This document shows, piece by piece, positions 1 through 64,000 of a stretch of DNA of 64,000 nucleotides. Numbering within the stretch: the first letter of the stretch is position 1; each line of letters begins with the position of its first letter. Both the position numbers and the translations under genes were made by a program. Origin of the DNA: Chamaelirium japonicum. Taxonomy: Eukaryota > Streptophyta > Magnoliopsida > Liliales > Melanthiaceae. The notes beneath the pieces are model-generated. The model was not told the origin of the DNA. It searched no databases and saw nothing but the letters and a program-made list of their open reading frames with translations. The stretch covers positions 1,991,501 through 2,055,500 of the forward strand of contig CANTAL010000023.1 of assembly GCA_947650365.1 (NCBI GenBank), in the 5' to 3' direction.

Positions 1-897
1 AAGAATTAGAATGGATTGTATGAATGAATTAGATTGGATCGTATAAATGAATTAGAATGGATCGTGCGAATGAATTAGAATGGATCGTGCGAATGAATTA
101 TAATGGATCGTACGAATGAATTAGAATGGATCGTACGAATGAATTAGAATGGATCGTTCGAATGAATTAGAATAGATTGTGCGAATGAATTAGTATGGAT
201 CGTACGAATGAATTAGAAAGGATACATTCGTGCGAATGAATTATAATGGATCGTATGAGTGTGAATGAATTAGAATGGATCGTGCGAACGGATTAGAATG
301 GATCGTATTAATGAATTAGAATGGATCGTGCGAATGAATTAGAATGGATCGTACGAATGAGTAAGAATGGATCGTGCGAATGAATTAGAATGGATCATAT
401 GAATGAATTAGAATGGATCGTATGAATGAATTAGAATGGATCGTGCGAATAAATTAGAATGGATCGTATGAATGAATTAGAATAGATTGTGCGAATGAAT
501 TAGAATGGATCGTACGAATGAATTAGAATGGATACATTCATGCGAATGAATTAGAATGGATCATATGAATGAATTAGAATCGATCGTACGAATGAATTAG
601 AATGTATCATGCGAATGAATTAGAATGGATCGTGCGAATGAATTAGAATGGATCGTACGAATGAAATAGAATGGATTGTACGAATGAGATAGAATGGATC
701 GTACGAATGAATTAGAATGGATATATTCATGCGAATGAATTAAAATGGATCATACGAATGAATTAGAATGGATTCATTCGTGCGAATGAATTAGAATGGA
801 TCGTACGAATGAGTAAGAATGGATCGTACGAATGAATTAGAATGGATTGAATTAGAATGAATCGTACGAATGAATTAGAATGGATCGTACGAATGAA
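1..897 (+). repeat. Satellite block 1, forward
   Basis: About 38 forward monomers, with 28-bp variants carrying GGATACATTC and a 15-bp monomer near 846-860. The right end is a fold-back with arms GAATG and CATTC around AAC (891-903); this junction was seen once. Confidence 0.93.
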
Positions 898-1422
898 CCA
901 TTCTAATTCATCCGTACGATCCATTCTATTTCATTCGTACGATCCATTCTTACTCATTCGTACGATCCATTCTAATTCATTCGCACGAATGTATCCATTC
1001 TAATTCATTCGTACGATCCATTCTATTTCATTCGTACGATCTATTCTAATTCATTCGGACAATCCATTCTAATTCATTCGCACGATCTATTCGAATTCAT
1101 TCGCACGAATGTATCCACTCTAATTCATTCATACGATCCATTCTAATTCCTTCGTACGATCCATTCTAATTCATTCGTACGATCCATTCTAATTCATTCG
1201 CACAATCTATTCTAATTCATTCGCACGATCCATATGATCCATTCTAATTCATTTGTACGAATGTATCCACTCTATCTTATTCGTATAATCCATTCTATTT
1301 CATTCGTACGATCCATTCTAATTCATTCGCACGATCCATTCTAATTCATTCGCACAGTCTATTTTAATTCATTCGTACGATCAATTCTAATTCATTAGCA
1401 TGATCCATTCTAATTCATTCGT
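898..1422 (-). repeat. Satellite block 2, reverse
   Basis: The block runs into the 14-bp palindrome CATTCGTACGAATG (1416-1429), where orientation flips. The GATCATGCTAATG variant and its neighbours appear in mirrored order on both sides, offset by about one monomer, so blocks 2 and 3 form a true inverted duplication rather than two unrelated arrays abutting. Confidence 0.93.
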
Positions 1423-2270
1423 ACGAATGAAATAGAATAGATCGTACGAATGAATTAGAATGGATCATGCTAATGAATTAGAATAGATCGTACGAATGAA
1501 TTAGAATAGATTGTGCGAATGAATTAGAATGGATCGTACGAATGAATTGGAATGGATACATTCGTGCGAATGAATTAGAATGGATCGTATGAATGAATTA
1601 GAGTGGATACATTCGTACAAATGAATTAGAATGGATCGTACGAATGAATTAGAATGGATACATTCGTGCGAATGAATTAGAATGGATCATGCGAATGAAT
1701 TAGAATGGATCGTGCGAATGAATTAGAATGGATCGTACGAATGAAATAGAATGGATTGTACGAATGAGATAGAATGGATCGTACGAATGAATTAGAATGG
1801 ATACATTCATGCGAATGAATTAGAATGGATCATACGAATGAATTAGAATGGATTCATTCGTGCGAATGAATCAGAATGGATCGTACGAATGAGTAAGAAT
1901 GGATCGTACGAATGAATTAGAATGGATTGAATTAGAATGATCGTACGAATGAATTAGAATGGATCGTTTGAATAAATTAGAATGGATCGTACTTATGAAT
2001 TAGAATGGGTCATACGAATGAAATAGAATGGATCGTACGAAGGAATTAGAAAGGATCGTACAAACGAATTAGAATGGATCGTATGAATGAAATAGAATAG
2101 ATCGTACGAATGAATTAGAATGGATCGTATGAATGAATTAGATTGGATCGTATGAATGAATTAGAATGGATTGTACGAATGAAATAGAATAGATCGTACG
2201 AATGAATTAGAATGGATCGTGCGAATGAATTAGAATGGGTCGTACGAATGAATTAGAATGGATACACGAT
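1423..2270 (+). repeat. Satellite block 3, forward
   Basis: The block begins as the mirror of block 2 and carries HOR-A markers, then the GAGATAGAATGG module. It ends at junction J4 (GGATACACGATCCAGATCC near 2260-2278), which has a second copy near 26730. Confidence 0.92.
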
Positions 2271-3482
2271 CCAGATCCATTCTAATTCATTCCCACAATC
2301 TATTCTAATTCATTCGTAGGATCCATTCTAATTCATTACTACGATCCATTCTAATTCATTCATACGATCTATTCTAATTCATTCGTACGATCCATTCTAA
2401 TTCATTCGCATGATCCATTCTAATTCATTCATACGATCCATTCTAATTCATTCGTATGTATCCATTCTAATTCATTCATACGATCCATTCTAATTCTACG
2501 ATCCATTCTTACTCATTCGTATTATCCATTTTAATTCATTCACACGAATGTATCAACTCTAATTCATTCGTATGATCCATTCTAATTCATTCGCACGAAC
2601 GATCCATTCTAATTCATTCGTACGATCCATTCTAATTCATTCGTACGATCCATTCTAATTCATTCGTACGATCCATTCTAATTCCTTCGCATGATCCATT
2701 CTAATTCATTCGCACGAATGTATCCATTCTAATTCATTCGTACGATCCATTCTAATTCATTCATACGATCCATTCTAATTCCTTCGTATGATCCATTCTA
2801 ATTCATTCACACGAATGTATCCATTCTAATTCATTCGTACGATCCATTCTAATTCATTCGTACGATCCATTATAAATCCTTCGTATGATCCATTCTAATT
2901 CATTCGTACGATCAATTCTAATTCATACGATCCATTCTAATTCATTCGTACAATCTATTCTAATTCATTCGTACGATCCATTCTAAATCATTCGCACGAA
3001 TGTATCCATTCTAATTCATTCGTACGATCCATTCTAATTCATTCATACGATCCATTCTAATTCATTCGCATGAATGTATCCATTCTAATTCATTCGTACG
3101 ATCCATTCTAATTCATTCGCACAATCTATTCTAATTCATTCATACGATCCATCCTAATTCATTCGCACGAATGTATCCATTCTAATTCATTCGTACAATC
3201 CATTCTATTTCATTCGTACGATCCATTCTTACTCATTCGTACGATCCATTCGTAGATCCATTCTAATTCATTTGTACGATCCATTCTAATTCATTCGCAC
3301 AGTCTATTCTAATTCATTCGTACGATCCATTCTAATTCATTCGCATGATCTATTCTAATTCATTCGTTCGATCCATTCTAATTTATTCGTACGATCCATT
3401 CTAATTCATTCGCACGATCCATTCTAATTCATGCATACGATCCAATCTAAATCATTCATACGATCCATTCTAATTTATTCGT
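2271..3482 (-). repeat. Satellite block 4, reverse
   Basis: The left part (GTAGGATCC, then TTACTACGATCC) matches 26739 onward, so the duplicated segment reaches beyond junction J4. The right end is an ATTC-GTAT-GAAT palindrome; this switch was seen once. Confidence 0.92.
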
Positions 3483-4858
3483 ATGAATGAAATAGAATGG
3501 ATCATACGAATGAAATAGAATGGTTCGTACGAAGGAATTAGAATGGATCGTATGAATGAATTAGAGTGGATACATTCGTGCGAATGAATTCGAATAGATC
3601 GTGCAAATAAATTAGAATGGATTGTACGAATGAATTAGAATGGATCGTACGAATGAAATAGAATGGATCGTACGAATGAATTAGAATGGATACATTCGTG
3701 CAAAAGAAATAGAATGGATTGTATGAATAAATTAGAATGGATCGTGTGAATGAATTAGAATGGATCCTACGAATGAATTAGAATGGATACATTCATGCGA
3801 ATGAATTAGAATGGATCGTGCGAATGAATTAGAATGGATCGTACGAATGAATTAGATTGGATCGTATGAATGAATTAGAATGGATCATGCGAATGAGTTA
3901 GAATGGATCGTGCGAATGAATTAGAATGGATCGTACGAATGAATTAGAATGGATCGTATGAATGAATTAGATTGGATCGTATTAATGAATTAGAATGGAT
4001 CGTACGAATGAATTAGAATAGATCGTACGAATGAATTAGAATGGATACGAATGGATCGTACGAATAAGTAAGAATTGATCGTACGAATGAAATAGAATGG
4101 ATTGTACGAATGAATTAGAATGGATACATTCGTGCGAATGAATTAGGATGGATCGTATGAATGAATTAGAATGGATCGTACGAATGAATTAGAATGGATT
4201 GAATTAGAATGAATCGTACGAATGAATTAGAATGAATCATACCGTACGAATGAATTAGAATGGATCATACGAAGGAATTAGAATGGATCGTACGAATGAA
4301 TTAGAATGGATCGTACGAATGAATTAGAATGGATCGTACGAAGGAATTAGAATGGATAGTACGAATGAATTAGAATGGATACCTTCGTGCAAATGAATTA
4401 GAATGGATCATACGAATGAGTAAGAATGGATCGTACGAATGAAATAGAATGGATCGTATGAATGAATTAGAATGGATCGTGCGAATGAATTAGAATGGAT
4501 CGTCCGAATGAATTAGAATGGATCGTACGAATGAAATAGAATGGATTGTACGAATGAGGTAGAATGGATCGTACGAATGAATTAGAATAGATTGTGCGAA
4601 TGAATTAGAATGGATCGTACGAATGAATTAGAATGGATCGTACGAATGAATTAGAATGGATCGTGCGAATGAATTAGAATGGATCGTACGAATGAAATAG
4701 AATGGATACATTCATGCGAATGAATTAGAATGGATCATATGAATGAATTAGAATGGATCGTTTGAGTGAATGCGAATGGATCGTGCGAATCCATTAGAAT
4801 GGATTTTACGAATGAATTAGAATGGATCGTACGAATGAATTAGAATGGATACATTCGT
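3483..4858 (+). repeat. Satellite block 5, forward
   Basis: Contains the GGATACGAATGG module (near 4035) and HOR-B markers (ATCATACCGTACG near 4228; GATACCTTCGTGC near 4378). It ends at junction J1 in its GGATACATTCGTGCGAATCC form (4847-4866). Confidence 0.93.
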
Positions 4859-7660
4859 GCGAATCCATTCTATTTCATTCGTACGATCCATTCTAATTCA
4901 TTCGCACGATCCATTCTAATTCATTCATACGATCCATTCTAATTCATTCGTACGATCCATTCCAATTCATTCGTACGATCCATTCTAATTCATTCGCACA
5001 ATCTATTCTAATTCATTCGTACGATCCATTCTAATTCATTCGCACGATCCATTCTAATTCATTCATACGATCCATTCTATTTAATTCGTACGATCCATTC
5101 TTACTCATTCGTACGATCCATTCTAATTCATTTGCACGAAGGTATCCATTCTAATTCATTCATACTATCCATTCTAATTCCTTCGTACGATCCATTCTAA
5201 TTCCTTCATATGATCCATTCTAATTCATTCGTACGATCCATTCTAATTCATTCGTACGATCCATTCTAATTCCTTTGTATGATCCATTCTAATTCATTCG
5301 TACGGTATGATTCATTCTAATTCATTCGTACGATTCATTCTAATTCAATCCATTCTAATTCATTCGTACGATTCATTCTAATTCAATCCATTCTAATTCA
5401 TTCGTACGATCCATTCTTACTCATTCGTACGATCCATTCTAATTTATTCGCACGAATGAATCCATTCTAATTCATTCGTATGATCCATTCTAATTCATTC
5501 GCATGAATGTATCCATTCTAATTCATTCGTACGATCCATTCTATCTCATTAGTACGATCCATTCTAATTCATTCGTACGATCCATTCTAATTCATTCATA
5601 CGATCCATTCTATTTCATTCGTACGATCCATTCTAACTCATTCGTACGATCCATTCTAATTCATTTGCAAGAAGGTATCCATTCTAATTCATTTGTACTA
5701 TCCATTCTAATTCCTTCGTACGATCCATTCTAATTCCTTCGTACGATCCATTCTAATTCATTCGTATGATCCATTCTAATTCATTCGTACGATTCATTCT
5801 AATTCCTTCGTATGATCCATTCTAATTCATTCGTACGGTATGATTCATTCTAATTCATTCGTACGATTCATTCTAATTCAATCCATTCTAATTCATTCGT
5901 ACGATCCATTATAATTCATTCGTACGATCCATTCTAATTCATTCGTACGATTCATTCTAATTCAATCCATTCTAATTCATTCGTACGATCCATTCTTACT
6001 CATTCGTACGATCCATTCTAATTCATTCGCATGAATGAATCCATTCTAATTCATTCGTATGATCCATTCTAATTCATTCGCATGAATGTATCCATTCTAA
6101 TTCATTCGTACGATCCATTCTATCTCATTCGTACAATCCATTCTATTTCATTCGTACGATCCATTCTAATTCATTCGCACGATCCATTCTAATTCATTCG
6201 CATGATCCATTCTAATTCATTCGTACGATCGATTCTAATTCATTCGTACGATCCATTCTAATTCATTCGTACGATCCATTCTAATTCATTCGCACAATCT
6301 ATTCTAATTCATTCGTATGAATGAATTCATTCGTACGATCCATTCTAATTTCTTCGTACGATCCATATTCTAATTCATTCGTACGATCCATTCTAATTCA
6401 TTCGCACGATCCATTCTAATTCATTCATACGATCCATTCTAATTCATTCGTACGATCCATTCTAATTCATTCATACGATCCATTCTAATTCATTCGCACA
6501 ATCTATTCTAATTCATTCGTACTATGATTCATTCTAATTCATTCGTACGATTTATTCTAATTCAATCCATTCTAATTCCTTCGTACGATCCATTCTAATT
6601 CATTCGTACGATCCATTCTAATTCATTCGCACGATCCATTCTAATTCATTAGTACGATCCATTCTACTTCATTCATACGATCCATTCTAATTCATTCATA
6701 CGATCAATTCTAATTCATTCGCACGATCCATTCTAATTCATTCGCATGATCCATTCTAATTCATTCGTACGATCGATTCTAATTCATTCATACGATCCAT
6801 TCTAATTCATTCGCACGAATGTATCCATTCTAATTCATTCGTACGATCCATTCTAATTCATTCATACGATCCATCCTAATTCATTCGCACGAATGTATCC
6901 ATTCTAATTCATTCGTACAATCCATTCTATTTCATTCGTACGATCCATTCTTACTCATTCGTACGATCCATTCGTATCCATTCTAATTCATTCGTACGAT
7001 CTATTCTAATTCATTCGTACGATCCATTCTAATTCATTAATACGATCCAATCTAATTCATTCATACGATCCATTCTAATTCATTCGTACGATCCATTCTA
7101 ATTTATTCGCACGATCCATATTCATTCACACGATCCATTCTAATTCATTCATACGATCCATTCTAATTCATTCGTACGATCCATTCTAATTCATTCATAC
7201 GATCCATTCTAATTCATTCATATAATCCATTCTAATTCATTCGTACGGTATGATTCATTCTAATTCATTCGTACGATTCATTCTAATTCAATCCATTCTA
7301 ATTCATTCGTACGATCCATTCTATTTCATTCGTACGATCCATTCTAATTCATTCATACGATCCATTCTAATTCATTCGTACGATCCATTCTAATTCATTC
7401 GTACAATCCATTCTAATTCATCCGTACGATCCATTCGCATTCACTCAAACGATCCATTCTAATTCATTCATATGATCCATTCTAATTCATTCGCACGAAT
7501 GTATCCATTCTAATTCATTCGTACGATCCATTCTAATTCATTTGTATGAATGTATCCACTCTAATTCATTCATACGATCCATTATAATTCATTCGCACGA
7601 ATTTATCCATTCCAATTCATTCGTACGATCAATTATAATTCATTCGCACGATCTATTCGA
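4859..7660 (-). repeat. Satellite block 6, reverse
   Basis: This long reverse block is dominated by HOR-B material. The ACGGTATGATTC marker appears near 5302, 5835 and 7246. It ends at a near-perfect hairpin, GATCTATTC-GA-GAATGGATC, with one arm mismatch; this switch was seen once. Confidence 0.93.
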
Positions 7661-10600
7661 GAATGGATCGTATTAATGAATTAGAATGGATCGTGCGAAT
7701 GAATTAGAATGGATCGTATGAATGAGTAAGAATGGATCGTGCGAATGAATTAGAATGGATCATATGAATGAATTAGAATGGATCGTATGAATGAATTAGA
7801 ATGGATCGTACGAATGAATTCGAATGGATCGTACGAATGAATTAGAATGGATCGTTTGAGTGAATGCGAATGGATCGTACGAATGAATTAGAATGGATCA
7901 TACGAATGAATTAGAATATGGATCGTACGAAGGAATTAGAATGGATCGTACGTATGAATTAGAATGGATCGTGCGAATGAATTAGAATGGATCGTATGAA
8001 TGAATTAGAGTAGATACATTCGTACGAAGGAATTAGAATGGATCGTACGAATGAATTAGAATGGATTATATGAATGAGTTAGAATGGATCGTACGAATGA
8101 ATTATAATGGATCATGCGAATGAATTAGAATAGATCATACGAATGAATTAGAATGGATCGTACGAATGAATTAGAATGGATACATTCGTGCAAAAGAATT
8201 AGAATGGATTGTATGAATGAATTAGAATGGATCGTGCGAATGAATTAGAATGGATACATTCGTGCGAATGAATTAGAATGGATCGTGTGAATGAATTAGA
8301 TTGGATCGTATGAATGAATTAGAATGGATCGTATGAATGAATTAGAATGGATCATACGAATGAATTAGAATGGATCGTACGAATGAAATACAATGGATTG
8401 TACGAATGAGATAGAATGGATCGTACGAATGAATTAGAATGGATACATTCATGCGAATGAATTAGAATGGATCATACGAATGAATTAGAATGGATTCATT
8501 CGTGCGAATGAATTAGAATAGATCGTACGAATGAGTAAGAATGGATCGTACGAATGAATTAGAATGGATTGAATTAGAATGAATCGTACGAATGAATTAG
8601 AATGGATCGTACGAATGAATTAGAATGGATCATACGAATGAATTAGAATGGATTGAATTAGAATGAATCGTACGAATGAATTAGAATGAATCATACCGTA
8701 CGAATGAATTAGAATGGATCATACGAAGAAATTAGAATGGATCGTACGAATGAATTAGAATGGATCGTACGAATGAATTAGAATGGATCGTACGAAGGAA
8801 TTAGAATGGATCGTACGAAGGAATTAGAATGGATAGTACGAATGAATTAGAATGGATCGTACGAATGAGTAAGAATGGATCGTACGAATGAAATAGAATG
8901 GATCGTATGAATGAATTAGCATGGATCGTGCGAATGAATTAGAATGGATCGTACGAATGAATTAGAATAGATTGTGCGAATGAATTAGAATGGATCGTAC
9001 GAATGAATTAGAATGGATCGTACGAATGAATTAGAATGGATCGTACGAATGAATTAGAATAGATTGTGCGAATGAATTAGAATGAATCATACCGTACGAA
9101 TGAATTAGAATGGATCATACGAAGGAATTAGAATGGATCGTACGAATGAATTAGAATGGATCGTACGAATGAATTAGAATGGATCGTACAAAGGAATTAG
9201 AATGGATCGTACGAAGGAATTAGAATGGATAGTACGAATGAATTAGAATGGATACCTTCGTGCAAATGAATTAGAATGGATCGTACGAATGAGTAAGAAT
9301 GGATCGTACGAATGAAATAGAATGGATCGTATGAATGAATTAGAATGGATCGTGCGAATGAATTAGAATGGATCGTACGAATGAATTAGAATAGATTGTG
9401 CGAATGAATTAGAATGGATCGTACGAATGAATTAGAATGGATCGTACGAATGAATTAGAATGGATCGTATGAATGAATTAGAATGGATCGTGCGAATGAA
9501 TTAGAATGGATCGTACGAATGAATTAGAATATGGATCGTACGAAGGAATTAGAATGGATCGTACGAATGAATTAGAATGGATCGTACGAAAGAATTAGAA
9601 TGGACCGTATGAATGAATTAGAATGGATCGTACGAATGAATTAGAATGGATCGTATGAATGAATTAGAATGAATCGTGCGAAAATATTAGAATGGATCGT
9701 ATGAATGAATTAGAATAGATTGTGCGAATGAAATAGAATGGATTGTACGAATGAGATAGAATGGATCGTACGAATGAATTAGAATGGATACATTCATGCT
9801 AATGAATTAGAATGGATCATACGAATGAATTAGAATGGATTCATTCGTGCGAATGAATTAGAATGAATCGTACGAATGAGTAAGAATGGATCGTACGAAT
9901 GAATTAGAATGGATTGAATTAGAATGAATCGTACGAATGAATTAGAATGGATCGTACGAATAAATTAGAATGGATCGTACGAATGAATTAGAATGGATTG
10001 AATTCGAATGAATCGTACGAATGAATTAGAATGAATCATACCGTACGAATGAATTAGAATGGATCATACGAAGGAATTAGAATGGATCGTACGAATGAAT
10101 TAGAATGGATCGTACGAATGAATTAGAATGGATCGTACGGAGGAATTAGAATGGATCGTACGAAGGAATTTGAATGGATAATACGAATGAATTAGAATGG
10201 ATACCTTCGTGCAAATGAATTAGAATGGATCGTACGAATGAGTAAGAATGGATCGTACGAATGAAATAGAATGGATTGTATGAATGAATTTGAATGGATC
10301 GTACGAAGGAATTAGAATGGATCGTACGAAGGAATTAGAATAGATCATAAGAAGAAATTAGAATGGATCGTACGAATGAATTAGAATGGATCGTATGAAT
10401 GAATTAGAATGGATCGTGCGAATGAATTAAAATGGATCGTATGAATGAAATAGAATGGATCGTATGAATTAGAATGGATCGTACGAATGAATTAGAATGG
10501 ATCGTACGAATGAATTAGAATAGATTGTGCGAATGGATTAGAATGGATCATACGATTGAGTAAGAATGGATTGTACGAATGAAATAGAATAGATCGTACG

Positions 10601-10962
10601 AATGAATTAGAATGGATCATGCTAATGAATTAGAATTGATCGTACGAATGAATTAGAATAGATTGTGCGAATGAATTAGAATGGATCGTACGAATGAATT
10701 GGAATGGATACATTCGTGCAAATGAATTAGAATGGATCGTATGAATGAATTAGAGTGGATACATTCGTACAAATGAATTAGAATGGATCGTACGAATGAA
10801 TTAGAATGGATACATTCGTGCGAATGAATTAGAATGGATCATATGAATGAATTAGAATGGATCGTTTGAGTGAATGCGAATGGATCGTGCAAATGAATTA
10901 GAATGGATTGTACGAATAAATTAGAATGGATCGTACGAATGAATTAGAATGGATACATTCGT
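7661..10962 (+). repeat. Satellite block 7, forward
   Basis: The second longest forward block. The HOR-B marker TCATACC appears near 8691, 9088 and 10037, showing several partial HOR-B copies in tandem, followed by HOR-A material near 10615. It ends at a J1 copy (10951-10974). Confidence 0.93.
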
Positions 10963-11530
10963 GCGAATCCAATCTATTTCATTCGTATGATCCATTCTAA
11001 TTCATTCGCACGATCCATTCTAATTCATTCATACGATCCATTCTAATTCATTCGTACGATCCATTCTAATTCATTCGTACGATCCATTCTAATTCATTCG
11101 CACAATCTATTCTAATTCATTCGTACGATCCATTCTAATTCATTCGCACGATCCATTCTAATTCATTCATACGATCCATTCTATTTCATTCGTACAATCC
11201 ATTCTTACTCATTCGTACGATCCATTCTAATTCATTTGCATGAAGGTATCCATTCTAATTCATTCGTACTATCCATTCTAATTCCTTCGTACGATCCATT
11301 CTAATTCCTTCGTACGATCCATTCTAATTCATTCGTACGATCCATTCTAATTCCTTCGTATGATCCATTCTAATTCATTCGTACGGTATGATTCATTCTA
11401 ATTCATTCGTACGATTCATTCTAATTCAATCCATTCTAATTCATTCGTACGATCCATTCTAATTCATTCGTACGATTCATTCTAATTCAATCCATTCTAA
11501 TTCATTCGTTTGATCCATTCTTACTCATCG
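10963..11530 (-). repeat. Satellite block 8, reverse
   Basis: HOR-B material (GCATGAAGGTATCC near 11238, ACGGTATGATTC near 11381). The switch back to forward lies in ACTCATCGTATGCATGAATT near 11525-11544, beside an ATGCAT palindrome. Confidence 0.9.
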
Positions 11531-11895
11531 TATGCATGAATTAGAATGGATCGTGCGAATGAATTAGAATGGATCGTACGAATGAAATAGAATGGATCGA
11601 ACGAATGAATTAGAATGGATACATTCGTGCGAATGAATTAGAATGGATCATACGAATGAGTAAGAATGGATCGTACGAATGAAATAGAATGGATTGTACG
11701 AATGAATTAGAATGGATCGTACGAATGAATTAGCATTGATCGTGCTAATGAATTAGAATGGAACGTACGAATGAATTAGAATGGATCGTAGAATGGATCG
11801 TATGAATGAATTAGATTGGATCGTACGAATGAGTAAGAATGGATCATACGAATGAATTAGAATGGATCGTACGAATGAATTAGAATAGATACATT
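11531..11895 (+). repeat. Satellite block 9, forward
   Basis: About 16 monomers, ending in GATACATT joined to TCGTACGATCC. This forward-to-reverse switch is not one of the recurrent junctions. Confidence 0.9.
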
Positions 11896-11968
11896 TCGTA
11901 CGATCCATTCTAATTCATTCTTACGATCTATTCTAATTCATTCATGCAATCCATTCTAATTCATTCGT
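11896..11968 (-). repeat. Satellite block 10, reverse (about three monomers)
   Basis: The smallest block: about 73 bp of reverse monomers between two forward blocks. Its right limit is on CGTACG inside CATTCGTACGAAGG. It may be a small inversion or the remnant of a deleted reverse block. Confidence 0.88.
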
Positions 11969-14265
11969 ACGAAGGAATTAGAAAGGATCGTATGAATGAA
12001 TTAGAATGGATCGTACGAATGAAATAGATTGGATCATACTTATGAATTAGAATGGATCGTACGAATGAATTAGAATGGATTTTACGAATGAATTAGAATA
12101 GATTGTGCGAATGAATTAGAATGGATCGTACGAATGAATTAGAATGGATAAATTCGTGCAAATGAATTAGAATGGATTGTATGAATGAATTAGATTGGAT
12201 CGTATAAATGAATTAGAATGGATCGTACGAATGAATTAGAATAGATCGTACGAATGAATTAGAATGGATACGAATGGATCGTACGAATGAGTAAGAATGG
12301 ATCATACGAATGAAATAGAATGGATTGTACGAATGAATTAGAATGGATACATTCGTGCGAATGAATTAGGATAGATCGTATGAATGAATTAGAATAGATT
12401 GTGCGAATGAATTAGAATGGATCGTACGAATGAATTAGAATGGATAGATTCGTGTGAATGAATTTGAATGGATCGTACGAATGAGTAAGAATGGATTGAA
12501 TTAGAATGAATTAGAATGGATCGTACGAATGAATTAGAATGGATCGTATGAATGAATTAGAATGGATCATGCGAATGAATTAGAATGGATCGTGCGAATG
12601 AATTAGAATGGATCGTACGAATGAATTAGAATGGATCGTATGAATGAATTAGATTGGATCGTATTAATGAATTAGAATGGATCGTACGAATGAATTAGAA
12701 TAGATCGTACAAATGAATTAGAATGGATACGAATGGATCGTACGAATGAGTAAGAATGGATCGTACGAATGAAATAGAATGGATTGTACGAATGAATTAG
12801 ACTGGATACATTCGTGCGAATGAATTAGGAAGGATCATATGAATAAATTAGAATAGATTGTGCGAATGAATTAGAATGGATCGTACGAATGAATTAGAAT
12901 GGATACATTCATGCGAATGAATTAGAATGGATCGTATGAATGAATTAGAATGGATCGTATGAGTGAATTAGAATGGATACGAAGGAATTAGAATGGATCG
13001 TACGAAGGAATTAGAATGGAGAATGCATCGTGCGAATGAATTAGAATGGATCGTGCGATAAGAATGGATCGTACGAATGAAATAGAATAGATCGTACGGA
13101 TAAATGAATTTGGATCGTGGTAATGAATTAGAATGGATCGTACGAATGAATTAGAATGGATCGTACTAATGAATTAGAATAGATTGTGCGAATGAATTAG
13201 AATGGATCATACGAATGAATTAGAAAGGATATATTCGTGCGAATGAATTAGAATAGATCGTATGAATGAATTAGATTGGATCGTATTAATGAATTAGAAT
13301 GGATCGTGCGAATGAATTAGAATGGATCGTATGAATGAAATAGAATGGATCGTGCGAATGAATTAGAATGGATCGTACGAATGAATTAGAATCGATCGTA
13401 CGAATGAATTAGAATGGATCATGCGAATGAATTAGAATGGATCATGCGAATGAATTAGAATGGATCGTACGAATGAAATAGAATGGATTGTACGAATGAG
13501 ATAGAATGGATCGTACGAATGAATTAGAATGGATACATTCATGCGAATGAATTAGAATGGATCATACGAATGAATTAGAATGGATTCATTCGTGCGAATG
13601 AATTAGAATGGATCGTACGAATGAGTAAGAATGGATCGTACTAATGAATTAGAATGGATTGAATTAGAATGAATAGTACGAATGAAATAGAATGGATCGT
13701 ACGAATGAATTAGAATGGATCGTACGAATGAATTAGAATGGATTGAATTAGAATGAATCGTACGAATGAATTAGAATGAATCATCCCGTACGAATGAATT
13801 AGAATGGATCATACGAAGGAATTAGAATGGATCGTACGAATGAATTAGAATGGATCGTACGAATGAATTAGAATGGATCGTACGAAGGAATTAGAATGGA
13901 TCGTACGAAGGAATTAGAATGGATAGTACGAATGAATTAGAATGGATACCTTCGTGCAAATGAATTAGAATGGATCGTACGAATGAGTAAGAATGGATCG
14001 TACGAATGAAATAGAATGGATCGTATGAATGAATTAGAATGGATCGTGCGAATGAATTAGAATGGATCGTACGAATGAATTAGAATAGATTGTGCGAATG
14101 AATTAGAATGGATCGTACGAATGAATTAGAATGGATTGTACGAATGAATTAGAATGGATCGTTAGAATGAATTAGAATGGATCGTGCGAATGAATTAGAA
14201 TGGATCGTACGAATGAATTAGAATATGGATCGTACGAAGGAATTAGAATGGATCGTACGAATGAA
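11969..14265 (+). repeat. Satellite block 11, forward
   Basis: Contains two GGATACGAATGG modules (near 12269 and 12727), HOR-A markers (GCGATAAGAATGG near 13056) and HOR-B markers (GATACCTTCGTGC near 13945). It ends at J3, centred on GAATTC (14263-14268). Confidence 0.93.
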
Positions 14266-15737
14266 TTCGAATGTATCCTTTCTAATTCATTCGTACGATC
14301 CATTCTAATTCCTTCGTACGAACCATTCTAATTCATTCGTACGATCCATTCTAATTCATTCGCACGATCCATTCTAATTCATTCGTACGATCCATTCTAT
14401 TTCATTCATACGATCCATTCTAATTCATTCATACGATCTATTCTAATTCTTTCGCACGAATATATCCATTCTAATTCATTCGTACGATCCATTCTAATTC
14501 ATTAGCACGACCCATTCTAATTCATTCATACAATCCATTCTAATTCTTTTGCACGAATGTATCCATTCTAATTCATTCGTTCGATCCATTCTAATTCATC
14601 CGTACGATCCATTCAAATTCATTCGCACGATCCAATCGCATTCACTCAAACGATCCATTCTAATTCATTCATATGATCCATTCTATTTCATTTGCACGAA
14701 TGTATCCATTCTAATTCATTCGTACGATCCATTCTAATTCATTTGTACGAATGTATCCACTCTAATTCATTCATACGATCCATTCTAATTCATTCGCACG
14801 AATGTATCCATTCCAATTCATTCATACGATCTATTCTAATTCATTCGCACAATCTATTCTAATTCATTCGTACGATCAATTCTAATTCATTAGCATGATC
14901 CATTCTAATTCATTCGTACGATCTATTCTATTTCATTCGTACAATCCATTCTTACTCAATCGTATGATCCATTCTAATCCATTCGCACAATCTATTCTAA
15001 TTCATTCGTACGATCCATTCTATTTCATTCGTACGATCCATTCTAATACATACGATCCATTCTATTTCATTCATACGATCCATTTTAATTCATTCGCACG
15101 ATCCATTCTAATTCATTCGTACGATCCATTCTATTTCATTCGTACGATCCATTCTAATTCATACGATCCATTCTATTTCATTCATACGATCCATTTTAAT
15201 TCATTCGCACGATCCATTCTAATTCATTCATACGATCCATTCTAATTCATTCGTACGATCCATTCTAATTTCTTTGTATGATCTATTCTAATTCCTTCGT
15301 ACGATCCATTCTAATTCCTTCGTACGATCCATTCAAATTCATTCGCACGAATCTATCCATTCTAATTCATTCGTACGATCCATTCTAGTTCATTCGCACG
15401 ATCCATTCTAATTCATTAATACGATCCAACCTAATTCATTCATACGATCTATTCTAATTCATTCGCACGAATATATCCTTTCTAATTCATTCGTACGATC
15501 AATTCTAATTCATTCGCACAATCTATTCTAATTCATTAGTACGATCCATTCTAATTCATTCGTACGATCCATTCTAATTCATTAGCACGATCCAAATTCA
15601 TTTATCCATACGATCTATTCTATTTCATTCGTACAATCCATTCTTATCGCACGATCCATTCTAATTCATTCGCACGATCCATTCTCCATTCTAATTCCTT
15701 CGTACGATCCATTCTAATTCCTTCGTATCCATTTCGT
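14266..15737 (-). repeat. Satellite block 12, reverse
   Basis: HOR-A in reverse. The 240-bp HOR-A core begins near 14895 and carries an extra internal repeat, so the open frame here reaches 116 codons. It ends at CGTACG within CCATTTCGTACGAATG; this switch was seen once. Confidence 0.92.
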
Positions 15738-16291
15738 ACGAATGAATTCGAATGGATCGTACGAAGGAATTAGAATGGATCGTACGAAGGAATTAGAATG
15801 GATAGTACGAATGAATTAGAATGGATACCTTCGTGCAAATGAATTAGAATGGATCGCACGAATGAGTAAGAATGGATCGTACGAATGAAATAGAATGGAT
15901 CGTATGAATGAATTAGAATGGATCGTGCGAATGAATTAGAATGGATCGTACGAATGAATTCGAATAGATTGTGCGAATGAATTAGAATGGATCGTACGAA
16001 TGAATTAGAATGGATCGTACGAATAAATTGGAATGGATACATTCGTGCGAATGAATTAGAATGGATCGTATGAATGAATTAGAGTGGATACATTCGTACA
16101 AATGAATTAGAATGGATCGTACGAATGAATTAGAATGGATACATTCGTGCGAATGAATTAGAATGGATCATATGAATGAATTAGAATGGATCGTTTGAGT
16201 GAATGCGAATGGATCGTGCGAATGAATTAGAATGGATTGTACGTATGAATTAGAATGGATCGTACGAATGAATTAGAATGGATACATTCGT
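15738..16291 (+). repeat. Satellite block 13, forward
   Basis: HOR-B markers (GATAGTACG, GATACCTTCGTGC near 15825) followed by HOR-A 3' material (GAGTGGATACATTCGTAC near 16082). It ends at a J1 copy with one substitution (16280-16303). Confidence 0.92.
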
Positions 16292-16592
16292 GCGACTCCA
16301 TTCTATTTCATTCGTACGATCCATTCTAATTCATTCGCACGATCCATACTAATTCATTCATACGATCCATTCTAATTCATTCGTACGATCCATTCTAATT
16401 CATTCGTACGATCCATTCTAATTCATTCGCACAATCTATTCTAATTCATTCATACGATCCATTCTAATTCATTCGCACGATCCATTCTAATTCATTCATA
16501 CGATCCATTCTATTTCATTCATATGATCCATTCTAATTCATTCGCACGATCCATTCTAATTCATTAGCACGAAAAAACACGATCCACTCACA
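16292..16592 (-). repeat. Satellite block 14, reverse
   Basis: About 12 reverse monomers. Unlike the other blocks it ends in degraded sequence (GCACGAAAAAACACGATCC, then ACTCACATACG, about 16568-16595). This is the least satellite-like stretch outside the LINE. Confidence 0.88.
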
Positions 16593-18774
16593 TACGAATA
16601 AATTAGAATGAATTAGAATGGATCGTACGAATGAATTAGAATGGATTGAATTAGAATGGATCGTGCGAATGAATTAGAATGGATCGTACGAATAAATTAG
16701 ATTGGATCGTATGAATGAATTAGAATGGATCGTGCGAATGAATTAGAATGGATCGTACGAATGAATTAGAATGGATCGTTTGAATGAATTAGAATGGATC
16801 ATACTTATGAATTAGAATGCGTCGTTTGAGTGAATGCGAATGGATCGTGCGAACGAATTAGAATGGATTCTACGAATGAATTAGAATGGATCGTACGAAT
16901 GAATTAGAATGGATCGTGCGAATGAATTAGAATGGATCGTACGAATGAATTAGAATGGATCGCTTGAATGAATTAGAATGGATCGTGCTTATGAATTAGA
17001 ATGGGTCGTTTGAGTGAATGCGAATGGATCGTGCGAATGAATTAGAATGGATTGTAGGAATGAAGTAGAATGGATCGTACGAAGGAATTAGAATGGATAC
17101 CTTCGTGCAAATGAATTAGAATGGATTGAATTAGAATGAATCGTACGAATGAATCATACCGTACGAATGAATTAGAATGGATCATACGAAGAAATTAGAA
17201 TAGATCGTACGAATGAATTAGAATGGATCGTACGAATGAATTAGAATGGACCGTACGAAGGAATTTGAATGGATCGTACGAAGGAATTAGAATGGATAGT
17301 ACAAATGAATTAGAATGGATACCTTCGTGCAAATGAATTAGGATGGATCGTACGAATGAGTAAGAATGGATCGTACGAATGAAATAGAATGGATCGTATG
17401 AATGAATTAGAATGGATCGTGCGAATGAATTAGAATGGATCGTACGAATGAATTAGAATAGATTGTGCGAATGAATTAGAATGGATCATACGAATGAATT
17501 AGAATGGATCGTACGAATGAATTAGAATGGATCGTATGAATGAATTAGAATGGATCGTGCAAATGAATTAGAATGGATCGTACGAATGAATTATAATGGA
17601 TAGATTCGTGCGAATGAATTTGAATGGATCGTACGAAGGAATTAAAATGGATCGTACGAAGGAATTAGAATAGATCATACGAAGAAATTAGAATGGATCG
17701 TACGAATGAATTAGAATGGATCGTATGAATGAATTAGAATGGATCGTGCGAATGAATTAAAATGGATCGTATGAATGAAATATAATGGATCGTATGAATT
17801 AGAATGGATCGTACGAATGAAATAGAATGGATCGTACGAATGAATTAGAATAGATTGTGCGAATGGATTAGAATGGATCATACGATTGAGTAAGAATGGA
17901 TTGTACGAATGAAATAGAATAGATCGTACGAATGAAATAGAATAGATCGTACGAATGAATTAGAATTGATCGTACGAATGAATTAGAATAGATTGTGCGA
18001 ATGAATTAGAATGGATCGTACGAATGAATTGGAATGGATACATTCCTGCGAATGAATTAGAATGGATCGTATGAATTAGAATGGATCGTACGATTGAGTA
18101 AGAATGGATTGTACGAATGAAATAGAATAGATCGTACGAATGAATTAGAATGGATCATGCTAATGAATTAGAATTGATCGTACGAATGAATTAGAATAGA
18201 TTGTGCGAATGAATTATAATGGATCGTACGAATGAGTAAGAATGGATCGTACGAATGAATTAGAATGGATTGAATTAGAATGAATCGTACGAATAAATTA
18301 GAATGGATCGTACGAATGAATTAGAATGGATCGTACGAATGAATTAGAATGGATTGAATTAGAATGAATCGTACGAATGAATTAAAATGAATCATACCGT
18401 ATGAATGAATTAGAATGGATCATACGAAGGAATTAGAATGGATCGTACGAATGAATTAGAATGGATCATACGAATGAATAAGAATGGATCGTACGAAGGA
18501 ATTAGAATGGATAGTACGAATGAATTAGAATGGATACCTTCGTGCAAATGAATTAGAATGGATCGTACGAATGAGTAAGAATGGATCGTACGAATGAAAT
18601 AGAATGGATCGTATGAATGAATTAGAATGGATTGTGCGAATGAATTAGAATAGATTGTGCGAATGAATTAGAATGGATCGAACGAATGAATTAGAATGGA
18701 TCGTATGAATGAATTAGAATGGATCGTGCGAACGAATTAGAATGGATCGTACGAATGAAATAGAATGGATTCGC
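16593..18774 (+). repeat. Satellite block 15, forward
   Basis: Mixed HOR-B and HOR-A forward material, including two partial HOR-A tracts in tandem (GATTGAGTAAG near 17883 and 18093). It ends at a J1 copy in the GGATTCGCACGAATGTATCC form (core 18763-18786). Confidence 0.93.
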
Positions 18775-19448
18775 ACGAATGTATCCATTCTAATTCATTC
18801 GTACGATCCATTCTAATTCATTCGTACAATCCATTCTAATTCATTCGCACGATCCATTCTAATTCATTCATACGATCCATTCTAATTCATTCGTACGATC
18901 CATTCTAATTCATTCGTACGATCCATTCTAATTCTTTTGTACGAATGTATCCACTCTAATTCATTCGTATGATCCATTCTAATTCATTCGCACGAATGTA
19001 TCCATTCTAATTCATTCGTACGATCCATTCTAATTCATTCGTACGATCCATTCTAATTCCTTCGTATGATCCATTCTAATTCATTCGCACGAATGTATCC
19101 ATTCTAATTCATTCGTACGATCCATTCTAATTCATTCGTACGATCCATTCTAATTCATTCGCACGAATGTATCCATTCTAATTCATTCGTACGATCCATT
19201 CTAATTCATTCGTACGATCCATTCTATATCCTTCGTATGATCCATTCTAATTCATTCGTACGATCAATTCTAATTCATACGATCCATTCTAATTCATTCG
19301 CACAATCTATTCTAATTCATTCGTACGATCCATTCTAAATCATTCGCACGAATGTATCCATTCTAATTCATTCGTACGATCCATTCTAATTCATTTATAC
19401 GATCTAATCTAATTCATTCATACAATCCATTCTAATTCATTCATACGA
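18775..19448 (-). repeat. Satellite block 16, reverse
   Basis: A reverse tract of about 29 monomers. It ends at CGATCG within CATACGATCGTACG (19443-19454), a perfect palindrome core; this switch was seen once. Confidence 0.92.
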
Positions 19449-20730
19449 TCGTACGAATGAAATAGAATGGATCGTACGAATGAATTAGAATAGATTGTGC
19501 GAATGGATTAGAATGGATCGTATGAATGAATTAGAATGGATCGTGCGAATGAATTAGAATGGATCGTGCGAATGAATTAGAATGGATCGTACGAATGAAT
19601 TAGATTGGATCGTATTAATGAATTAGAATGGATCGTACGAATGAATTAGAATAGATCGGACGAATGAATTAGCATGGATACGAATAGATCGTACGAATGA
19701 GTAAGAATGGATCGTACGAATGAAATAGAATGGATTGTACGAATGAATTAGAATGGATACATTCGTGCGAATGAATTAGGATGGATCGTATGAATGAATT
19801 AGAATAGATTGTGCGAATGAATTAGAATGGATCGTACGAATGAATTAGAATGGATACATTCATGCGAATGAATTAGAATGGATCGTATGAATGAATTAGA
19901 ATGGATCGTATGAGTAAATTAGAATGGATACGAAGGAATTAGAATGGATCGTACGATGGAATTAGAATGGAGAATGGATCGTGCGAATGAATTAGAATGG
20001 ATCGTGCGATAAGAATGGATCGTACGAATGAAATAGAATAGATCGTACGGATAAATGAAATTAGGTCGTGCTAATGAATTAGAATGGATCGTACGAATGA
20101 ATTAGAATGGATCGTACTAATTAATTAGAATAGATTGTGCGAATGAATTAGAATGGATCGTACGAATGAATTAGAAAGGATATATTCGTGCGAATCTATT
20201 AGAATAGATCGTATGAATGAATTAGATTGTATCGTATTAATAAATTAGAATGGATCATGCGAATGAATTAGAATGGATCGTACGAATGAATTAGAATGGA
20301 TAGATTCGTGCGAATGAATTTGAATGGATCGTATGCGTGTGAATAAATTAGAATGGATCGTGCGAATGAATTAGAATGGATCGTATGAATGAATTAGAAT
20401 GGATCGTGCGAATGAATTAGAATGGATCGTACGAATGAATTAGAATAGATTGTGCGAATGAATTAGAATGGATCGTACGAATGAATTAGAATGGATCGTA
20501 CGAATGAATTAGAATGGATCGTATGAATGAATTAGAATGGATCATGCGAATGAATTAGAATGGATCGTACGAATGAATTAGAATAGATTGTGCGAATGAA
20601 TTAGAATGGATCGTACGAATGAATTAGAATGGATCGTACGAATGAATTAGAATGGATCGTATGAATGAATTAGAATGGATCGTGCGAATGAATTAGAATG
20701 GATCATACGAATGAAATAGAATGGATTCGC
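19449..20730 (+). repeat. Satellite block 17, forward
   Basis: HOR-A front half (GGATACGAATAG near 19677, GCGATAAGAATGG near 20007), then plain monomers in a short three-part repetition. It ends at a J1 copy (20719-20742). Confidence 0.92.
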
Positions 20731-21292
20731 ACGAATGTATCCATTCTAATTCATTCGTATGATCCATTCTAATTCATTCGTACAATCCATTCTAATTCAT
20801 TCGCATGATCCATTCGCATTCACTCAAACGATCCATTCTAATTCATTCATATGATCCATTCTAATTCATTCGCACGAATGTATCCATTCTAATTCATTCG
20901 TACGATCCATTCTAATTCATTTGTACGAATGTATCCACTCTAATTCATTCATACGATCCATTCTAATTCATTCGTATGATCCATTCTAATTCATTTGCAC
21001 GAAGGTATCCATTCTATTTCATTCGTATGATCCACTCTAATTCATTCGTATTATCCATTCTAATTCATTCGCATGAATGTATCCATTCTAATTCATTCGT
21101 ACGATCCATTCTATCTCATTCGTACAATCCATTCTATTTCATTCGTACGATCCATTCTATCTCATTCGTACGATCCATTCTAATTCGTTTGTACGACCCA
21201 TTCTAATTCATTCGCACGATCCATTCTAATTCATTTGCACAATCTATTCTAATTCATTCGCGCGAATGTATCTATTCTAATTCATTCGTACA
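20731..21292 (-). repeat. Satellite block 18, reverse
   Basis: About 24 reverse monomers. It ends at J2, the palindrome TACATGTA (21289-21296). Confidence 0.92.
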
Positions 21293-22928
21293 TGTATGAA
21301 TGAATTAGAATGGTTCGTACGAATGAATTAGAGTTGATACATTCGTGCGAATGAATTAGAATGGATCGTACAAATGAATTAGATTGGATCGTATGAATGA
21401 ATTATAATGGATCATGCGAATGAATTAGAATAGATCATACGAATGAATTAGAATGGATCGTAAGAATGAATTAGAATGGATACATACGAAGGAATTAGAA
21501 AGGATACATTCGTGCGAATGAATTAGAATGGATCGTATGAGTGTGAATGAATTAGAATGGATCGTGCGAATGAATTAGAATGGATCGTACGAATGAATTA
21601 GATTGGATACATTCGTACGAATGAAATAGAATGGATCATACAAATGAGTTAGAATGGATCGTATAAATGAATTAGAGTGGATACATTCGTACGAATGAAT
21701 TAGAATGGATACATTTGTGCGAAAGAATTAGAATGGATCATATGAAGGAATTAGAATGGATCGTTTGAGTGAATGCGAATGGATCGTGCGAATGAATTAG
21801 AATGGATTGTACGAATGAATTAGAATGGATCGTACGAATGAATTAGAATGGATTGAATTAGAATGAATCGTACGAATGAATTAGAATGAATCATACCGTA
21901 CGAATGAATTAGAATGGATCGTACGAATGAATTAGAATGGATCATATGAAGAAATTAAAATGGATCGTACGAATGAATTAGAATGGATCGTATGAATGAA
22001 TTAGAATGGATCGTGCGAATGAATTAAAATGGATCGTATGAATGAAATAGAATGGATCGTATGAATTAGAATGGATCGTACGAATGAAATAGAATGGATC
22101 GTACTAATGAATTAGAATAGATTGTGCGAATGGATTAGAATGGATCATACGATTGAGTAAGAATGGATTGTACGAATGAAATAAAATAAATCGTACGAAT
22201 GAATTAGAATGGATCATGCTAATGAATTAGAATTGATCGTACGAATGAATTAGAATAGATTGTGCGAATGAATTAGAATGGATTGTACGAATGAATTGGA
22301 ATGGATATATTCGTGCGAATGAATTAGAATGGATCGTTTGAATGAATTAATGTGGATACATTCGTACAAATGAATTAGAATGGATCGTACGAATGAATTA
22401 GAATGGATACATTCGTGCGAAAGAATTAGAATAGATCGTATAAATGAATTAGAATGGATCGTATGAATGAAATAGAATGGATCGTACGAATGAATTAGAA
22501 TGAATCGTGCGAATGAATTAGAATGGATCGTACGAATGAATTAGAATGGATCGTACGAATGAATTAGAAAGGATCGTACGAAGGAATTAGAATGGATCGT
22601 ACGAAGGAATTAGAATGGATAGTACGAATGAATTAGAATGGATACCTTCGTGCAAATGAATTAGAATGGATCGTACGAATGAGTAAGAATGGATCGTATG
22701 AATGAAATAGAATGGATCGTATGAATGAATTAGAATGGATCGTGCGAATGAATTAGAATGGATCGTACGAGTAAATTAGAATAGATTGTTCGAATGAATT
22801 AGAATGGATCGTACGAATGAATTAGAATGGATCGTACGAATGAATTAGAATGGATTGTATGAATAAATTAGAATGGATCGTGCGAATGAATTAGAATGGA
22901 ATGTACGAATGAAATAGAATGGATTCGC
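21293..22928 (+). repeat. Satellite block 19, forward
   Basis: Starts with the J2 right flank (GAGTTGATACATTCG near 21331), then HOR-A and HOR-B tracts. It ends at a J1 copy that lacks four bases just past the core (about 22917-22936). Confidence 0.92.
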
Positions 22929-24462
22929 ACGAATGTATTCTAATTCATTCGTACGATCCATTCTAATTCATTCGTACAATCCATTCTAATTCATTCGCAC
23001 GATCCATTCGCATTCACTCAAACAATCCATTCTAATTCATTCATATGATCCATTCTAATTTATTCGCACGAATGTATCCATTCTAATTCATTCGTACGAT
23101 CCATTCTAATTCATTTGTACGAATGTATCCACTCTAATTCATTCATACGATCCATTCTAATTCATTCGCACGAATGTATCCATTCCAATTCATTCGTACG
23201 ATCCTTTCTAATTCATTCGCACAATCTATTCTAATTCATTCGTACGATCAATTCTAATTCATTAGCATGATCCATTCTAATTCATTCGTACGATCTATTC
23301 TATTTCATTCGTACAATCCATTCTTACTCAATCGTATGATTAATTCTAATCCATTCGCACAATCTATTCTAATTCATTCGTACGATACATTCTATTTCAT
23401 TCGTACGATCCATTCTAATTCATACGATCCATTCTATTTCATTCATACGATCCATTTTAATTCATTCGCACGATCCATTCTAATTCATTCATTCGATCCA
23501 TTCTAATTCATTCGTACGATCCATTCTAATTTCTTAGTATGATCTATTTTAATTCCTTCGTACGATCCATTCTAATTCCTTCGTACGATCCATTCAAATT
23601 CATTCGCACGAATCTATCCATTCTAATTCATTCGTACGATCCATTCTAATTCATTCGCACGATCCATTCTATTTCATTAATACGATCCAATCTAATTCAT
23701 TCATACGATCTATTCTAATTCATTCGCACGAATATATCCTTTCTAATTCATTCGTACGATCCATTCTAATTCATTCGCACAATCTATTCTAATTCATTAG
23801 TACGATCCATTCTAATTCATTCGTACGATCCATTCTAATTCATTAGCACGATCCAAATTCATTTATCCGTACGATCTATTCTATTTCATTCGTATGATCC
23901 ATTCTTATCGCACGATCCACTCTAATTCATTCGCACGATCCATTCTCCATTCTAATTCCTTCGTACGATCCATTCTAATTCCTTCGTATCCATTCTAATT
24001 CACTCATACGATTCATTCTAATTCATTCATACGATCCATTCTAATTCATTCGCATGAATGTATCCATTCTAATTCATTCGTACGATCCATTCTAATTCAT
24101 TCGCACAATCTATTCTAATTCATTCATACGATCCATCCTAATTCATTCGCACGAATGTATCCATTCTAATTCATTCGTACAATCCATTCTATTTCATTCG
24201 TACGATCCATTCTTACTCATTCGTACGATCCATTCGTATCCATTCTAATTCATTCGCACGATCCATTCTAATTCATTCATACGATCCATTCTAATTCATT
24301 CGTACGATCCATTCTAATTCTTTCACACGAATGTATCCATTCTAATTCATTCGTACGATCCATTCTAATTCATTCGCACGATCCATTCTAATTCATGCAT
24401 ACGATCCAATCTAATTCATTCATACGATCCATTCTAATTCATTCGCACGAATGTATCCATTA
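22929..24462 (-). repeat. Satellite block 20, reverse
   Basis: A nearly complete HOR-A unit in reverse, including the 240-bp core at 23267-23506 and the GCACGATCCAAATTC marker near 23847. It ends in a hairpin, ATCCATT-AG-AATGGAT (24455-24470); this switch was seen once. Confidence 0.92.
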
Positions 24463-24868
24463 GAATGGATCGTACAGATGAATTAGAATGGATCATATGA
24501 ATGAATTAGAATGGATCGTCGAATGAATTAGAATGGATCGTATGAATGAATTAGAATAGATTGTGCGAATGAATTTGAATGGATCGTACGAATGAATTAG
24601 AATGGATCGTGCGAATGAATTAGAATGGATCGTATGAATGAATTAGAATAGATTGTGCGAATGAATTAGAATGGATCGTGCGAATGAATTAGAATGGATC
24701 GAACGAATGAATTAGAATGGATCGTACGAATGAATTAGAATGGATCGTACGAATGAATTAGAATGGATCGTGCGAATGAATTAGAATGGATCGTACGAAT
24801 GAATTAGAATAGCTTGTGCGAATGAATTAGAATGGATCGTACGAATGAATTAGAATGGATACATTCGT
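24463..24868 (+). repeat. Satellite block 21, forward
   Basis: About 18 forward monomers, several with the linked AATAGATTGTGCG haplotype. It ends at a J1 copy (24857-24880). Confidence 0.92.
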
Positions 24869-25080
24869 GCGAATCCATTCTATTTCATTTGTACGATCCA
24901 TTCTAATTCATTCGCACGATCCATTCTAATTCATTCGCACGATCCATTCTAATTCATTCGCACGATCCATTCTAATTCATTCGCACGATCCATTCTAATT
25001 CATTCATACGATCCATTCTAATTCATTCGCACAATCTATTCTAATTCATTCGTACGATCCATTCTATTTCATTCGTACGA
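24869..25080 (-). repeat. Satellite block 22, reverse
   Basis: About nine reverse monomers. It ends at ACGATCGT within CGTACGATCGTATG (25074-25087); this switch was seen once. Confidence 0.92.
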
Positions 25081-26738
25081 TCGTATGAATGAATTAGAAT
25101 GGATTGTAGGAATGAATTAGATTAGATCGTATAAATGAATTAGAATAGATCGTAGGAATGAATTAGAATGGATACGAATGGATCGTACGAATGAGTAAGA
25201 ATGGATCGTACGAATGAAATAGAATGGATTGTACGAAAGAATTAGAATGGATACATTTGTGCGAATGAATTAGGATGGATCGTATGAATGAATTAGAATA
25301 GATTGTGCGAATGAATTTGAATGGATCGTACGAATGAATTAGAATGGATACATTCATGCGAATGAATTAGAATGGATCGTACGAATGAGTAAGAATGGAT
25401 CGTACGAATGAATTAGAATCGATCGTACGAATGAATTAGAATTAGAATGAATTGGAATGGATCGTACGAATGAATTAGAGTGGATCGTACGAATGAATTA
25501 GAATGGATACATTCGTGCCAATGAATTAGAATGGATCTTACGAATGAGTAAGAATGGATCGTACGAATGAAATAGAATGGATTGTACGAATGAATTAGAA
25601 TGGATTCATTCGTGCGAATGAATTAGATTAGATCATACGAATGAATTACAATGGATCGTACGAATGAATTAGAATGGATCGTGTGAAAGAATTAGAATGG
25701 ATTGTATGAATGAATTAGAATGGATCATATAAATGAATTAGAATGGATCGGACAAATGAATTAGAATGGATCGTACGAATGAATTAGAATGGATCGTACG
25801 AATGAATTAGAATGGATACATTCGTGCGAATGAATTAGAATGGATCATACGAATGAGTAAGAATGGATCGTACGAATGAAATAGAATGGATCGTATGAAT
25901 GAATTAGAATGGATCGTGCGAATGAATTAAAATGGATCGTATGAATGAAATAGAATGGATCGTATGAATTAGAATGGATCGTACGAATGAAATAGAATGG
26001 ATCGTAGAAATGAATTAGAATAGATTGTGCGAATGGATTAGAATGGATCATACGATTGAGTAAGAATGGATTGTACGAATGAAATAGAATAGATCGTACG
26101 AATGAATTAGAATGGATCATGCTAATGAATTAGAATTGATCGTACGAATGAATTAGAATAGATTGTGCGAATGAATTAGAATAGATCGTACGAATGAATT
26201 GGAATGGATACATTCATGCGAATGAATTAGAATGGATCGTATGAATGAATTAGAGTGGATACATTCATACAAATGAATTAGAATGGATCGTACGAAGGAA
26301 TTAGAATGGATACATTCGTGCGAATGAATTAGAATGGATCGTATGAATGAATTAGAATCGATCGTACGAATGAATTAGAATGGATCATGCGAATGAATTA
26401 GAATGGATCGTGCGAATGAATTAGAATGGATCGTACGAATGAAATAGAATGGATTGTACTAATGAGATAGAATGGATCGTACGAATGAATTAGAATGGAT
26501 ACATTCATGCGAATGAATTAGAATGGATCATACGAATGAATTAGAATGGATTCATTCGTGCGAATGAATTAGAATGGATCGTACGAATGAGTAAGAATGG
26601 ATCGTACGAATGAATTAGAATGGATTGAATTAGAATGAATCGTACGAATAAATTAGAATGGATCGTACGAATGAATTAGAATGGATCGTGCGAATGAATT
26701 AGAATGGGTCGTACAAATGAATTAGAATGGATACACGA
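25081..26738 (+). repeat. Satellite block 23, forward
   Basis: Contains a GGATACGAATGG module (near 25169), the HOR-A core (25845-26120) and the GAGATAGAATGG module. It ends at the second J4 copy (GGATACACGACCCAGATCC near 26729-26747). Confidence 0.92.
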
Positions 26739-27737
26739 CCCAGATCCATTTTAATTCATTCGCACAATCTATTCTAATTCATTCGTAGGATCCATTCTAA
26801 TTCATTACTACGATCCATTCTAATTCATTCATACGATCCATTCTAATTCATTCGTACGATCCATTCTAATTCATTCGCACGATCCATTCTAATTCATTCA
26901 TACGATCCATTCTAATTCATTCGTATGTATCCATTCTAATTCATTCATACGATCCATTCTAATTCTACGATCCATTCTTACTCATTCGTATTATCTATTT
27001 TAATTCATTCACACGAATGTATCAACTCTAATTCATTCGTATGATCCATTCTAATTCATTCGCACGAATGTATCCATTCTAATTCATTCGTACGATCCAT
27101 TCTAATTCATTCGTACGATCCATTCTAATTCATTCGTACAATCTATTCTAATTCATTCGTACGATCCATTCTAATTTATTCATACAATCCATTCTAATTC
27201 ATTCATACGATCCATTCTAATTCATTCGCACGAATGTATCCATTCTAATTCATTCGTACGATCCATTCTAATTCATTCGTACAATCCAATCTAATTCATT
27301 CGCACGATCCATTCGCATTCACTCAAACGATCCATTCTAATTCATTCATATGATCTATTCTAATTCATTCGCACGAATATATCCATTCTAATTCATTCGT
27401 ACGATCCATTCTAATTCATTTGTACGAATGTATCCACTCTAATTCATTCATACGATCCATTCTAATTCATTCGCATGAATGTATCCATTCTAATTCATTC
27501 GTACTATCCATTCTAATTCATTCGCACAATCTATTCTAATTTATTCGTACGATCAATTCTAATTCATTAGCATGATCCATTCTAATTCCTTCGTACGATC
27601 CATTCTAATTCATTTGTACGATCCATTCTAATTCATTCGTACGATCCATTCTAATTCCTTCGTATGATCCATTCTAATTCATTCGTACGGTATGATTCAT
27701 TCTAATTCATTCGTACGATTCATTCTAATTTCTTCGT
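26739..27737 (-). repeat. Satellite block 24, reverse
   Basis: The left part repeats the start of block 4 (GTAGGATCC, TTACTACGATCC), so J4 and its flanks are a dispersed segmental duplication. It ends at TTC-GTAT-GAA near 27733-27742. Confidence 0.92.
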
Positions 27738-27873
27738 ATGAATCAATTAGAATGGATCGTTTGAGTGAATTAGAATGGATCGTACGAATGAATTAGAATG
27801 GATCGTACGAACGAATTAGAATGGATCGTACGAAGGAATTAGAATGGATAGTACGAATGAATTAGAATGGATA
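27738..27873 (+). repeat. Satellite block 25, forward (about six monomers)
   Basis: A short forward block carrying HOR-B markers (GTTTGAGTG, GATAGTACG). It ends in GGATAC joined to TAATTC, inside a hairpin with arms GAATTAG and CTAATTC; this junction was seen once. Confidence 0.9.
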
Positions 27874-30136
27874 CTAATTCATTCGTATGATCCATTCTAA
27901 TTCATTTGCACGATCCATTCTAATTCATTCATACGATCCATTCTATTTCATTCGTACGATCCATTCATACTCATTCGTACGATCCATTCTAATTCATTTG
28001 CATGAAGGTATCCATTCTAATTTATTCGTACTATCCATTCTAATTTCTTCGTACGATCCATTCTAATTCCTTCGTACGATCCATTCTAATTCATTCGTAC
28101 GATCCATTCTAATTCCTTCGTATGATCCATTCTAATTCATTCGTACGGTATGATTCATTCTAATTCATTCGTACGATTCATTCTAATTCAATACATTCTA
28201 ATTCATTCGTATGATCCATTCTAATTCATTCGTACGATCCATTCTAATTCATTCGTACGATTCATTCTAATTCAATCCATTCTAATTCATTCGTACGATC
28301 CATTCTTACTCATTCGTACGATCCATTCTAATTCATTCGAACGAATGAATCCATTCTAATTCATTCGTATGATCCATTCTAATTCATTCGCATGAATGTA
28401 TCCATTCTAATTCATTCGTACGATCCATTCTATCTCATTCGTACAATCCATTCTATTTCATTCGTACGATCCATTCTAATTCATTCGCACGATCCATTCT
28501 AATTCATTCGCATGATCCATTCTAATTCATTCGTACGATCGATTCTAATTCATTCATACGATCCATTCTAATTCATTCGCACGAATGTATCCATTCTAAT
28601 TCATCCGTACGATCCATTCTAATTCATTCGCACAATCTATTCTAATTCATTCATACGATCCATTCTAATATATTTGCACGATCCATTCTAATTCATTCAT
28701 ACGATTCATTCTAATTCATTCATATGATCCATTCTAATTCATTCGCACGATCCATTCTTACTCATTCGTACGATCCATTCTAATTCATTCGCACGATCCA
28801 TTCTAATTCATTAATAAGATCCATTCTAATTTATTCGCACGATCCATTCTAATTCATTCACACTCATACGATCCATTCAAATTCATTCGCACGAATGTAT
28901 CCTTTCTAATTCATTCGTACGATCCATTCTAATTCATTTGCACAATCTATTCTAATTCATTCGAACGATCCATTCTAATTCATTCGTACGATCCATTCTA
29001 ATTCATTCGTACGATCAATTCTAATTCATTCGCACGATCCATTCTAATTCATTCGTACGATCCATTCTAATTCATTCGTACGATCCATTCTAATTCATTC
29101 GCACAATCTATTCTAATTCATTCGTACGATCCATTCTAATTCATTCGCACGATCAATTCTAATTCATTCATACGATCCATTCTATTTCATTCGTACGATC
29201 CATTCTTACTCATTCGTACGATCCATTCTAATTCATTTATACGATCCATTTTAATTCATTCGTACGATCTATTCTAATTCATTCATACGATCCATTCTAA
29301 TTCATTCGTACGATCTATTCTATTTCATTCGTACAATCCATTCTTACTCAATCGTATGATCCATTCTAATCCATTCGCACAATCTATTCTAATTCATTCG
29401 TACGATCCATTCTATTTCATTCGTACGATCCATTCTAATTCATATGATCCATTCTATTTCATTCATACGATCCATTTTAATTCATTCGCACGATCCATTC
29501 TAATTCATTCATACGATCCATTCTAAATCATTAATATGATCCATTCTAATTCATTCGTACGACGCACGATCCATTCTAAGTCATTCGTACAATCCATTCT
29601 AATTCATACGATCCATTCTATTTCATTCATACGATCCATTCTAATTCATTCGCACGATCCATTCTAATTCATTCATACGATCTATTCTAATTAATTCATA
29701 CAATCCATTGTAATTCCTTCGTACGATCTATTCTAATTCATTCGCACAATCTATTCTAATTCATTCATACGATCCATCCTAATTCATTCGCACGAATGTA
29801 TCCATTCTAATTCATTTGTACAATCCATTCTATTTCATTCGTACGATCCATTCTTACTCATTCGTACAATCCATTCGTATCCATTCTAATTCATTCGGAC
29901 GATCTATTCTAATTCATTCGTACGATCCATTCTAATTCATTAATACGATCCAATCTAATTCATTCATACGATCCATTCTAATTCATTCGTACGATCCATT
30001 CTAATTCATTCGCACGATCCATTCTAATTCATGCATACGATCCAATCTAATTCATTCATACGATCCATTCTAATTCATTCGCACGAATGTATCAATTCTA
30101 ATTCATTCGTACGATCTATTCTAATTCATTCATACA
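27874..30136 (-). repeat. Satellite block 26, reverse
   Basis: HOR-B in reverse (ACGGTATGATTC near 28144), then HOR-A related material with an irregular GTACGACGCACGATCC near 29559. It ends at J2 in inverted form (30133-30140). Confidence 0.92.
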
Positions 30137-30740
30137 TGTACGAATGAATTAGAATGGATACATTCGTGCGAATGAATTAGAATGGATCGTATGAATGAAT
30201 TAGATTGGATCGTATGCATGAATTAGAATGGATCGTGCGAATGAATTAGAATGGATCGTACGAATGAATTAGAATGGATCGAACGAATGAATGAGAATGG
30301 ATACATTCGTGCAAAAGAATTAGAATGGATTGTATGAATGAATTAGAATGGATCATACGAAGGAATTAGAATGGATCGTACGAATGAATTAGAATGGATC
30401 GTACGAATGAATTAGAATGGATCGTACGAAGGAATTAGAATGGATCGTACGAAGGAATTAGAATGGATAGTACGAATGAATTAGAATGGATACCTTAGTG
30501 CAAATGAATTATAATGGATCGTACGAATGAGTAAGAATGGATCGTACGAATGAAATAGAATGGATCGTATGAATGAATTAGAATGGATCGTGCGAATGAA
30601 TTAGAATGGATCGTACGAAAGAATTAGAATAGATTGTGCGAATAAATTAGAATGGATCGTACAAACGAATTAGAATGGTTCGTGCGAATGAATTAGAATA
30701 TGGATTGTCCGAAAGAATTAGAATGGATCGTACGAATGAA
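30137..30740 (+). repeat. Satellite block 27, forward
   Basis: Begins with the mirror image of the left flank of the other J2 copies, then HOR-B markers (GATAGTACG near 30467). It ends at J3 (GAATTC, 30738-30743). Confidence 0.92.
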
Positions 30741-31012
30741 TTCGAATGTATCCATTCTAATTCATTCGTACGATCCATTCTAATTCATTCGCACGATCCA
30801 TTCTAATTCATTCATACAATCCATTCTAATTCTTTTGCACGAATGTATCCATTCTAATTCATTCGTTCGATCCATTCTAATTCATTCGTACGATCCATTC
30901 TAATTCATTCACACGATCCATTCTAATTCATGCATACGATCCAATCTAATTCATTCATACGATCCATTCTAATTCATTCGCACGAATGTATCCATTCTAA
31001 TTCATTCGTACA
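30741..31012 (-). repeat. Satellite block 28, reverse (about 12 monomers between J3 and J2)
   Basis: The block lies between a J3 copy and a J2 copy (TACATGTA, 31009-31016). Its right half matches the left flank of the J2 copies at 37243 and 44481. Confidence 0.92.
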
Positions 31013-31679
31013 TGTATGAATGAATTAGAATGGATCGTACGAATGAATTAGAGTTGATACATTCGTGCGAATTAATTAGAATGGATCGTACGAATGAATT
31101 AGATTGGATCGTATGAATGAATTAGAATGGATCGTACGAATGAATTAGATTGGATCGTATGAATGAATTATAATGGATCATGCGAATGAATTAGAATAGA
31201 TCATACGAATGAATTAGAATGGATCGTACGAATGAATTAGAATGGATACATTCGTGCAAAAGGATTAGAATGGATTGTATGAATGAATTAGAATGGATCG
31301 TATGAATGAATTAGAATGGATCGTGCGAATGAATTAGAATGGATCATACGAATGAATTAGAATGGATCGTATGAATGAATTAGAATGGATCGTGCGAATG
31401 AATTAGAATGGATCGTACGAATGAATTAGAATAGATTGTGCGAATGAATTAGAATGGATCGTACGAATGAAATAGAATGGATCGTACGAATGAATTAGAA
31501 TGGATACATTCATGCAAAAGAAATAGAATGGATTGTATGAATGAATTAGAATGGATCGTGTGAATGATTTAGAATGGATCATACGAATGCATTAGAATGG
31601 ATACATTCGTGCGAATGAATTATAATGGATCGTGCGAATGAATAAGAATGGATCATACGAATGAATTAGAATGGATCGT

Positions 31680-33023
31680 ATGAATGAATTAGAATGGATC
31701 GTGCGAATGAATTAGAATGGATCGTGCGAATGAATTAGAATGGATCGTACGAATGAATTAGAATGGATCTTATGAATGAATTAGATTGGATCGTATTAAT
31801 GAATTAGAATGGATCGTACAAATGAATTAGAATAGATCGTACGAATGAATTAGAATGGATACGAATGGATCGTACGAATGAGTAAGAATGGATCGTACGA
31901 ATGAAATAGAATGGATTGTACGAATGAATTAGAATGGATACATTCGTGCGAATGAATTAGGATGGATCGTATGAATGAATTAGAATAGATTGTGCGAATG
32001 AATTTGAATGGATCGTACGAATGAATTAGAATGGATACATTCATGCGAATGAATTAGAATGGATCGTATGAATGAATTAGAATGGATCGTATGAGTGAAT
32101 TAGAATGGATACGAAGGAATTAGAATGGATCGTATGAAGGAATTAGAATGGAGAATGGATCGTGCGAATGAATTAGAGTGGATCGTGCGATAAGAATGGA
32201 TCATACGAATGACATAGAATAGATCGTACGGATAAATGAATTTGGATCGTGCTAATGAATTAGAATGGATCGTACGAATGAATTAGAATGGATCGTACTA
32301 ATAAATTAGAATAGATTGTGCGAATGAATTAGAATGGATCGTACGAATGAATTAGAAAGGATATATTCGTGCGATTGAATTAGAATAGATCGTATGAATG
32401 AATCAGATTGGATCGTATTAATGAATTAGAATGGATCGTGCGAATGAATTAGAATGGATCGTACGAATGAATTAGAATGGATAGATTCGTGCGAATGAAT
32501 TTGAATGGATCGTACGAAGGAATTAGAATGGATCGTACGAAGGAATTAGAATAGATCATACTAAGAAATTAGAATGGATCGTACGAATGAATTAGAATGG
32601 ATCGTATGAATTAATTAGAATGGATCGTGCGAATGAATTAAAATGGATCGTATGAATGAAATAGAATGGATCGTATGAATTAGAATGGATCGTACGAATG
32701 AAATAGAATGGATCGTACGAATGAATTAGAATAGATTGTGCGAATGGATTAGAATGGATCATACGATTGAGTAAGAATGGATTGTACGAATGAAATAGAA
32801 TAGATCGTACGAATGAATTAGAATGGATCATGCTAATGAATTAGAATTGATCGTACGAATAAATTAGAATAGATTGTGCGAATAAATTAGAATGGATCGT
32901 ACGAATGAATTGGAATGGATACATTCGTGCGAATGAATTAGAATGGATCGTATGAATGAATTAGAGTGGATGCATTTGTACAAATGAATTAGAATGGATC
33001 GTACGAATGAATTAGAATGGATC
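31680..33023 (+). repeat. 1522-bp-period HOR-A unit, copy 1
   Basis: Markers GGATACGAATGG (31857) and GATCATGCTA (32826) recur exactly 1522 bp later. It includes GCGATAAGAATGG (near 32187) and GGATAAATGAATTTGG (near 32231). Similarity ends near 33023, leaving about 180 bp of plain monomers before copy 2. Confidence 0.88.
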
Positions 33024-33201
33024 GTGGGAATGAATTAGAATGGATTGAATTAGAATGAATCGTACGAATGAATTAGAATGGATCGTACGAATGAATTAGA
33101 ATGGATCGTGCGAATGAATTAGAATGGATCGTGCGAATGAATTAGAATGGATCGTACCAATGAATTAGAATGGATCGTATGAATGAATTAGATTGGATCG
33201 T

Positions 33202-34545
33202 GCGAATGAATTAGAATGGATCGTATGAATGAATTAGAATGGATCGTGCGAATGAATTAGAATGGATCGTACGAATGAATTAGAATGGATCGTATGAATG
33301 AATTAGATTAGATCGTATTAATGAATTAGAATAGATCGTACGAATGAATTAGAATAAATCGTACGAATGAATTAGAATGGATACGAATGGATCGTACGAA
33401 TGAGTAAGAATGGATCGTACGAATGAAATAGAATGGATTGTACGAATGAATTAGAATGGATACATTCGTGCGAATGAATTAGGATGGATCGTATGAATGA
33501 ATAAGAATAGATTGTGCGAATGAATTAAAATGGATCGTACGAATGAATTAGAATGGATACATTCATGCGAATGAATTAGAATGGATCGTATGAATGAATT
33601 AGAATGGATCGTATGAGTGAATTAGAATGGATACGAAGGAATTAGAATGGATCGTACGAATGAATTAGATTGGAGAATGGATCGTGCGAATGAATTAGAA
33701 TGGATCGTGCGATAAGAATGGATTGTACGAATGAAATAGAATAGATCGTACGGATAAATGAATTTGGATCGTGCTAATGAATTAGAATGGATCGTACGAA
33801 TGAATTAGAATGGATCGTACTAATGAATTAGAATAGATTGTGCGAATGAATTAGAATGGATCGTACGAATGAATTAGAAAGGATATATTCGTGCGAATGA
33901 ATTAGAATAGATCGTATGAATGAATTAGATTGGATCGTATTAATGAATTAGAATGGATCGTGCGAATGAATTAGAATGGATCGTACGAATGAATTAGAAT
34001 GGATAGATTCGTGCGAATGAATTTGAATGGATCGTACGAAGGAATTAGAATGGATCGTACGAAGGAATTAGAATAGATCAAACGAAGAAATTAGAATGGA
34101 TCGTACGAATGAATTAGAATGGATCGTATGAATGAATTAGAATGGATCGTGCGAATGAATTAAAATGGATCGTATGAATGAAATAGAATGGATCGTATAA
34201 ATTAGAATGGATCGTACGAATGAAATAGAATGGATCGTACGAATGAATTAGAATAGATTGTGCGAATGGATTAGAATGGATCATACGATAGAGTAAAAAT
34301 GGATTGTACGAATGAAATAGAATAGATTGTACGAATGAATTAGAATGGATCATGCTAATGAATTAGAATTGATCGTACGAATGAATTAGAATAGATTGTG
34401 CGAATGAATTAGAATGGATCGTACGAATGAATTGGAATGGATACATTCGTGCGAATGAATTAGAATGGATCGTATGAATGAATTAGAGTGGATACATTCG
34501 TACAAATGAATTAGAATGGATCGTACGAATGAATTAGAATGGATA
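33202..34545 (+). repeat. 1522-bp-period HOR-A unit, copy 2
   Basis: The second copy, with GGATACGAATGG at 33379 and GATCATGCTA at 34348. It continues to the J1 junction with HOR-A 3' material absent from copy 1. Confidence 0.88.
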
Positions 34546-34695
34546 CATTCGTGCGAATGAATTAGAATGGATCATATGAATGAATTAGAATGGATCGTTT
34601 GAGTGAATGCGAATGGATCATGCGAATGAATTAGAATGGATTGTACGAATGAATTAGAATGGATCGTACGAATGAATTAGAATGGATACATTCGT

Positions 34696-37246
34696 GCGAA
34701 TCCATTCTATTTCATTCGTACGATCCATTCTAATTCATTCACACGATCCATTCTAATTCATTCATACGATCCATTCTAATTCATTCGTACGATCCATTCT
34801 AATTTCTTCGTATGATCTATTCTAATTCCTTCGTACGATCCATTCTAATTCCTTCGTACGATCCATTCAAATTCATTCTCACGAATCTATCCATTCTAAT
34901 TCATTCGTACGATCAGTTCTAATTCCTTCGCATGATCCATTCTAATTTATTAATACGATCCAATCTAATTCATTCATACGATCTATTCTAATTCATTCGC
35001 ACGAATATATCCTTTCTAATTCATTCGTACGATCCATTCTAATTCATTCGCACAATCTATTCTAATTCATTAGTACGATCCATTCTAATTCATTCGTACG
35101 ATCCATTCTAATTCATTAGCACGATCCAAATTCATTTATCCGTACGATCTATTCTATTTCATTCGTACAATCCATTCTTATCGCATGATCCATTCTAATT
35201 CATTCGCACGATCCATTCTCCATTCTAATTCCTTCGTACGATCCATTCTAATTCCTTCGTATCTATTCTAATTCACTCATACGATCCATTCTAATTCCTT
35301 CATACGATCCATTCTAATTCATTCGCATGAATGTATCCATTCTAATTCATTCGTACGATCCATTTTAATTCATTCGCACAATCTATTCTAATTCATTCAT
35401 ACGATCCATCCTAATTCATTCGCACAAATGTATCCATTCTAATTCATTCGTACAATCCATTCTATTTCATTCGTACGATCCATTCTTACTCATTCGTACG
35501 ATCCATTCGTATCCATTCTAATTCATTCGTACGATCTATTCTAATTCATTCGTACGATCCATTCTAATTCATTAATACGATCCAATCTAATTCATTCATA
35601 CGATCCATTCTAATTCATTCGTACGATCCATTCTAATTCATTCGCACGATCCATTCTAATTCATTCGCACGATCCATTCTAATTCATTCATACGATCCAT
35701 TCTAATTCATTCGTACGATCCATTCTAATTCATTCGCACGATCCAATCTAATTCGTATGATCCATTCTAATTCATTCGCACAATCTATTCTAATTCATTC
35801 GTACGATCCATTCTAATTCATTCACATGATCCATTCTAATTCATTCATACGATCCATTCTAATTCATTCGTACGATCCATTCTTACTCATTCGTACGATC
35901 CATTCTAATTCATTTGCACGAAGGTATCCATTCTAATTCATTCGTACTATCCATTCTAATTCCTTCGTACGATCCATTCTAATTCCTTCGTACGATCCAT
36001 TCTAATTCATTCGTACGATCCATTCTAATTCATTCGTACGATCCATTCTAATTCTTTCGTATGATCCATTCTAATTCATTCGTACGGTATGATTCATTCT
36101 AATTCATTCGTACGATTCATTCTAATTCAATCCATTCTAATTCATTCGTACGATCCATTCTAATTCATTCGTACGATCCATTCTAATTCATTCGTACGAT
36201 TCATTCTAATTCAATCCATTCTAATTCATTCGTACGATCCATTCTTACTCATTCGTACGATCCATTCTAATTCATTCGCACGAATGAATCCATTCTAATT
36301 CATTCGTATGATCCATTCTAATTCATTCGCATGAATGTATCCGTTCTAATTCATTCGTACGATCCATTCTATCTCATTCGTACAATCCATTCGATTTCAT
36401 TCGTACGATCCATTCTAATTCATTCGCACGATCCATTCTAATTCATTCGCACGATTCATTCTAATTCATTCACACTCATACGATCCATTCTAATTCATTC
36501 GCACGAATGTATCCTTTCTAATTCATTCGTACGATCCATTCTAATTCATTCGCACAATCTATTCTAATTCATTCGAACGATCCATTCTAATTCATTAGCA
36601 TGATCCATTCTAATTCAGACGTACGATCTATTCTATTTCATTCGTACAATCCATTCTTACTCAATCGTATGATCCATTCTAATCCATTCGCACAATCTAT
36701 TCTAATTCATTCGTACGATCCATTCTATTTCATTCGTACGATCCATTCTAATTCATACGATCCATTCTATTTCACTCATACGATCCATTTTAATTCATTC
36801 GCACGATCCATTCTAATTCATTCATACGATCCATTCTAATTCATTCGCACGATCCATTCTCCATTCTAATTCCTTCGTACGATCCATTCTATTTCATTCG
36901 TACGATCCATTCTAATTCATTCATACGATCTATTCTAATTCTTTCGCACGAATGTATCCATTCTAATTCATTCGTACGATCCACTCTAATTCATTCGCAC
37001 GATCCATTCTAATTCATTCATACAATCCATTCTAATTCTTTTGCACGAATGTATCCATTCTAATTCATTCGTTCGATCAATTCTAATTCATTCGTACGAT
37101 CCATTCTAATTCATTCGAACGATCCATTCTAATTCATCCATACGATCCAATCTAATTCATTCATACGATCCATTCTAATTCATTCGTACGAATGTATCCA
37201 TTCTAATTCATTCGTACGAATGTATCCATTCTAATTCATTCGTACA
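34696..37246 (-). repeat. Satellite block 30, reverse
   Basis: HOR-A back half (GCACGATCCAAATTC near 35119), then HOR-B (ACGGTATGATTC near 36083), then a HOR-A core (36600-36839). It ends at J2 (37243-37250). Confidence 0.93.
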
Positions 37247-38365
37247 TGTATGAATGAATTAGAATGGATCGTACGAATGAATTAGAGTTGATACATTCGT
37301 GCGAATGAATTAGAATGGATCGTACGAATGAATTAGATTGGATCATATGAATGAATTATAATGGATCATGCGAATGAATTAGAATAGATCATACGAATGA
37401 ATTAGAATGGATCGTACGAATGAATTAGAATGGATACATTCGTGCAAAAGAATTAGAATGGATTGTGCAAATGAATTAGAATGGATCGTACGAATGAGTA
37501 AGAATGGATCGTGCGAATGAATTAGAATGGATCATATGAATGAATTAGAATGGATCGTGCGAATAAATTAGAATGGATCGTATGAATGAATTCGAATGGA
37601 TCGTGCGAATGAATTAGAATGGATCGTATTAATGAATTAGAATGGATCGTGCGAAAGAATTAGAATGGATCGTACGAATGAATTAGAACGGATCGTATTA
37701 ATGAATTAGAATGGATCGTGCGAACGAATTAGAATGGATCGTACGAATGAATTAGAATGTATACATTCGTGCGAAAGAATTAGAATAGATCCTATGAATG
37801 AATTAGAATGGATCGTATGAATGAAATAGAATGGATCATACGAAGGAATTAGAATAGAGAATGGATCGTGCGAATGAATTATTAGAATGGATCGTATGAA
37901 TGAATTAGAATGGATCGTGCGAATGAATTAAAATGGATCGTATGAATGAAATAGAATGGATCGTATGAATTAGAATGGATCGTACGAATGAAATAGAATG
38001 GATCGTACGAATGAATTAGAATAGATTGTGCGAATGGATTAGAATGGATCATACGATTGAGTAAGAATGGATTGTACGAATGAAATAGAATAGATCGTAC
38101 GAATGAATTAGAATGGATCATGCTAATGAATTAGAATGGATCGTTCGAATGAATTAGAATAGATTGTGCGAATGAATTAGAATGGATCGTACGAATGAAT
38201 TAGAATGGATCGTGCGAATGAATTAGAATGGATCGTATGAGTGTGAATGAATTAGAATTGTTTGTGCGAATGAATTAGAATGGATACATTCATGGGAATG
38301 AATTAGAATGGATCGTACGAAGGAATTAGAATGGATCATACGAATGAATTAGAATGGATACATTC
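37247..38365 (+). repeat. Satellite block 31, forward, left of the LINE
   Basis: J2 right flank, then a HOR-A core (37882-38121). The block is interrupted by the LINE inside a 28-bp monomer (GGATACATTC) and continues unchanged at 39659. Confidence 0.93.
38351..38365 (+). repeat. Target-site duplication, left copy
   Basis: AGAATGGATACATTC is repeated exactly after the LINE poly(A) tail at 39659-39673. The first A of the right copy could belong to the tail, giving 14 or 15 bp. It is part of a 28-bp satellite monomer. Confidence 0.93.
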
Positions 38366-38368
38366 TAA

Positions 38369-39130
38369 GGGGAAGGTTTGATTGCTACCATTGCTAAGAT
38401 AGCTTTAGGTTGTGTAGTTTATGTGTTGTGGGAGGAAAGGAACAAAAGAATATTTGATAAGGTTACTAGACATAAAAGACTGCTGCTGGCCATTATTACT
38501 AGAAATATTCATATTCGGCTTTTTAATATCAAATTGCATGAAGAAGACAGCTATGAAACGAGAATTTCTGCAGCTAAATGGGGACTTTCTTTCTCTTCTT
38601 ATCAAAAGAATACAACTCTTGTATACTGGGAAAAACCTACAGTGGATTGGATTAAGCTCAATACAGATGGGGCTGCTAATGTTAATAACACCTCAATTGG
38701 AGGGATTTTCAGAAATTCTGAAGGGCAGGACATTTTGAGCTATTATGGTCCTTCTAGGCAAAAACAAATAATTGCTGTGGAATTGGATGCTATAGAGTAT
38801 GGGCTGTCTTATGCAGAGAAGATGAATATTTCAGATTTATGGATAGAATCTGATTCCTTACTAGCAGTGAATTACATTAAAAACATCTATCCTATTCCTT
38901 GGAGCTGCTGTCAGCAAGTTCAATATATTCAAAAGGAGCTAGATAGATTTAAGCAGTATAAAATTACTCATATTTGGAGAGAAGGAAATCAGCCTGCAGA
39001 TATTCTATCTAAAATGGGACATGATATTGATCAGGTTACTGAGCTGTATCCTGATGAGCTTAAAGGAAATTTAAGAATTGCTATTGAAGCTGATAGGAGG
39101 AAGATTCATTTTGAAAGGAGGACTAACTGA
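38369..39130 (+). pseudogene. LINE ORF2 C-terminal fragment, RNase H domain (RVT_3-like)
   Basis: An open frame of about 253 codons ending in TGA. Counting from 38378, the protein has WEERNKRIF at residues 18-26, the connecting segment seen before the RNase H domain of plant LINEs. An RNase H fold follows at about residues 88-215: D97 in LNTDGA, E135 in AVELDA, D159 in IESDS, H198 in THIWREGN and D208 in QPADIL match the DEDD catalytic set of archaeal-type RNase H. In the intact element this domain would remove RNA from the cDNA hybrid. There is no plausible start: codon 38378 is TTG, the first ATG is at 38822 within the domain, and a TAA lies at the 5' junction (38366-38368). It should not be expressed as a protein unless by readthrough. 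A host RNase H gene is less likely given the truncation, tail and target-site duplication. Confidence 0.88.
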
Positions 39131-39155
39131 ATTGATTGCTGTATTTTTCTGTCAC

Positions 39156-39303
39156 AGGGCTGTGATTGAGCAGGTTTACTGATTTACTAGTATTACAGAA
39201 TAAGTTGGAACAAAGGCTGAGTTGTGAGAAGGCTTTGTTTTTGGGGGGAGTTAGCTGTTTTTCAGAGATGGTTTTATCAGAACAGTTGCTGGAAATTTCA
39301 GAT
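39156..39303 (+). repeat. LINE 3' UTR tandem repeat, copy 1
   Basis: A 148-bp unit beginning AGGGCTGTGATTGAGCAGG and ending TTTCAGAT. It is closely matched by the next copy, including the shared GGAACAAAGGCTGAGTTG and GAGATGGTTTTATCAGAAC strings. Confidence 0.9.
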
Positions 39304-39480
39304 AGGGCTGTGAATGAGCAGGTTTACTGATTTACTAGTTTTTCAGAATTAGTTGGAACAAAGGCTGAGTTGTGAGAAGGCTTTGTTTTGGGGGGAGTTA
39401 GCTGTTTTTCAGAGATGGTTTTATCAGAACAGTATGCTGGATGTTTGATAGCAAGTACTGGTGCTGGGATTTTCAGATAG
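39304..39480 (+). repeat. LINE 3' UTR tandem repeat, copy 2
   Basis: The second copy of the preceding unit, with about 30 extra bases (around GATGTTTGATAGCAAGTACT) before the shared TTTTCAGATAG end. Copies differ at only a few positions in the shared part, so the duplication is young or is a family trait under amplification. Confidence 0.85.
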
Positions 39481-39625
39481 GTTGCTGTGTTTCTGAAGAT
39501 AGTCCTGGATTTGTGATTCCCTCTTTCTAGCATTGTACTTGTCTTTCTTTTCTTTCTCTGTTGTCTTGATTCTATTAAAGACAAGAGTTTGTAATTGCTT
39601 GTTTACATTCTTGGGCGGGGTCCCA

Positions 39626-39631
39626 AATAAA
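39626..39631 (+). promoter_or_regulatory. Polyadenylation signal AATAAA of the LINE
   Basis: AATAAA lies 17 bases before the start of the A-run, a usual distance for 3' end formation of the source LINE transcript. Confidence 0.75.
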
Positions 39632-39648
39632 ATCCCCTAGCTTTGAGT

Positions 39649-39659
39649 AAAAAAAAAAA
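39649..39659 (+). other. LINE poly(A) tail
   Basis: A run of 11 A residues directly before the right target-site duplication; the last A may belong to the duplication. Confidence 0.9.
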
Positions 39660-39673
39660 GAATGGATACATTC
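39659..39673 (+). repeat. Target-site duplication, right copy
   Basis: AGAATGGATACATTC, identical to 38351-38365. The satellite continues in phase from here (GTACGAATGAAATAG), so the unoccupied site was an ordinary 28-bp monomer. Confidence 0.93.
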
Positions 39674-41735
39674 GTACGAATGAAATAGAATGAATTGTAC
39701 GAATGAGATAGAATGGATCGTACGAATGAATTAGAATGGATACATTCATGCGAATGAATTAGAATGGATCATACAAATGAATTAGAATGGATTCATTCGT
39801 GCGAATGAATTAGAATGGATCGTACGAATGAGTAAGAATGGATCGTACGAATGAATTAGAATGGATTGAATTAGAATGAATCGTACGAATGAATTAGAAT
39901 GGATCGTACGAATGAATTAGAATGGATCGTACGAATAAATTAGAATGGATTGAATTAGAATGGATCGTACGATAAAAATGGATCGTACGAATGAAATAGA
40001 ATAGATCGTACGGATAAATGAATTTGGATCGTGCTAATGAATTAGAATGGATCGTACGAATGAATTAGAATGGATCGTACTAATGAATTAGAATAGATTG
40101 TGCGAATGAATTAGAATGGATGGTACGAATGAATTAGAAAGGATATATTCGTGCAAATGAATTAGAATAAATCGTACGAATGAGATAGAATGGATCGTAC
40201 GAATGAATTAGAATGGATATATTCATGCGAATGAATTAGAATGGATCATACGAATGAATTAGAATGGATCGTACGAATGAAATAGAATGGATTGTACGAA
40301 TGAGATAGAATGGATCATACGAATGAATTAGAATGCATACATTCATGCGAATGAATTAGAATGGATCATGCGAATGAATTAGAATGGATCGTGCGAATGA
40401 ATTAGAATGGATCGTACGAATGAAATAGAATGGATTGTACGAATGAGATAGAATGGATCGTACGAATGAATTAGAATGGATACATTCATGCGAATGAATT
40501 AGAATGGATCATACGAATGAATTAGAATGGATTCATTCGTGCGAATAAATTAGAATGGATCGTACGAATGAGTAAGAATGGATCGTACGAATGAATTAGA
40601 ATGGATTGAATTAGAATGAATCGTACGAATGAATTAGAATGGATCGTACGAATGAATTAGAATGGATCATACGAATGAATTAGAATGGATTGAATTAGAA
40701 TGAATCATACGAATGAATTAGAATGAATCATACCGTACGAATGAATTAGAATGGATCATACGAAGGAATTAGAGTGGATCGTGCGAATAAATTAGAATGG
40801 ATCGTATGAATGAATTAGAATAGATTGTGCGAATGAATTAGAATGGATCGTACGAATGAATTAGAATGGATCGTGCGAATGAATTAGAATCGATCGTACG
40901 AATGAATTAGAATGGATCCTGCGAATGAATTAGAATGGATCGTGCGAATGAATTAGAATGGATCGTACGAATGAAATAGAATGGACTGTACGAATGAGAT
41001 AGAATGGATCGTACGAATGAATTAGAATGGATACATTCATGCGAATGAATTAGAATGGATCATACGAATGAATTAGAATGGATTCATTCGTGCGAATGAA
41101 TTAGAATGGATCGTACGAATGAGAAAGAATGGATCGTACGAATGAATTAGAATGGATTGAATTAGAATGAATCGTACGAATGAATTAGAATGGATCGTAC
41201 GAATGAATTAGAATGGATTGAATTAGAATGAATCGTACGAATGAATTAGAATGAATCATACCGTACGAATGAATTAGAATGGATCATACGAAGGAATTAA
41301 AATGGATCGTACGAATGAATTAGAATGGATCGTACGAATGAATTAGAATGGATCGTACGAAGGAATTAGAATGAATCGTACGAAGGAATTAGAATGGATA
41401 GTACGAATGAATTAGAATGGATACCTTCGTGCAAATGAATTAGAATGGATCGTACGAATGAGTAAGAATGGATCGTACGAATAAAATAGAATGGATCGTA
41501 TGAATGAATTAGAATGGATCGTGCGAATGAATTAGAATGGATCGTACGAATGAATTAGAATAGATTGTGCGAATGAATTAGAATGGATCGTACGAATGAA
41601 TTAGATTGGATCGTACGAATGAATTAGAATGGATCGTGCGAATGAATTAGAATGGATCGTACGAATGAATTAGAATGGATCGTACGAAGGAATTAGAATG
41701 GATCGTACGAATGAATTAGAAAGGATACATTCGAA
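39674..41735 (+). repeat. Satellite block 31 continued, forward, right of the LINE
   Basis: The GAGATAGAATGG module appears near 39705, 40287, 40443 and 40997, followed by HOR-B (TCATACC near 40730 and 41257, GATACCTTCGTGC near 41420). A HOR-A fragment (GGATAAATGAATTTGG near 40012) sits between. It ends at J3 in inverted form (GAATTC, 41733-41738). Confidence 0.93.
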
Positions 41736-41760
41736 TTCATTCGTACGATCCATTCTAATT

Positions 41761-42640
41761 CCTTTGTACGATCCATATTCTAATTCATTCGCACGATCCA
41801 TTCTAATTCATTCATACGATCCATTCTAATTTATTCCCACGATCCATTCTAATTCATTCGTACGATCCATTCTAATTCATTCGCACAATCTATTCTAATT
41901 CATTCGAACGATCCATTCTAATTCATTCGTACGATCCATTATAATTCATTCGTACGATCCATTCTATTTCATTCGTACGATCCATTCTTACTCATTCGTA
42001 CGATCCATTCTAATTCATTTGCACGAAGGTATCCATTCTAATTCATTCGTACTATCCATTCTAATTCCTTCGTACGATCCATTCTAATTCCTTCGTACGA
42101 TCCATTCTAATTCATTCGTACGATCCATTCTAATTCATTCGTACGATCCATTTTAATTCCTTCGTATGATCCATTCTAATTCATTCGTACGGTATGATTC
42201 ATTCTAATTCATTCGTACGATTCATTCTAATTCAATCCATTCTAATTCATTCGTACGATCCATTCTAATTCATTCGTACGATTCATTCTAATTCAATCCA
42301 TTCTAATTCATTCGTACGATCCATTCTTACTCATTCGTACGATCCATTCTAATTCATTTGCACGAAGGTATCCATTCTAATTCATTCGTACTATCCATTC
42401 TAATTCCTTCGTACGATCCATTCTAATTCCTTCGTACGATCCATTCTAATTCATTCGTACGATCCATTCTAATTCATTCGTACGATCCATTCTAATTCCT
42501 TCGTATGATCCATTCTAATTCATTCATACAATCCATTCTAATTCTTTTGCACGAATGTATCCATTCTCATTCATTCGTTCGATCCATTCTAATTCATTCG
42601 TACGATCCATTCTAATTCATTCGCACGATCCATTCTAATT
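41761..42640 (-). repeat. 880-bp HOR-B unit, copy 1
   Basis: Starts at CCTTTGTACGATCCATATTC and contains TTATTCCCACG, ACGAAGGTATCC, ACTATCC and ACGGTATGATTC markers. It has an internal partial duplication about 339 bp apart (CCATTCTTACTCATTCG near 41982 and 42321). It differs from copy 2 at the T in CCTTTG and at almost nothing else by eye. Confidence 0.92.
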
Positions 42641-43520
42641 CCTTCGTACGATCCATATTCTAATTCATTCGCACGATCCATTCTAATTCATTCATACGAT
42701 CCATTCTAATTTATTCCCACGATCCATTCTAATTCATTCGTACGATCCATTCTAATTCATTCGCACAATCTATTCTAATTCATTCGAACGATCCATTCTA
42801 ATTCATTCGTACGATCCATTATAATTCATTCGTACGATCCATTCTATTTCATTCGTACGATCCATTCTTACTCATTCGTACGATCCATTCTAATTCATTT
42901 GCACGAAGGTATCCATTCTAATTCATTCGTACTATCCATTCTAATTCCTTCGTACGATCCATTCTAATTCCTTCGTACGATCCATTCTAATTCATTCGTA
43001 CGATCCATTCTAATTCATTCGTACGATCCATTTTAATTCCTTCGTATGATCCATTCTAATTCATTCGTACGGTATGATTCATTCTAATTCATTCGTACGA
43101 TTCATTCTAATTCAATCCATTCTAATTCATTCGTACGATCCATTCTAATTCATTCGTACGATTCATTCTAATTCAATCCATTCTAATTCATTCGTACGAT
43201 CCATTCTTACTCATTCGTACGATCCATTCTAATTCATTTGCACGAAGGTATCCATTCTAATTCATTCGTACTATCCATTCTAATTCCTTCGTACGATCCA
43301 TTCTAATTCCTTCGTACGATCCATTCTAATTCATTCGTACGATCCATTCTAATTCATTCGTACGATCCATTCTAATTCCTTCGTATGATCCATTCTAATT
43401 CATTCATACAATCCATTCTAATTCTTTTGCACGAATGTATCCATTCTCATTCATTCGTTCGATCCATTCTAATTCATTCGTACGATCCATTCTAATTCAT
43501 TCGCACGATCCATTCTAATT
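42641..43520 (-). repeat. 880-bp HOR-B unit, copy 2
   Basis: The same unit, exactly 880 bp downstream, fixed by the rare CCATATTC marker at 41773, 42653 and 43533. It is essentially identical to its neighbours. Confidence 0.92.
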
Positions 43521-44400
43521 CCTTCGTACGATCCATATTCTAATTCATTCGCACGATCCATTCTAATTCATTCATACGATCCATTCTAATTTATTCCCAC
43601 GATCCATTCTAATTCATTCGTACGATCCATTCTAATTCATTCGCACAATCTATTCTAATTCATTCGAACGATCCATTCTAATTCATTCGTACGATCCATT
43701 ATAATTCATTCGTACGATCCATTCTATTTCATTTGTACGATCCATTCTTACTCATTCGTACGATCCATTCTAATTCATTTGCACGAAGGTATCCATTCTA
43801 ATTCATTCGTACTATCCATTCTAATTCCTTCGTACGATCCATTCTAATTCCTTCGTACGATCCATTCTAATTCATTCGTACGATCCATTCTAATTCATTC
43901 GTACGATCCATTTTAATTCCTTCGTATGATCCATTCTAATTCATTCGTACGGTATGATTCATTCTAATTCATTCGTACGATTCATTCTAATTCAATCCAT
44001 TCTAATTCATTCGTACGATCCATTCTAATTCATTCGTACGATTCATTCTAATTCAATCCATTCTAATTCATTCGTACGATCCATTCTTACTCATTCGTAC
44101 GATCCATTCTAATTCATTTGCACGAAGGTATCCATTCTAATTCATTCGTACTATCCATTCTAATTCCTTCGTACGATCCATTCTAATTCCTTCGTACGAT
44201 CCATTCTAATTCATTCGTACGATCCATTCTAATTCATTCGTACGATCCATTCTAATTCCTTCGTATGATCCATTCTAATTCATTCATACAATCCATTCTA
44301 ATTCTTTTGCACGAATGTATCCATTCTCATTCATTCGTTCGATCCATTCTAATTCATTCGTATGATCCATTCTAATTCATTCGCACGATCCATTCTAATT
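43521..44400 (-). repeat. 880-bp HOR-B unit, copy 3
   Basis: The third copy, with about two substitutions seen (ATTTGTACG near 43733 and TATGATCC near 44361). After 44400 the sequence leaves the unit (CATGCATACG instead of CCTTCGTACG), so this is exactly three copies. Confidence 0.92.
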
Positions 44401-44484
44401 CATGCATACGATCCAATCTAATTCATTCATACGATCTATTCTAATTCATTCGCACGAATGTATCCATTCTAATTCATTCGTACA

Positions 44485-46896
44485 TGTATGAATGAATTAG
44501 AATAGATCGTACGAATGAATTAGAATTGATACATTCGTGCGAATGAATTAGAATGGATTGTATGAATGAATTAGATTGGATCGTATGCATGAATTAGAAT
44601 GGATCGTGCGAATGAATTAGAATGGATCGTACGAATGAATTAGAATGGATCGTATGAATGAATTAGATTGGATCGTATTAATGAATTAGAATGGATCGTA
44701 CGAATGAATTAGAATAGATCGTCCGAATGAATTAGAATGGATACAAATGGATCGTACGAATGAGTAAGAATGGATCGTACGAATGAAATAGAATGGATTG
44801 TACAAATGAATTAGAATGGATACATTCGTGCGAATGAATTAGGATGGATCGTATGAATGAATTAGAATAGATTGTGCGAATGAATTAGAATAGATCGTAC
44901 GAAGGAATTACAATGGATTGTATGAATTAATTAGAATAGATCGTATGAATGAATTAGAATGGATCGTGCGAATGAATTAGAATGGATCGTATGAATGAAA
45001 TAGAATGGATCGTATGAATTAGAATGGATTGTACGAATGAATTAGAATAGATCGTGAGTCGTACGAATGAATTAGAATGGATCATATTAATGATTTAGAA
45101 TGGATCGTATGAATGAATTAGAATGGATCGTGCGAATGAATTAAAATGGATCGTATGAATGAAATAGAATGGATCGTATGAATTAGAATGGATCGTACGA
45201 ATGAAATAGAATGGATCGTACGAATGAATTAGAATAGATTGTGCGAATGGATTAGAATGGATCATACGATTGAGTAAGAATGGATTGTACGAATGAAATA
45301 GAATAGATCGTACGAATGAATTAGAATGGATCGTATGAATGAATTAGAATAGATCGTACGAATGAATTAAAATGGATCGTATAAATGAATTAGAATGGAT
45401 CGTACGAATGAGTAAGAATGGATCGTACGAATGAAATAGAATGGATCATATGAATGAATTAGAATTGATCGTGCGAATGAATTAGAATGGATCATACGAA
45501 TGAATTAGAATAGATTGTGCGAATGAATTAGAATGGATCGTACGAATGAATTAGAATGGATCGTACGAATGAATTAGAATGGATCGTGCGAATGAATTAG
45601 AATTGATCGTACGAATGAATTAGAATGGATCGTACGAATGAATTAGAATGGATCGTTCGAATGAATTAGAATAGATTGTGCAAATGAATTAGAATGGATC
45701 GTACGAATGAATTAGAAAGGATACATTCGTGCGAATGAATTTGAATGGATCGTATGAGTGTGAATGAATTAGAATGGATCGTGCGAATAAATTAGAATGG
45801 ATCATATTAATGAATTAGAATGGATCGTGCGAATGAATTAGAATGGATCGTACGAATGAGTAAGAATGGATCGTGCGAATGAATTAGAATGGATCATATG
45901 AATGAATTAGAATGAATCGTATGAATGAATTAGAATAGATCGTGCGAATATATTAGAATGGATCGTATGAATGAATTAGAATAGATTGTGCGAATGAATT
46001 AGAATGGATCGTACGGATGAATTAGAATGGATACATTCGTGCGAATGAATTAGAATGGATCGTATGAATGAATTAGAATCGATCGTACGAATGAATTAGA
46101 ATGGATCATGCGAATGAATTAGAATGGATCGTGCGAATGAATTAGAATGGATCGTACGAATGAAATAGAATGGATTGTACGAATGAGATAGAATGGATCG
46201 TACGAATGAATTAGAATGGATACATTCATGCGAATGAATTAGAATGGATCATACGAATGAATTAGAATGGATTCATTCGTTCGAATGAATTAGAATGGAT
46301 CGTACGAATGAGTAAGAATGGATCGTACGAATGAATTAGAATGGATTGAATTAGAATGAATCGTACGAATGAATTAGAATGGATCGTACGAATGAATTAG
46401 AATGGATCGTACGAATGAATTAGAATGGATTGAATTAGAATGAATCGTACGAATGAATTAGAATGAATCATACCGTACGAATGAATTAGAATGGATCATA
46501 CGAAGGAATTAGAATGGATCGTACGAATGAATTAGAATGGATCGTACGAAGGAATTAGAATGGATCGTACGAAGAAATTAGAATGGATAGTACAAATAAA
46601 TTAGAATGGATACCTTCGTGCAAATGAATTAGAATGGATCGTACGAATGAGTATGAATGGATCGTACGAATGAAATAGAATGGATCGTATGAATGAATTA
46701 GAATGGATCGTGCAAATGAATTAGAATGGATCATACGAATGAATTAGAATAGATTGTGCGAATGAATTAGAATGGATCGTACGAATGAATTAGAATGGAT
46801 CGTACGAATGAATTAGAATGGATCGTATGAATGAATTAGAATGGATCGTGCGAATGAATTAGAATGGATCGTACGAATGAAATAGAATGGATTCGC
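44485..46896 (+). repeat. Satellite block 33, forward
   Basis: J2 right flank, GGATACAAATGG module (near 44738), HOR-A core material (near 45118-45330), an irregular GATCGTGAGTCGTACG near 45050, then the GAGATAGAATGG module and HOR-B. It ends at a J1 copy (46885-46908). Confidence 0.93.
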
Positions 46897-47469
46897 ACGA
46901 ATGTATCCATTCTAATTCATTCATTCGATCTATTCTAATTCATTCGTACAATCCATTCTAATTCATTCGCACGATCCATTCGCATTCACTCAAACGATCC
47001 ATTCTAATTCATTCATATGATCCATTCTAATTCATTTGCACGAATGTATCCATTCTAATTCATTCGTACGATCCATTCTAATTCATTTGTACGAATGTAT
47101 CAACTCTATTTATTCATACGATCCATTCTAATTCATTCGCACGAATGTATCCATTCCAATTCATTCGTACGATCCATTCTAATTCATTCGCACAATCTAT
47201 TCTAATTCATTCGTACGATCAATTCTAATTCATTAGCATGATCCATTCTAATTCATTTGTACGATCTATTCTATTTCATTCGTACAATCCATTCTTACTC
47301 AATCGTATGATCCATTCTAATCCATTCGCACAATCTATTCTAATTCATTCGTACGATCCATTCTATTTCATTTGTACGATCCATTCTAATTCATACGATC
47401 CATTCTATTTCATTCATACGATCCATTTTAATTCATTCGCATGATCCATTCTAATTTATTCATACGATC

Positions 47470-48590
47470 CATTCTAATTCATTCGTAGGATCCATTCTAA
47501 TTTCTTCGTATGATCTATTCTAATTCCTTCGTACGATCCATTCTAATTCCTTCGTACGATCCATTCAAATTCATTCGCACGAATCTATCCATTCTAATTC
47601 ATTCGTACGATCCATTCTAATTCATTCGCACGATCCATTCTAATTCATTAATACGATCCAATCTAATTCATTCATACGATCTATTCTAATTCATTCGCAC
47701 GAATATATCCTTTCTAATTCATTCGTACGATCCATTCTAATTCATTCGCACAATCTATTCTTATTCATTAGTACGATCCATTCTAATTCATTCGTACGAT
47801 CCATTCTAATTCATTAGCACGATCCAAATTCATTTATCCGTACGATCTATTCTATTTCATTCGTACGATCCATTCTTATCGCACGATCCATTCTAATTCA
47901 TTCGCACGATCCATTCTCCATTCTAATTCCTTCGTACAATCCATTCTAATTCCTTCGTATCCATTCTAATTCACTCATACGATCCATTCTAATTCATTCA
48001 TACGATCCATTCTAATTTATTCGCATGAATGTATCCATTCTAATTCATTCGTACGATCCATTCTAATTCATTCGCACAATCTATTCTAATTTATTCATAC
48101 GATCCATCCTAATTCATTCGCACGAATGTATCCATTCTAATTCATTCGTACAATCCATTCTATTTCATTCGTACGATCCATTCTTACTCATTCGTACGAT
48201 CTATTCGTATCCATTCTAATTCATTCGTACGATCTATTCTAATTCATTCGTACGATCCATTCTAATTTATTAATACGATCCAATCTAATTCATTCATACG
48301 ATCCATTCTAATTCATTCGTACGATCCATTCTAATTCATTCGCACGATCCATTCTAATTCATTCACACGATCCATTCTAATTCATTCATACGATCCATTC
48401 TAATTCATTCGTACGATCCATTCTAATTCATTCGCACGATCCATTCTAATTCATTCGCACGAATGTATCCATTCTAATTCATTCGTATGATCCATTCTAA
48501 TTCATTCACACGATCCATTCTAATTCATTCATACAATCCATTCTATTTCTTTTGCACGAATGTATCCATTCTAATTCATTCGTACGATCC
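47470..48590 (-). repeat. About 1120-bp HOR-A segment, copy 1
   Basis: Markers CACGAATCTATCC (near 47578) and GCACGATCCAAATTC (47817) recur 1120 bp later. Ends are approximate. Confidence 0.85.
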
Positions 48591-49620
48591 ATTCTAATTC
48601 ATTCGTACGATCCATTCTAATTTCTTCGTATGATCTATTCTAATTCCTTCGTACGATCCATTCTAATTCCTTCGTACGATTCATTCAAATTCATTCGCAC
48701 GAATCTATCCATTCTAATTCATTCGTACGATCCATTCTAATTCATTCGCACGATTCATTCTAATTCATTAATACGATCCAATCTAATACATTCATACGAT
48801 CTATTCTAATTCATTCGCACGAATATATCCTTTCTAATTCATTCGTACGATCCATTCTAATTCATTCACACAATCTATTCTAATTCATTAGTACGATCCA
48901 TTCTAATTCATTCGTACGATCCATTCTAATTCATTAGCACGATCCAAATTCATTTATCCGTACGATCTATTCTATTTCATTCGTACGATCCATTCTTATC
49001 GCACGATCCATTCTAATTCATTCGCACGATCCATTCTTCATTCTAATTCCTTCGTACGATCCATTCTAATTCCTTCGTATCCATTCTAATTCACTCATAC
49101 GATCCATTCTAATTCATGTTCATACGATCCATTCTAATTCATTCGCATGAATGTATCCATTCTAATTCATTCGTACGATCCATTCTAATTAATTCGCACA
49201 ATCTATTCTAATTCATTCATACGATCCATCCTAATTCATTCGCACGAATGTATCTATTCTAATTCATTCGTACGATCTATTCTAATTCATTCGTACGATC
49301 CATTCTAATTCATTAATACGATCCAATCTAATTCATTCATAAGATCCATTCTAATTCATTCGTCAGATCCATTCTAATTCATTCGCACGATCCATTCTAA
49401 TTCATTCGCACGATCCATTCTAATTCATTCATACGATCCATTCTAATTCATTCGTATGATCCATTCTAATTCATTCGCACGATCCATTATAATTCATTCG
49501 CACGAATGTATCCATTCTAATTCTTTCGTATGATCCATTCTAATTCATTCACACATCCATTCTAATTCATTCATACAATCCATTCTATTTCATTTGCACG
49601 AATGTATCCATTCTAATTCA
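48591..49620 (-). repeat. About 1120-bp HOR-A segment, copy 2
   Basis: The repeat of the previous segment (GCACGATCCAAATTC at 48937). It lacks roughly 75 bp after the GATCCATCC marker that copy 1 retains, so it is shorter at its right end. Confidence 0.83.
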
Positions 49621-49980
49621 TTCGTACGATCCATTCTATTTCATTCGTACGATCCATTCTAATTCATTCGCACAATCTATTCTAATTCATTCGTACGATC
49701 CATTCTAATTCATTCGCACGATCCATTCTAATTCATTCATACGATCCATTCTATTTCATTCGTACGATCCATTTTTACTCATTCGTACGATCCATTCTAA
49801 TTCATTTGCACGAAGGTATCCATTCTAATTCATTCATACGATCCATTCTAATTCATTCGCACGAATGTATCCATTCCAATTCATTCGTACGATCCATTCT
49901 AATTCATTCGCACAATCTATTCTAATTCATTCGTACGATCAATTCTAATTCATTAGCATGATCCATTCTAATTCATTCGT

Positions 49981-50589
49981 ACGAATGAGTAAGAATGGAT
50001 CGTACGAATGAATTAGAATGGATCGTACGAATGAATTAGAATTGATTGTGCAAATGAATTAGAATGGATCGTACGAATGAATTAGAATGGATCGTACGAA
50101 TGAATTAGAATGGATCATATGAATGAATTAGAATGGATCGTGTGAATGAATTAGAATGGATCATACGAATGAATTAGAATGGGTACATTCGTGCGAATGA
50201 ATTAGAATGGATCGTGCGAATGAATTAGAATGGATCGTACGAAGGAATTAGAATGGATCGTACGAAGGAATTAGAATGGATAGTACGAATGAATTAGAAT
50301 GGATACCTTCGTGCAAATGAATTAGAATGGATCGCACGAATGAGTAAGAATGGATCGTACGAATGAAATAGAATGGATCGTATGAATGAATTAGAATGGA
50401 TCGTGCGAATGAATTAGAATGGATCGTACGAATGAATTAGAATAGATTGTGCGAATGAATTAGAATGGATCGTACGAATGAATTAGAATGGATCGTACGA
50501 ATGAATTAGAATGGATCGTACGAATGAATTAGAATGGATCGTGCGAATGAATTAGAATGGATCGTACGAATGAAATAGAATGGATTCGC
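49981..50589 (+). repeat. Satellite block 35, forward
   Basis: HOR-B material (GATAGTACG, GATACCTTCGTGC near 50302). It ends at a J1 copy (50578-50601). Confidence 0.92.
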
Positions 50590-51214
50590 ACGAATGTATC
50601 CATTCTAATTCATTCGTACGATTCATTCTAATTCCTTCGTATGATCCATTCTAATTCATTCGTACGGTATGATTCATTCTAATTCATTAATACGATCCAA
50701 TCTAATTCATTCATATGATCCATTCTAATTCATTCGTACGATCCATTCTAATTCATTCGCACGATCCATTCTAGTTAATTCGCACGATCCATTCTAATTC
50801 ATTCAAACGATCCATTCTAATTCATTCGTACGATCCATTTTAATTCATTCGCACGATCCATTCTAATTCATTCGCACGAATATATCCATTCTAATTCATT
50901 CGTATGATCCATTCTAATTCATTCACACGATCCATTCTAATTCATTCATACAATCCATTCTATTTCTTTTGCACGAATGTATCCATTCTAATTCATTCGT
51001 ACGATCCATTCTATTTCATTCGTACGATCCATTCTAATTCATTCGTACAATCCATTCTAATTCATTCGCACGATCTATTCGAATTCATTCGCACGAATGT
51101 ATCCACTCCAATTCATTCATACGATCCATTCTAATTCCTTCGTACGATCCATTCTATTTCATTCGTATGATCCATTCTATTTCATTCATATAATCCATTC
51201 TAATTCATTCGCAC
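50590..51214 (-). repeat. Satellite block 36, reverse
   Basis: About 27 reverse monomers. It ends in a hairpin, CATTCG-CACGA-CGAATG (51206-51222); this switch was seen once. Confidence 0.92.
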
Positions 51215-52150
51215 GACGAATGAGATAGAATGGATCGTACGAATGAATTAGAATGGATACATTCATGCGAATGAATTAGAATGGATCATACGAATGAATT
51301 AGAATGGATTCATTCGTGCGAATGAATTAGAATGGATCGTATGAATGAATTAGAATGGATCGTGCGAATGAATTAAAATGGATCGTATGAATGAATTAGA
51401 ATGGATCGTATGAATTAGAATGGATCGTACGAATGAAATAGAATGGATCGTACGAATGAATTAGAATAGATTATGCGAATGGATTAGAATGGATCATACG
51501 ATTGAGTAAGAATGGATTGTACGAATGAAATAGAATAGATCGTATGAATGAATTAGAATGGATCATGCTAATGAATTAGAATGGATCGTTCGAATGAATT
51601 AGAATAGATTGTGCGAATGAATTAGAATGGATCGTACGAATGAATTAGAAAGGATACATTCGTGCGAATGAATTAGAATGGATCGTATGAGTGTGAATGA
51701 ATTAGAATGGATCGTGCGAATGAATTAGAATGGATCGTATTAATGAATTAGGATCGATTGAATTAGAATGAATCGTACGAATGAATTAGAATGGATCGTA
51801 TGAATGAATTAGAATGGATCGTACGAAGGAATTAGAATGTATAGTACGAATGAATTAGAATGGATACCTTCGTGCAAATGAATTAGAATGGATCGTACGA
51901 ATGAGTAAGAATGGATCGTACGAATGAAATAGAATGGATCGTATGAATGAATTAGAATGGATCGTGCAAATGAATTAGAATGGATCGTACGAATGAATTA
52001 GAATAGATTGTGCGAATGAATTAGAATGGATCGTACAAATGAATTAGAATGAATCGTACGAATGAATTAGAATGGATCGTATGAATGAATTAGAATGGAT
52101 CGTGCGAATGAATTAGAATGGATCGTACGAATGAAATAGAATGGATTCGC
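51215..52150 (+). repeat. Satellite block 37, forward
   Basis: GAGATAGAATGG module, HOR-A core material and HOR-B markers (GATACCTTCGTGC near 51862). It ends at a J1 copy with two substitutions (52139-52162). Confidence 0.92.
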
Positions 52151-52840
52151 ATGAATATATCCATTCTAATTCATTCGTACGATCCATTCTAATTCATTCG
52201 TACAATCCATTTTAATTCATTCGCACGATCCATTCGCATTCACTCAAACGATCCATTCTAATTCATTCATATGATCCATTCTAATTCATTCGCACGAATG
52301 TATCCATTCTAATTCATTCGTACGATCCATTCTAATTCATTTGTACGAATGTATCCACTCTAATTCATTCATACGATCCGTTCTAATTCATTCGCATGAA
52401 TGTATCCATTCCAATTCATTCGTACGATCCATTCTAATTCATTCGCACAATCTATTCTAATTCATTCGTACGATCAATTCTAATTCATTAGCATGATCCA
52501 TTCTAATTCATTCGTACGATCTATTCTATTTCATTCGTACAATCCATTCTTACTCAATCGTATGATCCATTCTAATCCATTCGCACAATCTATTCTAATT
52601 CATTGGTACGATCCATTCTATTTCATTCGTACGATCCATTCTAATTCATTCGTACGATCGATTCTAATTCATTCGCACGATCCATTCTAATTCATTCACA
52701 CGAATGTATCTATTCTAATTCATTCGTATGATCCATTCTAATTCATTCACACGATCCATTCTAATTCATTCATACAATCCATTCTATTTTCTTTTGCACG
52801 AATGTATCCATTCTAATTCATTCGTACGATCCATTCATAA
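52151..52840 (-). repeat. Satellite block 38, reverse
   Basis: HOR-A in reverse, with a shortened core (52493-52690) that lacks the 19-bp monomer. It ends in a hairpin, CATTCATA-AG-TATGAATG (52832-52849); this switch was seen once. Confidence 0.92.
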
Positions 52841-53675
52841 GTATGAATGAATTAGAATGGATCATGCTAATCAATTAGAATTGGTCGTACGAATGAATTA
52901 GAATAGATTGTGCGAATGAATTAGAATGGATCGTACGAATGAATTGGAATGTATACATTCTTGCGAATGAATTAGAATGGATCTAATGAATGAATTAGAG
53001 TGGATACATTCGTACAAATGAATTAGAGTGGATCGTACGAATGAATTAGAATGGATCGTACGAATGAGTAAGAATGGATCGTACGAATGAATTAGAATGG
53101 ATTGAATTAGAATGAATCGTACGAATGAATTAGAATGGATCGTACGAATGATATAGAATGGATCGTACGAATGAATTAAAATGGATTGAATTAGAATGAA
53201 TCGTACGAATGAATTAGAATGAATCATACCATACGAATGAATTAGAATGGATCATACGAAGGAATTAGAATGGATCGTACGAATGAATTAGAATAGATCG
53301 TACGAATGAATTAGAATGGATCGTACGAAGGAATTAGAATGGATCGTACGAAGGAATTAGAATGGATAGTATGAATGAATTAGAATGGATACCTTCATGC
53401 AAATGAATTAGAATGGATCGTACGAATGAGTAAGAATGGATCGTACGAATGAAATAGAATGGATTGTATGAATGAATTAGAATGGATCGTGCGAATGAAT
53501 TAGAATGGATCGTACGAATGAATTAGAATAGATTGTGCAAATGAATTAGAATGGATCGTACGAATGAATTAGAATGGATCGTACGAATGAATTAGAATGG
53601 ATCATATGAATGAATTAGAATGGATTGTGCGAATGAATTAGAATGGATCGTACGAATGAAATAGAATGGATTCGC
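52841..53675 (+). repeat. Satellite block 39, forward
   Basis: HOR-A then HOR-B forward material, with two 15-bp monomers (GATTGAATTAG near 53099 and 53174) close together. It ends at a J1 copy (53664-53687). Confidence 0.92.
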
Positions 53676-53862
53676 ACGAATGTATCCATTCTAATTCATT
53701 CGTACGATCCATTCTAATTCATTCGTACAATCCATTCTAATTCATTCGCACGATCCATTCTCATTCACTCAAACGATCCATTCTAATTCATTCATATGAT
53801 CCATTCTAATTCATTCGCACGAATGTATCCATTCTAATTCATTCGTACGATCCATTCTAATT

Positions 53863-55165
53863 CATTTGGACGAATGTATCCAATCTAATTCATTCATACG
53901 ATCCATTCTAATTCATTCGCACGAATGTATCCTTTACAATTCATTCGTACGATCCATTCTAATTCATTCGCACAATCTATTCTAATTCATTCGTACGATC
54001 AATTCTAATTCATTAGCATAATCCATTCTAATTCATTCGTACGATCTATTCTATTTCATTCGTACAATCCATTCTTACTCAATCGTATGATCCATTCTAA
54101 TCCATTCGCACAATCTATTCTAATTCATTCGTACGATCCATTCTATTTCATTCGTACGATACATTCTAATTCCTACGATCCATTCTATTTCATTCATACG
54201 ATCCATTTTAATTCATTCGCACGATCCATTCTAATTCATTCATACGATCCATTCTAATTCATTCGTACGATCATTCTAATTTCTTCGTATGATCCATTCT
54301 AATTCCTTCGTACGATCCATTCAAATTTATTCGCACGAATCTATCCATTCTAATTCATTCGTACGATCCATTCTAATTCATTCGCACGATCCATTCTAAT
54401 TCATTAATACGATCCAATCTAATTCATTCATACGATCTATTCTAATTCATTCGCACGAATATATCCTTTCTAATTCATTCGTACGATCCATTCTAATTCA
54501 TTCGCACAATCTATTCTAATTCATTAGTACGATCCATTCTAATTCATTCGTACGATCCATTCTAATTCATTAGCACGATCCAAATTCATTTATTCATACG
54601 ATCTATTCTATTTCATTCATACGATCCATTCTTATCGCACGATCCATTCTAATTCATTCGCACGATCCATTCTCTATTCTAATTCCTTCGTACGATCCAT
54701 TCTAATTCCTTCGTATCCATTCTAATTCACTCATACGATCCATTCTAATTCATTCATACGATCCATTCTAATTCATTCGCATGAATGTATCCATTCTAAT
54801 TCATTCGTACGATCCATTCTAATTCATTCGCACAATCTATTCTAATTCATTCATACGATCCATCCTAATTCATTCGCACGAATGTATCCATTCTAATTCA
54901 TTCGTACAATCCATTCTATTTCATTCGTACGATCCATTCTTACTCATTCGTACGATCCATTCGTATCCATTCTAATTCATTCGTACGATCTATTCTAATT
55001 CATTCGTACGATCCATTCTAATTCATTAATACGATCCAATTTAATTCATTCATACGATCCATTCTAATTCATTCGTACGATCCATTCTAATTCATTCGCA
55101 CGATCCATTCTAATTCATTCACACGATCCATTCTAATTCATTCATACGATCCATTCTAATTCATT
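53863..55165 (-). repeat. About 1.57-kb-period HOR-A unit, copy 1
   Basis: GATCAATTC marker at 53998, recurring 1566 bp later. It has lost one monomer near 54300 relative to copy 2, so downstream markers are offset by about 1591. The HOR-A core here has GCATAATCC instead of GCATGATCC, so it shows no long open frame. Confidence 0.84.
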
Positions 55166-55429
55166 CGTACGATCCATTCTAATTCATTCGCACGATCCAA
55201 TCTAATTCATTCATACGATCCATTCTAATTCATTCGTACGATCCATTCTAATTCATTCACACAATCCATTCTAATTCATTTGCACAATCCATTCTAATTC
55301 ATTCGTACGATCCATTCTAATTCATTCGTATGATTCATTCTAATTCAATCCATTCTAATTCATTCGCACAATCCATTCTAATTCATTCGTTCGATCCATT
55401 CTAATTCAGTCGTACGATCCATTCTAATT

Positions 55430-56720
55430 CATTTGTACGAATGTATCCACTCTAATTCATTCATACGATCCATTCTAATTCATTCGCACGAATGTATCCA
55501 TTCCAATTCATTCGTACGATCCATTCTAATTCATTCGCACAATCTATTCTAATTCATTCGTACGATCAATTCTAATTCATTAGCATGATCCATTCTAATT
55601 CATTCGTACGATCTATTCTATTTCATTCGTACAATCCATTCTTACTCAATCGTATGATCCATTCTAATCCATTCGCACAATCTATTCTAATTCATTCGTA
55701 CGATCCATTCTATTTCATTCGTACGATCCATTCTAATTCATACGATCCATTCTATTTCATTCATACGATCCATTTTAATTCATTCGCACGATCCATTCTA
55801 ATTCATTCATACGATCCATTCTAATTCATTCGTACGATCCATTCTAATTTCTTCGTATGATCTATTCTAATTCCTTCGTACGATCCATTCTAATTCCTTC
55901 GTACGATCCATTCAAATTCATTCGCACGAATCTATCCATTCTAATTCATTCGTACGATCACTTCTAATTCATTCGCACGATCCATTCTAATAAATTAATA
56001 CGATCCAATCTAATTCATTCATACGATCTATTCTAATTCATTCGTACGAATATATCCTTTCTAATTCATTCGTACGATCCATTCTAATTCATTCGCACAA
56101 TCTATTCTAATTCATTAGTACGATCCATTCTAATTCATTCGTACGATCCATTCTAGTTCATTAGCACGATCCAAATTCATTTATCCGTACGATCTATTCT
56201 ATTTCATTCGTACGATCCATTCTTATCGCACGATCCATTCTAATTCATTCGCACGATCCATTCTTCATTCTAATTCCTTCGTACGATCCATTCTAATTCC
56301 TTCGTATCCATTCTAATTCACTCATACGATCCATTCTAATTCATTCATACGATCCATTCTAATTCATTCGTACGATCCATTCTAATTCATTAGCACAATC
56401 TATTCTAATTCATTCATACGATCCATCCTAATTCATTCGCACGAATGTATCCATTCTAATTCATTCGTACAATCCATTATATTTCATTCGTACGATCCAT
56501 TCTTACTCATTCGTGCGATCCATTCGTATCCATTCTAATTCATTCGTACGATCTATTCTAATTCATTCGTACGATCCATTCTAATTCATTAATACGATCC
56601 AATCTAATTCATTCATACGATCCATTCTAATTCATTCGTACAATCCATTCTAATTCATTCGCACGATCCATTCTAATTCATTCGCACGATCCATTCTAAT
56701 TCATTCATACGATCCATTCT
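55430..56720 (-). repeat. About 1.57-kb-period HOR-A unit, copy 2
   Basis: GATCAATTC at 55564, core at 55585-55824, GCACGATCCAAATTC near 56164. Ends are approximate. Confidence 0.84.
55585..55824 (-). repeat. HOR-A 240-bp core, representative copy
   Basis: A segment of ten full monomers plus a 19-bp monomer and one carrying TATTTCATTC instead of TAATTCATTC at the phase that would otherwise give a stop. Related copies lie at 14895, 23267, 36600, 47238 and 52493 in the same orientation, and at 25845-26120, 32592-32831, 34114-34353, 37882-38121, 58100-58441 and 63376-63615 inverted. An open frame of about 79 codons results on the CCATTC strand; I regard it as non-coding. Confidence 0.88.
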
Positions 56721-56924
56721 AATTCATTCATACAATCCATTCTAATTCTTTTGCACGAATATATCCATTCTAATTCATTCGTACGATCCATTCTAATTCA
56801 TTCGCACAATCTATTCTAATTCATTCGTACGATCTATTCTAATTCATTCGCATGATCCATTATAATTCATTCATACGATCCAATCTAATTCATTCGTACG
56901 ATCCATTCTAATTCTAATTCATGC

Positions 56925-58880
56925 TAATGAATTAGAATAGATCGTACGAATGAATTAGAATAGATTGTGCGAATGAATTAGAATGGATCGTACGAATGAA
57001 TTGGAATGGATACATTCGTGCGAATGAATTAGAATGGATCGTATGAATGAATTAGAGTGGATACATTCGTACAAATGAATTAGAATGGATCGTACGAATG
57101 AATTAGAATGGATACATTCGTGCGAATGAATTAGAATGGATCATATGAATGAATTAGAATGGATCGTACAAATGAGTAAGAAGGGATCATACGAATGAAT
57201 TAGAATGGATTGAATTAGAATGGATCGTATGAATGAATTAGAATTGATCGTACGAATGAATTAGAATGGATCGTATGAATGAATTAGATTGGATCGTATT
57301 AATGAATTAGAATGGATCGTATGAATGAATTAGAATAGATCGTACGAATGAATTAGAATGGATACGAATGAGTAAGAATGGATCGTACGAATGAAATAGA
57401 ATGGATTGTACGAATGAATTAGAATGGATACATTCGTGCGAATGAATTAGGATGGATCGTATGAATGAATTAGAAAAGATTGTGCGAATGAATTAGAATG
57501 GATCGTACGAATGAATTAGAATGGATACATTCATGCGAATGAATTAGAATGGATCGTATGAATGAATTAGAATGGATCATATGAGTGAATTAGAATGGAT
57601 ACAAAGGAATTAGAATGGATCGAACGAAGGAATTAGAATAGAGAATGGATCGTGCGAATGAATTAGAATGGATCGTGCGATAAGAATGGATCGTACGAAT
57701 GAAATCGAATAGATCGTACGGATAAATGAATTTGGATCGTGCTAATGAATTAGAATGGATCGTATTAATGAATTAGAATGGATCGTGCGAATGAATTAGA
57801 ATGGATCGTACGAATGAGTACGAATGGATCGTGCGAATGAATTAGAATGGATCATATGAATGAATTAGAAAGGATCGTATGAATGAATTAGAATGGATCG
57901 TGCGAATAAATTAGAATAGATCGTATGAATGAATTAGAATGGATCATGCGAATGAATTAGAATGGATCGTGCGAATGAATTAGAATGGATCGTACGAATG
58001 AAATAGAATGGATTGTACGAATGAGATAGAATGGATCGTACGAATGAATTAGAATGGATACATTCATGCGAATGAATTAGAATGGATCATACGAATGAAT
58101 TAGAATGGATTCATTCGTGCGAATGAATTAGAATGGATCGTACGAATGAGTAAGAATGGATCGTACGAATGAATTAGAATGGATCGAACGAATGAATTAG
58201 AATGGATACATTCGTGCACAAGAATTAGAATGGATTGTATGAATGAATTAGAATGGATCGTGCGAATGAAATAGAATGGATCGTATGAATTAGAATGGAT
58301 CGTACGAATGAAATAGAATGGATCGTACGAATGAATTAGAATAGATTGTGCGAATGGATTAGAATGGATCATACGATTGAGTAAGAATGGATTGTACGAA
58401 TGAAATAGAATAGATCGTACGAATGAATTAGAATGGATCATGCTAATGAATTAGAATTGATCGTACGAATAAATTAGAATAGATTGTGCGAATGAATTAG
58501 AAGGGATCGTACGAAAGAATTGGAATGGATACATTCGTGCGAATGAATTAGAATGGATCGTATGAATGAATTAGAATCGATCGTACGGATGAATTAGAAT
58601 GGATCGTGCGAATGAATTAGAATGGATCATACGAATGAGTAAGAATGGATCGTACGAATGAAATAGAATGGATCGTACGGATGAATTAGAATGGATCGTG
58701 CGAATGAATTAGAATGGATCGTACGAATGAGTAAGAATGGATCGTATGAATGAATTAGAATGGATCGTGCGAATAAATTAGAACGGATCGAACGAATGAA
58801 TTAGAATGGATCATACGAATGAATTAGAATGGATCGTATGAATAAATTAGAATGGATCGTGCGAATGAATTAGAATGGAT
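56925..58880 (+). repeat. Satellite block 41, forward
   Basis: HOR-A front and middle (GCGATAAGAATGG near 57677), GAGATAGAATGG module, then a HOR-A core variant (58100-58441). It ends at GGATC-ATTCGTAC-GATCC (58876-58893); this switch was seen once. Confidence 0.92.
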
Positions 58881-61530
58881 CATTCGTACGATCCATTCTA
58901 ATTCATTCGCACAATCTATTCTAATTCATTCCTACGATCAATTCTAATTCATTAGCATAATCCATTCTAATTCATTCGTACGATCTATTCTATTTCATTC
59001 GTACAATCCATTCTTACTCAATCGTATGATCCATTCTAATCCATTCGCACAATCTATTCTAATTCATTCGTACGATCCATTCTATTTCATTCGTACGATC
59101 CATTCTAATTCATACGATCCATTCTATTTCATTCATACGATCTATTTTAATTCATTCGCACGATCCATTCTAATTCATTCATACGATCCATTCTAATTCA
59201 TTCGTACGATCCATTCTAATTTCTTCGTATGATCTATTCTAATTCCTTCGTACGATCCATTCTAATTCCTTCGTACGATCCATTCAAATTCATTCATTCG
59301 ATCCATTCTATTTCATTCGTACGATCCATTCTTACTCATTCGTACGATCCATTCTAATTCATTTGCACGAAGGTATCCATTCTAATTCATTCGTATTATC
59401 CATTCTAATTCCTTCGTACGATCCATTCTAATTTCTTCGTACGATCCATTCTAATTCATTCGTACGATCCATTCTAATTCATTCGTACGATCCATTCTAA
59501 TTCCTTCGTATAATCCATTCTAATTCATTCGTACGGTATGATTCATTCTAATTCATTCGTACGATTCATTCTAATTCAATCCATTCTACTTCATTTGTAC
59601 GATCCATTCTAATTCATTCGTACGATCCATTCTAATTCATTCGTACGATTCATTCTAATTCAATCCATTCTAATTCATTCGTACGATCCATTCTTACTCA
59701 TTCGTACGATTCATTCTAATTCATTCGTACGATCCATTCTAATTCATTCATACGATCCATTCTAATTCTTTCGGACGATCCATTCTAATTCATTCGTACG
59801 ATCCATTCTAATTCCTTTGTACGATCCATATTCTAATTCATTCGTACGATATATTCTAATTCATTCGCACGATCCATTCTAATTCATTCATACGATCCAT
59901 TCTAATTCATTCGTACGATCCATTCTAATTCATTCGTACGATCCATTCTAATTCATTCGCACAATCTATTCTAATTCATTCGTACGATCCATTCTAATTC
60001 ATTCGCACGATCTATTCTAATTCATTCATACGATCCATTCTATTTCATTCGTACGATCCATTCTTACTCATTCGTATGATCCATTCTAATTCATTTGCAC
60101 GAAGGTATCCATTCGAATTCATTCGTACTATCCATTCTAATTCCTTCGTACGATCCATTCTAATTCCTTCGTACGATCCATTCTAATTCATTCGTACGAT
60201 CCATTCTAATTCCTTCGTACGATCCATTCTAATTCATTCGTACGGTATGATTCATTCTTATTCATTCGCACAATCTATTCTAATTCATTCGTACGATCCA
60301 TTTTAATTCATTCGTACGATCCATTCTAATTCATTCGAACAATCTATTCTAATTCATTCGTACGATCCATTCTAATTCATTCGCTCGATCCATGCTAATT
60401 CATTCATACGATCCATTCTATTTTATTCGTACGATCCATTCTTACTCATTCGTACGATCCATTCTAATTCATTTGCACGAAGGTATCCATTCTAATTCAT
60501 TCGTACTATCCATTCTAATTCCTTCGTACGATCCATTTAAATTCCTTCGTACGATCCATTCTAATTCATTCGTACGATCCATTCTAATTCATTCGTACGA
60601 TCCATTCTAATTCCTTCGTATGATCCATTCTAATTCATTCGTACGGTATGATTCATTCTAATTCATTCATACGATTCATTCTAATTCAATCCATTCTAAT
60701 TCATTCGTATGATCCATTCTAATTCATTCGTACGATCCATTCTAATTCATTCGTACGATTCATTCTAATTTAATCCATTCTAATTCATTCGTATGATCCA
60801 TTCTTACTCATTCGTACGATCCATTCTAATTCATTCGCACGAATGAATCCATTCTAATTCATTCGTATGATCCATTCTAATTCATTCGCATGAATGTATC
60901 CATTCTAATTCATTCGTATGATCCATTCTATCTCATTTGTACAATCCATTCTATTTCATTCGTACGATCCATTCTAATTCATTCGTATGATCCATTCTTA
61001 TTCATTCATACGATCCATTCTAATTCATTCATACGATCCAATCTAATTCATTCACACGATCCATTCTAATTCATTCGCACGAATGTATCCATTCTAATTC
61101 ATTCGCACGATCCATTCTAATTCATTCATACAATCCATTCTAATTCTTTTGCACGAATGTATCCATTGTAATTCATTCGTACGATCCATTCTAATTCATT
61201 TGTATGATCTATTCTAATTCATTCGCATGATCCATTATAATTCATTCGTACGATCCATTCTAATTCAATCATATAATCCATTCTAATTCATTCGTACGAT
61301 CCATTTTTATTCCTTCGTACGAATGTATCTACTCTAATTCATTCATACGATCCATTCTAATTCATTCGCACGATCCATTCTAATTCATACGTACGATCCA
61401 TTCTAATTCCTTCGTACGATCCATATTCTAATTCATTCGTACGATCCATTCTAATTTATTTGTACAATCCATTCTAATTCATTCGCATGAATGTATCCAT
61501 TCTAATTCATTCGTACGATCCATTCTACGA
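58881..61530 (-). repeat. Satellite block 42, reverse
   Basis: HOR-A core, then three HOR-B-like stretches (ACGAAGGTATCC near 59367, 60100 and 60478). It ends in a strong hairpin, GATCCATTCTA-CGAAT-TAGAATGGATC (61517-61543); this switch was seen once. Confidence 0.93.
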
Positions 61531-63892
61531 ATTAGAATGGATCGTATGAATGAATTAGAGTGGATCGTGCGAATAAATTAGAATGGATCGTATGAATGAA
61601 TTAGAATAGATTGTGCGAATGAATAAGAATGGATCGTACGAATGAATTAGAATGGATACATTCGTGCGATTGAATTAGAATGGATCATACGAATGAATTA
61701 GAATGGATCATATGAATGAATTAGAATGGATCGTACGAATTAATTAGAATGGATACATTCATGCGAATGAATTAGAATGGATCATACGAATGAATTAGAA
61801 TGGATTCATTCGTGCGAATGAATTAGAATGGATCATACGAATGAGTAAGAATGGATCGTACGAATGAATTAGAATGGATCGTGCGAATGAATTAGAATGG
61901 ATCGTACGAATGAATTAGAATGGATTGAATTAGAATGAATCGTACGAATGAATTAGAATGGATCGTACGAATGAATTAGAATGGATCGTACGAATGAAAT
62001 AGAATGGATCGTATGAATGAATTAGAATGGATCGTGCGAATGAATTAGAATGGATCGTACGAATGAATTAGAATAGATTGTGCGAATGAATTAGAATGGA
62101 TCGTATGATTGAATTAGAATGAATCGTACGAATGAATTAGAATGGATCGTACGAATGAATTAGAATGGATCGTATGAATGAATTAGAATGGATTGAATTC
62201 GAATGAATCGTACGAATGAATTAGAATGAATCATACCATACGAATGAATTAGAATGGATAATACGAAGGAATTAGAATGGATCGTACAAATGAATTAGAA
62301 TGGATCGTACGAATGAATTAGAATAGATCGTACGAAGGAATTAGAATGGATCGTACGAAGGAATTAGAATGGATAGTACGAATGAATTAGAATGGATACC
62401 TTCGTGCAAATGAATTAGAATGGATCGTACGAATGAGTAAGAATGGATCGTACGAATGAAATAGAATGGATCGTATGAATGAATTAGAATGGATCGTGCG
62501 AATGAATTAGAATGGATCGTACGAATGAATTAGAATAGATTGTGCGAATGAATTAGAATGGATCGTACGAATGAAATAGAATGGATCGTACGGATGAATT
62601 AGAATGGATCGTGCGAATGAATTAGAATGGATCGTACGAATGAGTAAGAATGGATCGTATGAATGAATTAGAATGGATCGTGCGAATGAATTAAAATGGA
62701 TCGTATGAATGAAATAGAATGGATCGTATGAATTAGAATAGATTGTGCGAATGGATCGTATGAATGAATTAGAATGGATCGTATGAATGAATTAGAATGG
62801 ATCGTACGAATGAATTAGAATGGATCGTATGAATGAATTAGAATGGATCATACGAATGAATTAGAATGGATCGTATGAGTGAATTAGAATGGATACGAAG
62901 GAATTAGAATGGATCGTACGAAGGAATTAGAATGGAGAATGGATCGTGCGAATGAATTAGAATGGATCGTGCGATAAGAATGGATCGTACGAATGAAATA
63001 GAATAGATCGTACGGATAAATGAATTTGGATCGTGCTAATGAATTAGAATGGATCGTACGAATGAATTAGAATGGATCGTACTAATGAATAAGAATAGAT
63101 TGTGCGAATGAATTAGAATGGATCGTACGAATGAATTAGAAAGGATATATTCGTGCGAATGAATTAGAATAGATCGTATGAATGAATTAGATTGGATCGT
63201 ATTAATGAATTAGAATAGATCGTGCGAATGAATTAGAATGGATCGTACGAATGAATTAGAATGGATAGATTCGTGCGAATGAATTTGAATGGATCGTACG
63301 AAGGAATTAGAATGGATCGTACGAAGGAATTAGAATAGATCATACGAAGAAATTAGAATGGATCGTACGAATGAATTAGAATGGATCGTATGAATGAATT
63401 AGATTGGATCGTGTGAATGAATTAAAATGGATCGTATGAATGAAATAGAATGGATCGTATGAATTAGAATGGATCGTACGAATGAAATAGAATGGATCGT
63501 ACGAATGAATTAGAATAGATTGTGCGAATGGATTAGAATGGATCATACGATTGAGTAAGAATGGATTGTACGAATGAAATAGAATAGATCGTACAAATGA
63601 ATTAGAATGGATCATGCTAATGAATTAGAATTGATCGTACGAATGAATTAGAATAGATTGTGCGAATGAATTAGAATGGATCGTACGATTGAATTGGAAT
63701 GGATACATTCGTGCGAATGAATTAGAATGGATCGTATGAATGAATTAGAGTGGATACATTCGTACAAATGAATTAGAATGGATCGTACGAATGAATTAGA
63801 ATGGATACATTCGTGCGAATGAATTAGAATGGATCATATGAATGAATTAGAATGGATCGTTTGAGTGAATGCGAATGGATCGTGCGAATGAA
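61531..63892 (+). repeat. Satellite block 43, forward
   Basis: HOR-B (GATACCTTCGTGC near 62395), then a HOR-A unit collinear with 32089-33000 at a fixed offset of 30784 bp (core at 63376-63615). It ends at GAATTC (63890-63895), but the flanks differ from J3. Confidence 0.93.
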
Positions 63893-64000
63893 TTCCATTC
63901 TAATTCATTCGTACGATCCATTATAATTCATTCGCACAATCTATTCTAATTCATTCGTACGATCCATTCTAATTCATTTGCACGATTAATTCTAATTCAT
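63893..64000 (-). repeat. Satellite block 44, reverse (runs off the window)
   Basis: About five reverse monomers before the window end; the block is incomplete. Confidence 0.92.

Follow-up and report, generated by a model that had tools for sequence, protein, structure and literature searches.

The closest described relatives of the DNA analysed here are the satellites Chio1 and Chio2 of Chionographis japonica. According to the parts of the main text of Kuo et al. 2023 (PMC10264360) that deal with them, they coincide with CENH3, account for about 16-17% of the genome and differ from each other (23 bp for Chio1, 28 bp for Chio2) by a 5-bp indel plus one substitution. The same parts already report a frequently alternating orientation, with a mix of forward and reverse arrays. 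A 9-mer, TTCGTACGA, has been described in the 23-bp Chio monomer and is common to Chio and to the Chama satellite of Chamaelirium luteum (Kuo et al. 2025, PMC12722358, main text). Unlike the satellite studied here, Chama is presented in that text with a 60-bp monomer, consistently oriented arrays and no retrotransposons inside them. The role of the conserved Chio dyad was left open by the authors in the published sections considered here.

The stretch analysed, called the window below, comprises 64,000 bp (C35:1991501-2055500) of a 1.52-Gb genome. The sequence-only reading had taken it for a 23-bp satellite, and TRF agrees: the period is 23 and the unit is GAATTAGAATGGATCGTACGAAT, whose other strand holds the 9-mer shared with Chama. 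A second monomer of 28 bp, GAATTAGAATGGATACATTCGTGCGAAT, escaped that reading; it has five bases more than this unit and one substitution, represents 851 of the 7,700 monomers in the 184.8 kb parsed and is intermingled with the 23-bp form. Judged by its sequence, the window satellite is Chio1 mixed with Chio2 of the Chionographis japonica holocentromere: the 23- and 28-bp monomers, the indel and substitution, the 9-mer and the forward/reverse mixture are all alike, and none of the features tested differs from the account of Chio1/Chio2 in the main-text parts of PMC10264360. The window would be a stretch of one of the megabase-sized, CENH3-bound units of the holocentromere, with CENH3 occupancy taken from that paper. 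Genome-wide, one exact 39-mer taken from the unit is found 350,259 times in forward and 355,230 times in reverse orientation (reversed control, 0), and the window has 140 copies of it; scaling from the window's 39-mer density gives Chio a rough 20.8% of the assembly, somewhat above the printed share. When the window was compared with Rfam, no family scored up to its gathering threshold.

Since the satellite and its alternating orientation are known and published, the flip observation adds little by itself. What appears to be new is the grouping of the junctions into families, the dyad pivots at tail-to-tail switches and a candidate satellite-targeting LINE, all of which are absent from the main-text parts of PMC10264360. 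The dyad pivot and the LINE merit further attention, and the anatomy of the junctions ties the conserved dyad to a measurable product, the orientation switches.

Orientation switches in the window and elsewhere

Two methods were used to delimit the blocks. Runs of the GAATGG/CCATTC marker over the whole window gave 44 orientation runs and 43 switches, and the same 44 blocks came from a two-strand Viterbi parse that allowed the 23-bp and 28-bp units in either orientation (penalties chosen by us; a block split by a LINE counted once), an agreement that rules out a miscount.

1..64000: Chio1/Chio2 satellite array of 44 alternating blocks with 43 switches (marker runs, TRF, Viterbi parse)
898..1418, reverse strand: example of a reverse block flanked by two forward blocks (Viterbi parse)

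In the Viterbi parse of the window, 33,603 bp lie on the plus strand, 29,104 bp on the minus strand and 1,293 bp in an insert, and the mean spacing of the switches is 64,000/43 = 1.49 kb. The sequence-only reading was thus right about the number of blocks and switches, the flip about every 1.5 kb and the near-equal strand totals. Its further claim, that any long strand can fold back on itself, holds loosely; the blocks do not form perfect palindromes, opposite blocks being about 80-86% complementary.

Over 184.8 kb of the contig to which the window belongs, 173 switches were found, 87 of them head-to-head and 86 tail-to-tail. Block length averages 1.0 kb in this parsed region and the longest block measures 3.8 kb; HiFi reads are longer than 3.8 kb. 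Flipping is not local: switches occurred in five of six samples taken elsewhere. The four drawn from scaffolds C1 and C2 gave 14, 13, 22 and 18 switches per 10 kb, which rules out unflipped arrays on these scaffolds; the sample from C150 had 4 switches in 8 kb and that from C60 contained no satellite. Alternation of Chio1/Chio2 orientation is thus seen in the window and in samples elsewhere; the window is not extreme, and alternating orientation is ordinary for the species.

Junction families and the monomer dyad

The 200 bp around each switch were clustered at 90% identity into junction families, against a background similarity of 0.80 (sd 0.046), with 1.9% of the background pairs reaching 0.90 or more. 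The number of families depends on the cut-off: the 173 junctions fall into 33 families at 0.85, 61 at 0.90 and 87 at 0.95, and even at 95% the largest family retains 46 members. In the window, the 43 switches reduce at 0.90 to 23 families (8 for the 22 head-to-head switches, 15 for the 21 tail-to-tail ones). When further arrays are added, 121 head-to-head junctions form 26 families with an effective number of 3.1, and 122 tail-to-tail junctions form 73 families with an effective number of 31.5.

One head-to-head junction, GGATACATTCGTGCGAAT followed at the switch by CCATTCTATTTC, dominates. It accounts for 53 of the 87 head-to-head switches on the contig, 12 of the 22 in the window and 65 of the 121 sampled in all; none of the 7 head-to-head switches in the C1 sample belongs to this largest family. 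Its exact 35-mer core is present 10,912 times genome-wide, 5,500 times forward and 5,412 times reverse (control, 0).

4805..4925: dominant-family head-to-head switch, with the new block starting at 4865 (Viterbi parse, clustering)
10969, 16298, 18771, 20727, 22925, 24875, 34702, 46893, 50586, 52147, 53672: starts of the new block at the other head-to-head switches of the dominant family (12 in total)

Many switches lie within larger copied segments. Of the 173 switches, 114 (71 of 87 head-to-head, 43 of 86 tail-to-tail; 22 of 43 in the window) fall in sequences 300 bp or longer that have another copy, with at least 92% identity, in the parsed 185 kb. Duplicate pairs of at least 800 bp number 290 in the same region, 149 direct and 141 inverted, and a 6,965-bp direct copy at 93.0%, on the same contig outside the window, holds 7 switches. 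Multi-monomer segments therefore recur at high identity, as in a higher-order repeat of the CL73-like kind. The 43 switches are not 43 separate events; their reduction to 23 families and the location of switches in recurring stretches indicate that duplication multiplied old flips.

The Chio monomer carries a self-complementary 8-mer, TCGTACGA, and two adjacent monomers can form a hairpin through this dyad (-6.8 kcal/mol, z -3.53, computed). Its relation to the switches was assessed with the sum of the monomer phases on both sides, which is independent of the exact placement of the switch; a switch was counted as a strict dyad pivot if it breaks within or next to TCGTACGA and its two sides are in mirror register. 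Strict pivots were found in 16 of the 65 tail-to-tail families with a defined phase sum (8 of the 73 are undefined), as compared to 13 of 932 simulated joins made by randomly joining real segments (binomial p 7e-16). A looser first test, which accepted mirror register anywhere in the monomer, had given 17 of 65 vs 17 of 372 (p 3.7e-9); one of these 17 families lies off the dyad, which leaves the strict 16. The p value overstates the independence of the families, given that the 17 merge to 10-15 groups at looser clustering (10 at 0.86 identity), and the expected tail-to-tail dyad value was derived post hoc, after the peak had been seen, with p staying small when multiplied by 23 values.

1379..1459: tail-to-tail dyad-pivot switch, new block starting at 1419 (strict phase test)
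3479, 11965, 27734, 49977: the window's other dyad pivots (with 1419, 5 of its 21 tail-to-tail switches)

Among head-to-head families, 22 have a defined phase sum (4 of 26 are undefined). Only 1 of these 22 pivots strictly on the dyad (p 0.28), and 4 of 22 come within one base of doing so (p 0.021). The looser test had shown a head-to-head peak one unit off (6 of 22, p 2.8e-4), which the strict test eliminates as a dyad pivot. About a quarter of the tail-to-tail families can be attributed to the dyad, the other 49 of 65 being without a dyad pivot; for the head-to-head families no clear share can.

Origin of the switches

The dyad could be connected with the switches as follows. A broken or stalled strand ending in the 8-mer would re-anneal to a monomer of either orientation, and short-homology template-switch repair, or exchange between dyads, would sometimes proceed on the other strand and thereby flip the orientation. 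Segments bearing such flips would then be duplicated in direct and inverted order, which would multiply a small number of old head-to-head junctions and leave the tail-to-tail ones diverse. We infer both the repair pathway and this order of events, and assign to the scheme as a whole, dyad-mediated short-homology template switching (or dyad exchange) followed by duplication of flip-bearing segments, a probability of roughly 0.55. Dyad exchange and replicative template switching leave an identical junction. The sequence-only reading had also proposed break-induced template switching; the dyad excess of the tail-to-tail families speaks for this proposal, whereas the head-to-head families show no such excess. 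This last result lowers our confidence in the dyad mechanism and, together with the tail-to-tail families that lie off the dyad, means that the dyad explains a part of the switches only.

Could the blocks simply have been inverted by homologous exchange between inverted copies, with no new junction sequences? The near parity of inverted and direct duplicate pairs speaks for such exchange. However, it shuffles existing blocks and creates no new junctions, yet the tail-to-tail switches fall into 73 families, which makes plain inversion a doubtful account of the array.

In fold-back replication, whether hairpin-primed or by breakage-fusion, every flip would duplicate the neighbouring sequence in inverted form. 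This is an established route to inverted duplications, and the hairpin that two adjacent monomers can form through the dyad would suit it; it was also the other mechanism that the sequence-only reading had put forward. Mirrored arms are nevertheless not seen on average at the inversion points, the two arms of one junction being about as similar as arms taken from other junctions in every class. For arms adjoining the switch, the mean similarity within the same junction and between different junctions is 0.805 and 0.820 for dyad tail-to-tail switches, 0.831 and 0.820 for other tail-to-tail switches, 0.857 and 0.876 for the largest head-to-head family, and 0.846 and 0.847 for other head-to-head switches. 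At 150 bp from the switch, the corresponding values are 0.848 and 0.823, 0.840 and 0.831, 0.833 and 0.838, and 0.822 and 0.822. The comparison detected 40 of 42 positive controls in which each base was redrawn with a probability of 5%, and it bears on recent events; old fold-backs may have arms that since diverged through turnover. A few junctions do have arms at or above 0.93, namely 4 of 75 other tail-to-tail switches (comparison 4/285) and, at the far offset, 2 of 17 dyad tail-to-tail switches (comparison 1/60), and this slight excess could reflect a few real fold-backs. The arm comparison speaks against fold-back as the main cause, and we regard it as an unlikely explanation of the alternation.

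The dominance of a single head-to-head junction, both among those sampled and in the genome-wide count of its core, raises the possibility that alternation is selected, the head-to-head Chio2 hairpin being a functional centromere element that is kept for this reason. As single-stranded DNA this junction does fold strongly (-15.9 kcal/mol, z -7.35, computed). The same excess can be obtained from amplification alone, however, and the C1 sample does without the dominant family at all of its head-to-head switches; selection is in our view improbable. Finally, although satellite assembly is generally error-prone and satellite is also where the contig ends, 20.8 kb past the window, the flips are almost certainly not assembly joins, as the blocks are shorter than HiFi reads, the published assembly rests on HiFi at 58.5x (PMC10264360, main text), one junction recurs on many contigs and on both strands, and the satellite of the sister species is consistently oriented (PMC12722358, main text).

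A LINE family inserted in Chio

Some LINEs are sequence-specific, such as R2 in rDNA and TRAS/SART in telomere repeats, and Jockey-3 (G2) is reportedly concentrated in Drosophila centromeres; the latter is not known to target a satellite monomer at the sequence level and in a fixed orientation. In the literature searched, mostly titles and a part of PMC12477314, no plant LINE specific for a centromere satellite was found, and the term “non-LTR” does not occur in the main text of PMC10264360 and PMC12722358.

The sole insert in the window, of about 1.3 kb, is a LINE, which the sequence-only reading had likewise overlooked.

38366..39659, plus strand: 5'-truncated L1-type LINE (PF13456, E 3.7e-19; parse)
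38352..38365, plus strand: left copy of an apparent 14-bp target-site duplication, GAATGGATACATTC, inside a Chio2 monomer
39660..39673, plus strand: right copy of GAATGGATACATTC, after the poly-A (sequence reading)

It comprises the 3' part of ORF2 with the RNase H-like RVT_3 domain, a 3' UTR with a 148-bp tandem repeat, and a poly-A, and its sense follows the GAATGG orientation of the host block. The length of the target-site duplication is uncertain inside a tandem repeat. No match to region 38300-39700 was found among phage records. While the truncated window copy retains the RVT_3 part only, a close copy on C150, with an apparent 15-bp duplication, encodes an Exo_endo_phos endonuclease (PF03372) and a reverse transcriptase (PF00078); zf-RVT scored below the cut-off in this copy.

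Random insertion would place about one fifth of the copies in Chio, half of these in each orientation. All 40 of the 3' ends examined for the family of the window LINE, out of 389 candidates, are followed by Chio, with 35 distinct flanks and a single orientation relative to the satellite. The junction in these 40 falls exactly at GAATGG in 21 and at GAAT in 27, the rest being spread. A genome-wide pattern count found 38 LINE ends with GAATGGAT within the next 15 bases; a single end is followed by ATCCATTC and so contradicts a strictly fixed orientation. The exact 3' ends number 55: 36 were read, a further 11 have the sense Chio motif by pattern and the other 8 are unassigned. On this sequence evidence, the family likely targets the Chio satellite.

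The family resembles R2 and TRAS/SART in having an apparently single target repeat, a fixed orientation and a preferred junction, and Jockey-3 in its apparent concentration at centromeres. It differs from R2 and TRAS/SART in being a plant L1-type element with an Exo_endo_phos endonuclease, in its likely centromere-satellite target and in its somewhat loose position. We consider it probable that this is an L1-type lineage specific for Chio, which would nick mainly after CCATTC, on the strand reading CCATTCTAATTC, and whose copies would enter CENH3-bearing arrays, oriented like the block around them. Having open frames of about 1,400 codons, it may have remained mobile, and its nicking may contribute to the breaks behind flips and amplification. 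If true, a Chio-targeted LINE would link a retrotransposon endonuclease to the DNA on which the kinetochore is built, and array assembly and dating could use its insertions as landmarks. Among the 150 protein candidates scored, out of 6,786, several copies have open frames of 1,383 to 1,407 codons, and the 40 ends examined include relatives down to about 54% protein identity, their places having been matched by eye.

Insertion sites of the LINE family

The 5'-truncated L1-type insert of the window belongs to a LINE family whose examined 3' ends lie in Chio, the satellite made up of Chio1 (23 bp) and Chio2 (28 bp).

window 38366-39659, + strand: LINE
window 39156-39441: tandem repeat within the LINE 3' UTR, 148-bp unit, 1.9 copies

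Chio in the GAATGG orientation adjoins the family's 3' ends in all 40 of those examined, out of 389 candidates, and apparent target-site duplications of 14 bp and 15 bp are found in the two copies checked, namely that of the window and its close copy on C150. Since some related copies match the 148-bp repeat piecewise, in several segments each, its copy number may vary.

Other inserts in the C35 array

Outside the window, the satellite array is interrupted by two further inserts:

C35:1919701-1922063: insert
C35:1984386-1985760: insert

Both start with TG, have CA at or beside their end and are flanked by short direct repeats, features to be expected in LTR-type elements or solo LTRs.

Orientation switches

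At C35 ~1943-1977 kb, also outside the window, stretches with multiple orientation switches reappear ~17 kb onward with ~93-97 % identity. Across C35 and samples on C1, C2 and C150, there is little variety among head-to-head junctions, which have an effective family number of 3.1, compared with 31.5 for the far more varied tail-to-tail junctions.
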